Of a stretch of 64,000 nt of DNA, positions 1-64,000 are shown in pieces. How positions within the stretch are numbered: the stretch's first letter is position 1; the number at the start of each line of letters is the position of its first letter. The notes below the pieces were generated by a model. It was given only the letters and a program-made list of their open reading frames with translations, was not told where the DNA came from and made no database searches. The DNA is taken from the NCBI RefSeq assembly GCF_963855985.1, contig NC_087112.1, forward strand, positions 5,644,501 to 5,708,500. Reading direction: 5' to 3'. Source of the DNA: Ostrinia nubilalis (lineage: Eukaryota > Arthropoda > Insecta > Lepidoptera > Crambidae). Made by a program: the position numbers and the translations under genes.

Positions 1-1667
1 CTGTAGTAAATAGGTTTCTTACTTTGTTTATTAATTTAAACTAGGTTCCTATTCTATATTCAATTGCTTCAGTTTAATTCTTTCAAATTCCCTATAACTG
101 AAGGTCTTGACTTGATGTTGGTACGATAATGGGTCTTCAGCATTCTCACAAACTTCCCATATTTATGCTTAACTGGTTCAGTTACTTATTAATTTGAAAT
201 TTTCATTCAAGCATATCCAAGCGTAGTTAGATTGAAGAGTATTTTCTTCTCAGAAATCAAGTCAGTTATCGTGAATTCAGTCTGAATATTATAGATATTG
301 TTCCAACTGAACTCGAATCCAAAAAATATTGATCTGTTTTTTTCTCTCAGCACAATATTCGGCATAATTACCTTACTACGTGCTTAAAGTCGCTCCGTCA
401 CGGAAGCACGACCGTAAAAACTGGTCAAGCGTGAAACGGGCTTGCATCTGCAGAGTTCCGTACAGTGTAATATTTAACTCTACATATTCTTGTCCGGCAA
501 TGCTGCTTGCCGTGCGGTTAGTTTGGTTTTTCTACATAACTCCTTGCAGGTTGCAGGAAGCACCCGAAAACTTGCAGGGCAGGACCAGTCATGTAAATCC
601 TTGGGGAGGCTTTTGCCTATCTGTGGAACATCTTTTGGTTAAAATGACGATATATTCTTGTAATTTATAGAAGTTGTTGATATTATACTGGCCGTAGACA
701 ATCATATGACCTTAACTCCCTGACTGGGAGTGTGCCTTTGGTGCATGCAGAAATTAGAGCGGTGCAAGGCAGAGAAATAAACCACCTGAAAAATTCAAAA
801 ATGTCTAGTTTCGTCTACATAATGCGGTACAAAAATGCAGCTCATTGATAGACACAGCTTTTATGGGGTCCTGTTGACACTTTCACGGAACCCTATGAAG
901 CTAGATCGCTCGCTAGCTGCAGCGGCCTGCGCTCGCGCAGCCAGTGCTGCGATGGCTGTGTGGTGCGGCGCGCGTATCCTGCCTCTAGAGCGGAGGGTCT
1001 ACTCCATCACGCTCGTGGTGTGTGCATTGTGATTGTGTTGTGATAGTGCTGTGATTGAAAAGGATGCGATATTGATTAAAAAGTTCATAAAATTACAAAC
1101 GAATTTAAAAAAAAAATTCTTCAAACAAGTTTTCTGCCTGGCTCAAGGGTTGCCTGGAAGAGAATGCTATGGCATTAAGTTCGCCTTTTGTAGTACGATA
1201 TTTTGTGCTATTAAGTTTTTAAATAAATAAAAGAAAAGTGTCGGAAGGGCGCCTGCCCGCTCAGTTTTAGCCAGGACAAGTAGATGTCTATGAATTTCAG
1301 CAGTTATAAATCTTTAGTATCTACCAATCTATGTTTATAACATCAAAATTAGTTCGCTCTAATTAAAATAAACGTGGGAATCTGATTTTAAGTGAATTCC
1401 GATTTCATCCATGTAAATACTGACTTGGCGTTTTCGTGAGAAAATCGCTTCAACAATGCATGAGCGTTTTGTTAGACGTTTTGTTGTCGCTTGTATCACA
1501 CTTGTATCGTGGTTAACAAATAAGTAGGTAGTTACCTACTCACTGTCAAATTGTTATTTTTGTGACGCCTACTTATTTTGCTCTACCTAATTTATTTTTT
1601 ATCTACAACGAGGAATTTATTTAGTTATTTAATTTTTACTACAAACTAATTTGAAAATTATAAATAA

Positions 1668-1812
1668 CTTGAAAAAATCGAACTGCCTAAGGCGGGAATT
1701 GAACCCACGACCACGAGGAATTTATTGTCCTGAATCTCACCTGGTGGTAAGTGATGATCAGGCCGAAGGTGGAAGCGAGCTTCACCCGGAATCCTCAACC
1801 ACAGAGGAACTG
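1668..1812 (-). repeat. tRNA-derived SINE-like fragment
   Basis: The segment GGAATTGAACCCACGACC is the reverse complement of a tRNA-type B box (GGTTCAATTCC), preceded by GAACTGCCTAAGGCG. A second copy of the same start occurs at 53775-53830. The following part (CACCTGGTGGTAAGTGATGA) resembles a repeat end that is common in moth genomes. The frame across it has no gene-like character. Confidence 0.55.
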
Positions 1813-4800
1813 GCTATTTTACGTCTAACTGCCGGAACACAACAATGCTGTTCACAAACAATATGAAAACCAAAAAAGCTACTTAGCTTGAGGCACGAAA
1901 TAATATTTTCTCTAATTGAATGCGACTGAACATTTATAAAATGGACTTCGCGTGTTTCGTAAATTTCAGCCTGCTATAGTTTAGGGATAAGAAATAAATG
2001 TATCATTCTAATGTAGATTTTTTTGAAATCGGTATTTACAGTGGTTTTTGAGTTAATTCGTTACAAACATAAACGAGAAACCTTTCCACTTTATAATATT
2101 AGAATGATAATAAGTTCAGAGGACTGTTTTCGTCCCAAATAAGATTCGTATCAGGCGACCCTTTAATTGAACGCATAAATCGTTTAAAGTAAGCAAGATT
2201 AAAGTTCCGAGCCCTCGTTTATTTGTAGGCGGGATTGGACTTTGACGAGATTTTCATTTACTTTGTTTATTGTTTTCCACTTGAAAATTAATTTTGATTA
2301 TGTCTTGCTTAGGCAAGAGTTCAATCCTGTTTAACTCTGTTTACTTAAGAGTAAAAATACAGGCTTGCTCTGCAAACGATTCTGAGTCGCTCCTAAAATT
2401 TTGACAACTGTTTTTTTCACCCTGTATAAACAGAAGAACATGTTACTACGATAGTAACAACCCACAGTAAAACGATATTCAAAGATAAGGTTCTTCAAAC
2501 TATTACGTAGCCTGTGCTTTAGATTGTATAATTAATTGAATCGAATCTCTATGATAACAAAGATTGAGCAATATTTAGCTCAGACGTTAGCTGAACTACT
2601 ATTGGGGAAAAGTACTACGAGTATTTAGGATAAAGTTGTAGCAAAGTATGATTTATTTATATCTTCATTCAAACAAGATCAGAATTCTTCTGCAACACAG
2701 ATCGGATGGAAAAACATAAACTCTAAAAATATCGTGCCGTAGTCGGTATAGCGTTGGCCTATACTTTTTGCTGTCTGAAAAACTGAATTTACAGTTTTGC
2801 AGCACTGCGGGCATTTAGGTACAGCATCGAGCGTAGCGTAGTGTTGACCCGTCGATAATCTTTCGAATCGATTGATTCCGATGGCCTACCGTTCAGATTC
2901 CAACTCGACTCGGCTCCGTTTACTCAAGAATCAAGATGCTATCGCGATTTATAGTCTTTGTTGTACTAACTGTTGTTTTATCTGATTTGTCATGATGGCT
3001 AATGGAGATTGAGATGTTCGTTGCGGTTCGTCTAGAGAAATAGAACTAGAATATCAAAGCTAATTGATTATTATTTTTCATAAATAATATGGGTATTTGA
3101 TTTGTCATTGTATTTTTTCTCAATCAATCGTGCGAGTCAGCTGCAGTAAAAGATAAATTGATGTTATATTACAAATCCTAACGTAGGTACGGTTACCTAT
3201 TGATCAAAGATAAACTAAATTAAAGAGATTAATAATTGTTTACGCATCTAGTTTTTCATTATGACTTCTTTCAGACAGATCTTGATGATTTTTATATGAA
3301 CAGCTTCTTGCATCAACTCGTGCATCATTTTTTTCTAATCCCGGAAAATTTTAAGCTCATGAGATAAAACTGGTATTTTAACGTACTCTTCGAATTGTGG
3401 CCTTTATCCAAGACTTCCAGTAAGTTTAGTATTATTTGTCTCTAAGAGTAGGAAATCCTAAATACAACTTGCCAAGAAAAACAATGCAGTAATCCCGATT
3501 CTTTCTGTCGCGTTTAATCCGGAATGCGTGCATGCCTTCCTGGTCGACAAATTATAGGTATCCCACGGCGCATGCTCATTATATGCCGAGTTTCCTTCTG
3601 GCTTTTTGTAGGAACGCCCTGACACGCATATTTGTGTAGTGCGATTAATACGGAATTAGGTCTGCGGATTATCGACATACAGGGTGAAATTTAAATCATT
3701 GGCATCTTTTTAATATAATACTACTCATGATACATGGTAAAATTCCCCAAATAACATATGAGACAAATTCAATGAGTGTTTTTGCCTTTACTATTAGTAG
3801 TCCTGTAGTTTTACAGATGTAAAATATTTGAAAAAGAAAATGTTTTGCACATCCTACCCAGTGTTTTGTTAAATGTGAATCATCATACTTACCATAAACA
3901 GACCCGTATGAAATACATTTATCATTTTTGTGCCTGAATTCTGCGTATGAATAACAAATGGAAAGGTTAGCTGAAATAAAAAGAAAACATTTTTCATCAG
4001 ACGAATTCCATTTCAATTTGAAGCCGCTACAAAATTCTGGCAAAACGTTAGCTCTCATCATAGTCAACAGTCAGCTTTTTTAATTAATTTATAAAATAGA
4101 GACGCCCAGATTTAATAACGTATACATTTAAAAACGTCATTTCTTTGTATTGTAAATGACGAACTTCTGAAACGACGTTCAAATGTGAAATAAAAATTTC
4201 ACTAGTTCGTTCAATTATTAAAATCAAACCAATCACATGCCATCTAAATCGAATTTTTTGCGTCTATAATAAATAAGTAAATTAAAATATTCCTCCAGTA
4301 TAGAGTAGATAGCTAATGAGGCTATTGAGCGAAGGTAGCTTGCAGACTCAGTGCTTTCATTTTATAGAAAAGATCAATGCAAGTTTACTCAATACAAAGA
4401 GTAGCTTTAGCAAACGTTTGTGAGCCTTTGTTGATCGACCAGCCTAATCTGTCTTTAAAAAAAGATGAAATAAAATGATAACAAGGTTGTAATCGCAGCT
4501 GCTGCACTAAGCTGTGCTTGTGTCGTAGCAGGCAGCCAATTAAATTGTTATTTTAAATATTTCACATATCGATACCCAAAATACAAATAGTAATTATGGA
4601 CATCTCTATTAGAGAAATAAAAGCTTCATCTGTGCGGTTTGAATCTATTTGCCGCTTTTGATACACGCATGTTTTGTGGTGAGGATAATACAACGGTATG
4701 TATTTCGTTATTGTTATGTTTATCTACCTAGATACTGAACATTGTGAACAATTTTGGCCTTAGTCTGTGGCGAATATTCAAATATGGTGAATTAATAAAA

Positions 4801-6099
4801 TAATTTTAGTAGGCTACTGAAACAAACTGCGCTTATCTGGCACATAAAATCAACAATTTGAACGTGAACGTATGAATAATCAGCAGTTAGGCCTTTTAGC
4901 TAGACTAAAGAAAATAGAATTCTCTTAGAAACATTTCAATTTGAAATTAGATTTTGTTAAGATAAAAGTAAAGATTTCGGCTCCGTCTTTGTATTTAAAG
5001 CTTCAATTGAATTCAAATCAACTCTGATAAGCTTCGTAAATGGCGCCAGCTTTGATGAAATCAACCTGTCATTTTCATTGTATTGAATTTATAATACCTA
5101 ACCTAAGACTACTTAGTTATGTAATTTATTTTATATTTTACAGATGTTCATAATATTTTACGTCCAAACTAGAACGAATGCTTTGTACAATGTGTATTGC
5201 GTAATATAGTGTCGCATTGTTTATATCTTTCCTAATAAAACGTGTCTAAATACCTACTTCTCGTTCCCATTTACGTAACCCCTGTGTAGCCAGGACTTAA
5301 GTATGACCGGAAAAAAATTATACATGCGACTTTATTGAGAATTTAATCTTATCCACTGAAAGATGACAAGCAAATATTTTTTTTCCGAATCGGTAACCCT
5401 ATGGCGTTTCTCATTTTTTTCTCGACTCGACTAGCCTTCAAAGGTCATCGTGCGACGCGTGAAATCGCAGGGCACGTTTGTCGCCGGTTGTGGAAATTGG
5501 ACTCTTTCGAGATGTGGTGAACTTCAATGGTCATCTAGTTGACGCCATGACTGATTTGGTATTGATCTGAATTCTGTAATTTTGAGAGTAAATAAAAATA
5601 GTTGCTTTTCTGCTTAAACGTTTAGTTGTAAAACACAGTAACAATTAACTAACTACGAAGTTTAAATAAAGAAAATTTTAGTATAATTTAGTACTCATAA
5701 TTTGTAAACAAACAACCGAAATCTGTCATATTATCTGCTTTGGAGACGATACATCCTCAAACTAGCAATATTGCCACGATTTTCGTATTAATCAGAGACA
5801 TACCTGTCTACATTTTCAAGAGACATTTCATCACATATTTTTAAAAATTGTGTTCGTCAATTAAAAGAAAAGACTTCCTGCCCAAATTGATTTCCTAGTA
5901 CATAGTAGCCAATCACGCACTACAGCTAATGAACACATGTTTTTGATCGCGTGTATCACTAATTATCTTGTAATAATGACAGCCAATTACGAAACATTCC
6001 TGTTTACAAACAAAATGCTTAATTACGACCCAGGTTATGAATGAAGTAAGTCTTTATTAGTAAATGAATATCTAAAATTAGATACAAGCAAGATGGTTG

Positions 6100-6258
6100 A
6101 GACAGCGTGGGACGTCCACCCATAAGGTGGACCGACGACCTGATAAAGGTAGCAGGAAGGCGCTGGATGCAGGCCGCTACCAACCGTGGATGTGGAAGTC
6201 AATGAGGGAGGCCTATGTTCAGCAGTGGACGTCCTGTGGCTGAAAATGATGATGATTG
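6100..6258 (+). mobile_element. RTE-type LINE, 3' end fragment
   Basis: The plus strand encodes the end of an RTE-clade reverse transcriptase frame (VAGRRWMQAATN, then REAYVQQWTS with small changes) and stops at a GATGATGATGA tail. Five other pieces of the same family are found in the window (24478-24800, 42891-43018, 52905-53092, 54480-54590 on the minus strand, and decayed pieces at 15.6-17.0 kb). It is a 5'-truncated dead copy. The family name rests on remembered RTE C-terminal sequence. Confidence 0.7.
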
Positions 6259-7283
6259 ACTACATAATGTTACATAACAATATTTGTCTCTACAATTTCT
6301 TTAAATGCTATTTAATCTTTTATAACTCACTATATTCGCAATTTTACCCATCCAATGTAGGTTATCACTTCACGGGATTTGAAAAATATAACATAATAGT
6401 TTAAAATATTATATCCAATGTAGGTGTACGTAATTTAACGTGATGGGTGACAAGACAAGTAGGCCTCTTGTTTTTCTATATTATTGTAAAAGTGCAGTAT
6501 TGAATCTAATACTGTAGCACAGTAACGTTTCTATACCGGATCAAATTCTTCCGTGATTCAATGTAGTAGCAGTAAAAACATGTGTTGATCCATTTACTCA
6601 CCATCATAAAATACTGGCAATTATTGATTGCAATACTTTAGTTAGTTGCGGTAATTAATGTGGGGTATCCTGTTGCATTATTTATAAACCTTTACAATTT
6701 GATGTTTATGTTGTATGAAATGGTTACAAGTTAATAAGTTATTAATACTTTTAAAAGTTTTTTAAAGGACCATGCCACATATTTTGGCTAAGGAGTTTGT
6801 GAAGTTAGGGCGAATAGAGTTAATAGCTTGGCTCTACATGAGGTCTGATATATTTTCCACGGTGCGAACCAATAAGGTCTCGTTTTGACAGTATTATACA
6901 TCAAAATGTTTTGGTGGGATAATCAATACAGTGTAGGAGTATATTGCTATTTTTTCGTGATAGCGTCAATTTCAGTTTCTTACAGAAGTCTCAGAAAGAC
7001 TTGGGCACGTATCCCCTTTTCCTAAACTGGAAAAAAATCCTAAGATGTTGTATAATTTTTCCTGATAGACAGGCAAAGTTAGGTACTACATTTATGGCAT
7101 TTTTGAGTTACTACATATTATGGCACAAAGAATTTGATAACTATTCATGTCAATACTTTTATGGTTATTATGGTTAACTGTTGTAGATTGTAGAGTATGC
7201 AATTTTTGTGTGCAATAAAGATTTTAAATAAATAAATAAATGAGTATGGGTACAATACTGACATTTGTCCTCGTTGCCGGCAG

Positions 7284-7391
7284 ATAGACCCCAACACAGC
7301 GTTCCTGCGGGCAGCGCGCGCCGGTCAGCTGGACACCGTCGTCGACCTGCTCGACTCCGGCGCCGTCAAGGACATCAACACATGCAACTCG
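7284..7391 (+). CDS. Ank2: Ankyrin exon A (start of ankyrin repeat domain)
   Basis: After a CAG acceptor the frame reads IDPNTAFLRAARAGQLDTVV and ends INTCNS before GTGAGT. This is the N-terminal cap repeat of ankyrins, whose family pattern is FLRAARAGNLE...INTSNA. It is 108 bp, 36 codons, phase 0 at both ends, so the upstream exon must also end in phase 0. The acceptor tract (CATTTGTCCTCGTTGCCGGCAG) is fairly weak. The 3' two thirds of this exon, plus its donor, is repeated six more times in the following intron. Confidence 0.9.
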
Positions 7392-8038
7392 GTGAGTCAC
7401 ACGATACAGTACGATACGATACGATACGATACGATACAATGTGAGCTCGACACCGTCGTCGACCTGCTCGACTCCGGCGCCGTCAAGGACATCAACACAT
7501 GCAACTCGGTGAGTCACACGATACAGTACGATACGATACGATACGATACGATACAATGTGAGCTCGACACCGTCGTCGACCTGCTCGACTCCGGCGCCGT
7601 CAAGGACATCAACACATGCAACTCGGTGAGTCACACGATACAGTACGATACCATACGATACAATGTGAGCTCGACACCGTCGTCGATCTGCTCGACTCCG
7701 GCGCCGTCAAGGACATCAACACATGCAACTCGGTGAGTCACACGATACAGTACGATACGATACAATGTGAGCTCGACACCGTCGTCGACCTGCTCGACTC
7801 CGGCGCCGTCAAGGACATCAACACATGCAACTCGGTGAGTCACACGATACAGTACGATACGATACAATGTGAGCTCGACACCGTCGTCGACCTGCTCGAC
7901 TCCGGCGCCGTCAAGGACATCAACACATGCAACTCGGTGAGTCACACGATACAGTACGATACGATACAATGTGAGCTCGACACCGTCGTCGACCTGCTCG
8001 ACTCCGGCGCCGTCAAGGACATCAACACATGCAACTCG
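7324..8038 (+). repeat. Tandem array of exon A tail plus splice donor (7 copies including the exon)
   Basis: Units contain the last ~67 bp of exon A (from CTCGACACCGTCGTC to CAACTCG), the GTGAGT donor and a short (GATAC)n stretch. Exon-end positions are 7391, 7508, 7625, 7732, 7834, 7936 and 8038, giving steps of 117, 117, 107, 102, 102 and 102 bp. Copies 1-3 share one reading frame and copies 4-7 another, because only the 107-bp step is not a multiple of three. No copy has an acceptor. Unit length varies only through the number of GATAC motifs. Confidence 0.9.
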
Positions 8039-8175
8039 GTGAGTCATACGATACAGTACGATACAATGCGATACAGTACGACGATGCAACACCATACAGT
8101 ACGATATAATACGATACAGTACGATACAAAACGATACAGTACAATACAACACGCTACGATATGATACAATACTCA
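8039..8175. repeat. Degenerate GATAC/AGTAC microsatellite
   Basis: A run of GATAC, AGTAC and related pentamers follows the last exon A copy. It looks like expansion of the same short motif that separates the copies upstream. The long overlapping open frames on both strands across 7224-8209 come from this repetition and not from genes. Confidence 0.85.
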
Positions 8176-9425
8176 CCCAGCCACGAGGCTTGCTCTGACC
8201 AGGTCTCACAATTTTAAGGAATTACGCTCTGGGAGATAGGAAGGCTACAAAGTAGATAACATCCTGAGCTTAGTTTAGGAATATACGAGTAGATACCTAA
8301 TCTCCGGAACAGTGATATTCTGATTCAAGACCCGAAGCATGGACGGGTATAATACCTATATTTATGTATTTAATCGTAGTTGTCTCATAATTTGGCTAGG
8401 TAAATGGTTTGAGAGTTAAAACCATTAATTAATTGCGAATATAAAACTATTAAGTAAAGAATTAAAAACAACAAATTCGTCATATACAATTTGTTTCCGA
8501 ATCAATCCATTTTAACGAGGATTGTGTCAAACTACGTGTCCCGACAAATTAATTAACGTTGATACGATATTAATGAGCGTGACACTGCAATTACAAGTCC
8601 AGCTGACTTAATTGGAATTTCAGACATGGAATGATAAATAAAAATTATAAGAGGACTGAATTGATACCAAATTTTTTCCTTTCACTTTCAGGCTTTTGCG
8701 AATTCTCAGCAAATAACCTTATTCTTCTACGAAATATACGAAAACTTCATGCATTAGCCGCCGAGGCATCTGGCATTGACCATCTTAACCTGCCTTCCGA
8801 AACATGAAATCAACTGAATAACATAAAGCGTAAAAACTCCTATGTGCATCCAACTTGGAAATAGGACATAGAATTAAGCCGAGAAAGACTTTTAAGTTCT
8901 GGCTGGAACACGCGTCTCGGCCATAGGAGTGAGGGAAAGAAAATGTTTATTATTATTTCAACTTATTATTATACAGACAACTCATCAAGCTTTAGCATTA
9001 AATTAAATGTTTAGTCTGATCATGGCGACTGTTTCTTATAACGGAATTGTTGTGATAGAGGTCGAAGTAATAAAATTCTCACCCTACTTACCTATTATTT
9101 CAATAGATCAATAGTTTTATATAGTTCACAGTCAGTCAAAGCGAGTCCGTTCTAAAACAAAAGAAGTAGGTTGGTCAAGTCTCCAATGAGTCGTACCTCT
9201 TACCTTATTTTAAACCACGGGGGAGAAACGTTGCGGTATTGCGCATCGAATGTGCGCAATTCAGAGAGAATTTTACTAACCTAAAGTTATAGTAGATATC
9301 TATTTGTATTTATTTATAAGAGAAACATCTATAGCAGTGTTCCATATGAGTGACAAGTTACTTTAGCGAAATCTGCGCAGAAAAGAATTGCTATGAGATT
9401 AAGTATAGCCAGGACGTACACTGCA

Positions 9426-9500
9426 AAGAATCCTACTAAGAAGTATTATAAATGCGAAAGTTAGGTTGTCTGGATGTTTGTTACCGCGGGCAAAAGCTAT
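9426..9500 (-). repeat. Moth interspersed repeat, same family as 61616-61819
   Basis: The stretch TATTATAAATGCGAAAGTTA followed by a TGTCTGGATGTTTGTTAC segment is the reverse complement of the tail of the repeat at 61616-61819 (CATCCAAACTTTCGCATTTATAATATTA). Only the tail is present. Confidence 0.55.
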
Positions 9501-9624
9501 AATGAAATAAAACTAATCCAACTTCATCAACGGTACTCGAGAAAAGTACGTTAAAATTAACCCTCTACAAACGAACCAGCGCTTTGAGACAAATATATTA
9601 CAAGTGCTTCTTCTTCTTTTCGTG

Positions 9625-10080
9625 TCGACAACAAACCTACACAGTGTCAGCCCAAAACTCCGCCACAAGAGTGGCGTTGTCAGTAGCACTCATCAAATCC
9701 TCCTGAGTGCAGTTGCTTGGGCACTCAGGGCACCCACTTTTCAATTACGACCCTGTGCCTCAAAGGCTAAAAAGCCGAAGCAATTTCGTAAAAAGTGTGT
9801 CCCCTCTCCTTCATGATGATCGGTCAAAAGAGAGATGCAGGTTATGGCGCGAGAGAGCTGATCTCCCCTGCCCTTTTGTCCCTATGTCTGAGAGTCCTCC
9901 ACCTGGACATGAGCTCCCCTGGCTTACCTGGAAGTCTTTAAATAGACTTCGGACGCAGGTTGGCCGTAGTAAGGACAATCTGGCCAGGTGGGGATTCTTG
10001 GATGGCTTGAACATGGAGTGCGGGTGCGGTTTTGTTCCCCAGTCGATGAGGCACCTGATTACAAGTGCTGAAATGTAATA
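9625..10080 (+). pseudogene. Non-LTR retrotransposon reverse transcriptase, C-terminal remnant
   Basis: The frame ending at 10078 contains WKSLNRLRTQVGRSKDNLARWG followed by MECGCGFVPQSMRHLI. This matches the pattern at the C-terminus of Jockey/CR1-like LINE ORF2 proteins (LNRLRTGxGR...KWG...C.CG...T..H). The upstream part is frame-broken, with overlapping frames at 9604-9816 and 9707-10078. There is no intact polymerase domain, so this is a dead fragment in the intron. The exact clade is uncertain. Confidence 0.65.
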
Positions 10081-11414
10081 AATATCTATCTTACACACGT
10101 AAATTCAAAGTAACGAAATGGCAATTGTGTTCAGGAAACAAAATGTATTAAAAAGACATCAACGAGTTCTGCCTATGAATTATGGATGGTATGGAGTTAA
10201 AGTGGACAAATTAACTTATTGTTTCTTTAACGATAGTGAAACGATTAACATCGATAAAGTGAAATCCGAAAATCTATCAAGTACTTATTATTCTAGATAG
10301 GATTTGCAACTGAATAATTCCAAAGTTACAATAATTAATTGATATGAAATTGCACGCGGCAGTTAGAATCATGAAAACTGATTCCCCATACAAGTTTTAC
10401 CCCTCACCCCCTTATCGCCCATTAAGGGATGAGTTAAGGGATTAAAATTATCAAATCTTCTTCCCAGGGTGTGTTAAAAAGTTGCAGGCGGCGTTTCTCT
10501 CGCAATTTTAATAAAATCAGTATGGATATTTGATTAGATAACACTTATAAAAGTTATTTCCATCGCCGGAGGGAGATCACCGTCATGGCCGGTCCATGCG
10601 CTCGCGCATCATCAGATAATGCCCCACAATGAGCGCATCCTGACAGGTGTCGCGGGCTGTCAGGAAACTGACGCCATTTTTGCTGCGCTCGCGCTCGTTA
10701 CTACACTACATTGTTTACTTTTTGTGTCACGGTGAAATGTCCAAACGTAATGGACAGCACTTTAGATTAAATAATTTTGTTGAAAAATCGTACTTATTAT
10801 TACAACATAAGAGGTTATAGTGTTTCCAATGATGTGATGTCGTCTTCACAAAGCAATTTGTTTTCATTTTTGGTTATTCATTGACATAATAGGCTTACCT
10901 ATTAAAAATTCGACACAACAAACTGACATTTAAAAAAATCAAGAACCATTAGATTTCCTATGAATGTTAATAAATAAATAGTTTGCCAATAATTGGTAAG
11001 ATAATGTAGTAGGTATTTATTTATTTACGTAACTTATTTATAGGTACTGTGAGACGATAAGTAAAGAAACCTATGAAAGTAAGATTCTGTCGCAACACTA
11101 GTTCACCATCGCAATTTATTTCCTTCGTTAATTAATCGAAGATTTCCTTAGAAAAATGAATGCCTATTTGTTGTTATTATTAATTGCGCCTATTAAGGGC
11201 CTGGCCTTATCTGGGGTCCATTTAGCTAAGACTGAAACACATTAATATTTCTTAGTACTCATTCAGCTGGTCTGCGGGGGTTCGAGGAAAGTGCGACCCA
11301 ATTGCGGACTCCCAGCGTAATTAGCTAGAAAACCAGAAAGAAAACGCTGTGCTGCGGAAAGAAAGTCTATTAATATTTGAAGCAAAAAAGAACTTGGTTT
11401 TTAAGAAACTTTTA

Positions 11415-11465
11415 TTTATCAAAATTAATTAAATAAAAAACCTTTATTTAATTAATTTTGATAAA
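11415..11465. repeat. Perfect 23-bp stem hairpin, 5-base loop
   Basis: Two arms at 11415-11437 and 11443-11465 are exact reverse complements and are separated by AAACC. The stem is almost only A and T. It is isolated in the intron with no flanking target duplication that I can see. It could be a relic palindromic insertion; a microRNA precursor is unlikely given the composition. Confidence 0.8.
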
Positions 11466-13433
11466 GTCTTTAGTTTAGTTGATGGTAGTTTCAGAACCGA
11501 TATTTAGACTTGGCAAAGTCCGATTCTCACGAGTCTCATGAGAAATTCAGGTGGCGGTAAATGATTTATGACACCTAACTTAGAATTCAATGGTTTGGTT
11601 TGGTTGGTGGTTTGTTGTAGTCGTGAAAAAAAAAGGTCAAGTTAAGCAGACGTTCGCATTGATTATTCGCGTTTGGCTTTTCATCAAATAAGACTTTTTA
11701 TTTATGTAGTAACTGATTTTCCTCAGGTTTTCCCCGTGTTTTTTTTTGATATTTTACTACGTATTCTGCTATTTGGAGCAGAGACGAATCCCACAAATCA
11801 GAGATCATTAAAATCAGTATAGCCGTTCTTCACGATCGTTTGTAAGTAATAACTTTGTTTCATATTAAAGTATTATTGTAGAAGTATGGATGGCTAAATA
11901 GACCGTGGCTATCGGCACGCGCCACTATACCTATTACCCCACAATGGTCAGCCATAACTGCGCAGTGGCGCCCCCAATGGACATTTTTTATCGCCACTGA
12001 CACTCATAAACAGTTCCAAAGCTTTTAGATTGACTGTGGGAAGTTTTATTACCTAGAAAACGTTTTTAGTAGGGATGTACGAGTATTTTGTTAAGGTATC
12101 TATGTAGGTTTAAAGAACATTTATTTCTCATTAAAAACATTACAGTCACTTCAATAAAAAATTAACAAATTTTATGTAGGTAGGTAGGTAGATAATTTAC
12201 AAGTTGTCCAATAGCCAATACAAATTAAGAATAAACACATTGAGCTCAAGTAATTTCTGGAAGTGAAGAAGACCTAAAGACAACTAAAAGCTCTGAAAGA
12301 TGCTTTGGTTCAATTTCTGAAACATGCAATTTGCAACCCATACGAAAACAAGAATAATAATTCTGAGTTCGGTTGCTCGACTTTATTGCGAATATGCATT
12401 CAATTTACATCTAAAATAAGATATAATTATTTACTATACCTTTTGGAAATGTAATAAGTAGGTATATGCGAGTGTAATAATTACTGCGAAGATAAATAAT
12501 ACCTACTTATAAATGATGATGTTTATTACAATTTGATTGAACGCAGTTTCAATTTCAATTATTTCCGCGGTGTTTAGTCACGGCGTTTTTTCTCCTTCCA
12601 TTGAAATATTGAACGCAGTAGGTATTCTATTAATATCAATAATAGACATATTAATTTCGCTATGCAATATCAGTATCGCGTATTGCAAGTGTGGTCGGCC
12701 TTGGACGTTCCGGATGGCAGAAGATATCAAGTTACAGGTGCGATATTAACACTGGCGCTACCTAGTATTAAGTACTAGGTACTGTCATGTAGTATAAATA
12801 TTAATTATGTAATGCATTTGTTTAATTAATATCGTGTAAGAGCTCTTACAAAAATGACAATTACTTATGTTACAAGTAGTCAACAATATAAATTAACTAA
12901 CTAGTGAACTACGAGTATTTATTCTTTATTATGCTTAATTTTTAACTAATAAGACAGATTTAGTGTTTCATACATCAATAAATTTTGTTTCAAATAATAT
13001 TTACAACAAAAAAGTAGCAGATCCAAATCTATCTTTATAACTATGCCCCTTGATTGAGGCGTTATCAGACAAACTGACAGAGTTACTCGTACTTTTTCAT
13101 TTAGTTACCATCTTAGGTTACCATAGGTTAAACAAAACAAAAACAATATACCTACCTAGGTAAATCCTAGCGCCAAAGAGATTCCGCTCTGAGGGCTGAG
13201 TGTGAGGTCTAGGCCCTCTGATGACAAAATCAATTCATGATATAACACATGCATCAATCCATTTGGCTTGGCATGTATTGAATGAAAATGCTTCATATAG
13301 GTACCGAGCTAGGTCAGGTAATTGATTGTAGAACTATTGGGCATACTTCGCATGTACACGCTGAGATTGGTATTTTAATTAAAAACCAGTCAAGTGCGAG
13401 TTCTACTTGAATATGACAGGATCCGTACCTACC

Positions 13434-13634
13434 TCTATATATATAAAAGAAAGTCGTGTTAGTTACATCACTTATAACTCAAGAACGGCTGAACCGATTT
13501 AGCTGAAAATTGTCAGGGAGGTAGTTTAGAGCCAGGAGAAGGACATAGAATACTTTTTATCCCGTTCGAAATTAAAAAAAAAGTCTGCTTATTTATTGCC
13601 ATTAAGGCGGAACAAAGTTCGCCGGGTCAGCTAG
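13434..13634 (+). mobile_element. Non-autonomous Helitron (Lepidoptera type)
   Basis: Begins with TCTATATATATAAAAGAAAG and ends with CAGCTAG followed by T. Just before the end is a short hairpin (GGCGGAACAAAGTTCGCC). TC start, CTAG end and subterminal 3' hairpin are the Helitron hallmarks, and this end sequence (TTCGCCGGGTCAGCTAG) is common in moth genomes. About 200 bp, without coding capacity. Confidence 0.75.
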
Positions 13635-14933
13635 TTTTTAATATAAAAACTGCTAAATGTTACCTGCCATTCAATTTTTGAGTTTTTAATGGTACACCAC
13701 AGTTTAAGCTCGATTTTCTTGAGATAGACTGCATTTTTTTTATTTATGCGGTTGTGTAACAAAGGGACAGATAACATAGGTATGGGTCTTAGGGACCCTT
13801 CAAATACGGAACCTTAACAGCGACTCCCGTGCAATTTCTAGGCACATTATAGGCACATTGTTCCCGAGATTATTTCCTGATGAACTTTAGGTATGGGCTA
13901 TTGGTTTGAATGGTTGTGAATAAAGCTTTATTGTCCTTGTGCTTCCACATCAAGTAGTTAATATCCGAGGGGTACTATCCGTTCGCTTTAAGTTTGCCGC
14001 TGGCGATATGAAGTCACTCGAAGGGAAGGGTCTATAACTTTAACAAACTATATTTAAAATATTTATTATTTATTAATATAGGTAAAAATTGTCTATTTGC
14101 GTAAAATAAGACACATTAATTGCGTTTAATCGCGGTTGGGAGAGGGGACCGGCAAACTTAGCGCGAACGGGTAGTAACCTAAGCTGTGTACCTTGTACGA
14201 CTATGATCTCAGCAAAATGAGTTTGAAAAATATCAATCGGGATCGGGGATAGTCCAATAACGAGGGGGTTTATGCAACCATTTTAAAACTACATAATTGC
14301 TACTTAGAAAAACGTTCTTATTAAGATAGGTGATTTGGTGAGATGAGGTATGCCAATTTCAAATTTTACTAGTACTACGGGTAGTACCCCTTACTTGCGT
14401 AGTTACTAGGCCAGTAACCCCTCCAAGTAAACTTAAATGCTCCTAACAGTGACCATTGTGATATTGTCGCCCAAAAATGTTCTTAATTCAGATATAGAAT
14501 GGTGACTAGGAGTTTCCTACTCTGTCGTTGCTTCAATGCTATTTCTCACAGCTACTGTACGACTATGACCAGTACTACAGCAATAAATATAGCTGTATTA
14601 ACGACTGAGTTCCATGAAAAGCCGGGACAAAGCGCGGCCCGTTATAATAACGGCAATCATGGGCTGCTTTACTTCTGTTATAAAACTGCTACCTATATTT
14701 TCTACACTTTCACTATATGTTTACAATTGGAACATTTAGGGCGAGTCTAATAGTGGTTTAGTTAGAACTAAGAATAAATATGCGTGTTTATGTAGTGTAG
14801 ATTACCTAGTCGCCAGATTAACTAGCTTAATTTGATTCTAGGTTATTAGGATGTTGTATGATAGTTGGAATAAAACAATCTCTCATAAACTTTTTGTATT
14901 TTTTAAACTCATAAAATTATTATCGTTTTTCAG

Positions 14934-15036
14934 AACGGACTCAACGCATTGCACCTCGCCGCTAAAGACGGCCACATATCGGTCGTAGAGGAGCTGCTAA
15001 AAAGAGGCGCCACCGTCGACGCCGCCACAAAAAAAG
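14934..15036 (+). CDS. Ank2: Ankyrin exon B
   Basis: Opens directly after TTTTTCAG with [18 protein letters not shown] and ends ATVDAATKK plus one base (phase 1) before GTAACA. 103 bp. It continues exon A in phase 0 (INTCNS then NGLNALH), the order seen in insect ankyrins. The donor is less than ideal (GTAACA). No downstream partial copy of this exon was found. Confidence 0.93.
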
Positions 15037-15407
15037 GTAACATAATATTCTGTACCTAGTTCTTTCTCTGATTTGCAAATTGTCCGAATCTCATGGTAAA
15101 CTTAAAACAGCTACAACTACCTGTGGTACCTAATTTTGTGAAGTGTTGTGTGAAGAATAAGAAAAACAAGTGAGGACTGAGGATATAATGTCACCTTCTC
15201 TGCGTCATGGAATACTTATAACCTACTATTGAGTAGGTCACTATTGAGTGACTTGAACAGTCCCCATGGTTAAGCTTCAATGACGTATAGGCTCGGACTA
15301 GTACCTACTTAACGCGTAACCGATCCTCTTCATTCCTATGATTTGCCTCAAATATTTGCGACCATATTATTGTCCATAACGTTGATAAGTAACCAAATCT
15401 TTTGCAG

Positions 15408-15601
15408 GCAACACAGCACTCCACATAGCATGTCTCGCGGGGCAAGAATCAGTGGCGAAGGCGCTACTGGGGGCGGGAGCGAAGGCCGACGCGCAGTCAG
15501 CCGCCGGGTTCACTCCTCTATACATGGCAGCGCAGGAGAACCACGCGGGCTGTGTCAAGATGCTGTTAGCAGCGGGGGCTAGCCAGACCCTCGCCACAGA
15601 G
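15408..15601 (+). CDS. Ank2: Ankyrin exon C
   Basis: Starts after TTTTGCAG and completes the split glycine codon from exon B, reading [20 protein letters not shown], then [13 protein letters not shown], and ends TLATE before GTGAGA. 194 bp, phase 1 in and phase 0 out. The open frames in other phases and on the opposite strand here are shadows. Two decayed copies of the exon tail lie just downstream (15685-15709 and 15757-15835). Confidence 0.93.
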
Positions 15602-15684
15602 GTGAGAATGTAACATTTAGATACTCTGACTATTTATTAATTTGAGATCTGGCTTGTGTGGAAAGCGTCTAAATGCAGGCAACA

Positions 15685-15835
15685 TCTGTCCCTCGCTACA
15701 GAAGTGATTATTTGTTGAACTTGCTCCTGCGGAAAGCACCTAGATGCAGGCAGCATAGGCTGTGAAAATATTCTGCTGGCATCGGGGGCTAGCTAGACCT
15801 TCGCCATGGAAGTGAGAATCCGACATTTGGATACC
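15685..15835 (+). repeat. Two decayed copies of exon C tail plus donor
   Basis: At 15757-15835 the sequence follows the exon C end closely: TGTGAAAATATTCTGCTGGC, then CGGGGGCTAGCTAGACCTTC, then GAAGTGAGAATC, matching the exon's TGTGTCAAGATGCTGTTAGC and its GTGAGAATG donor, and the likeness runs on into the intron (GACATTTGGATAC). A shorter, weaker copy lies at 15685-15709 (GTCCCTCGCTACAGAAGTGA). Both are mixed with RTE-like pieces (GATGCAGGCAGC). They lack acceptors and have substitutions that break the frame, so they are not exons. Confidence 0.7.
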
Positions 15836-15865
15836 AATTTTTACACGCTTTTATTTAGTTTCACA

Positions 15866-15936
15866 TGTTCTTGGGAAGTGCTTGGATACGGGCTGCGCAT
15901 AATCTGCGGAGGCTTTGTCCAGTTGTGGACTTGTTT
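15866..15936 (+). mobile_element. Decayed RTE 3' end fragment
   Basis: GGGAAGTGCTTGGATACGGG and GAGGCTTTGTCCAGTTGTGG follow the RTE C-terminal pattern seen at 6100-6258 (GAAGGCGCTGGATGCAGG, then GGCCTATGTTCAGCAGTGG) with an internal deletion. A related scrap (GCCGGGATGCGGGCAGCGCA) is at 16985-17025. Old and non-functional. Confidence 0.5.
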
Positions 15937-16155
15937 TAGTTGAAAGAAAGATTATTGTTCTCAACCACTCACGGTTAGGTTAGGTAGGTGTCTCTACGAG
16001 TAAAGTTTTTCTTTTTTGTTATCTTTTGTGGAAAGGGAAGAAGACCAGCATTAATTGATTGTTCGCGATAAACAACGCTTTTTACCTAAATACTATAAGG
16101 AGCTCAGAAGATATTACTTACATAATAACTTAAATTATTTTTGTTTCGTCTCCAG

Positions 16156-16311
16156 GATGGATTCACACCGCTAGCAGTGGCCATGCAGCAAGGCCACGAC
16201 CGAGTGGTGGCCGAGTTATTGGAGTCAGACACCCGCGGCAAGGTGCGGCTCCCGGCGCTCCACATCGCTGCCAAGAAAAACGACGTCAAGGCCGCCACGC
16301 TGCTGCTAGAA
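16156..16311 (+). CDS. Ank2: Ankyrin exon D
   Basis: After TCGTCTCCAG the frame reads [20 protein letters not shown], then [19 protein letters not shown], ending TLLLE before GTAAGT. 156 bp, 52 codons, phase 0 both ends. The [11 protein letters not shown] segment is the signature of the long atypical repeat near repeat 5 that all ankyrins share. Confidence 0.95.
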
Positions 16312-17306
16312 GTAAGTATAGACACAGAATAATAATAAGTACTACGTACAGAAGTTTTACTTCGCTAAGGTATTTAAAAAAATGTATGCTCAATGTCATT
16401 AACAATATGGTGTAATTTAGCCTGTCTCAAGAGTCAAGCACCATTTTGTTGACAAACGTCAGTGATCGGTACTGCGCCGAAGCTATAGGGCTGACATCGG
16501 TAAAATGATGTGACGTGAGGTGCCAAACTGCGGAAAATGGCGGAGGAAATACATGATTTAGCATGAATTATCATGAATAATATTAACTACTTATTTACCT
16601 CTCAGTGTCTTGAGGAAACTTAAAAAGTACATTCTGTGTTTTTATTATTATTTAGGCAGTTAACTGCACAATATTTAGTACACCATTTTCTTTATTTTCT
16701 TCCATCATTCACAAGAATACGCGTGCATGAGTCAATGTTCGCTCGTATGTGAGGCCTTGTCGAATAGTATCCTGTAGGTGGGCCATCGTGCGTGTTTTGT
16801 TTTCGATGTAAACTCGCGGAGATGAACAGGCCTGGTATAGATGTAATTTCTAATGTGGGCTTACTATTAAATATCGAATGAGGCACATAACTCGTAGAAG
16901 TACTGTCCATTAGTACAAAAGAACCAAGGGAGAATCCCTTAGCGATCACAGATCGGAATACATAATGTAGGCGGGGCTTCTGCTCAGTATAGGGAAGCGC
17001 CGGGATGCGGGCAGCGCAGGATCAGTAGTTGTGAAAATCGAACGATACCGCCTGAGCAAATGTGTCACTTTTTATGAAACAAAAGATGGGTATGCAATCT
17101 AATATGCAAGGGTGATAGCAGTGATCTCTACATACAGTATGTGCAAACCTAGGCTGCATCTACATTGGTGTGATGAAATTGACATACCTGCCCACTAGTC
17201 TTATCTTGAAGAAGCCATTTTGCTTTGGAAAACACAAATGATCTTTTGTCGATTAATTCACTTTTAAATACGTATTAAATAAACCTCTTATTTATTCCTC
17301 TTTCAG
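16312..17306. other. Intron between exons D and E
   Basis: About 1 kb of ordinary intron with one RTE scrap at 16985-17025. I see no other exon or structured element. Confidence 0.6.
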
Positions 17307-17508
17307 AACGAACACAACCCAGACGCCTGCTCCAAGTCGGGCTTCACTCCCCTCCACATAGCGGCTCATTACGGCAACGTGGGCGTGGCGCGGGCGCTGC
17401 TGGCGGCCGGCGCCGACCCGGGCCGCGCCGCCAAGCACAACATCACGCCGCTGCACGTGGCCAGCAAGTGGGGGCAGCTGGCCATGGCCGACCTGCTCGT
17501 GGAGAACG
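17307..17508 (+). CDS. Ank2: Ankyrin exon E (parent of the 139-bp cassettes)
   Basis: After TTCCTCTTTCAG it reads [20 protein letters not shown], then [19 protein letters not shown], then [19 protein letters not shown] and LLVEN plus one base before GTGGGT. 202 bp, phase 0 in, phase 1 out. GC content is far higher than in the surrounding intron. The last 133 bp or so is the source of ten near-identical downstream copies. The longer frames that run past 17508 come from reading into the minisatellite and should not be taken as protein. Confidence 0.95.
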
Positions 17509-18026
17509 GTGGGTGGAGATGGGGACGAGCTGATAAAGATCTTGAGATGCGCGCAACGTTTTTGAGACGCCCGCTTACGTTCTTTAGACGCTCGCTCCGA
17601 ACTTTCTTGAAACGCCCGCACACAAGGTTCTTAGGACGCCCGCTCACGCGTTCTTTGGACGCCCGCTCACGCGTTACTTGGACACCCGCTCATGCCCGCT
17701 CACGCGTTCTTTGGACACCCGTTCACGCGTTCTTTGGACGCCCACTCACAAGGTTCTTAGGACGCCCTTTCACGCGTTCTTTGGATGCCCACTCACGCGT
17801 TCTTTGGACTCCCGCTCACGCGTTTTTTGGACGCCCGCTCACGCGTTCTTTAGACGCCCGCTCACAAGGTTCTTAGGACGCCCGCTCACCACGTGGTGAA
17901 CGTTCTCTAGACACTCGCTTACAATATTCTTTAGATACTAGCCTAAATGGGAACTAGAGCTCTATATTGTCTTAGTAACTTAGCTGCTAGAGCGGTCGCC
18001 ATTAAATCACACTCGCGTCCCATCAG

Positions 18027-18165
18027 TCCGGCGTAGTGGGCGTGGCGCGGGCGCTGCTGGCGGCCGGCGCCGACCCGGGCCGCGCCGCCAAGCACAACAT
18101 CACGCCGCTGCACGTGGCCAGCAAGTGGGGGCAGCTGGCCATGGCCGACCTGCTCGTGGAGAACG
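18027..18165 (+). pseudogene. Exon E cassette 2 (139 bp)
   Basis: Starts after CATCAG with TCCGGCGTAGTGGGCGTGGC, ends GAACG before GTGGGT. In the ankyrin frame it reads [18 protein letters not shown] and stays open to the donor. It lacks the first 63 bp or so of exon E. Phase 0 at the acceptor and 1 at the donor means that splicing it after exon E would shift the frame. Confidence 0.85.
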
Positions 18166-18469
18166 GTGGGTGGAGATGAGACAAGAGCTGATAAAGATCT
18201 TGAGACGCCCGCTCAGAAGGTTCTTAGGACGCCCGCTCACGCGTTCTTTGGACGCCCGCTCACAAGGTTCTTAGGACGCCCGCTCACGCGGTTCTTTGGA
18301 CGCCCATTCACGGACGTTCCCATTCACATTAGGACGGCCCATTCACATTAGGACGCTCGCTCACAACATCCTTTAGGTAATATCCTCAATGGGAACTAAG
18401 AGCTCTGTATTGTCTTAGTAACTTAGCTGCTAGAGCAGTAGCCATCGAATCACACTCGCGTGACATCAG

Positions 18470-18608
18470 TCCGGCGACGTTGGCGTGGCGCGGGCGCTGC
18501 TAGCGGCCGGCGCCGACCCGGGCCGCGCCGCCAAGCACAACATCACGCCGCTGCACGTGGCCAGCAAGTGGGGGCAGCTGGCCATGGCCGACCTGCTCGT
18601 GGAGAACG
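18470..18608 (+). pseudogene. Exon E cassette 3 (139 bp)
   Basis: Same layout after GACATCAG. Variant start TCCGGCGACGTTGGCGTGGC and CTGCTAGCGGCC instead of CTGCTGGCGGCC. Open frame, donor GTGGGT. First cassette of the 1,252-bp duplicated block. Confidence 0.85.
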
Positions 18609-19053
18609 GTGGGTGGAGATGGAGACAAGCTGATAAAGATCTTGAGACGCGCTGAAGTTCTTCCACTGCGCGCGCTAAAGACGCCCGCTCACATCGTTCT
18701 TAAAACGCTTGCTCTGAACTTTCTTAGGACGCCCGCTCACGCGTTCTTTGGACGCCCGCTCACGCGTTCTTTGGACGCCCGCTCACAAGGTACTTAGGAC
18801 GCCCGCTCACGCGTTCTTTGGACGCCCGCTCACGCGTTCTCTGGACTCCCGCTCACGCGTTCTTTGGACGCCCGCTCACAAGGTTCTTAGGACGCCCGCT
18901 CACAAGGTTCTTAGGACGCCCGCTCACATTGCTCTTAAAACGCCCACTAACAACGTTCTTTAGATACTACCCTCAATGGGAAAAAGAGCTCAATATTGTC
19001 TTAGTAACTTCACTCAGAGCAGTGGCTATTGAATCACACTCGCGTGACATCAG

Positions 19054-19192
19054 TCCGGCGCAGTGGGCGTGGCGCGGGCGCTGCTGGCGGCCGGCGCCGA
19101 CCCGGGCCGCGCCGCCAAGCACAACATCACGCCGCTGCACGTGGCCAGCAAGTGGGGGCAGCTGGCCATGGCCGACCTGCTCGTGGAGAACG
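19054..19192 (+). pseudogene. Exon E cassette 4 (139 bp)
   Basis: Same layout after GACATCAG. Variant start TCCGGCGCAGTGGGCGTGGC. Open frame, donor GTGGGT. Second cassette of the 1,252-bp block. Confidence 0.85.
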
Positions 19193-19721
19193 GTGGGTGG
19201 AGATGAGACGCGCTGATAAAGATCTTGAGACGCGTGGTTGGTTTGCGCGCGCTAAAGACGCTCGCTCACATCGTTCTTAAAACGCTCGCTCTGAACTTTC
19301 TTAAAACGCCCGCTCACGCGTTCTTTGGACTCCCGCTCACGCGTTCTTTAGACGCCCGCTCACGCGTTCTTTGGACGCCCGCTCACAAGATTCTTTAGAC
19401 GCCCGCTCACAAGGTTTTTAGGACATCCTCTCACAACGTTCGGAAAACGCCCGCTCACAAGGTTCTTAGGACGCCCCTTCACAAGGTTCTTAGGACGCCC
19501 GCTCACGCGTTCTTTGGACGCCCGCTCACGCGTTCTTTGGACGCCCGCTCATGCGTTCTTTGGACTCCCACTCACAAGGTTCTTAGGACTCCCGCTCACC
19601 ACTTACTTTAGACGCTCGCTCACAATATTCTTTAGATACTAGCCTCAATGTGAGCTCTGTATTGTCTTAGTAACTTAGCTGCTAGAGCAGTAGCCATCGA
19701 ATCACACTCGCGTGACATCAG

Positions 19722-19860
19722 TCCGGCGACGTTGGCGTGGCGCGGGCGCTGCTAGCGGCCGGCGCCGACCCGGGCCGCGCCGCCAAGCACAACATCACGC
19801 CGCTGCACGTGGCCAGCAAGTGGGGGCAGCTGGCCATGGCCGACCTGCTCGTGGAGAACG
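19722..19860 (+). pseudogene. Exon E cassette 5 (duplicate of cassette 3)
   Basis: Identical by eye to cassette 3, offset by 1,252 bp, including the GACGTTGGC and CTAGCGG variants. Open frame, donor GTGGGT. Confidence 0.85.
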
Positions 19861-20305
19861 GTGGGTGGAGATGGAGACAAGCTGATAAAGATCTTGAGAC
19901 GCGCTGAAGTTCTTCCACTGCGCGCGCTAAAGACGCCCGCTCACATCGTTCTTAAAACGCTTGCTCTGAACTTTCTTAGGACGCCCGCTCACGCGTTCTT
20001 TGGACGCCCGCTCACGCGTTCTTTGGACGCCCGCTCACAAGGTACTTAGGACGCCCGCTCACGCGTTCTTTGGACGCCCGCTCACGCGTTCTCTGGACTC
20101 CCGCTCACGCGTTCTTTGGACGCCCGCTCACAAGGTTCTTAGGACGCCCGCTCACAAGGTTCTTAGGACGCCCGCTCACATTGCTCTTAAAACGCCCACT
20201 AACAACGTTCTTTAGATACTACCCTCAATGGGAAAAAGAGCTCAATATTGTCTTAGTAACTTCACTCAGAGCAGTGGCTATTGAATCACACTCGCGTGAC
20301 ATCAG

Positions 20306-20444
20306 TCCGGCGCAGTGGGCGTGGCGCGGGCGCTGCTGGCGGCCGGCGCCGACCCGGGCCGCGCCGCCAAGCACAACATCACGCCGCTGCACGTGGCCAG
20401 CAAGTGGGGGCAGCTGGCCATGGCCGACCTGCTCGTGGAGAACG
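20306..20444 (+). pseudogene. Exon E cassette 6 (duplicate of cassette 4)
   Basis: Identical by eye to cassette 4, offset by 1,252 bp, with the GCAGTGGGC variant. Open frame, donor GTGGGT. Confidence 0.85.
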
Positions 20445-20973
20445 GTGGGTGGAGATGAGACGCGCTGATAAAGATCTTGAGACGCGTGGTTGGTTTGCGC
20501 GCGCTAAAGACGCTCGCTCACATCGTTCTTAAAACGCTCGCTCTGAACTTTCTTAAAACGCCCGCTCACGCGTTCTTTGGACTCCCGCTCACGCGTTCTT
20601 TAGACGCCCGCTCACGCGTTCTTTGGACGCCCGCTCACAAGATTCTTTAGACGCCCGCTCACAAGGTTTTTAGGACATCCTCTCACAACGTTCGGAAAAC
20701 GCCCGCTCACAAGGTTCTTAGGACGCCCCTTCACAAGGTTCTTAGGACGCCCGCTCACGCGTTCTTTGGACGCCCGCTCACGCGTTCTTTGGACGCCCGC
20801 TCATGCGTTCTTTGGACTCCCACTCACAAGGTTCTTAGGACTCCCGCTCACCACTTACTTTAGACGCTCGCTCACAATATTCTTTAGATACTAGCCTCAA
20901 TGTGAGCTCTGTATTGTCTTAGTAACTTAGCTGCTAGAGCAGTAGCCATCGAATCACACTCGCGTCCCATCAG

Positions 20974-21112
20974 TCCGGCGTAGTGGGCGTGGCGCGGGCG
21001 CTGCTGGCGGCCGGCGCCGACCCGGGCCGCGCCGCCAAGCACAACATCACGCCGCTGCACGTGGCCAGCAAGTGGGGGCAGCTGGCCATGGCCGACCTGC
21101 TCGTGGAGAACG
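20974..21112 (+). pseudogene. Exon E cassette 7 (139 bp)
   Basis: After CCCATCAG, start TCCGGCGTAGTGGGCGTGGC as in cassette 2. Open frame, donor GTGGGT. Confidence 0.85.
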
Positions 21113-21402
21113 GTGGGTGGAGATGGGGACAAGAGCTGATAAAGATTTTGAGCAACATTGTTCTTAGGACGCCCGCTCACGCGTTCTTTGGACTCCCGCT
21201 CACGCGTTCTTTGAACGCCCGCTCACAAGGTTCTTAGGACGCTCGCTCACAAGGTTCTTAGGACGCCCGCTCACAAGCTTCTTAGGACGCCCGCTCACAA
21301 GGTCCTTTAGATACTAGCCTCAATGGGAATTAGAGCTCTGTATTGTCTTAGTAACTTAGCTGTTAGAGCAGTCGCCATTGAATCACACTCGCGTCCCATC
21401 AG

Positions 21403-21541
21403 TCCGGCGTAGTGGGCGTGGCGCGGGCGCTGCTGGCGGCCGGCGCCGACCCGGGCCGCGCCGCCAAGCACAACATCACGCCGCTGCACGTGGCCAGCAA
21501 GTGGGGGCAGCTGGCCATGGCCGACCTGCTCGTGGAGAACG
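21403..21541 (+). pseudogene. Exon E cassette 8 (139 bp)
   Basis: After CCCATCAG, GTAGTGGGC variant. Open frame, donor GTGGGT. It lies only 290 bp after cassette 7, the shortest spacing in the array. Confidence 0.85.
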
Positions 21542-22166
21542 GTGGGTGGAGATGGAGACGAGCTGATAAAGAACTTGAGACGGGCGTAACGTTCTTGAGA
21601 CGCCCGCTCACGCGTTCTTTGGACGCCCGCTCACAAGGTTCTTAGGACACTCGCTCACAAGTTTCTTAGAACGCCCGCTCACAAGGTTCTCAAGACGTCC
21701 GCTCACATCGTTCTTAAAACGCTCGCTCTGAACTTTCTTAAAACGCCCGCTCACGCGTTCTTTGGACTCCCGCTCACGCGTTCTTTAGACGCCCGCTCAC
21801 GCGTTCTTTGGACGCCCGCTCACAAGATTCTTTAGACGCCCGCTCACAAGGTTTTTAGGACGTCCTCTCACAACGTTCGGAAAACGCCCGCTCACTAGGT
21901 TCTTAGGACGCCCCTTCACAAGGTTCTTAGGACGCCCGCTCACGCGTTCTTTGGACGCCCGCTCACAAGGTTCCTAGGACGCCCGCTCACAAGGTTCTTA
22001 GGACGCCCGCTCACAACGCTCTTTAGACACTCGCTCACTGGGCTCTTAAGGCTGCTTATAATATTCTTTAGATACTAGCCTCAATGGGAACTAGAGCTAT
22101 GATTTATTGTCTTAGTAACTTAGCTGCTAGAGCAGTCGCCATTGAATCCCACTCGCGTCCCATCAG

Positions 22167-22305
22167 TCCGGCGACGTGGGTGTGGCGCGGGCGCTGCTGG
22201 CGGCCGGCGCCGACCCGGGCCGCGCCGCCAAGCACAACATCACGCCGCTGCACGTGGCCAGCAAGTGGGGGCAGGTGGCCATGGCCGACCTGCTCGTGGA
22301 GAACG
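22167..22305 (+). pseudogene. Exon E cassette 9 (139 bp)
   Basis: After CCCATCAG, variant GACGTGGGTGTGGC, and GGGCAGGTGGCC instead of GGGCAGCTGGCC (leucine to valine). Open frame, donor GTGGGT. Confidence 0.85.
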
Positions 22306-22938
22306 GTGGGTGGAGATGGAGACGAGCTGATAATGTTTTTAAGACGCGCCGCTCAAGTTCATCTGCTTCGCGCGCTAAAAACGCCCGCTGACGTTCTTTA
22401 GACGCTCGCTCCGAACTTTCTAAAAACGCCCGCTCACAAGGTTCTTAGGACGCCCGCTCACGCGTCCTTTGGATGCCCGCTCACGCGTTCTTAGGACGCC
22501 CGCTCACGCGTTTTTTGGACGCCCGCTCACGCGGTCTTTGGACGCCCGCTCACGCGTTCTTTGGACTCCCGCTCACGCATTCTTTGGACGCCCGCTCACG
22601 CATACTTTGGACGCCCGCTCACGTTCTTTAGACGCTCGCTCCGAAATTTCTTGAAACGCCCGCTCACAAGGTTTTTAGGACGCCCTTTCACAAGATTCTT
22701 AGGACGCCGTCTCACGAGGTTCTAAGGACGCCTGTTCACAAGGTTCTTCAGACGCCCGCTCACAAGTTTCTTAGGACGCCCGTTCACGCGTTCTTTGGAA
22801 GCCCACTCACGCGTTCTTTAGACGCTCGCTCACAATATCCTTTAGGTAATATCCTCAATGGGAACTAAGAGCTCTGTATTGTCTTAGTAATTTAGCTGTT
22901 AGAGCAGTCGCCATTGAATCCCACTCGCGTGACATCAG

Positions 22939-23077
22939 TCCGGCAACGTGGGCGTAGCGCGGGCGCTGCTGGCGGCCGGCGCCGACCCGGGCCGCGCCGC
23001 CAAGCACAACATCACGCCGCTGCACGTGGCCAGCAAGTGGGGGCAGCTGGCCATGGCCGACCTGCTCGTGGAGAACG
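22939..23077 (+). pseudogene. Exon E cassette 10 (139 bp, closest to parent at its start)
   Basis: After GACATCAG, start TCCGGCAACGTGGGCGTAGC keeps the parental GGCAACGTGGGC. GAGAACG is followed by GTGCGT, a different donor. Open frame. Confidence 0.85.
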
Positions 23078-23501
23078 GTGCGTGGAGATGGGGACGAGCT
23101 GATAAAGATCTTGAGCAACATTGTTCTTGAGACGCCTGCACGCACTGTTCTTTGAACGCCCTCTCACGTTCTTCAAACGCCCGCTCATGCGTTCTTTGGA
23201 CGCCCGCACACGCGTTCTTTGGACGCCCGCTCACAAGGTTCTTAGGACGCCCGCTCACAAGGTTCTTAGGACGCCCGCTCACGCGTTCTTTGGACGCCCG
23301 CTTACAAGGTTATTAGGACGCCCGCTCACGCGTTCTTTAAACGCCCGCTCACGCGTTCTTTGGACGCCCGCTCACATGGTTCTTACGACGCCCGCTCACA
23401 AGGTTCTTTAGATACTAGACTTCATGGAAACTAGAGTATTGTATTGTCTTAGTAGTAGCTGCTAGAGCAGTCGCTATTAAATCACACTCGCGTCCCATCA
23501 G

Positions 23502-23640
23502 TCCGGCGTAGTGGGCGTGGCGCGGGCGCTGCTGGCGGCCGGCGCCGACCCGGGCCGCGCCGCCAAGCACAACATCACGCCGCTGCACGTGGCCAGCAAG
23601 TGGGGGCAGCTGGCCATGGCCGACCTGCTCGTGGAGAACG
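23502..23640 (+). pseudogene. Exon E cassette 11 (139 bp, last)
   Basis: After CCCATCAG, GTAGTGGGC variant. Open frame, donor GTGGGT. The minisatellite after it is only a few units long and ends at about 23760. Confidence 0.85.
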
Positions 23641-24120
23641 GTGGGTGGAGATGGAGACAAGCTGATAAAGATCTTGAGACGCCCGCTCACAAGGTTCTTA
23701 GGACGCCCGCTCACAAGGTTCTTTAGATACCCGCTCACAACAGTGAGCGTAGTTTCAAGTCGTTCTTGAGACGCAAGCGGGTTGTTTCCGAGAAGCTTGC
23801 TCACATCTTGACAATCACTCAAATGACCGCTTCTTTACTTACGCTAGAGGAAAGTCGATATTGTATTTCAACCTCCTCCTATATTCTTCTGATTAAGGGT
23901 CTGGTGGATTCCAAAACATTCAGGTATCCCCATAGGACTACTCAACCTTCATTGGATGGTTTCATCGTCAAAAATGTGTGTAATTTAATGTACTATGTAT
24001 GTAAGTATGTGTACGCGGAATTCTAATCAAGAACATGGTCAAAATACTTCAAATATCTGTGTTTCCTATTCTATGTATTCAAGACTTAACCCTAAACTAT
24101 ATTAACCAATTTGTCCCCAG

Positions 24121-24245
24121 GCGCCAACATAGCGGCAGTGACGCGGGACGGACTCACGCCCCTGCACTGCGCGGCGCGGTCGGGACACAGCAACGTGGTG
24201 TCCCGCCTCCTACAGCATGGGGCCCCCATCACTAGCAAAACAAAG
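24121..24245 (+). CDS. Ank2: Ankyrin exon F
   Basis: After TTTGTCCCCAG it completes the glycine codon of exon E and reads [20 protein letters not shown], then [19 protein letters not shown], ending KTK before GTACCT. 125 bp, phase 1 in, phase 0 out. The clean joining of E to F shows that the ten cassettes in between are skipped in a normal transcript. Confidence 0.94.
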
Positions 24246-24477
24246 GTACCTACTTTCTTCTATCGTAATACTAGAAGTTTTCTCACATTCCTTTAAAAAT
24301 TTGTTGACTAGATAGGTTCCAGCCATAAGTGGATTTAAGATTGCTTGATTTGTGCAAAGCGGAGAGGCGTAGTATCAGAATACTGTCCCGAAGCAGTGGT
24401 AGGTATGTCAAAGCGCTTTAAATCCTTACGAGTTCTAAAGTTATGATTGTACCTATCTAACTAAAATTCTGCGTACT

Positions 24478-24800
24478 ATGTGCCCTGCCCATTGCCACTT
24501 CAGCTTGCTAATCCGTCGGGCTATGTCAGCGACAGCGACTTTAGTTCGTTTACGGATCTTCTCATTTCTGATTCGATCTCGTAAAGGAACACTTAGCAGG
24601 GCAGGGCACATAGCACGCAGAACTGACGGCCGATGGGGCAGCAAGGTTTTGGAGTGGAGGCCGCGTACCGGAAAACGCAGCGTGGGACGGCCACCCACAA
24701 AGTGGACCAACGACATCATAAAGGTAGCAGGAAGGTGCTGGACGCAGGCCGCTACCAACCGGGCAACAAGGAAAGCATTGGGGGAGTTAAGCAGTGGACG
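24478..24800 (+). mobile_element. RTE LINE 3' fragment with inverted 5' segment
   Basis: Plus strand from about 24598 encodes AGHIARRTDGRWGSKVLEWR, then VGRPPTKWTNDIIKVAGR, an RTE C-terminus. Immediately upstream (about 24478-24597), the minus strand encodes the part that should come before it (RIRNEKIRKRTKVAVADIA, then KLKWQWAGHIVRR). TGTGCCCTGCCC (24479) and GGGCAGGGCACA (24599) mark the inverted ends. The 3' part has a deletion (GGGGAGTTAAGCAGTGGACG). Inverted 5' segments are the mark of twin priming in LINE integration. Confidence 0.75.
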
Positions 24801-24880
24801 TCGACGGACGAAAGATTTTTACATTCCTCTCTTTGTTTTGCTATCATGCGAGTAAACCCCTTTCCTTTCATCTTTTCCAG

Positions 24881-25027
24881 AACGGCCTTACCCCTCTCCA
24901 CATGTCCGTTCAAGGCGAACACGTGGAGACGGCCAAGGTACTTCTCACAGAGGGCGCCCCCATCGATGACGTCACTGTCGACTACCTCACAGCGTTGCAC
25001 GTCGCGGCCCATTGTGGACACGTCAAG
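24881..25027 (+). CDS. Ank2: Ankyrin exon G (parent of the 159-bp array)
   Basis: After ATCTTTTCCAG it reads [20 protein letters not shown], then [19 protein letters not shown], then [10 protein letters not shown] before GTAAAG. 147 bp, 49 codons, phase 0 both ends. The usual family sequence has MAAQGEHVDAARILL, so this copy is a little diverged (MSVQ). The last ~105 bp plus 53 bp of intron is amplified downstream. Confidence 0.95.
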
Positions 25028-25975
25028 GTAAAGTGAACTCTATTTTGTATGGTGTAAAGATGATTATGGCTTGGTGAATAAGTGGAGACGGCCAAGGTGC
25101 TGCTCATAGAGAGCGCCCCCATCGATGACGTCACCGTTGACTACGTCACAGCGTTGCACGTCGCGGCACATTGTGGACACGTCAAGGTAAAGTGAACTCT
25201 ATTTTGTATGGTGTAAAGATGATTATGGCTTGGTGTATAAGTGGAGACGGCCAAGGTGCTGCTCACAGAGGGCGCCCCCATCGATGACGTCACTGTTGAC
25301 TACCTCACAGCGTGGCACGTCGCGGCACATTGTGGACACGTCAAGGTAAAGTGAACTCTATTTTGTATGGTGTAAAGATGATTGTGGCTTGGCAAATAAG
25401 TGGAGACGGCCAAGGTACTTCTCACAGAGGGCGCCCCCATCGATGACGTCACCGTTGACTACCTCACAGCGTTGCACGTCGCGGCACATTGTGGACACGT
25501 CAAGGTAAAGTGAACTCTATTTTGTATGGTGCAAAGATAATTATGGCTTGACGAATAAGTGGAGACGGCCAAGGTACTGCTCACAGAGGGCGCCCCCATC
25601 GATGACGTCACCTTTGACTACCTCACAGCGTTGCACGTCGCGGCACATTGTGGACACGTCAAGGTAAAGTTAACTCTATTTTGTATGGTGTAAAGATGAT
25701 TATAGCTTGGTGTATAAGTGGAGACGGCCAAGGTACTTCTCACAGAGGGCGCCCCCATCGATGACGTCACCGTTGATTACCTCACAGCGTTGCACGTCGT
25801 GGCACATTGTGGACACGTCAAGGTAAAGTGAACTCTATTTCGAATCACAAAGTTGATTGTGGCATGATGGCTCACAAAAGGTGCTCCCATTTATGACGTC
25901 ACTGTCGAGTCTGTCGACTATCTTACTGCGTTATATCTCGCAGTTCATCTACATATGTAGTGAACTCTATAAATG
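25028..25975 (+). repeat. Exact 159-bp array of exon G tail plus donor (5 extra copies and a decayed sixth)
   Basis: Exon-end positions 25027, 25186, 25345, 25504, 25663 and 25822 are exactly 159 bp apart. Each unit is GTGGAGACGGCCAAGG to CACGTCAAG, the GTAAAG donor and GTGAACTCTATTTTGTATGG...ATAAGT. Copies carry private changes: GACTACGTCACAG (Leu to Val), GCGTGGCACGTC (Leu to Trp), ACCTTTGAC, GTCGTGGCA. A strongly decayed further copy lies at about 25865-25975. No acceptor precedes any copy. Read-through meets TGA (AAG GTA AAG TGA) in most units. Confidence 0.92.
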
Positions 25976-26114
25976 ACAAAGAGCATAATTTTGGCGATTG
26001 GCGAACTGCCTCCCAATCCAACCCTATAGCGTTTTGTTTGAGAGACTGGTACCTAAGATAAGTTTTATAGAAACCCCTAAGTTGGAAAAATAAGTAAATG
26101 CTCGAAATTTTCAG

Positions 26115-26244
26115 GTTGCAAAGCTTCTTCTAGACCGAAACGCAGACGCGAACGCGCGAGCACTAAACGGCTTCACGCCACTTCACATCGCCTGCAAGAA
26201 GAACCGGCTGAAAGTCGTCGAGCTTCTGCTCAAATATGGAGCTA
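26115..26244 (+). CDS. Ank2: Ankyrin exon H
   Basis: After AAATTTTCAG it reads [20 protein letters not shown], then [19 protein letters not shown], then KYGA plus one base before GTGAGT. 130 bp, phase 0 in, phase 1 out. [16 protein letters not shown] matches the Ank2-type sequence nearly exactly. Confidence 0.96.
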
Positions 26245-26448
26245 GTGAGTACCTACTTACTTACGACCTGTAATTGAAATGTAACTGAACAGCTTAATTA
26301 TTTAAAACCCTTTTATATACCTATGTATATGCTGAAATAAGAGATCTGAATCTGTACAATTTTATTTTATAAAATGACCGTAGTTAAGCTCTTTAAAATA
26401 CATGGTAACTAAAAAAACGACGCCGCGACGTCTACTTACGGCTTATGT

Positions 26449-26902
26449 TGTTAGCTATACTAAATTTTCAAAAACAAACGGCGAACAAACCTCTTTTCCA
26501 CAGTGCCAGCCGCGTGCTCAACCGGGCCCGGCGTATCTCCGAAATGCAGTTTGCTTGTGAAGTATTAGCACATATTGATGAGAAAGACCATAGTTCCATA
26601 GGGGCTGGATCCCGCACTCATTAGATTCACTTGATTTTGGAAATTGACAAACGCTTATGTGGTTGCCGAATTAAAGAACACACCGCTGTTGCGCACGGGC
26701 GTCCTTCCGAACTCAAAACTCTTGCGTCACTGGGGGGCGTCGCAATCGCAATCGCGAGCCTCGCTCCATAGGATTGGAAAGAATGTTGCCAGTTTGTGAT
26801 TAAAAAATGCAATTAAGAAAAGAGCAAATTCCTTCCAGTTTGTGTTGTTTTATCTTAAAAACTAAAATTAAGAAACTAATAAATATATTTCGGTACGAAA
26901 CA
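26449..26902 (-). repeat. 3' LTR of the BEL/Pao element
   Basis: 454 bp, same sequence as 32547-33000. Outer edge is preceded by TATGT at 26444-26448. Ends the element transcript. Confidence 0.93.
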
Positions 26903-26920
26903 TACCGCTCACCTTAAAAG
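26903..26920 (-). promoter_or_regulatory. Candidate polypurine tract of the BEL/Pao element
   Basis: In element orientation TTTTAAGGTGAGCGGTA directly precedes the 3' LTR. It is purine-rich but short, so the call is weak; the position next to the LTR is the main support. Confidence 0.35.
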
Positions 26921-27052
26921 TACCGAGTATCTTTTAACAAGACAAAACCTATGATAAGAAACTTACAAGTATCTAAGCTATTTGTAGAGTGAAACCTAAC
27001 TATAAACCTAAAACTACTCTAGCTTAACTTAGATGCAAAACGTACCTACTCC

Positions 27053-30000
27053 CTACTCAACAGGAAGAGGACAAATCTTAACTACAGCTCGTTTGAAGAA
27101 CGACTGTCCAATTTGTAAAGTAACGACCCGACAGATCCCGTCAGGACCTGGGTGTAAGGCGTGAACACGCGCAAGTCTCCACTGCAAGGGAGGAACGTTG
27201 TCTTCGCGTAACACCACAATCATGCCCTCACGTATCGGGGCACCGCGATTACTAAACCACTTGGTTGCTTGTTGAATATGATGTAAATACTCAAGACTCC
27301 ATCTCTTCCAAAAATGTTGAGTGGACTGTTGGATGAGACGCCATCTTACTAAGCGGCTAGGATTCTCATCCACTAAAGAAATGTCAGGAATTGACGTTAA
27401 GGGCTCACCTATTAAAAAATGTGATGGAGTCAAAGGGAGAGGATCCCTTGAGTCTGCACTTAAAACACAAAGTGGGCGCGAATTGAGAATCGCCTCTATT
27501 TGACATAAGAGCGTATGCATCTCGTCATATGTCAAAGTTCGTGTGCCGACCACACGATGAAAATGATGCTTAAAGCTTTTAACACCCGCTTCGAATAGTC
27601 CACCAAAATGACTAGCGTATGGGGGTTGAAAATGCCAAGTGATGCCTTGACCAAGAACCTTTGAATTGAGCGTAGTTTGTACTACGTCATTACGCAAGAA
27701 ACTATACAATTCCGTAAGATACCTATCGCATCCCACGAAATTCTTTCCACAGTCTGAATAAATATCGGTACACAAACCGCGTCGCGAAACAAAACGCCTA
27801 AGTGTAGCTAAAAACGCTTCTGTGGAAAGCTCCGAAACAATCTCTAAATGTATAGCCTTAACGCTCATACATACGAAAACTGCTACATAACATTTAACTA
27901 TTTTAGCGTTACGAACCTTATTTGCCCGAACGTAAAATGGACCTGCGAAATCTACCGAAGTTTTTATGAATGGTCTGGCCGGTCGCAAGCGAGCTACGGG
28001 CAACAAACCCATTGACGGCTGCGTGTGCGCGGGGCGCGTACGAACACAACGGACGCATCGATGAATGCGTTGGCGGATGACGTCACGACTTGATAATATC
28101 CAATACTTTTGTAAAAGTGTATATTGGGTGCTTTGAGCCCCACTGTGCAAGTTTGAAACGTGAATAAAGTCAATTAGTAAATAAGTTAAAGGATGTTTTT
28201 TAGGTAAAATCAATTGATGTTTTGACTCAAAAGATAAAAGCGATTTATGAATTCTACCGCCAACGCGAAGCAACTTGTTTGAATCTATAAAAGGATTAAG
28301 ACGTTTTAATTGATTTGATGGTGATTGCCCATTACAAATCTTCAAAATATCATCATTGAAAACTGAATGTTGAACAACTCGTATAAGTCGATTCAAAGCG
28401 AAATTATACTCTGATACAGTAATGTGTTTTGAACTAGAAATATTGACCTTTCTACACTTGTGATAGAAACGAAATATCAAAGCCGTAACACGAACAAGTC
28501 TACCGAGTGAAGAAAAACGTGAAATAATTTCTACGTCCTCGTTTGGAGTAGAAGAACTCGAACACAACACAACATTACGCTTTTCTTCATCAGTAGGAAG
28601 AACAGGCTTTGGAACAGGCCACATACTTTCATCCTCGCTCAACCAGCGAGGCCCATGAAACCACATCTCATGGTGCAAGAAAGCAGCGGGTAACATGCCG
28701 CGCGAAGCAGCGTCCGCGGGGTTGTCGGCCGACGGGACGTGCCGCCAACAATCCGCGGGGACAATATTCAATATCTCCGTAGTACGGTTTGAAACAAATG
28801 TTTTCCATTCATGGGGCGGTGAACGCAACCATGCTAAAACAATACTTGAATCCGACCAAGTATAAATTTGATCACTTTGTATTTTATCACTATAATTTTG
28901 TAACACCTTTTTAATAAGTTGTGATAACAAAACACCTCCCATCAGTTCGAGACGGGGAATAGATACGCGACGCGTAGGCGCGACGCGTGTCTTCGCTAAC
29001 AATAAGGACACGCACACACTACCATCCTCGCGCTGCGCGCGGAGATAAACACATGCTGCGTATGCCTTTTCGGAGGCGTCTGAAAAGCCGTGAAGCTGTA
29101 ATTTACAATTTTGAGGGAAAACATGACGCGGAAAGCTAATTTTAGATAACAGTGGAAGCTGACTTGTAAAGCTAGCCCACGAATCGACTATGTCTTGTGG
29201 TGGGGTTTCGTCCCAGTCCACAGAAGAAATCCACAATAATTGAATTAAATGTTTTGCAAATAAAGTCACTGGAGATAAAAGACCGAGAGGGTCGTAAATA
29301 CGTGCAATTTCTGAAAGAATGGACCTCTTTGTACATTTTTCGGAGTAACTTTTCACACTGAAACCAAAAGTATCTAAGTTAGGGTCCCACTGCATACCTA
29401 GGACCTTAGTGGATGAGTCATTCTCCATGTGTGCGAAGGGCACACTTTCGCACCGCTCACCATGAGAAACTGTCGGCTGAGAACCGAGAAGTAAGGCGGG
29501 AGAATTACTATGCCACTTGTGCAACTCAAAACCTGCGGATTGACAAATACCTATCAACTCTTGTTGTAGGGCGAGAGCCCGTGACTCATCACTTTCACCC
29601 GATACGACATCGTCTACAAATACGTCGCGCATGAGGACCTGCGATGCGCGCGGGAAGCGTGCGGCCTCGTCATGAGCGAGCTGCTGAATGGTGCGAAGAG
29701 CAAGATAGGGCGATGAGCTAACTCCAAAGGTCACAGTGCAAAGTCTATAATCGCGTAGGGGCTCCTCGGGCGAGGTGCGCCACACTATACGCTGAAAATC
29801 CCTATCCGATTCACGAATCATAATGTTACGATACATTTGTTTGATATCAGCTGTGAAAGCAATTAAATGAATGCGAAATTTTAATAACACATCAACAATA
29901 TCTAAATGAAGCTTTGGACCAATTAACAAATTGTCGTTTAGAGAAAAACCGTTTGTAGTCTTAGAGCTTGCGTCGTAAACTACTCTGGTTTTGGTGGTTT

Positions 30001-32422
30001 CACTAGATTCTTTGACCACGGCGTGGTGCGGTATATAATAGTTACCACCTGCAGCTGCTGGACTATCGACGGGCTCCATGTGGCCGAGCTCTAAGTACTC
30101 CTGGAGGCACGCGTGATAATCATGTTTGAGCTGCGAATTGCGCTCGAGTTTGTACTCTAATTTACGAAATCTAGAAATAGCAATATCCCGCGACTCGCCG
30201 AGGGGCGGTGCGTCAGGTTTGAAGGGAAGAGCGACCACGTATCGCCCACACTCATTACGCGTATGCGTGTTATCAAAAAAAGATTGACACAAAAGTTCAT
30301 CAGGAGTGAGAGACTTTTGTTCAGAAATTGTTTCTAATTCCCAAAATCGCTGGAGGTCAAAGTCGTCGTTAACAGAGCTGTGACACACCTGGACCGGAAG
30401 AGAAACCTCAGTCGATGAATTCAAATCGAGTTTACCCAACAATAAATAACCAAAAATACTATTCATAGCAATTGGTGAACCTGGTAGACCCGTGATTGTG
30501 TTATGTAATAAAATTTGCGGAATAATGTCAGCACCTAAAAGCATTTCCACTGGTTGTGGTGTATGAAAACTCGGATCAGCTAAAGTTAAGTTTTGAATAT
30601 GAGACCACCCTGTATAAGGTAATTGACAAGTAGGCATTTGTGTTGTAATTAATTTGGGCAAAATCAATGCATCAACATGAATCGAAGGTTGCGATTGATT
30701 TCTAGGCGCAATGAAGAAAGAAGCCACTCCCTTAGGATAAACCGGTTTGTTATTATTTATTCCATAAACTTGCGGAACGTTCACACGTCTACGTGAAATA
30801 CCTAAACGTTGTGCACACGCTTCCGAAATGAAAGTAGCCTGGCTGCCCGTATCAATTAAACAGCGCACGGTTGATAACTTGTGATCATCAATATAAACAT
30901 CGACAAGTGCCGTAGACAATAACACCGTACTCGTACGCACAATAGAATCGTTTTCCTTATCTCGAGTTGACGTTAAAGTTAGCTGGGCATCAGTCGTAGA
31001 AACAGAGACAACATTATTACACTCCGCCGTGATCGGGAGCGGGACGGACTGATTAGTACCGCTACTCGGATCGAACGCTTTGTTTACATTATTGTCAAAA
31101 TGAATTAATGTGTGATGGCGCTTCTGACAATTCCTACACGAAAAATTGGATTTACATTGGCTCACGTTATGGCCGAGATGTAAACAATTGTAACAAACAC
31201 TTTTGTTTTTAATAAAAGAAAATCGATCTTTTATTGAAAGATTCAAAAACTTAGAACATTTCGTCAACGTATGTTGAGCATCACATAACGAACAATGTGC
31301 CTTATCGCTATGCCGATTAGGCTGAGTATTGCCTGACACGTCAGAGGATTGCGGCGCGAAGTTCGCCGCGAAGGCTTGTCGATGACCGGCGGCCATATTG
31401 CCGCTAGGGGGCGCCGCTCGCGAGCTAGACTGTGAGCTAAATCTACCGCCTTTATTGTTAATAATTTTACTCGACTGCCCGAAATTATCGTTAGAAAACT
31501 CCTCAGCGACAAGTTCACGCTCTAAAAATGAAATGAATGTGTTGACCTCTGGAATGTCTGAAGGTGAACACAATGATAACTCGAATTGCTTACGAACAGA
31601 TGCGGGAATTTTACGTAGTAAAATGTGTAACAAAACGAAACTCCATTCACTGGTGGGAAACTTCATTACTTCAAGAGGTTTAATGTTTTCTTGGAATGTA
31701 TTTAATAAGTTACGTAAATCACTCGTTGATTTTACGTTACAAGATGGAATGTTGAGTATTTTATCAAGATGATTCGAAGCTATGATTCTTTTGTTTTCAT
31801 AACGTGAAGTTAATATTTGTATTGCTACGAAATAATTAGCATCAGTGATTGGAATGGACTTTATAAGGTTGAATGGTTCATTTTTTAACGTAAGAAGCAA
31901 ATACCTAAACTTTTCCGCATCCGTGTAGGCAGTATTGTGGTGAACGAGAGAACAAAACAAATCGAAATATGAATTCCATTCTGTGCTTTCGCCAGAGAAA
32001 CTGGGCAAAGGCAAAGTAGGTAATTTAGCATTACTAGAAAATTCTGAATTAGCAAAGGGACGACTCATTCGTCTGCTTTGCTCCTGACATTGTTTTAATT
32101 TATCTACTTGAGTGACAATTGCATAATATGAATCGTCGAAGTCGTTCCTAATTTTGATTTGTTCCTCTTTATTGAATGATTTAGATTTAATGAGAGACTT
32201 TTCGACTTTAGTTTGCAATTTGCTAAACTTTCTTTGAAGAGCTGACAAATCTTTGGTACGTGAAATGAATTTTTGAATATCTGTAGTTGCAAACTGTAAT
32301 GTTCTCTTTAAATCGTCTAAAATTAAATCTCGCTCGAAAATATCCTGAACACATGAACTACTACTCTCGCTATTGGAATCTAATGAGGTCTTGGAATCAT
32401 TTTCCACTTTCGATTGCGCCAT
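27053..32422 (-). CDS. BEL/Pao Gag-Pol polyprotein, intact
   Basis: 1,789 residues from ATG at 32422 to the stop at 27053. Gag: PLPSFSGESTEWNSYFDLF near residue 140 (DUF1759 region) and zinc-knuckle CYNCLHLGHNVSQC near 407. Aspartic protease: LIDTGSQATFIS near 522. Reverse transcriptase: FTADIKQMYRNI and the catalytic FVDD near 935 (FVDD in place of the commoner YVDD). RNase H-like region: GFSDASEKAYAA near 1110 and TWSDSSIVLAWL near 1190. Integrase: zinc-binding HSG...CVRC near 1430-1455, then the DDE core with VDFAGPF near 1489, SDCGKNF near 1555 and FEAGVKSFK near 1609. C-terminal DUF5641-type region to the end. No frameshift or stop, so it is potentially active. Confidence 0.95.
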   Translation of the reverse strand: MAQSKVENDSKTSLDSNSESSSSCVQDIFERDLILDDLKRTLQFATTDIQKFISRTKDLSALQRKFSKLQTKVEKSLIKSKSFNKEEQIKIRNDFDDSYYAIVTQVDKLKQCQEQSRRMSRPFANSEFSSNAKLPTLPLPSFSGESTEWNSYFDLFCSLVHHNTAYTDAEKFRYLLLTLKNEPFNLIKSIPITDANYFVAIQILTSRYENKRIIASNHLDKILNIPSCNVKSTSDLRNLLNTFQENIKPLEVMKFPTSEWSFVLLHILLRKIPASVRKQFELSLCSPSDIPEVNTFISFLERELVAEEFSNDNFGQSSKIINNKGGRFSSQSSSRAAPPSGNMAAGHRQAFAANFAPQSSDVSGNTQPNRHSDKAHCSLCDAQHTLTKCSKFLNLSIKDRFSFIKNKSVCYNCLHLGHNVSQCKSNFSCRNCQKRHHTLIHFDNNVNKAFDPSSGTNQSVPLPITAECNNVVSVSTTDAQLTLTSTRDKENDSIVRTSTVLLSTALVDVYIDDHKLSTVRCLIDTGSQATFISEACAQRLGISRRRVNVPQVYGINNNKPVYPKGVASFFIAPRNQSQPSIHVDALILPKLITTQMPTCQLPYTGWSHIQNLTLADPSFHTPQPVEMLLGADIIPQILLHNTITGLPGSPIAMNSIFGYLLLGKLDLNSSTEVSLPVQVCHSSVNDDFDLQRFWELETISEQKSLTPDELLCQSFFDNTHTRNECGRYVVALPFKPDAPPLGESRDIAISRFRKLEYKLERNSQLKHDYHACLQEYLELGHMEPVDSPAAAGGNYYIPHHAVVKESSETTKTRVVYDASSKTTNGFSLNDNLLIGPKLHLDIVDVLLKFRIHLIAFTADIKQMYRNIMIRESDRDFQRIVWRTSPEEPLRDYRLCTVTFGVSSSPYLALRTIQQLAHDEAARFPRASQVLMRDVFVDDVVSGESDESRALALQQELIGICQSAGFELHKWHSNSPALLLGSQPTVSHGERCESVPFAHMENDSSTKVLGMQWDPNLDTFGFSVKSYSEKCTKRSILSEIARIYDPLGLLSPVTLFAKHLIQLLWISSVDWDETPPQDIVDSWASFTSQLPLLSKISFPRHVFPQNCKLQLHGFSDASEKAYAACVYLRAQREDGSVCVSLLLAKTRVAPTRRVSIPRLELMGGVLLSQLIKKVLQNYSDKIQSDQIYTWSDSSIVLAWLRSPPHEWKTFVSNRTTEILNIVPADCWRHVPSADNPADAASRGMLPAAFLHHEMWFHGPRWLSEDESMWPVPKPVLPTDEEKRNVVLCSSSSTPNEDVEIISRFSSLGRLVRVTALIFRFYHKCRKVNISSSKHITVSEYNFALNRLIRVVQHSVFNDDILKICNGQSPSNQLKRLNPFIDSNKLLRVGGRIHKSLLSFESKHQLILPKKHPLTYLLIDFIHVSNLHSGAQSTQYTLLQKYWILSSRDVIRQRIHRCVRCVRTRPAHTQPSMGLLPVARLRPARPFIKTSVDFAGPFYVRANKVRNAKIVKCYVAVFVCMSVKAIHLEIVSELSTEAFLATLRRFVSRRGLCTDIYSDCGKNFVGCDRYLTELYSFLRNDVVQTTLNSKVLGQGITWHFQPPYASHFGGLFEAGVKSFKHHFHRVVGTRTLTYDEMHTLLCQIEAILNSRPLCVLSADSRDPLPLTPSHFLIGEPLTSIPDISLVDENPSRLVRWRLIQQSTQHFWKRWSLEYLHHIQQATKWFSNRGAPIREGMIVVLREDNVPPLQWRLARVHALHPGPDGICRVVTLQIGQSFFKRAVVKICPLPVE

Positions 32423-32521
32423 TTTGCGTTACAAAGATGGTCGCACGTGGAATGAAAAATGTGGTACGTATGTACGCTAAAATTACGATAAAACTACACA
32501 ATTGGAAGGAAAATGAAAATT

Positions 32522-32536
32522 CGGGTCGTAGGACCA
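32522..32536 (-). promoter_or_regulatory. Candidate primer binding site of the BEL/Pao element
   Basis: In element orientation TGGTCCTACGACCCG follows the 5' LTR after 10 bases. TGG is the complement of a tRNA CCA end, as needed for priming minus-strand DNA. I cannot name the tRNA without a search. Confidence 0.55.
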
Positions 32537-32546
32537 ACAAATAATA

Positions 32547-33000
32547 TGTTAGCTATACTAAATTTTCAAAAACAAACGGCGAACAAACCTCTTTTCCACA
32601 GTGCCAGCCGCGTGCTCAACCGGGCCCGGCGTATCTCCGAAATGCAGTTTGCTTGTGAAGTATTAGCACATATTGATGAGAAAGACCATAGTTCCATAGG
32701 GGCTGGATCCCGCACTCATTAGATTCACTTGATTTTGGAAATTGACAAACGCTTATGTGGTTGCCGAATTAAAGAACACACCGCTGTTGCGCACGGGCGT
32801 CCTTCCGAACTCAAAACTCTTGCGTCACTGGGGGGCGTCGCAATCGCAATCGCGAGCCTCGCTCCATAGGATTGGAAAGAATGTTGCCAGTTTGTGATTA
32901 AAAAATGCAATTAAGAAAAGAGCAAATTCCTTCCAGTTTGTGTTGTTTTATCTTAAAAACTAAAATTAAGAAACTAATAAATATATTTCGGTACGAAACA
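32547..33000 (-). repeat. 5' LTR of the BEL/Pao element
   Basis: 454 bp, upstream LTR in element orientation, next to the Gag start. It starts the transcript of the element. A 61-aa open frame at 32725-32910, also found in the other LTR, is not a gene. Outer edge is followed by TATGT. Confidence 0.93.
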
Positions 33001-33020
33001 TATGTTTATACCTACTACTA

Positions 33021-33390
33021 ATGCCCGTTTTCACCATTAATCCCTAATTTTTAAGTGACCCCTATGGTAACACATGACAGGAATTTTGTTTGCATAGGGG
33101 TTGTGCCGGTATGCACAATACTTAATCTCTTCATATCTTATCTTGATCACGTTGTGTCAGCAAATTTATCACGTATAGTGCTGATGCTGTGACGTCATTT
33201 ACCTTTAATATATATCGTATAAATAGTCACGCAGTTCGCGTTAATAAACAGACATATAGCAGAGACTAATACCAACTGTTGTATCATTCATACGGTCCCC
33301 CAACATGGCACGTTGTTTCGTATGTGCATACCGGCGCATACCGGCACAGGGGTCACTTAAGAATTAAGGATTGATGGTGAAAATGGGCAT
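33021..33390. mobile_element. MITE with long terminal inverted repeats
   Basis: Left end ATGCCCGTTTTCACCATTAA and right end ATTGATGGTGAAAATGGGCAT are inverted copies, and the match goes on through AAGTGACCCC/GGGGTCACTT and CCGGTATGCA/TGCATACCGG, roughly 90 bp with gaps. No transposase. The core has TATAAATAGTCACGCAG and AATAAAC. Flanks are consistent with a TA-type target (TA before, ATA after) but this is weak. It starts only 15 bp after the target duplication of the BEL element. Confidence 0.75.
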
Positions 33391-33656
33391 AATACTCCTA
33401 GAACTTTCAAAGCGGGCTTCGACAAGCTTATCAAGAGCTGTCCGTTTAAGCAAGAGCTTTGGCTCTTATTAGTCTTGTGTTTCTTGCACCTTTTCAGTAA
33501 ACCACGACAAGTAATTTCTGCATTCGTGGCAAGATTTCTGTGGGAGATTATTGAGACGAGATAACTTCTATGCAAAATAAGCTAAGATTTCTGGAAGGTC
33601 TTTGCAAGATTGGGGTCTCTAAGTAAAATAACTATTTACACTATTTAATTCTCCAG

Positions 33657-33856
33657 GCAAATCAGCGACCACGGAATCAGGCTTAACACCGCTCCACGTA
33701 GCAGCATTCATGGGTTGCATGAACGTGGCGCTGGTATTAGTTGGCGCGGGCGCGGCGGCCGACGCGGCCACGGCGCGCGGGGAGACGCCGCTGCACCTCG
33801 CGGCGCGCGCGCACCAGACCGACCTAGTGCGGGTGTTACTAAGAAACGGGGCTAAG
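33657..33856 (+). CDS. Ank2: Ankyrin exon I
   Basis: After TTTAATTCTCCAG it completes a serine codon from exon H and reads [20 protein letters not shown], then [19 protein letters not shown], then [18 protein letters not shown], ending LLRNGAK before GTAAGC. 200 bp, phase 1 in, phase 0 out. The middle is unusually GC- and alanine-rich compared with the family pattern (IVIYLLQHDASPDVPTV). Two partial copies lie in the following intron. Confidence 0.95.
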
Positions 33857-33892
33857 GTAAGCTAGAGATAAGAACAGCTCAAGCTAGGTCCA

Positions 33893-34125
33893 ACGCCATG
33901 CTAGTTCTAGCAAGCTAGCGCCATGCTAGTTCTAGCAAGCTAGCGCCATGCTAGTTCTAGCAAGCTAGCGCCATGCTAGTTCTAGCAAGCCAGCGCCATG
34001 CTAGTTCTAGCAAGCCAGCGCCATGCTAGTTCTAGCTAGCTAGCGCCATGCTAGTTTTAGCAAGCTAGCGCCATGCTAGTTTCAGCAAGCTAGCGCTTTA
34101 TTAGTTCCAGCAAGCTAGGTCCATC
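33893..34125. repeat. 25-bp minisatellite (CTAGTTCTAGCAAGCTAGCG type)
   Basis: About nine tandem units of CTAGTTCTAGCAAGCTAGCG+CCATG with few changes. Units are rich in the palindromic GCTAGC. The array begins 36 bp after the exon I donor. Confidence 0.85.
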
Positions 34126-34437
34126 GCCAAGCTACAACCGGCGCCAAGCTACTTAGTTACTTCTCAAACCAAGTTAGGTTCAGGACCTAGACCTAGGTCC
34201 AGGGATAGGCTAGATCCTTGCACGCTGCACGTGGCCTTCATGGGCTGGAGCAAGAAGCTAGATCCCTGCAAGCTGCACGTGGCAGCTGCTAGGTTTAGGA
34301 TCAAACTAGGTCTAGCTCCAAGGTAGGTCCAGCCGGATGCTGATCCAGCGCTGCTCTTGTTCCAACGCTAAGCTACTATGACTAGGTTTGGCGTCAAGTT
34401 AGGTTTAGGACGAAGCTAGGTCTAGCTCCAAGGTAGT

Positions 34438-34598
34438 AGCTTCCAGCGTCCATGGGCTGCATGAACGTGGCGCTGGTATTAGTTGGCGCGGGCGCGGCGG
34501 CCGACGCGGCCACGGCGCGCGGGGAGACGCCGCTGCACCTCGCGGCGCGCGCGCACCAGACCGACCTAGTGCGCGTGCTGCTGAGGAACGGGGCTAAG
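34438..34598 (+). pseudogene. Partial copy of exon I with donor
   Basis: Starts within CAGCGTCCATGGGCTGCATG and follows exon I nearly perfectly to GGGGCTAAG, then GTGGGT. Differences near the end are silent changes (CGGGTGTTACTAAGA to CGCGTGCTGCTGAGG). No acceptor; the 5' third of the exon is missing. Confidence 0.85.
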
Positions 34599-35184
34599 GT
34601 GGGTCTAGTGTCAAGCTAGGTCCAACGCCACGCTAGGTCCAACGCCACGCTATGTCCAACGCCACGCTAGGTCCAACGCCATGCTAGCTCCAGCAAAAGC
34701 TGGGTCTAACTAGATCCAGTGTCAAGCTGCGTTTAGGTCCGACGTCAAGCTAGATGCAACGCTTACCAAGGTCTAGGTACATCAACAAGCTCGGTCCAGT
34801 ATTAAGCTACGACCAGTGCCAAGCTAGCTCCAGGTCTGGCACCAAGCTAGGTCCACCCCGATGTTGATCCAGCGCTAATCTTCCTCCAACGCCAAGCTAC
34901 TATAACTAGGTTTGGCGTCAAGATAGGTCCAACGCCACGCTGGGTCTAGCTCAAGCTGGGTCTAGATCCAGCGTCAAGCTAGGTCTGGGTCCGGCGTCAA
35001 ACTAGATGCAACGCCTAGCATGGTCTAGGTCCAGCAACAAGCTAGGACCAGCACCAAGCTAGCTCTAGGTCTGGCAGCTATGTCAGCCCCGTGCTAGATC
35101 CAGCGCAAATCTTGCTCCAACGCCAAGCTACTATAACTAGGCTCGGCGTTAAGCTAGGTCTAGCTCCAAGATAGGTCCATGGCT

Positions 35185-35284
35185 GCATGTAGCAGCGTTC
35201 ATGGGCTGCATGAACGTGGCGCTGGTGCTAGTTGGCGCGCACCAGACCGACCTGGTGCGGGTGTTGCTGAGGAACAGGGTTAAG
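35185..35284 (+). pseudogene. Shortened partial copy of exon I with donor
   Basis: Begins GCATGTAGCAGCGTTCATGG, a little further into the exon front than the other copy. It lacks the alanine-rich middle by a deletion at GTTGGCGCGCACCAGACC (likely between GGCGCG repeats). Ends AACAGGGTTAAG, then GTGGGT. Confidence 0.85.
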
Positions 35285-35572
35285 GTGGGTCCAGTGCTAA
35301 GGTAGATGAAATGTCAAGCTAAGTTCAGCATTTAGTCAGACGGAACGCCAATATAGACTAAGCTAGGTCTAGGTTTAGAACTATGCTTGGTCTAGTGCCA
35401 AGCCTTGTCTTGGTCTGGCGTCAATCTAGATGCACATGGTGCGAGCGCATCAACTCGATCTCGAAGAATAAATGGCACCGTGGACTCATCTAAATATGTT
35501 GTCTTTTAGTCAAAATCAACAAGCTCTTAAGACTTTTAACAATCTCCTATAATCTGATCTACTTGTTACCAG

Positions 35573-35726
35573 GTGGAGGCACGAGCCCGCGAAGAACAGA
35601 CACCGCTACACGTCGCAGCGAGACTCGGTCACGGCGACATCGCAGCGTTGTTGCTGCAACACGGCGCCGACGTCGCAGCTGCCACCAAGGACCACTACAC
35701 GCCGTTGCACATCGCTGCTAAAGAAG
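35573..35726 (+). CDS. Ank2: Ankyrin exon J
   Basis: After CTTGTTACCAG it reads [20 protein letters not shown], then [19 protein letters not shown], then [13 protein letters not shown] with the last codon split. 154 bp, phase 0 in, phase 1 out, donor GTACCA, followed at once by (CAT)n. A weak copy of the exon end plus donor is at 35822-35858. Confidence 0.95.
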
Positions 35727-35821
35727 GTACCATCATCATCATCATCATCACGAGCTGGTGGACTTAGTCGTCTATTAGACATTGTACCAAATATTCCATT
35801 ACTTCTTGGTTGTCTTGATTT

Positions 35822-35858
35822 ACACAATACAGCTGTCAAAAAAGGTATCATCATCAGT
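35822..35858 (+). repeat. Possible decayed copy of exon J end plus donor
   Basis: ATACAGCTGTCAAAAAAG followed by GTATCATCATCAG resembles the exon J end ATCGCTGCTAAAGAAG followed by GTACCATCATCATC. It is short and could be chance; it is listed because it fits the pattern seen at the other exons. Confidence 0.35.
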
Positions 35859-36073
35859 TCTTGGACATAGATATTTGGTAGGATTTTCGAGAGATTAGCT
35901 GAATATTCTGACGCTTATATTTCAGTGCAAATGCTCCTGCTCGCACCGCTAGATTCTCGTCTCGTCTAGGTTCAAAACAATAGGGGATTGGACTCTGTTC
36001 ATACCACGAAAAGTTGTTTTATCACGTATCCATTATTGTGATTAAACTTAATCATTATTTATCTTCTCCCCAG

Positions 36074-36307
36074 GCAAAGAAGAAGTCGCCTCCATCCTGC
36101 TCGATCACAACGCGCCAATCGAAGCAGAGACTCGTAAAGGCTTCACTCCACTACATCTAGCGGCTAAGTACGGAGATATGGGCGTGGCCAGACTACTCTT
36201 AGCGCGAGGAGCGCAGCCCGACGCGCCAGGCAAATCTCACATCACTCCGCTACACATGGCCACGTATTACGGACACCCGGATATAGCGCTGCTTTTGCTG
36301 GACAAAG
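36074..36307 (+). CDS. Ank2: Ankyrin exon K
   Basis: After TCTTCTCCCCAG it reads KEEVASILLDHNAPIEAETR, then KGFTPLHLAAKYGDMGVAR, then HITPLHMATYYGHPDIALL, ending LLDKG (split). 234 bp, the longest exon in the window, phase 1 in and phase 1 out, about two and a half repeats. Donor GTATTT is weak. Confidence 0.95.
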
Positions 36308-36957
36308 GTATTTAGATTTATTGACTGTCAATTTTTTTAAGTTAGAAAAACATTTGGTGCGATTACGCGAATTAGAATTTTTATGTTTTAGTAGTTTTTG
36401 TTTGTAGTTAAGTCACGTTACTTAAACGTAACGTAAACTTAACCCTGGGTTCACAAGTAAAAATTGTGGAAGAAGTTTTGTATTAGGTCAAAAAATTTGA
36501 ACCAAGGTTCAAAATAAGAAAAAATTCTTGAACAATTTCCAATGCACATTTATTTCTTAAACTTTATCACTCAAACACTAATATGCTAGACTAGATTTTA
36601 CGCACTTATAACGTAGAAATGGAGAAGTTTCATGGTGATGTAACTTTCATACTTAACAAAGCAACGATTGAGAGATCAATGAGTGAAAGTTTTTTTTTAT
36701 TTAAATACTGAGTATTTCATTGCGCAAAGATTTTTTGAGACAAAAAAAAATTAGCTAAGCACCAGAAGCACTACTTTCCTGAAAACTTTTATCGATGCTG
36801 CGCGATAAGCAAAATCATCGACAATATTTTATCATGGCGCGCATCCTAGTCCGGCTGATCAGTAAGGGTTGTTACATGTTGAGCCATTGAATCTTCTCCA
36901 TTAACCGTAGCAATGTGCCATGTTTTATGTTTGTGTAAGCTAGCGGTTGTGTTGTAG

Positions 36958-37056
36958 GAGCGTCGCCGCACTCCTTGGCCAAGAACGGCCACTCGGCGCT
37001 GCACATCGCTTGCCGGCACAACCACCCAGATATCGCGTTCGCTCTGCTAGAGCACG
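36958..37056 (+). CDS. Ank2: Ankyrin exon L
   Basis: After GTTGTGTTGTAG it reads (G)ASPHSLAKNGHSALHIACR, then HNHPDIAFALLEH plus one base before GTGAGT. 99 bp, phase 1 in and out, exactly 33 residues, so the exon is one repeat in size and could be skipped without a frame break. An inserted repeat element starts 11 bp after its donor site. Confidence 0.93.
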
Positions 37057-37067
37057 GTGAGTTTATC

Positions 37068-37481
37068 AACCGACTTCAAAAAAGGAGGAGGTTCTCAATT
37101 CGACCCGTATGTTTTTTTTTTTTTTTTTTTCTATGTTTGTTACGCGATAACTCCGCCAATTATGAACCGATTTGAACAAATCTTTTTTCGGCGTATAGGT
37201 AATACCTCAAGGGTGGTCCCATTTAAATTTAATAATAGAAAAAACAACCCCCAAGGGTGGAAAATTGGGGATGAACTTTTTTATACGCAATATCTCCGCC
37301 GATTATAAATCAATTTGAACGATAATTTTTTTGTTGAATCGGTATTATCAAAAGGGTGGTTTCATGAGAATTTGAAGAAAATATTTCACCCCCAAGGGTG
37401 GAAAATTGGGGATGAACTTTTTGATACGCAATATTTTTAATTTTTAGTTTTTTTTTGTGTTCACGCATTTGAAGTCGGTTT
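37068..37481. mobile_element. Small inverted-repeat element next to exon L
   Basis: Starts AACCGACTTCAAAAAAGGAG and ends TTTGAAGTCGGTTT, a short terminal inverted repeat. Inside are two blocks of CAAGGGTGGAAAATTGGGGA and a poly-T run. This type, with GGAGGAGGTTCTCAATTCG near the start, is widespread in moth genomes. Non-coding. The donor of exon L was kept. Confidence 0.7.
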
Positions 37482-38611
37482 TATTTTTTTAAAAAGTTAA
37501 TTATTACATTACACTCACACTATAATGCTTCAACCACACCAACGCGTACAGATCGCCATCGCCGGCTTGATCATTTAAGCCAGTGGTTCCTAACCTTTTC
37601 AATGTCACTACCCCTGTGAACAAGTATGAGAATTGAGTTTACCCCCTAGCTAATTTAAAATAGTTGAAACCACAATAATCTCGGCGGTCTCCTGCGGCTC
37701 TACAGAATCTAAGAATTTCGTGGTGGAAGTAAATTTGCCCATCGTAAAATGTCTCTGTAACCGAAGGCAATTTTTTGCTAAATAAGTTTGGCACGGCCTA
37801 TAACGTACTATTATTTTGTTTATTGATTGACGGAGCCACTGATTTAAGCCAATGACAGGTCGCGCGACCCATGACAATCCGCGCGACCTGTCATTGGCCT
37901 ATGATCGCGCCGGCGATGGCGATCTGCACGCGTTGGTTTGGTTAAAGCATTAATTCATTGTAAATAGTTTTGTCACTCGACGAATGTGGACTCCATTCGA
38001 CACACACACAAACACGGCATCACACACCTGCCCTAAAGTAGTTGTAAATATAGTATACCCCGACGATACACTACCGATATATGTACATACATAATTATAT
38101 CGTTAATCTGTACCTACATTCTGACTTTGTATGAACCGAATAAACTATTTTTCTTTCTTTCTTATGAAACCAGTGGCATCGATAGCTCAGTAATTTTAGT
38201 TTTATCAAAACAGTATTCGAGAATACCTACGCTAAAAATATTTTCTACAGCCAGGCTGTACAATAGTAGACAACTGATCCACACTCCTACGGCAGAAGTT
38301 TCAATTAACTTTTTTCCGTCACAATCAGTTTAATTTGAAAAACAATCTACACCTCGCCTCCCTATCTGCACGACACGGCAGGCTTTTGTGTATGTGTTAC
38401 ATGTTTAAACTTAATCTTCAAGCCTTATAAACTGAAAATTCTAATAAATAAATATTCTGGAAATCAAGACAAGTTACTGAATATCGCGCAATATAGTCTG
38501 GCTAAAACCCATGAGGTCTAATGAAGGTCATCCCAAATCACTACACACGATTTAAAAGACTTCAAGATTGAGAAAGTAGCTGAACTAAACCTTTCTTCTC
38601 TGTTCTCTTAG

Positions 38612-38740
38612 ATGCCGACCCTGGAGTTAAGTCAAAGGCAGGGTTCACACCACTGCACATGGCAGCCCAGGAAGGTCATGAGGACTGCGTGGAGATGCTC
38701 ATCGAGCGAGGGGCTGATGTCAACGTACCTGCCAATAACG
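38612..38740 (+). CDS. Ank2: Ankyrin exon M
   Basis: After TGTTCTCTTAG it completes an aspartate codon and reads ADPGVKSKAGFTPLHMAAQ, then EGHEDCVEMLIERGADVNV, then PANNG (split) before GTAAAC. 129 bp, phase 1 in and out. Confidence 0.94.
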
Positions 38741-38789
38741 GTAAACAATATTGCGCACTATATCAACTATATTGCGTAGATATAAAATT

Positions 38790-38870
38790 AGGCTGAGTTG
38801 CACCGACTTCTTTAACATGACAGATTTTTGACGTTTGTTTAAAGTTAAATTAAGATAGTGCAACTCAGTA
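38790..38870. mobile_element. Short MITE, GGCTGAGTTGCACC family, shortened copy
   Basis: GGCTGAGTTGCACC at the left, GATAGTGCAACTCAG at the right as an inverted end, with GACAGATTTTTGACGTTTG inside. Same family as 40283-40400, 43875-43989 and 54696-54801. Part of the inside is missing. Confidence 0.7.
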
Positions 38871-39286
38871 ATTTTGTTTTTATCTACTCAGTAACTCTGG
38901 CGCAGTTCTTTGAATACTTTTTGAAGAATATAACGGTCAATGCCGAGATAATTGTGAAAGAAAACCAATTGTAGTTACGCAATAAACCATAAAAATTATG
39001 GCACTCGGTCATTAAACAGGATAATGATTTTACCATTGAACTAGTTGCATTAAAATAAAACTTATTATGTTATTTATATCACTAATCAGATTGGAAAACT
39101 GACTGGCTTTAAGAGACTCATTAAACATAACCAGACAAGTTTATTATCATATAATTTTATTGTCATTAAAGTGTCCTTTTATCATATTATATTTTTAATT
39201 TATAATCCAGGGGAATTATGCAGTGTACAGTGGCACTACAGTAGAAATTAACTTTCCGATCAGTCAATAATAGCAGCTTTTTTCAG

Positions 39287-39485
39287 GTCTAACACCCGTA
39301 CACCTAGCAGCCTCCGAAGGTCGCACAGCAGTTCTGAAGTCTCTATTAGCTGCTGGCGGTCACTGCAACGCGCGAACTAGAGATGGCTACACTCCTTTAC
39401 ATGCTGCAGCTCATCATGGTCACCATGCCGCGGCCAGGGCGCTTATAGAGGCAGAGGCTGACGTCACTGCGAGGGCAGCTCACGG
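39287..39485 (+). CDS. Ank2: Ankyrin exon N
   Basis: After GCTTTTTTCAG it reads LTPVHLAASEGRTAVLKSLL, then AAGGHCNARTRDGYTPLHA, then AAHHGHHAAARALIEAEAD and ends TARAAHG with the last codon split after two bases, before GTAAGT. 199 bp, phase 1 in, phase 2 out; the next exon supplies the third base. Confidence 0.94.
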
Positions 39486-39540
39486 GTAAGTTGGGAGTAA
39501 TAGCTGTATAAGTGACCAGTAGCAGGATGGCTGTATATGC

Positions 39541-39685
39541 AGCTAGTAACTGCTGGTGGTCTCTGCAACGCGCGGACTAGAGATTGCTACACTCCTTTAC
39601 ATGCTGCAACTCACCATGGGCACCATGCCGCGGCCAGGGCGCTTATAGAAGCAGATGCTGACGTCACTGCGAGGGCAGCTCACGG
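39541..39685 (+). pseudogene. Partial copy of exon N with donor
   Basis: The exon end is repeated 200 bp downstream: GTAACTGCTGGTGGTCTCTG, AACGCGCGGACTAGAGATTG, to GCAGCTCACGG then GTAAGT. Changes include GATGGC to GATTGC (Gly to Cys) and GAGGCAGAGGCT to GAAGCAGATGCT. No acceptor in front. Confidence 0.85.
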
Positions 39686-40075
39686 GTAAGTTAAGATAAG
39701 ACTGTATATCAGTCCCTAGTAACTGCACTAGCTAGTAACGTGTTGTTTCTCAGAACCAAGAAAGTACCGGTAATCATCGTAGAGTTTTCTATCATGCTGC
39801 AGCATCGCCAAGAGCAGTTTTTAATTAAATTAGAAATAAATGCAGTATAAGAGCTATATATCAGGTGGCTGAAGCCAGCAGTAAAACTAAATACGCCCTA
39901 TTTGTAAGAGCAAAGGCTACAAACTGAAAACTAAAGTAAAAGAGGGAAATAACACGCCTCTTTCGTTTCATGACACCGTTACTATTATGAATGATATCGT
40001 GATAACCGTCTGTCTTCCTTTTCTAACAGCTGATTATCATAGAATTTAAAAAATATTTTTTATTGTTTTGTTCAG

Positions 40076-40169
40076 GTTCACGCCTCTGCACCAAGCCGCT
40101 CAGCAAGGACATACGCTCATCATCCAGCTGCTACTCAAGAACAATGCAGACCCGAATGCGTTGTCAGCT
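40076..40169 (+). CDS. Ank2: Ankyrin exon O
   Basis: After TTGTTTTGTTCAG one base completes a glycine codon and the frame reads [20 protein letters not shown], then [11 protein letters not shown] before GTGAGT. 94 bp, phase 2 in, phase 0 out. LHQAAQQGH is the signature of the penultimate ankyrin repeat. Confidence 0.95.
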
Positions 40170-40282
40170 GTGAGTATCATCTTAAAATACTATTTTGTAA
40201 TATTATTATTATAAAAAATATAGTAATAACAACATTATTACTATAAATAGTGACTTGTAACTTAACACTGTTTTTGTCTCGT

Positions 40283-40400
40283 AGGCTGGGTTGCTCCATC
40301 TTAATTTGACTTTAACAAGCGTCAAAAATCTGTCAAACTCCATACAAAAAGCACCGGTTATCGTTATAGTTACCGTTGAAGTTAGGTGGTGCAACTGGTG
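40283..40400. mobile_element. Short MITE, GGCTGAGTTGCACC family
   Basis: Starts AGGCTGGGTTGCTCCATCTT and ends GTTAGGTGGTGCAACTGGTG, roughly inverted ends around CAAGCGTCAAAAATCTGTCA. Orientation opposite to the copy at 43875-43989. Confidence 0.7.
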
Positions 40401-40666
40401 ACTGAGAGAGAGAGAGTGTATGAATGGTTAGACATTTTCGCGATGAGACATCACAATGATATTAAACAGATGGCCGCCTAATCTCATTGTTCGCTTACGG
40501 AATACAAATTCAAAACAAGTAAACGTTTTAAAGAAAGAAATATTATTTAATTACCTAACTTATCACTTTCGGATTAAAATGAAGCTTTTTTGTGTCTTGA
40601 ATGTTTGGTTTTATATTATTCAATACTTTACCCAATTATTTATCTCTACTACTTGTTTCCCAACAG

Positions 40667-40775
40667 AACGGCCAAACAGCGTGCGCTATCGCCGATCGTC
40701 TAGGCTACATTAGCGCGGTGGAGGCGCTACGACCTGTCACCGAGAACACGCTCAGCCAAGCTGTTGGTGATACTG
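40667..40775 (+). CDS. Ank2: Ankyrin exon P (end of repeat domain)
   Basis: After TTTCCCAACAG it reads NGQTACAIADRLGYISAVEA, then LRPVTENTLSQAVGDT plus one base before GTAAGT. 109 bp, phase 0 in, phase 1 out. IADRLGYISAVEAL is the closing helix pair after the 24th repeat (family pattern IARKLGYISVLDSL). The next exon must start in phase 1 and lead toward the ZU5 domain. Confidence 0.94.
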
Positions 40776-42890
40776 GTAAGTCTTATTTACATCTTCTAGT
40801 GCTTATTTATTACCTTTTTGAACCGTGTTTTGCCAGAGAAGAATAAGATTTCTTCAACTCTTCCCGTGGATGACGTAAGAGAGAGATAAATATCAAGCCT
40901 TTTGGGGAGTGTAGCCCATATCCTTTATTTACCTCCAGTAAATGACCTGGTGATGACAGGTGGAATTGAACTGTAAAGTTAACATGATTTGGAATCAATC
41001 ACATTATATCGGTAGAAAATACTCAAAGACAAATAAAGTCGATGTTCTCCGATGTTAGTGAGCAACTTTTTTATTTGTTATTATGAAATCAGCGCGGACG
41101 AGTTGAGAGATTGAAATAGTTTCTACGTATTACATTACATTATGTTGCAAAGCATTCTAAATAATCATAATTTGAACAATCCTTTACAATATTGCACTTG
41201 AACGTGCAATACCAGTCTCACAAATAAGCCCGATGTTTGATGTGCGCGAGTTTGTTCGGTTGCGCAACTAAATATAATGATATCCCTCAAAGCGAGCATA
41301 AATTGGCCTCTGGAAGTGTGCCAGCGAGTCAGTACAGTCGGCTACATAAGTACGTGTATTTTATATGATTTTTAATTTGTTTAAGGATACACATTTGGCA
41401 GTGTGTGTTAGAGGCAAAGGAACTAATTGTTGTCTGTCTACATTGATCAGACAAAATACTGACTTATAAAGTATGTGGATCGTTTTACGATTTTCTAAGC
41501 CTATAATTTTATAGACTTGAAACCCGCCTAAATCTACCAAAATACCTACAAGATATTGATAAGAAGATAATTTCCTAAAACTTGTGAGTTAAGTTTTTAT
41601 AACTTGTATTTCGGGTAGGTATTTTCGAGACAACAGGAATAGTTCTATATTCATTTTATAGTATATCTCATGAGAGGCACTGTACATATTGTTATTTAAA
41701 GTCAGTATTGCAATAGCAACATTGATATTTCTCAGAACTTTAGAGAAACTGCAGACATTTTTGTACACCACTGTACGTCTCCCGAGCTCAACTATTTTTA
41801 GTCACGGATATCGGGAGAAATAAAACACAAATTCGGAAATAGATGGCGGCTAGCTCCTTGTTATGACTGACTGTATTTATCGTCAGAAGGGTGAAAGGTG
41901 ACTTGACGAAATCATTGATAATTTTAGTAGAGAAACAAGGAAGTAGGGACAAAAATTTTAGGTATGCCGATTACCCGAATGGTTGAAATTCTCTTACCAT
42001 TTCGAAATTGTTTTTAAGAATAGGTTTCTAAGATTGTTTTATAAACAACATAGATAGATAGAGGGTCATTTCTTTTGCGTCAATCTCACAATCTCGACAG
42101 GGCATTTAGTAGGTTTAATGAATAAACCTACTCTATGTTTCATTCCATCTTAGAATCCTTCCTATATTATCTTACTATCACGATTGATATTGATATCAAA
42201 CTCAAGTTTGGAAAAAATTATGAACAGCTCACGAGGATTATACTATTATCACCTTGGTGTAGTCCTTCAAGCACACCATAAAAATCAATTGTTACCATGG
42301 TCTCATGCACCATGGGTTCCACGGGACGCCATACTATTTTCTTTCTAAATAATTGCCTCCATAATAATTGGAAAGCTTGTTTATTCGGTTGCACCGTCAT
42401 ATATCAGCCTAATTTCCATTTCCCTAGCCAAAAACCCTTACAAACGAAACGAAACTTAAACAACAAACCACAGAGTCGGTTTTTAAACAATAACAGTTTC
42501 AATTAACTGCTTTCTCGTGTGGGCTACGTTTAACTTGGGAGATTATCTGATTTCGGCTTTGTTTACAATGTATTGTAACCTTGACACCGAGCACGACAAA
42601 AGGTTTCTGGGGCAGATGTTGAACGATATTGACCTTTAAGATCAAGGTGCTAAAGCGGGGCTTGTTACGTATTACGCGAGTGCGTGATACGGTTTGATCT
42701 TATCGGATTAAGGTGAGAAATGAAATTCCAAATTGGGGTTAATCTTTTAGAGTTTGTTTAATTTTATAACTTTAAAAGAACAAGTAAATAAGTCTAGTGT
42801 ACTTTTACTGTATCTAGAGCGCTACGGACTTTCATATAAAAGCCATACATTTTCTGTAAATAGGCTCTTATAAAGCGCTTTTAAAGGTAA

Positions 42891-43018
42891 ACCAACGACT
42901 TCATAAAGGTAGCAGGAAGGCGCTGGATGCAGGCCGCTACCAACCGGCCTTTGTGGAAATCACTCGGGGAGAAATATGTTCAGCAGTGGACGTTCTATGG
43001 CTGAAATGATGATGATGA
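42891..43018 (+). mobile_element. RTE-type LINE, 3' end fragment
   Basis: ATAAAGGTAGCAGGAAGGCG, GATGCAGGCCGCTACCAACC and GTTCAGCAGTGGACGTTC, then GATGATGATGA. Same family and same 3' end as 6100-6258. Confidence 0.75.
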
Positions 43019-43874
43019 AAGCGCTTTAAACCGTCCCAGTATTAATTTACCCATCTAAACTTCCGCACTATATTGCTTTCAGCGCTATTTCATCTACTGT
43101 GCGCTGAATCTCAATATCGGAAGTAAATAAATGTAGAGATATCCTAATGTTAAGACAACCTTGACTTAACAAACCGACCATTTATTTAAAATGGCTAGAT
43201 GACTAATCGACTATCCTTCAGACGCACTAGAGTGATCAGCAGAGCAAGACCTTGTTGAATTATCGTGGCGGAAGTTCATAATTAATCTTAAAACTTAAAA
43301 GTGTAAAATAAATGATCCAATGATCTAACTTTTCAATTCATTTTGTTTGTATAATTTTTGCAACCATCCTGTATAAGTATTATGTCACTACATAATAATA
43401 TATAGGATTACACTATATGAATGAGCAATAGTAATTTCCATGTAAATCAATAGCTGATGTTGACCTGTGTTTATGCAATAGATTCGTCATTCGCGCGTCA
43501 TTTTACAAAATTTTATTGCTAACTACAAACTACGAGTAATTAGGTCTAACTGGAGGTTAAAGATAATAAAATTATTGACGTTTTTCTATCTTCTTGTGAA
43601 TTTTATATGATATCATTATCTCTGGAATTATATCATCTCCAGGTTTTGAAATAAGACCACGTTATAAACTTACGATGAGTAATATGATGTGTCCAACAAA
43701 ACGGAAGGCGTAATGCCATCTTCGTCGAACCGTTAAAATTTATTAGTATGTAAAATAACACTTTTTATAGCATTTGAGCTCACATTTGCTATTGTGAATC
43801 GAAAGTTATGTCAATAATACATACTTTTGCGACCACCCAAAGCAAATATATTTTGCATTAGAATAAATATAGTA

Positions 43875-43989
43875 AGGCTGAGTTGCACCACCTAACTTTA
43901 ACCACAACGTTAACGATAACCGGTGTTTTTTGTATGGAGTTTGACAGATTTTGACGTTTGTTATTAGTAGGATGGTGCAACCCAGCCTA
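43875..43989. mobile_element. Short MITE, GGCTGAGTTGCACC family, full copy
   Basis: Left end GGCTGAGTTGCACCACCTAA and right end ATGGTGCAACCCAGCC are inverted repeats; the inside has TTGTATGGAGTTTGACAGAT and GACGTTTG. About 115 bp. Confidence 0.75.
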
Positions 43990-44706
43990 AGTGGGCATTT
44001 GATAATGTTTATTTTTGACTCATCTCCGATTGACAATTCTAATGTTAATCACAATGTTCAAAATTGAATTTAAACAAGTCTCATCAAAAGGGGTGTACCG
44101 TAGTTATCCGACCATTTTGTATGACCATTGTAAGCAAATCGATCAATATTGGCCCATACAATGGCCAAGCCGCCATGCATAATTCATTACTTAATCTAAC
44201 ATAGTACATTCGGTCTGTATGATTGATGCTATTTGGTTCATGACGAGTCTATGGAATCATAGACAAATTCCTTATTATTGTAGGGTGGCCATGGTTAAGG
44301 GAAAATGACAGACTGAATATATTCAAAATCCCTGAAACAACATATTAATTCGTGGAACCATAAGTGGTATCATGAGACCGCAGTAACAATTGGTTAATAT
44401 TGTGTTTCAATTCGCTAGTACCTACTTGAAAAGTTGAGCCAATTAGGTAGAAAACTAGGTAATTTTAGGGAAATAAAACAGACTTGGACATGACGACAGT
44501 CAGATTTAAAACAGACTTTAGGTATGTCCTTCTTTTCAGCGCCGTCTCTTCATGCCAAGTATGTAGCAAATGCAATTAATAGTATTCTATAAAGTCTGTA
44601 ATTATTACAAAGAAACAACAATGTTACATCAAGGATTGTTGACTATTTATTTACAGTTATTAGTTAATTTACAATGAACTAAAAATTTTAACATCAATGA
44701 TAAAAG

Positions 44707-45237
44707 ACAATGCCGGAAATTGGCGTCTTTTTTTTTTCGCGCGGCCATCGACCAAACTTTGTTTTTTGATTACAAAATAGTGTAATAAACCAAACTTACT
44801 ATACCATGTATACCTCTAAACTCAGTCTGAACTGAGTTACGAGCATTAGAAGTTTGATGATTTTCATACTAGATTTGCTTTTTGCGCGCAAAGTTTTGTA
44901 AGAAATTGCAACAAAATAGTAAGATTGTATGTGTAAACAAACAATATCATCCATTAAAGGCTCCAGACATCAGTATGGAGCAGAATCAGCGCAATAAAAA
45001 AATAGCGCAATATTTTGTTGCAATTTCTTACAAAACTTGCGCACAAAAAGCAAATCTAGTATGAAAATCATCAAACTTCTAATGCTCGTAACTCAGTTCA
45101 GACTGAGTTTAGTTAGAGGTATACATGCCATAGTAAGGTTGGTTTATTACACTATTTTGTAATCAAAAAACAAAGTTTGGTCGATGGCCGCGCGAAAAAA
45201 AAAAGACGCCACTTTCCATACAAAATCTGGCATTGCC
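44707..45237. mobile_element. Foldback element with ~220-bp inverted arms
   Basis: Left arm from GGCGTCTTTTTTTT, CGCGCGGCCATCGACCAAAC through CTCAGTCTGAACTGAGTTAC to TTTTGTAAGAAATTGCAACA is repeated in reverse on the right, ending GGCCGCGCGAAAAAAAA, AGACGCC. The spacer is only about 75 bp (around 44920-45005). Outside GGCGTC the ends continue as GGAAATT on the left and, read inverted, GGAAAGT on the right, with a 10-bp indel. Arms are about 95% alike by eye. No coding capacity; the superfamily cannot be named. Confidence 0.8.
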
Positions 45238-46797
45238 ATTTTAGGCCTGAAAATGTTCCCATTTTAGAATCGTTAATGGTCACAGCATCTCCATTAGATG
45301 CTATTAGCATGATTTCATTAAAGCGACGCAGGCGCAGTCGTTATCTAATCTGTCAATGGATGTCACGAGTCACTGTGCCAGGGGTGCATGTTACTATTGT
45401 CTATTTTCGTAAGGCGAGGTTGAATTCATTCACAACTACGAGTACTACTCTTGTAGCAGTTTGTAGTATATGTTCGTGATTTTGAAGTTGTAGGATGATA
45501 TCGTAATTTGAATGATGCTTGTAGTAATCATTAGCCTTCAGTTCTTCAGACCATCATCACTGAAAACTTAGGTATTTAGTATCTTGAAATCTGTACATCT
45601 GTATCAAGCGTTTTCGAGCTTTTATCTAAGAATGAGCGACAACAAAAAGGATATCTTAGGGAAAACCCCCAAAACCCCTTTAAACTTTCTTTAAATTTGT
45701 AGCTAATTAAGCGTACCTACCTAGCATATTCATAGCAAGTAACATTTAGATCTAAATACTCTCTCAAAGATAATTTCTGTGGAAAACGCATCAGGTTTAA
45801 ACCCAACCCAGCCCAGATCGGCTTTCTCTCAGCAGGTGCGAGGACACACACAGTTCTTGCTAAACTTCGGAATTTCATAAACTACTAACTTACTGCCTTG
45901 ACTTTGCCTTTGATTCGTACTGTGTTATAACTGAGTAAAAACAATGAAAAAGTGACTCTCGTTTTCTGTGAATCGCTGAAAAGTTAATTTTGGTAGAGAT
46001 AGGCACATTGGACTAATATTAAAGCACACTTCTCAACGTGGAAATTCGGTCTATTCCACTATGATCACCTGGATTTGATCACCCAGGTAATCAAAAGCCG
46101 AACATTCACTCTAGACTGCGTACTTATCGTGAGATATGAGAATATGCGTCGTTAGATGGATCGAAATCTACCTGGCCCCTTGCCTTTTGCGTATAAAAGT
46201 CTCTAACTTCGCACAAACACAATGACCTTTAAGCCAAGGTGTTTCAAGGACAAACATTGCAAAAATTATACCTAAATTAAAATTAATTCCAGGGTTTATA
46301 ATTATCTGCGTGTACTAGACATATTCACGCGGCGTTGGCTCTCTGCCATTGTTTTCAGGAGTTCGGAAACCAACGCGAAACTCGTAACATTTAAAATTAG
46401 CTAAGAAACGGTATTTCTGAACGGATTGCAGTTGATTATTTTCGGGGAACCATTTGGTTTGCAACTTCTACATAATCTGTTGATAAATATTAATTAACTG
46501 TGATTATTAAATTTTAGTGATGTCATTAGTAATTATTCAGTATGAAAATAGAAGCGATCAAACAAACACAGTCGTTAAATCTAGATGATTCTGTAGTCTG
46601 TACACTTGTGTATTATTTTCAAGCTCCTAAAATGGAGAAAAATATGAATATACAATTATTTGTAAAAAGTGATTTTAGGGAAAAATTTGCTTTTCTTTGG
46701 CCTCTGATGACTTCATTCCATGTTCATAAGATATTGAAAGTTATTATAATGTTTAAAAGATGAGCGGATGACCTACACGGTTACACAGATGACTGAA

Positions 46798-46875
46798 GTG
46801 CATCGCCCCAGATCACTGAAGTATGAAGAGAAAGGGACCCATTTGCCCTGCAGTGGGTCACGCAGCTAATAATAA
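46798..46875 (+). repeat. Possible LINE 3' tail fragment
   Basis: GACCCATTTGCCCTGCAGTG, GGTCACGCAGCTAATAATAA resembles the tail of a common moth LINE (CAGTGGGAC...). Short and uncertain. Confidence 0.3.
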
Positions 46876-49800
46876 TATTATATTTATACTTTATACTTAC
46901 CTATCAACTTCAAATGTGCATAAAACTAGACAAAAAATGCAAACAAAGATCATGTGTTTGACAAAATACGGTCAGCTGTTATTGTTTAAAATCAGCTAAA
47001 TACTTTTTGTGTTAAATCTACAAAATTCTCATAATTATGTCATACGTTAGGAATTCCACGTTGGGTTATGAGTTATGAATAATATTATGTTAGAAATAAT
47101 AACGTGTGTGACGTCACTTTCCTTGAATTAACATAGCTATAATATGCTTCGAATCGTTTTCGAAGCATATTGTTTTGTATTTTGTCTGTTTGCCAGAGTC
47201 ACAAAATGTTTAGAATTGGCAAAAGTATTTCAAGATTTATTAATTTTATCTTGCAATTATTTTATCTATGGCATTTTATCTGATACTACTTGGATTAATG
47301 GATATTTAAGCCGAGTTTCTGATTTCTTGTTGACGGTTTTTTTTATTTTTAACTTTGACAGTGAAGTGTGGACTAATTCTGTGCAAGTTTATAGCTTTAA
47401 GCTCACCCTAGCGGGCCACGTGTCCACATTCCTAGTCGATGACGGCTCCCAGCGTGGGCTTAGCATTCTGTGAGAGTTCGAGTTCTGTGTAAAAGTTTTT
47501 GCATGCGGACGCACGTGAGCCGGCGTCAATGATACAGCGACCAGTCGCGCCGCGACCTCTCTACGCTTATCACGGCACAACACTACTCAATTCAATTAAC
47601 CAATCAACTTAATCCAATTCGAATATAGAACAAATCAATTCGAAAAAGGAACTTCGAGTTCGCGCGTTCTTTTTTTTCGCCGTGCAGTGCTAACTGGCCA
47701 TTACGGAACAACTGTTTTGTGTGTTTATGATAATTGTTGTGAAGTGTTTGAAAACTTCGCCGATTCCCGCGAATGTTCGGTGATGTAACTGTGAATCGCT
47801 GAATGGTTCCTTTGTTTAACCTCAAACTCAGTGCCCCATACAGTGTTCTTGGAAACTGAAAGTGTTTTAGGTGCTAAATCAGGAAAGCTCCCTGTTGCTG
47901 CCGAACTTTTTGGTACGTATTTCATAAAAACTCAAGCAAAGACATAAATCGTGGGCGGCCTAAGTTTGTTTACCATTTTGGTAGCGGTAGATTTTGTGTT
48001 TATTTATTAGTTTTGTTGTATGCAAATGGTTTGGTGCGCTTGCGTCGATGGCGTATTGCCAAAATTTATTAATAAACGACTGTCAAGAATTTTAATTTTG
48101 TTCACCGTGAATACGGCAAATGACGTTATTTTTGTGGCGATTCAAAGAATGATTCAGTCGAGTGTTAGTCATTCATAATTTCAATTGTAAATAAGTTTTT
48201 GCAGTAATTGTTCTATTTTAAATTACATTATGATCGTTTTGCTTTAATATAGGTACATGGAATTTCGACTCAGTCTATAAAACAAAGGCTTAAGTTTTAG
48301 GGGTCTTTAATGAACAAAGATATAAGTTTTCGTTTACAGATGATTGGCCTTCGTAGTTTTTGATACAGTGATGTAATCCGGCTGACCTCACAGTTATCTC
48401 CCGCACAGGAACCTGTTTCGCTATAGAGTTACCGACTGATTGTGCTGTTTGGATGTATGGCCAGATAGTTATATGATCGTAAAACTTAAAACATTTGGGT
48501 ACAGACGATGGTGATGCTAAACACTGTAGCTTATGACTTATGTGGTTGTAATAGGAATTCTTTTGCAATAAATTATAGTAAAATGGCTGTTGCTGTTCTT
48601 TTAGAAATCTTCTGTACAAACTCTCGAAATCCAGGGTTAAGTTAACTGAGACAAGTTCTAAAGAATTTATGTGGATAATGAGGTTCTAATTAATCATTCT
48701 AATTACTAATTCTAAAACAAGAAGATTTCAAGTGATGTAATGTTTTCGATGCCATTATTTTTTATTTGACAGTTACAGACTTCCATAACTTTATCGACAC
48801 CGAAGATAGAGTCTGTGTAATTTCATGGTTATTATTATGTAAAACGGTATTTAGTTTCACATTAAATAATACGCGTGAAGATCATACGCCTGTTCATCTG
48901 TTATTGAAAATGCAATGGCCTGTCATAAGTTGTTTACAATATTTGTAATTATTCTAACTTCTCTCCCATATATTCCTTTCTCCTTTAATTTTTGACCTAA
49001 ACAGGTTCTGTCTGATATCAAAACTGCAATCGAAATCCTCTGGGAATGGCGTCAAATTTAGCATTTTTCGCGGTCATTACCATACGAGAGTGTCACAAGC
49101 CACTGGCCACCCTCCCTAAATAATTTATAGGTATCCCCTCTCAGTCCATGTACCGTGACGAGTGGTTATTTTCAACTGTTTCCAATGTCAATTAAATCCT
49201 CTTTTGTTGTGGCATTATGCTGGCTGGTTTTTAAGAAAAAAAATCTTCTATTTTATACACAGACAAAGTGAAAAAGTATTTATGTCTGATTTATACCTCT
49301 TTGGTTTGTGGCCTTTACGGATGACGTGGAAGGAAAATTTTTTCAAAAACCCAGGCAGCTTTTTTCCTACACGCGATGAATAAAAAGTTTCTACGTCAAA
49401 CTAGTTAGGGATTTCCTAATAATGTTCCTGTTTTTGAATGATTGTAGGGTTGTATAATTTTAGTGTATGAAATAAGTTTTTGTAATAAACCGGTTAAAAC
49501 CTGTAGATTCTTTAACTCCGAAATTAACTATTACCTCTTTCAAAAATACCTCTTTAGATCGTCATACTTCGAAACTAAATTCAGGTTTTGGCTACCAACT
49601 GGAAGTATGTCTCACTACATCCGATGGAGGTACGAAATTACTCGTAATTATTATAATAGATAGCAGACATACAAGTAGTGTTTTTTGCTCTCGGCTTAAA
49701 CATAGAGTACCGACATAATGGTTCTTTTGACCCTGTACCTGGTTTTTTAAAGTTTAAAATGTGTTGAAATCTATATTTTGCTGTTTACAATGAGATAAAC

Positions 49801-50123
49801 ATTAAAGTGTTCAGGTTACTTCTTACGTAGTCAGTATTCATGTTAAATACAATATTTTAGCATGTATCAAGAAAAGAGCATTAGAATTATGTACAAATAT
49901 GTAATACAAGTTTTCAAATGAATCATTGTTATCCTCGAGGAAAAGGTACATGTTAATTAGATAATCATTTGACTCGTAAGTACATTGATGTACTCGTAAT
50001 AACGTACGGTATACGATGTGTAAACAACATTTACTAATCTGTCCTAGACTTGCAGACTGTTTATATCTATAAAACATTGCAAATATGTTTTATCTTGTAT
50101 CAATAAAATGATTCACATTTCAG

Positions 50124-50144
50124 CCGCCAGTTACATTTCTGGGC
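50124..50144 (+). other. Possible 21-bp microexon
   Basis: CCGCCAGTTACATTTCTGGG+C lies between TTCACATTTCAG and GTAAGC. 21 bp keeps the frame. In the phase left by exon P it would read AASYISG. Good splice borders alone do not prove an exon of this size. Confidence 0.2.
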
Positions 50145-50230
50145 GTAAGCACAGATTAACTAACGCCACAGCAGAACACGATTTCCCGCCTTTTTCACCT
50201 TTTCTGACAGTTAACTGCGGGCTCTTTTCT

Positions 50231-52411
50231 GGGTCATTCCATAAAAATCTGTATATTTTCGACGTCATTTTGTCCGTAACTTTTTTAAGATGCTTTTGAA
50301 TACTTTATTAGTGTAAATTATAGTTTATTAATTAATTATGTTATGTCTAAAAGGGCCAGTCACTTTATGCTTTATTCTAGGAGAAATTATAATTTTCAAT
50401 TTTTTCATACTACATTACTCCTATATGGGTCATTCCACAAAAATATGTCAACTCTTAGTCCGCGCCACATTTCACATGAAATATTTGTTAATATTTTATT
50501 CCAAAATTGTTAAATAACAGCTCGCAATGTGCTTTATTCATCACCCATTTATATTTTTTGAAACTATTTTTAAAACATCTTAAATTCCTTTTGAATGACC
50601 CAAAACGTCATTCCCTAGGCATGTCCGTACTCCAAAAGTTTGTGTTTTGGGACCCACATTTATAAAAACATCAACTTTATCCTTTGTTTTAATTAACGAA
50701 TAATCTATTTAAATGTATATTACACCAAATTCTATTAATATTTTGCGGTTTCAATAAACAATAATTTGATTTTCTATAGTTGAAAAAGAGTCTACAGTTT
50801 TTAGCGTCATTCCCTCGCCACGCACTGATTTTATAATTTTGCGCTTTAATATGTATTTAGAGTGAATGACATTTAGTTGAGTTTAAAGTACGATACGAAG
50901 TTATCCTCAGACCATACTGGCTTTGCGGTAGCCGTTTTTTGAATTAGTGCAAACGTGACAGTTGTTACCGAAACATGTGTTAATCCAGTCACTTCGTCAG
51001 TCCCTAGTTGAGTAGCTGTATTGATTATAATAGGAAATTGTATATAATTTAATAGTATTTACGTGTAGTTTTTTGGCTATTTTCGGCACATGGTATTAAG
51101 CATCTTATAATATAAAGTTAATCTGCATTTGTGTTAAGTTTTACTCCAAATCGTCAGTCCCTAGAGCGTCAGGCCCTAACTTTAAATGGCACTTGGGACT
51201 AAATTACTAGTTAGGGAATGATGTTTTTTATATAGTGATAATAACAAAACAACTACATTATGTGTATTAACTTATCTATAAATGTTAAGGTTAAAAGTTT
51301 TATACTTTATTAGAAGTCATATAGGAGTAATGTAGTATGAAAAAATTGAAAATTATAATTTCTCCTAAAATAAAGCATAAAATGACTGGCCCTTTTAGAC
51401 ATAACATAATTAATTAATAAACAATAATTTACACTAATAAAGTATTCAAAAGCATCTTAAAAAAGTTACGGACAAAATGACGTCGAAAATATACAGATTT
51501 TTATGGAATGACCCATATGACTTCTAATAAAGTATAAAACTTATAACCTTAACATTTATAGATAAGTTAATGTACATAATGTAGTTGTTTTGTTATTATC
51601 ACCATATAAAAAACATCATTCCCTAACTAGTAATTTAGTCCCAAGTGCCGTTTAAAGCTAGGGCCTGACGCTCTAGGGACTGACGATTTGGAGTAAAACT
51701 TAACACAAATGCAGATTAACTTTATATTATAAGATGCTTTATACGATGTGCCGAAAATAGCCAAAAAACCACACGTAAATACTAATTAAATTATATACAA
51801 TTTCTTATTGTTATCAATAAAGCTACTCAACTAGGGACTGACGAAGTGACTGGATTAACACATGTTTCCGCAACAACTGGCACGTTTGCACTAATTCAAA
51901 AAACGGCTACCGCAAAGCCAGTATGGTCTGAGGATAACTTCGTATCGTACTTTAAACTCAACTAAATGTCATTCAATCTAAATACATATTAAAGCGCAAA
52001 ATTATAAAATCAGTGCGTGGCGAGGGAATGACGCTAAAAGCTGTAGACTCTTTTTCAACTAAAGAAAATCAAATTATTGTTTATTGAAACCGCAAAATAT
52101 TAATAGAATTTGGTGTAATATACATTTAAATAGATTATTCGTTAATTAAAACAAAGGATAAAGTTGATGTTTTTATAAATGTGGGTCCCAAAACACAAAC
52201 TTTTGGAGTACGGACATGCCTAGGGAATGACGTTTTGGGTCATTCAAAAGGAATTTAAGATGTTTTAAAAATAGTTTCAAAAAATATAAATGGGTGATGA
52301 ATAAAACACATTGCGAGCTGTTATTTAACAATTTTGGAATAAAATATTAACAAATATTTCATGTGAAATGTGGCGCGGACTAAGAGTTGACATATTTTTG
52401 TGGAATGACCC
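50231..52411. mobile_element. Composite DNA transposon: element inserted into an inverted copy of itself
   Basis: Order of blocks is S1 (50231-50425), S2 (50426-51322), inverted S1 (about 51323-51517), inverted S2 (about 51518-52411). Each block end facing out begins GGGTCATTCCAYAAAAAT. A single element is S1 plus inverted S2, about 1.09 kb. A second copy in opposite orientation sits at the S1/S2 joint, with ATAT repeated on both sides (CCTATAT|GGG and CCC|ATATGAC). The uninterrupted joint CTCCTATATGACTTCT survives inside the inserted copy. Outer flanks TTTCT on both sides are a 5-bp target duplication. No transposase frame. Confidence 0.85.
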
Positions 52412-52501
52412 TTTCTAGAGATCGTCAGCCATTTCTTTATAATTTGAATTTTGTCAACAATAATAATCAGCTCTGAATAATCATACCTACAACAATTTCA
52501 G

Positions 52502-52558
52502 GCCCCCCAACCGATCTGGCCAGCTTGGAGGATGCAAGCCATCCTCCATTGAATTCTG
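52502..52558 (+). CDS. Ank2: Candidate ankyrin exon Q (57-bp cassette)
   Basis: After CTACAACAATTTCAG and before GTAAAT lies a 57-bp open stretch. In the phase left by exon P it reads PPTDLASLEDASHPPLNS with split glycine codons at each end. It is phase 1 at both ends, so inclusion or skipping keeps the frame. Its composition (GC-rich, polar, Pro/Ser) differs from the intron. In ankyrins a variable linker joins the repeat domain to the ZU5 domain, and this fits such a linker. No homologous sequence is known to me, so it remains a candidate. Confidence 0.55.
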
Positions 52559-52904
52559 GTAAATTAGAGAGGGTATAATGTACTCCTTCGTACAAGAATC
52601 TGTCAAAAAATTAACTTACGCGAATCCGAAGATGCTCAAAAGTATAAGTTAAGATTATAAATACATAGGAACACGCGGACTTTGCCTGCCATTAATTTCA
52701 TATTGATCGACACCATATTGCCGTATACCGCATGGTGGCCATAAACTGCATAGCATACGATGTCTTGATTGCGTCACGCCATTGTTATGATGTTTGGCGA
52801 AAACATAGTTATTGGATGTCATTGGAGCAGTAAGTTATGTGCCAGTAGAGCCAGTAAACAATATACATGATAACATAACATAATCGTACAGATTGACACA
52901 TAGC

Positions 52905-53092
52905 TGGGGCAGGAAAGTTCTCGAGTGGTGACCACGGGCCGGAAAACGTAGCGTGGCCCCTCACTAGGACCGACGATCTGGTAAAGGTCGCGGGAGGTGC
53001 CTGGATGCGGGCAGTGCAGGTCCGGTCGTAATGGAAATCCTTGAGGGAGGCCTTTGTCCAGCTGCGACGTCATTTGGCTGAAACGAACGAAC
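52905..53092 (+). mobile_element. RTE-type LINE, 3' end fragment, diverged
   Basis: GTTCTCGAGTGGTGACCACG, GGCCGGAAAACGTAGCGTGG, GACGATCTGGTAAAGGTCGC, CTGGATGCGGGCAGTGCAGG and GGAGGCCTTTGTCCAGCTGC follow the RTE C-terminal pattern (KVLEWRPRTGKRSVG, DDLVKVAG, WMxAVQ, REAFVQ). Frame-broken. Confidence 0.7.
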
Positions 53093-53213
53093 AGATTAAC
53101 ATAACCTTTTCATATTGAAAAGCCTACCTACTCAGTTCTATGATAGTTTAACGTAAAGATCCAGCAGTAGAGTTCTAGTGATTGACAATGATGATGATGA
53201 TGATTACCTAGTA

Positions 53214-53321
53214 CAGTCAGCGTCAAATAATTCGTGACACCCAAAGTAGCCAAAAAGTTCGCAACACATCTTTGATACTTTTTGGCTACTTTGGGTGTCA
53301 CGAACTATTTAACGCTGACTG
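53214..53321. mobile_element. Palindromic MITE
   Basis: Arms CAGTCAGCGTCAAATAATTC, GTGACACCCAAAGTAGCCAA and their inverse TTGGCTACTTTGGGTGTCAC, ending CGCTGACTG, fold almost completely with a spacer of about 20 bp. TA precedes the left end. This CAGTCAGC type recurs in moth genomes; a loose relative start is at 56461. Confidence 0.8.
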
Positions 53322-53774
53322 CTTGAATGAATAAATATAAGAATTTTTTACAAGCAATATTTTCATGTTGCTTAAACGATGGTTTTACAGTGCGGCATTT
53401 AGAGATTTCATTATCAAACGATTAAATGATCACGTGAGTACCTTACAGTTCAAATAATGAAGTCATGGAGGTTATTACGAGTTATCAAGCTAGTTTAAAC
53501 AGCTTTAAATAGTTTTTACAACCGTACCACACCAGAATATCTACTAACTACATAATGGTTAAATAAGTAATGTGACTATACTTTTATGATTCACATTTCA
53601 CAACAACAACTGGCCATAAAAAACAACGAAGACCATTGACTGTACTGAATTAGTTCCGGAAAATTCCGCACAAACAAAGTGACGCTGCTGTAGCGAGTAG
53701 CGAATTGTATAGAGTTGCTATTATTGCAATATTTAAACTTGCAATAATACTATTCATATTTTTTTAAATAAACA

Positions 53775-53830
53775 ACGTGTAAAAATCGAACTGCGTAAGG
53801 CAAGACTTGAACCCACGAATTATTTAGTTT
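53775..53830 (-). repeat. tRNA-derived SINE-like fragment
   Basis: AAAAATCGAACTGCGTAAGG and GACTTGAACCCACGAATTA match the fragment at 1668-1712, including the inverted B-box region. Very short. Confidence 0.55.
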
Positions 53831-54479
53831 GAGAAGCGACTCTATTCGCTAAGAAATTTTAAAATAGGTACTATTCATATTTTGGACTTCAATACTATGT
53901 TCTCTAATAAATTGGAAATCAATCTCTTCTTACTTAGCTCACCTTGTTCGTAATGTTTAAGTTAGATCATTTACTTTTACGGTATTATCTCGTTACCTAA
54001 AACAAAATACTCTATGTAGTTTGACCTACTATGTTCGTATTTAGTATGTAGGTAGGCATAACCGGTTTTAAGACTTATGTCATAATACAGATTTTTTATG
54101 ACTACTATGGTATAATGTGTAGGAAAAATGTTACTTATCTATTTGCACTGTGACAAACAATCTGTTTGTGCATAGGATCTATTTATTGATTGAATTGTGT
54201 ACTTATTTTCGATTTACAATAAACCCAAACGCTCGTAGTGACGGCAACTCTATATTATTTACTATCGGAATTGCATTGCAATGGATATTTATAAACAAAC
54301 CATAGACACATGAAAGTGTAAACATGCTCGTATGTTAACATATCGATTATGTGCTTTCCCTCATTTACATTTACGACGGGCCCTTAGAAATGATGCTTAA
54401 TGAGTTACGTCAAAGATTTCACGTTTTAATTTGTTAAACAAATACTGGTGACAAATCAAAATATTCAAGATTCTTTATT

Positions 54480-54590
54480 CATCATCATTATTTCAGCCAC
54501 ATGACGTCCACTGCTGATACATATGCCTCCAACAATGACTTCCACATCGCACTGTTGGTAGCGGCCTGCATCCAGCGCCTTCCTCTCTCT
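54480..54590 (-). mobile_element. RTE-type LINE, 3' end fragment (minus strand)
   Basis: CATCATCATTATTTCAGCCA, GACGTCCACTGCTGATACAT and GTAGCGGCCTGCATCCAGCG are the reverse complement of the RTE 3' end found at 6100-6258. Confidence 0.75.
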
Positions 54591-54695
54591 CTTTATTATT
54601 ATTTGTTTTACATTGCAGCACTGTCCTAGGTATTATAAATATAAAAAAATATAACCCTCCTTCTGGCGCAGTCGGGTAATTAAGAAAAAGTACTT

Positions 54696-54801
54696 AGGCT
54701 GAGTTACACCACCTAACTTTGACGAGCGATTTTTTTTGTATGGAGTTTGACAGATTTTTGACGTTTGTTAAAGTTAAAGTAAGATGGTGCAACCCAGCCT
54801 T
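54696..54801. mobile_element. Short MITE, GGCTGAGTTGCACC family
   Basis: GGCTGAGTTACACCACCTAA at the left, GATGGTGCAACCCAGCC at the right, with TTGTATGGAGTTTGACAGAT inside. Close to the copy at 43875-43989. Confidence 0.75.
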
Positions 54802-56761
54802 AATCCTTCAAGCTCCGCGAATCTAGACACAATATATAATCAATTATTATGACATTAATTAATGCCGTCTGGGACTCAATCGATTAATCACATAGCATTT
54901 TACAAAAACAAAGTATATAAACAAGGATGTAACTATTGAGATTTAGTAAGTACCTACCTTTAATCTTATGTCTTAAAAAAGCAAAACATTTACCTTATGT
55001 TGTAAAGATACTTAGTACATTATATGTATGTATATGAATATGAGCATGGTCATGTCCGTATAACCTTAACATTGTATTGGTCACGAAGTCGATAGCCTCA
55101 AAACGTTAAGTGTGCACTAAAAATAAATATTCTGCAGAAACATTGAGAATCAAAAGCATTAAGTTTAATAGGGTAACAAGTTAAGAAAAACAGTATGGTA
55201 TGAGGTCATTTCTAATATGAACTCTACCAGCCGACCATATAAAAAATATTTTAAAAGTTTAATTTATGAAATAAATATTAAAATTAAAGTATCTATACGA
55301 ATATATTTAACGTAAGTACCTAACTAACATTTGTCACACAACGAAAACCTGTAATCTCCCTGGGTAGCAGTTGACAGTTAGAGATCGCTTCATAGAAATA
55401 AGATTGACTAAATAAATAGTGCCGTTTCGATTTGTATTTGTTTTGTGTAGTTTACAATAAAGTACTTATTTCGATAAAGTGAATCTTGAATAAGACTAAA
55501 CTTCGCCAACAAACTATTATTTGGCATAAGTGTAAGGAATAACATTGAAATCTACTTTTACTAGAAACACTCTAGTACACTCATCCCATGGCTAATGTTT
55601 TTTGGACAGTGGCCATTTTATCCCCACTACATATTGCAGGCCCCCCAAAATAATACCCCATTAATGTCCGCTTCTACGATTATACGACGTTTTTACTGCC
55701 CCTCTGAGTGTCCTATGTACTTAAAATTTATTACGAAAGGACACTAGAAGCAGCCAAAAACTAAAATAAAGTTTTAATTTGCATTGTTTTGTAAATAAAT
55801 GACGTCAGTGACGCATGCAAAGGGAACTTCATTCCACTTTTCCCGCCAATGCGCGCCATTGAATATTTAGTTCGGCCGCTCTTCGATAGATGGCGCTATG
55901 CGACTCCAATATGCGCACGGTGGAAATCAGTGGAAATATTTTTCCTTTTTCTAAGCTATAAGCAGGTATTGAGTATTTATGTAATTTAATTATTATTCTG
56001 CAATTAAAAAATCGTCAATAATTATGACGAATAAATAAGCACTTTCTTCAAGACATGGTGTTTCTCTGGTTCCATTAATTTTTTTTAGTAAGGTGCTCAG
56101 CTTTAGAAGTTTCACATCAGGATTTTGTCTTCAGTTTTAACTAAGGTTTTAATTTTAACCCACACGACAAAAAGAAGTCCATATAGCCAGTGAAAAAAAA
56201 GAAGTAAACCTTGTCTTTTTTCCATTATCAACCAAATAAGTACGAGTAGTTATGTCCAAAGTACCAAACCTCAATCTGTCAGTGTTATTCTCATAAATGA
56301 GTAGTATAAATCACATGAATGTGCGACATTGAGAGGGATCACGGAAGCCTCGGAGTTTGTATGTAATTCATAACACAACTAACCGACCGTGGCTAATAGA
56401 CTACGGCTACTCACGTGTTTGTATGATCGTATGATGAGAATTGAGTTTCAATCGCTGGTACAGTCAGCCCTCAAAAGATTTGCAGGAATATATCTTAGTA
56501 ACTCATGGTTAAGTACTATGTGAGTTTACATAACTTTCAGTTTTATTAAGTGCCTGCACACTTTAAAATTCTATTTTCTTGAGTCCAAAAATAGAGCTGA
56601 AACTACCAAATCATATTAAGAATCACTTAATTTTTTGTAAAAACTAAATGTATGGAAGCTGGAAACATTTAATTTTTGGATAGATCTAGTTTATTCTGTA
56701 ATCTATTTTGATACCGTTTGATAGAGTTCGTGAAGCACTTTCAGGATCAGTAACCAGTAAC

Positions 56762-58482
56762 CATAGCTGGGCACCGTTAATCAAATAGTTAACTTCGTTA
56801 ATCGTTAAACCGTTAATAAAAAAATTAACTTCGTTAAACATTAAAACGTTACATTTCGCAAGATTTAACGGAAGTTAACGTTAATCGTTAATCCGTTAAC
56901 ACATTTTCATGATAATAAAACGAAAGAAATAATTAAGCAAGGTTCTAATAATTTCGAAAGCTTGTATCGCGCTTGGAATTTATTCCTCTTTTTATGTTTG
57001 CGCTACAAGCTTTCGAAATTATTTGAACCATGCATAATGTACAATTATTTTTTTCGTTTTAGTACAACTGCATTTCAAAATAAAAGCTTGTTTTTAAAAA
57101 AGTTTTTTAATTATTATAATTTTATTTTACACTTTTTAGTAGTATCTCAATCTCAGAGCCTTGGTTCAATTACAATACAATTTAGCACTAAAATGCTCGA
57201 AAAGACAAATCCAGCAAACCCAAACTCGATAAGTTTCCACCGTTTCGTCTAGGAATTCCTATGGCCACCTCCTGACTCCATCATCAGGACCCTGGACATC
57301 ATCTAGTACTAAAGTGCTCGAAAAGACAAATCCAACGAACTCAAATTGGATGCGATGCTGCCGTTTCATTTAAAAGTTCCTATGGCCACCTCATGACTCC
57401 ATCATCAGACCAGCTCAATGGTACCATAACATTGCTTTGTCTTCGTACTTACATAAGTATACCAAATTTCAGCTCAATCGGTTCAGGAAAACTGGTCTTA
57501 AATTCAGTTGCAAGAGTTGTTGTCCCACACATACTAACAAAGTGTCGTTAGTGATCTGTGTGCCTACCATGAGTTTACGTTCAGTGGGTCTAGACAAAGT
57601 GCAATTTATTATCGCAAACCAGTCGAAAAGTGGTCGAAAAGCCCCTTTTTTGTATGGAGTTTTGACGGATTCGATTTTCGATTCGATCAAAAAGTGCGAT
57701 TTGTCTAGGAGGTCAGGTGTGCTCGCTAGCGAGTACGTCAAAAATCTCTATGAAGATTTTGTTTCTTGAAAGTAGCCGCTAGGGGCGCTGCACAATATGT
57801 CATACAATAGTGCTGATGACCAAATTTCAATTAATAATAATTACGGACAAATAATAATATTTGTCCGTCAGACAGATAATAATTAGAAAATATTCGACTC
57901 ATATTTTTTATTTTCTTTCATAATTAAATAATAACAGTGCTACATCGAGTTGAAATGGCGCGATACGTCATGCTTGAGTAGAATTTTTACTCAAAAGTGA
58001 CGTCACGCGACATTTCAACTCAATATAATAAATACTGTAATTATTCGATTTTGGAAAAATTAAAAATATGAGTCTAATATTTTCTAATTATCTGTCTGAG
58101 GGACTAAATAGAATTTCGATTCCATTACCCAGTCATCATCCCTATTAATGTCATTTTCTTACGCAGTCGCTAGCGAGCACGCCTAACGTAAACTCATGGT
58201 AAGCACACTGGTTACAAAAACTGTTGTTTTGGCTTCTGGAAGTTCTGGAACCTCGAGCTTACTTGTCAGAACGCGTTTTTCTAACGTTTTTCAGCGTGCC
58301 TGCTGTATCTTTTTGGTAAATAGTAGGTACTGGATTAACGATTAACGGACTTAGGATAATTTAACGGAAGTTAACGAGTCCGTTAACATTTTTCAAAGTT
58401 AACTTAAAAGTTAATCCGTTAATAGAAATGTTAACTTCGTTAATTAACGATTAACGGATTAACGAGTTAACGCCCAGCTATG
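56762..58482. mobile_element. hAT-like non-autonomous DNA transposon with 8-bp target duplication
   Basis: Ends CATAGCTGGGC (56762) and GCCCAGCTATG (58482) are exact inverted repeats. CCAGTAAC stands directly outside both ends (56754-56761 and 58483-58490). An 8-bp duplication and 11-bp inverted ends suit the hAT superfamily, though P-like elements also make 8 bp. Both subterminal 130-150 bp are packed with TTAACG/CGTTAA motifs. The inside has a duplicated segment at 57185-57420 and a nested foldback at 57863-58103. Open frames inside (for example 57437-57769) have no recognisable transposase. Confidence 0.8.
57863..58103. mobile_element. Foldback element nested in the hAT-like element
   Basis: TCCGTCAGACAGATAATAAT, TAGAAAATATTCGACTCATA at the left is repeated inverted as TATGAGTCTAATATTTTCTA, ATTATCTGTCTGAGGGA at the right. 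A second inverted pair further out (TACCATGAGTTTACG at 57567 and CGTAAACTCATGGTA at 58187) suggests that the middle of the host element is itself palindromic. Confidence 0.65.
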
Positions 58483-58998
58483 CCAGTAACCATCAATTTA
58501 TGTAGACCTAACCTATACGTAGAGAATCATTACAATAACCAATTCGACTATAATAACCAACTTACCAAACACGTATAACATACTCACTTTGATCTGACTG
58601 TACTTTAAGTTATATTTGTATGTTGTCAGATTCTATTTGCAGATAAGTACTTGAACCACTTAGTTGGTACTTAGCAACTTTTTGAAGCGCAAAAAACAGG
58701 TCTGCGCCGGCGCGTATGTAGAACTAATAGTTAGTTATAGCAATCTATACTTTTGATGACATAACCTTAAACTTTAAAACATATATAACATAAGCACAGT
58801 TTTGTGCAGAAACCGCTAGAACAACCTCTTCTATGAACCCTATTCTTGGCAATAAAAGACTTAATTTTTACTTTACTACTATAAATTCTATCTACATTTT
58901 ACTTAGCTACGAATCTAAAATTTTCTCCAAAAATCTATTCTAATACAAACAAAATTAAATGGCGTATAATATCTTAACACACGGATCTTATTTCATAA

Positions 58999-59545
58999 CT
59001 AGCGGCCGCCCGCGACTTCGTACGCGTGGATCCCGTTTTACCCCCTTCATCTATCTTACACGGTTAAGATTTTTTCATACAAATGTTTTTTCCCGCTAAC
59101 TCCCGTTCCCGTGGGAATTTTACAATATCCTGTTGTAACTAAGCTTTAAGTTTACTAAGGTACCTGCATGCCAAATTTCAAGCGTCTATCTTACGCGGTT
59201 TAGATTTTTTCATACAAATGTTTTTTCCCGCTAACTCCCGTTCCCGTGGGAATTTTGCAATATCCTGTTGTAACTAAGCTTTAAGTTTACTAAGGTACCT
59301 GCATGCCAAATTTCAAGCGTCTAACTTAAGCAGTTTAGATTTTTCATACAAAAAGATTTTCCCGCTAATTCCCGGTCCCGTGGGAATTCCTAAGTATCCT
59401 ATAACCTGCCCAGGAGTATGAAGAATAATTGTACCAAGTTTCGTTAAAATCCGTCGAGTAGTTTTTGTTTCTATAAGGAACATACAGACAGACAGACAGA
59501 CAGACAAAAATTTTACTGATTGCATTTTTGGCATCAGTATCGATC
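58999..59545. repeat. Moth interspersed repeat with ~135-bp tandem units
   Basis: Begins CTAGCGGCCGCCCGCGACTT, a common moth repeat start. Three units of about 135 bp follow, each with CATACAAATG, TTTTTTCCCGCTAACTCCCG, TTCCCGTGGGAATTTT and GTTTACTAAGGTACCTGCAT; the third is more diverged. Ends near the (CAGA)n run at 59490-59505. Confidence 0.75.
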
Positions 59546-61615
59546 ACTAATCACCCCCTGATAGTTATTTTGAAAATATATTTCATGTACAGAATTGACC
59601 TCTCTACAGATTTATTATAAGTATAGACTTAATCGTTGACAATTTGTTCTCAGATAAAATTTTTTGTCAGCTAGAAAAAAATAGTCATTAAACGCTATTT
59701 CGAACGCAGTTCATTTGTTTGTGCTCACTAATGATCAACAAAAGAAACGCTATTAGCGACGGATTTCCTTGAGTCATAGATAATTTCCTTATGGTTTTGT
59801 ACGCAAACCTTTAGCTGAAAGCTGAAAACGTTAACCTAATCACTTTTTCAGATAACACGTTCTTCCTTTCAATTTTTTTACAAGAGAAAGAGGAAGATGG
59901 TAAAGCCAGCATTTTATATTTGAAACATGTAGAGTTTAAATTTGGAAAGCCTGGCCATAATGATAAATTAAAAGAAATATCATGAATTACTTAACACCTC
60001 AGATCATAGAAAGAGAATAGATATGAAGTCGCGCGTAACTACAACGAGAACCAGTGTCCCCACATTTCCCCCACCACAGCTCCCACACACACATTCAACT
60101 GTGTAAAAACAAAGCGACTGAGAGTCTACGACAACATGTGCAACCGGCTTAAAAGTGCTGTGATTGGCCAGAAGGCGTGCCTTATGGCCAATCAATGGCC
60201 GCGTGACGTGACGCACACTTTGAAAAAAGCAATTAGAGAGAAGAAAGATAAAATGGAGTCGATACGATATCGATACTTTAAATCCTGGGGGCAAGGCTCG
60301 AAATTGGTTTAAAAAATGCTTGTATGAAAACCTTTTTATTAATAATTATACGTTATTATTATGTTCTTTAACGATTTTTGCATAAAGGAGTCAGTTCCAT
60401 TTTGTATGGACGAAAAACTCAGAATCAATTATTGGGACTAAATGAAGTTACCTTATATTAATTTACCCCAACCAAAGCTCAATGTCGTTATCGATGGAGT
60501 ATAGAAGTTATAGACTGACAAAGTTTGTATGAAAAGTCATGGGTTAAGTAGGTACTTGCGATTTTTACCAGTATTTACAATATTGGTAATATATTATTAT
60601 TTACTTTAATAATAATAACAGGATCACTGTAATTATTATTAACTACTATCGCGCATTAACTTTTTAATTATGGCGAAATTCGTACCGCCTATGTTTATCA
60701 AAAAAAATGCCTAGTAGTAGTAGGCTTTCAACTAGCTCTTATAGTAATTACATAGTTGACAGTTACTAATCCCTTCTACTATTGTTATTGTTTTTGTAAA
60801 AACTTAAAAATCGCAAGCAACTCATGATTTTTTCATTCAAAATTAGAAAATAGAAAATAATAATTTACTTCTATTTATCGATAATAGGAAACCGTATTAG
60901 AACACGAGCCCTGCACTATGTTACGACCGGCACATGCGGCCGTACTGTGTATTTTCACGCGTCAGTGGATATCGGAAGAAATAAAATACATTGCGCAGTA
61001 GTTACGCTTGACATAAAGTGGTTGCTAACTAAATCGTCAATGTACAACGTGTTTGAATTTTTATCACCACTAATTTCGATATCGCAGTAAATGTCACGGC
61101 ACTGAATTCGTTCGTAAAAATGTTTAGTTTTTTTATTTATAAGCAAAATACCAACGGATTTGCAATACTTACATGTGGTAAATGACTTCATTGTTCCTGT
61201 AGTTCTTCGTTTCACTTATGTTATTGCACGTTACGACGCATTATCCAACAATATCGGAGAACATTTCCTCAGTACAGTAGTACACATTTAATAAGGCGCG
61301 TCGTGAATCTTCGGCCACGCAGACAAGGACAAAATTTTTCCGATTATGTTCCCCGTCGCACTTGCGCAAGCCCCGCCCATTTCATAATTACACTGCAGGC
61401 CAATTGTAACGGAATTACGGGGAATAAAATATTTATCTTTTTGCCAAAAAAAAGATAATAGAGTATTAAATAAATAAATAGACTTCTTAAAAAACTAATT
61501 ATAAATACACTTCTGGTACCCGTCGTTGTTCCCGATTTCCATAACACAAGTGCTTTTGCTACATACTTTGGGATCGATCGGAGCAATGAACGCGTCTAAT
61601 ATGTATTTATTTATT

Positions 61616-61819
61616 TACTAGCTTTTGTCCGCGGTTTCACCCGCGTGAGATTTAGTTTGTCATAGATCGTCATAAATTATAGCCTATATTATGTTATTCT
61701 GGGTTATAAATAATAATACTGTAAGGTTTCACCAAAATCCGTTCAGTAGTTTTTGCGTGAAAGAGTAACAAACATCCAGACATCCAAACTTTCGCATTTA
61801 TAATATTATTAGTAGGATT
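61616..61819 (+). repeat. Moth interspersed repeat (CGCGGTTTCACCCGCG type)
   Basis: ACTAGCTTTTGTCCGCGGTT, TCACCCGCGTGAG at the start; AAAATCCGTTCAGTAGTTTT, TGCGTGAAAGAGTAACAAAC and CTTTCGCATTTATAATATTA toward the end. This layout is common in lepidopteran genomes and is non-coding. A tail-only copy lies inverted at 9426-9500. Confidence 0.65.
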
Positions 61820-62879
61820 ATTTTTGTGGGATGTATTTAATCCATAATTTAGAAATGTTAATATTTGTATGCTACATATTATAATTGTAGCGAATTACGA
61901 TAATGCACTTTATTTTATTTATCATAACATCTTTAATATACTGTACTCTACTAAATGGCAAATAAATATTTGAATTTCCGAATGTGAGAAGAGTGAATGC
62001 TGAATCTATGAATGAATTGTGAATGTGTAGATGTACGGAAATTGGAGGCTCACAAAAATAAAACACTTTTTTTGCCACTAAGTGTACTTTTGTCTGCAAC
62101 GCGTCTACGCACTCTAGAGTATGGCGGCTGACTAACATGTGTCACAGCGCGCGCAAACATGACGCGGCGACGGACCAATACCGGCACAGGAAGAAGACGC
62201 GCCGTGCGTGGAGTATCCCGATTGGTCAATAGCATTTCCCGCGCTACTTAAATTCGTCTTCTGCGCAGGTACATCGGTGAGCCTTATTAATTGTGTACTA
62301 CTGTACGACTGAATCGCGACTAACCTGGCGTCGCGGGTGATGTTCGTTTCTGGGCATATCGCGGAGACACGCGCCACGCCCCCGTTTCACATCTATTCCC
62401 TTCTATGATCTGAGCTTAACACAAATCGCATCATTTCGACGGCTTCACCAACATTAGGTACGGTTTGACCTTTAAATGTGAAGGTTGCCTCCGTCCTTGG
62501 GGCTTGAACTATACGAATACTGCAAACCAAACGCATACTCCATACATTTCGTATCTCAACCTACGAGTAACTGTATCGGTTGTACGTCTGGAACTAATCG
62601 CAGCTAGTCACGCATCTCCACCGCTTTTGTATACGACTCGACCGCCCTTGTCGAGTAGCCGCTGCCCGTTCTAAAATTACCCTTATCAGCCTTCGAAAAA
62701 TATCGATCGTGCCACTAATAGGTACCAGTATTAGGTAGTACCCTCCCTTTGATCTTTACCACTCAATGCCATTAGAATTTATACTTTTTATTACTTCCAT
62801 TTCTAAAATATTAATTAGGAGAAATTAACATTCGGTTTAGGAAGTACAGCCATGAGGAATATTAATCCACTGGCCTTGA

Positions 62880-63155
62880 TTCCAAATCGGGCATCCCATT
62901 TTGGCGGACGATGGAGTGAGCTCACTGGGCACGCCTCAGACGCGGTCTGCTCGTGTGCGAGTCGCTTTCGAGTGGCGAGTGACTTTCAGTAGGAAGCCTT
63001 ATTGTCGACTGCCAGTGTTTCCTTGCTCGCACGCGAATGCAGTTAGCGTTGCTAGTCCCGCCACTAGTTTCCGAACGCGCATCTGCCGCGCGCCGTCGCC
63101 CGCGAGTCTGTGGAAAAAAATAAAAAAAGCGCGCGCATTTTCGTGTTATGCCAAA
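62880..63155 (+). promoter_or_regulatory. CpG-rich promoter-like region and 5' leader
   Basis: The 280 bp before the ATG at 63156 are much richer in CG dinucleotides than the surroundings. An initiator-like TCAGT lies at 62986-62990 (GACTTTCAGTAGG). A short upstream frame (ATG at 63148) overlaps the main ATG by reading frame shift and stops within a few codons. No clear TATA box. Confidence 0.4.
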
Positions 63156-63312
63156 ATGGGTGTCGTGAAACATCAAAAAAATAAAACGAAAAAGGAGGAG
63201 CTGAAGAATAAAAAAGTTAAGGAGATTGCGAACGGAAAAACTGATGATGGGAAAGTGAAAAAGAAAAAAACAGTGTCGTGTTTACAGTGCATCAAACCTA
63301 ATAAAAACGATG
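63156..63312 (+). CDS. Candidate first coding exon, lysine-rich N-terminus
   Basis: ATG in a good insect start context (GCCAAAATGG). The product starts MGVVKHQKNKTKKEELKNKK, is very lysine-rich, has a CLQC pair, and ends IKPNKND plus one base before GTAATA, a plausible donor. 157 bp, phase 1 out. The frame extends upstream without an ATG, so 63156 is the only good start. I do not recognise the protein. Phase 1 is also the phase expected by the ankyrin exon after exon P or Q, so it could begin a short ankyrin isoform lacking repeats; it could equally begin an unrelated next gene. Confidence 0.45.
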
Positions 63313-64000
63313 GTAATAATTATTAAGACATTTTATTGAAACTTTTGCGCGGCATCTATGGCAGTTGATGTTTTTCCTTTTATTTTTATTATCAAGCTAA
63401 ATAAAATTCGTACAAATATACGGTGTCTGCTGTAGTACAATAGTTTTGACCATTATACCTACTAAACAAACAACGGAAAGGATGTTGCGAACGCCGGTTT
63501 TATTGTTCATCAATTCGCTTTAGTGGCTGCATTAATTTGTATTTTCCGTTTTTAACCAAAATATTTCCTCTTTAATTATGTAGTAGAGTGGACCTACTAG
63601 AGGAAAATGATCGGAAAACCTTTACTGAACAGACCACAAAAAAGGCTGCTGTTATGAAAATGGTTTCACTTAAAGACTATGTAATACTAACAAAGCTCTT
63701 TCATGTTTAAAATTAAGTTTTTCATTAGTAATCAGCATCATCAAGGGTTTTCTTCAGTATATGAAAATTTCGTCCTTCAAAATTCATACAGATTTTTTCA
63801 ATTCCTTATCAGTGAATGTTTCCTATTGAAAATGTTGTTTTGTGGATGGTTTTACATGTGTACATGTTCTCATAAACTACCCAAGCTAATGGATGTTATT
63901 CAAAGTGTACAATGTCACTGCCTAGATAACATTTATCAGCACTGTCAAGAGCAAGGCCTAATGGAAATGAGGCTTTTATTATTTTCAGTGTCTAATGGCT
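63313..64000. other. Probable intron after the candidate first exon
   Basis: AT-rich sequence to the window end. I see no exon, repeat or RNA gene in it. Confidence 0.4.

Follow-up and report, generated by a model that had tools for sequence, protein, structure and literature searches.

In a 64,000-nucleotide window of Ostrinia nubilalis DNA (the whole stretch that was analysed), we found an ankyrin gene that carries 25 clear partial copies of its own exons, lying downstream of 6 of its 16 exons (A 6, C 1, E 10, G 5, I 2, and N 1). Each of these copies consists of an exon tail, an intact GT donor, and the start of the intron, and none was found to contain the exon front or its acceptor. The original prediction had described this copying of exon 3′ end, donor, and intron start, and the GT is indeed intact in 25/25 clear copies. 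With slightly better than even confidence, we interpret the structure as exon stuttering by GC-linked repeat expansion, the products of which are filtered by splicing, in a lepidopteran ankyrin gene.

Gene structure and tail copies

Sixteen GT-AG exons, A to P (7284-40775), join into a single open ankyrin domain frame of 794 residues when the first donor of each exon is used. The product is colinear with human ankyrin (4rlv, E 2.4e-299, query 2-787 of 794), which is indicative that the coding exons themselves are intact. In C, E, G, I, and N, a frame continued beyond the donor runs into a stop codon before it reaches the donor of the following copy. Five ankyrin proteins, two of which were partial, served as tblastn queries and revealed no ZU5 exons beyond exon P, which ruled out the use of a second gene stretch as a control. 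The exons are as follows.

7284..7391, + strand, exon A, 108 nt; its tail 7324-7391 is the array source
14934..15036, + strand, exon B; no copies found
15408..15601, + strand, exon C, 194 nt
16156..16311, + strand, exon D; no copies found
17307..17508, + strand, exon E, 202 nt; the source is the tail from 17366
24121..24245, + strand, exon F; no copies found
24881..25027, + strand, exon G, 147 nt
26115..26244, + strand, exon H; no copies found
33657..33856, + strand, exon I, 200 nt
35573..35726, + strand, exon J; a donor-side match at 35832-35856 only, 25 nt, doubtful
36074..36307, + strand, exon K; no copies found
36958..37056, + strand, exon L; no copies found
38612..38740, + strand, exon M; no copies found
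39287..39485, + strand, exon N, 199 nt
40076..40169, + strand, exon O; no copies found
40667..40775, + strand, exon P; no copies found

The tail copies, with their donors, are located as follows.

7441..8075, + strand, six copies of the A tail; donors 7509, 7626, 7733, 7835, 7937, 8039
15687..15834, + strand, copies of the C tail; one clear (15758-15811, donor 15812, 79% identity) and one decayed
18023..23741, + strand, ten copies of the E tail; donors 18166, 18609, 19193, 19861, 20445, 21113, 21542, 22306, 23078, 23641
25073..25908, + strand, five copies of the G tail; donors 25187, 25346, 25505, 25664, 25823, period 159 bp
34444..35327, + strand, two copies of the I tail; 34444-34598 (donor 34599) and 35182-35284 (donor 35285)
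39543..39708, + strand, one copy of the N tail; donor 39686, 90% identity

The tandem units measure about 100-750 bp, and their state of preservation differs from exon to exon. The A copies share 97.5-100% identity among themselves and with exon A, with an ACGAT pentamer within the spacer of the array. In the E array, the exon part is near-invariant, the spacers have diverged, and a 23-bp minisatellite lies between the copies. The G array also holds a decayed fragment (25871-25908), the second I copy (35182-35284) has an internal deletion, 17-25-bp minisatellites surround both I copies, and the decayed C copy is reduced to 18 nt with a donor-like site at 15704. Tandem Repeats Finder listed arrays in 4/6 stuttering introns, those after A, E, G, and I but not those after C or N. 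Of the other introns, 1/9 has an array, of 37 bp. Inspected by eye, the duplication joints have AGCT common to both sides at A and short matches elsewhere.

Seven exons had been predicted to carry tail copies, of which A, C, E, G, I, and N do. Exon J was left uncounted, despite beating the Markov null (z 8.7), as its match spans 25 nt at 84% identity and includes an ATC microsatellite. The predicted copy numbers hold for A, E, I, and N, and for G as five copies plus the decayed fragment; C retains only one clear copy in addition to the decayed one.

It is very improbable that the arrays were inflated or invented during assembly. A 1314-bp stretch of the E array (18400-19713) is repeated exactly at 19652-20965, and the near-identity of the A copies could likewise be read as an artefact. 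However, pairwise divergence is about 10% in the E spacers, 2-7% in the G copies, and more in I, N, and C, and six separate introns are hit, all on the donor side.

Absence of acceptor-side copies

We performed 32 acceptor-probe searches (16 exons, upstream and downstream), each over a stretch of at most 6.5 kb and over 4 kb for the outer flanks of A and P, and none of them found an acceptor-spanning copy. The claim that intron end, acceptor, and exon 5′ end are never copied together is upheld across these searches. Three flagged matches (A, G, and I; all downstream) were rejected, since each is only exon sequence already within a tail copy. An unflagged upstream match of the J probe (score 26, null maximum 24, z 3.8) was also rejected, being the coding part of exon I's copy and a matter of ankyrin-repeat likeness. 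An 11-nt exact match to the C acceptor border at 15674-15684, downstream of exon C (score 22, null maximum 20, z 3.7, unflagged), is taken as chance.

Donor and acceptor events stand at 6:0 in a sample of six events from one gene, one assembly, and one individual (sign test P 0.016 one-sided). With only six events and a two-sided P of 0.031, one could suppose that ordinary tandem duplication near GC-rich exons happened to fall six times on donors. We give this explanation hardly any credence, as all six exon-touching events are tails, with a joint probability of ∼6e-4 under uniform and 0.007 under GC-matched placement (hand products of placement fractions, with whole-exon and internal classes included). 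Among the local repeat regions of the gene, 6/7 span a donor vs 0.39/7 expected under uniform placement (P 1.9e-7). GC-matched placement, a set which has no acceptor class for E and I and whose sidedness test comprises A, C, G, and N, gives an expectation of 2.0/6 donor-spanning regions vs 6 seen (P 9.5e-4).

GC content and skew at the exon-intron border

In post hoc contrasts without correction, GC of the last 60 nt was 0.650 in stuttering exons (n=6) vs 0.567 in the others (n=10; P 0.005), and exon 3′-end GC separated the two classes at six window lengths (P 0.004-0.04). Stuttering and other exons did not differ in the GC of their fronts, and neither whole-exon GC (P 0.07) nor GC3 (P 0.25) separated them significantly. 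In a likewise post hoc and uncorrected comparison, in which the intron starts themselves belong to the arrays, G skew of the first 20 nt of the intron on the coding strand was +0.52 in stuttering vs -0.10 in other introns (P 0.009). This skew gave P <0.05 at 6/8 window lengths (P 0.009-0.034 for 20-80 nt; 100 and 150 nt not significant). The skew of exon ends and of intron ends showed no significant difference between the two classes.

Conceivably, the polarity could be mutational throughout, with exon ends and donors as duplication hot spots and selection playing a minor role, for example, if intron starts rich in G promote RNA-DNA hybrids or non-standard DNA structures during transcription. 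The excess of donor-spanning units over both uniform and GC-matched expectations agrees with this, as does a G skew found at intron starts and at neither exon ends nor intron ends. Nevertheless, we regard it as the less likely reading, if still a serious rival, because part of the excess is accounted for by GC (2.0 of 6), and the skew, picked out post hoc among eight window lengths, weakens past 80 nt and at 60 nt is near zero in A (0.04) and I (0.00). The original prediction had posed border hot spots and removal of acceptor-side copies as alternatives; each has some support, and they may act together. The exon-border hot spot partly follows exon-end GC, and removal of acceptor-side copies would fit published data on splice-site competition.

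Splicing as a proposed filter of expansion products

Under the stuttering interpretation, local GC-linked repeat expansion at GC-rich exon 3′ ends and the adjoining intron would generate the tandem units, by a chemistry that we can only infer, and splicing would then act as a filter on the products. A unit running from inside an exon into the downstream intron would keep the full exon in first place in the transcript, and the tails behind it would carry donors but lack the exon's acceptor; if the first donor wins under exon definition in the living animal, the tails would be removed as part of the intron. Any unit containing an acceptor or an entire exon would place an extra acceptor or exon in the transcript and would presumably be lost by selection. 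In human minigenes under exon definition, the upstream one of two identical strong donors is used exclusively (PMC9225289), and tail copies would be silent because the first of two equal donors wins in this way. For competing acceptors, the upstream preference is kept and is weaker under exon definition (PMC9225289).

Donor scores of the copies equal those of the originals in A, E, G, and N, and are lower in I (slightly, 9.3 vs 10.4) and C (6.3 vs 9.4). Close to the starts of the copies, the highest-scoring AGs reach 1.0-5.9, vs 0.2-12.1 (median 8.45) among the 16 real acceptors. Weak acceptors at the copies are possible because 5/16 real acceptors score below 5.9 and 411/1714 intronic AGs score above the weakest real acceptor.

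Some observations weigh against the filter. On its own, it cannot raise donor-spanning units above intron-only ones, and the GC-matched excess (2.0 vs 6) remains; moreover, the intron-start G skew is something that donor-specific mutation would also predict. In the birds discussed below, copies carry an adjacent donor or acceptor, which suggests that acceptor-side copies are tolerated there, at a rate unstated in the available portions of the report (PMC12954441).

Divergence of exon-derived and intronic parts

The exon-derived halves of the E and I copies diverge less than the adjoining intron. Among eight distinct E copies, 5/129 sites of the exon part are variable vs 9/37 of the intron start (P 5e-4) and 16/58 of the upstream spacer (P 8e-6). 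Conservation of the exon part is absent in the G, C, and A copies. In the E array and the GC-rich core of I, gene conversion probably continues to overwrite the copies with exon sequence. The conserved exon halves of E and I would make sequence exchange between an exon and its copies in the intron testable.

The E copies could instead serve as alternative exons, or as decoy donors with a regulatory role in splicing, and be maintained by selection, which we consider improbable. The frame and the GT are kept in 10/10 E copies, an in-frame AG lies 139 nt upstream of the donor, and the conserved exon part has 4/5 synonymous variable sites (P ∼0.035, calculated by hand against a 31% synonymous expectation); exon A could also switch to donors 2 and 3 without loss of frame, gaining 39 or 78 residues. 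However, the in-frame AG of E scores -0.2 or -3.1 (eight copies scored), below all 16 real acceptors, and alternative exons at E, although open and in frame, were rejected on this weakness. Beyond the breakpoint codon, the encoded peptide is identical in 9/10 E copies; their use would therefore add no diversity, and to swap one in would cut an ankyrin repeat. Replacement changes accumulate in the G, N, and C copies, with a stop in C. The synonymous bias in E, which protein-level selection would produce as well, counts against the gene-conversion reading.

Comparison with described systems

The original prediction held that no such system had been described. However, exon or sequence stuttering has been described on avian dot chromosomes (Genome Biol Evol 2026; PMC12954441), the sole match for partial exon copies of this kind among the matches listed in open-licence PubMed Central. 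According to the available portions of that report, fragments of the exon edge with the adjacent splice site stand in imperfect tandem in the neighbouring intron, the coding exon is intact, introns are repeat-rich, there is a link to GC-rich coding sequence, and length variation within species is one of three main features. The ankyrin gene likewise has border-spanning partial copies in the adjacent intron, unaltered coding exons, repetitive introns with clustered imperfect tandem copies, and a GC-rich coding link, at exon 3′ ends. The avian ranges (1-44 copies, exon parts of 20-187 bp, spans of 112-23,555 bp) include its copy numbers, exon parts, and spans. Location on a dot chromosome, which does not apply to a lepidopteran host, is the place of discovery and not a structural criterion, and 46/236 stuttering introns lie off the dot chromosomes. 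The host was placed in the Lepidoptera by a transposon fragment, whose named matches among the 120 listed of 219 come from moths and butterflies. The available portions differ from our case in mentioning donor and acceptor once each, uncounted, against the 6:0 of the ankyrin gene, and in covering birds and, with data not shown, GC-rich gerbil genes, with insects unmentioned. Intron gain by tandem duplication, as presented in the available part of PMC4974935, shares a tandem copy with splice signals inside a gene. In that process, duplication of an exonic AGGT gives rise to a new intron, whereas here tails are copied into an existing intron; we rejected it, as the copies sit in introns between exons that together form a single colinear frame.

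What looks new is the insect case, the restriction to tails, the GC-rich exon ends, the G-skewed intron starts, and the exon halves of E and I that diverge less than the intron. If the one-sidedness were genome-wide, it would offer a natural experiment on splice-site choice, with identical donors in tandem beside intact genes and acceptor copies missing. Stuttering beyond birds would then speak against a cause specific to avian dot chromosomes and would point to GC-rich coding sequence as what the cases share. It is possible, albeit doubtful, that stuttering is general in the GC-rich coding sequence of animals with a fixed polarity (tails and not fronts, because the first donor wins or because the G-skewed donor side breaks and is recopied), the arrays being gene-conversion reservoirs and the scar an in vivo assay of exon definition.

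Mutually exclusive exon arrays of the Dscam type also consist of exon-like copies arrayed in one intron. The ankyrin copies differ in lacking the exon front and acceptor, with E copies encoding the same peptide, and such an array was rejected on the missing fronts and acceptors. The copies may nonetheless use other AGs, as the best ones nearby (1.0-5.9) score within the range of five weak real acceptors. Ordinary intronic minisatellites are found in the same ankyrin introns, as arrays of 23-bp, 25-bp, 17-bp, and 5-bp units; the stuttering repeats differ from them in that the unit takes in coding sequence together with the donor, and does so at six different exons within a single gene.

Tail copies in the ankyrin gene

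The window contains 16 exons (A, from 7284, through P, to 40775) of an ankyrin gene on the + strand, with GT-AG at every border, which when joined give a single open frame of 794 residues. Residues 2-787 of this product aligned with human ankyrin (4rlv) at E 2.4e-299, and a Trichogramma ankyrin, 59% identical, was the best-scoring relative among the best 120 of 7516 matches. No later exons of the ZU5 part were found with five ankyrin queries. Intron lengths range from 347 to 7542 nt and are at least 246 nt after subtraction of the arrays, that is, the runs of partial exon copies.

Self-comparison of the exons, each extended by 150 nt of flank, and donor-by-donor alignment showed that six exons are followed by 25 clear tail copies in all (A 6, C 1, E 10, G 5, I 2, N 1; "stuttering exons"); C and G have decayed pieces in addition. 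Every copy starts at a point within the exon and extends across the exon end, with its GT, into the intron start, the layout given in the original prediction. The exon-derived part is ∼54-155 nt, the GT is intact in all 25 copy donors, and in the second I copy an inner stretch is missing. The original prediction named seven exons; six stand, along with its copy numbers for A, E, I, and N, while the further copies counted at C and G correspond to decayed pieces. Exon J, which it counted weakly, is doubtful and was left out of the count (a donor-side match of just 25 nt at 84% identity). Copy identity spans nearly identical (A) down to 79% (C). Inside the E array, a 1314-bp stretch occurs twice with zero differences (18400-19713 and 19652-20965), through either a duplication of very recent date or an error of assembly.

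Copies of intron end, acceptor, and exon front were not found in 32 acceptor-probe searches or by BLAST of the exons with their flanks, as had been predicted. The sole hint of any acceptor-side copy lies downstream of exon C, where 11 nt (15674-15684) repeat the acceptor border of that exon exactly, and is probably due to chance.

Placement and composition of exon ends

The window has nine regions of local direct repeats (minimum 50 nt, with repeats within 4 kb), seven of them inside the gene; six of these seven span a donor, and no region in the gene spans an acceptor. Under uniform placement with the same unit lengths, 0.39 of seven would be expected to span only a donor (P for six or more, 1.9e-7). 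Since exons are high in GC, which repeats may favour, a GC-matched placement was also run, excluding the arrays and one transposon; the expectation rose to 2.0 of six (P for six of six, 9.5e-4), and GC therefore accounts for some of the clustering at exons. For the E and I units this test had no acceptor class because their own spacers (the sequence between copies) are GC-rich. The donor:acceptor contrast alone, 6:0 in one gene, gives P 0.016 one-sided and 0.031 two-sided. At these repeat thresholds, the only in-gene region not touching an exon lies in intron L (37141-37434; two ∼150-bp copies, 77% alike).

Mean GC in the last 60 nt was 0.650 in stuttering exons against 0.567 in the remaining ten (P 0.005). 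Of the 16 exon ends, the four highest in GC all belong to stuttering exons, and A shares fifth place with D and L. Exon-front GC did not differ between the two groups of these 16 exons, nor did whole-exon GC (P 0.07) or GC3 (P 0.25) reach significance. Intron starts after stuttering exons are higher in GC (P 0.009) and, in their first 20 nt, more G-skewed on the coding strand (+0.52 vs -0.10, P 0.009; e.g., 7392-7411 and 17509-17528), a difference significant in windows of 20-80 nt and not at 100 or 150 nt; these intron starts are themselves part of the arrays, and their skew may be either cause or consequence of them. Skew at exon ends and intron ends did not differ significantly between the groups. 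A mutational bias on the donor side may lie behind the copies; the intron-start G skew favours such a bias as much as it favours GC alone.

Probable exchange between exons and copies

Among the eight distinct E copies (two exact repeats were left out), 5 of 129 sites vary in the exon-derived part, against 9/37 in the adjoining intron start (P 5e-4) and 16/58 in the preceding spacer (P 8e-6), and five of the eight match exon E at all 129 sites. Exon I and its first copy differ at 6/145 sites, all synonymous; five fall within the last 27 nt, leaving one difference in the first 118 nt (GC 0.75). N shows the same contrast (exon part 11/143 vs intron start 11/25), which is absent in G (8/104 vs 5/45), C (12/54 vs 4/23), and A (1/60 vs 1/24). 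From these sequence comparisons, we interpret the low exon-part divergence as the result of gene conversion, exon and copies exchanging sequence within GC-rich tracts. In the E copies, selection could also keep the exon part conserved: four of its five variable sites are synonymous, and at its fourfold sites (4/29 variable) the difference from the spacer is not significant (P 0.18). The weak in-frame AG of these copies and their unchanged encoded peptide argue against selection.

Splicing and the copying of tails

In C, E, G, I, and N, a frame continued past the first donor (that of the original exon) runs into a stop codon before it reaches the donor of the next copy. In exon A, where the frame stays open for 345 nt beyond the donor (7392-7736, stop codon included), donors 2 and 3 (the first donor being that of the exon) are in frame, and their use would add 39 or 78 residues. 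For A, E, G, and N, copy donors have scores as high as those of the exon donors; for I the scores are slightly lower, and for C lower. Near copy starts, the best AGs reach scores of 1.0-5.9, the median of real acceptors being 8.45. Of the real acceptors, however, five fall under 5.9, and the weakest is outscored by 411 of the 1714 AGs in introns, so the acceptor matrix separates only roughly.

In human, according to PMC9225289, the upstream of two competing equal-strength donors is preferred when flanking introns are long, and is used exclusively in strong-site minigenes; competing acceptors retain an upstream preference, reduced under exon definition. By the upstream-donor rule a tail copy would be silent, and a copied acceptor or whole exon possibly would not. 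Such a splicing filter would account for the missing kinds of copy, and GC-linked (perhaps skew-linked) instability for where copies arise.

Comparison with exon stuttering in birds

The original prediction held that no such system had been described; sequence or exon stuttering was, however, described for chicken in 2026 (PMC12954441), in 236 introns of 115 genes, 190 of these introns on dot chromosomes. There, the copied exon edges bring along the donor or acceptor next to them, and GC-rich genes are linked to the process. In the main text, donor and acceptor each come up a single time, without a count by side; one intron is detailed, involving the left exon, and the word insect is absent. 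The ankyrin gene shares the structural features, with values within the reported ranges. Unlike in chicken, its copies are donor-only and its host is an insect; these two features, together with the signs of exchange with the exon, are new relative to bird exon stuttering.

Other repeats in the window

26449-33002, antisense, intron H: LTR retrotransposon, two 456-bp terminal repeats 100% identical
38818-38868, 40286-40335, 54748-54797, once inverted: ∼50-bp element, the other two copies share 88% and 92% identity with the first
57180-57408: tandem repeat, 121 bp, ∼2 copies, not near an identified exon
59050-59388: tandem repeat, 135 bp, ∼2.5 copies, not near an identified exon

The LTR retrotransposon, which looks to be of BEL/Pao type judging from its long reading frame, inserted recently, as its identical terminal repeats indicate. 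The intron before exon G holds a transposon fragment whose named matches, among those listed, are from moths and butterflies. The three-copy element is likely a small dispersed repeat.
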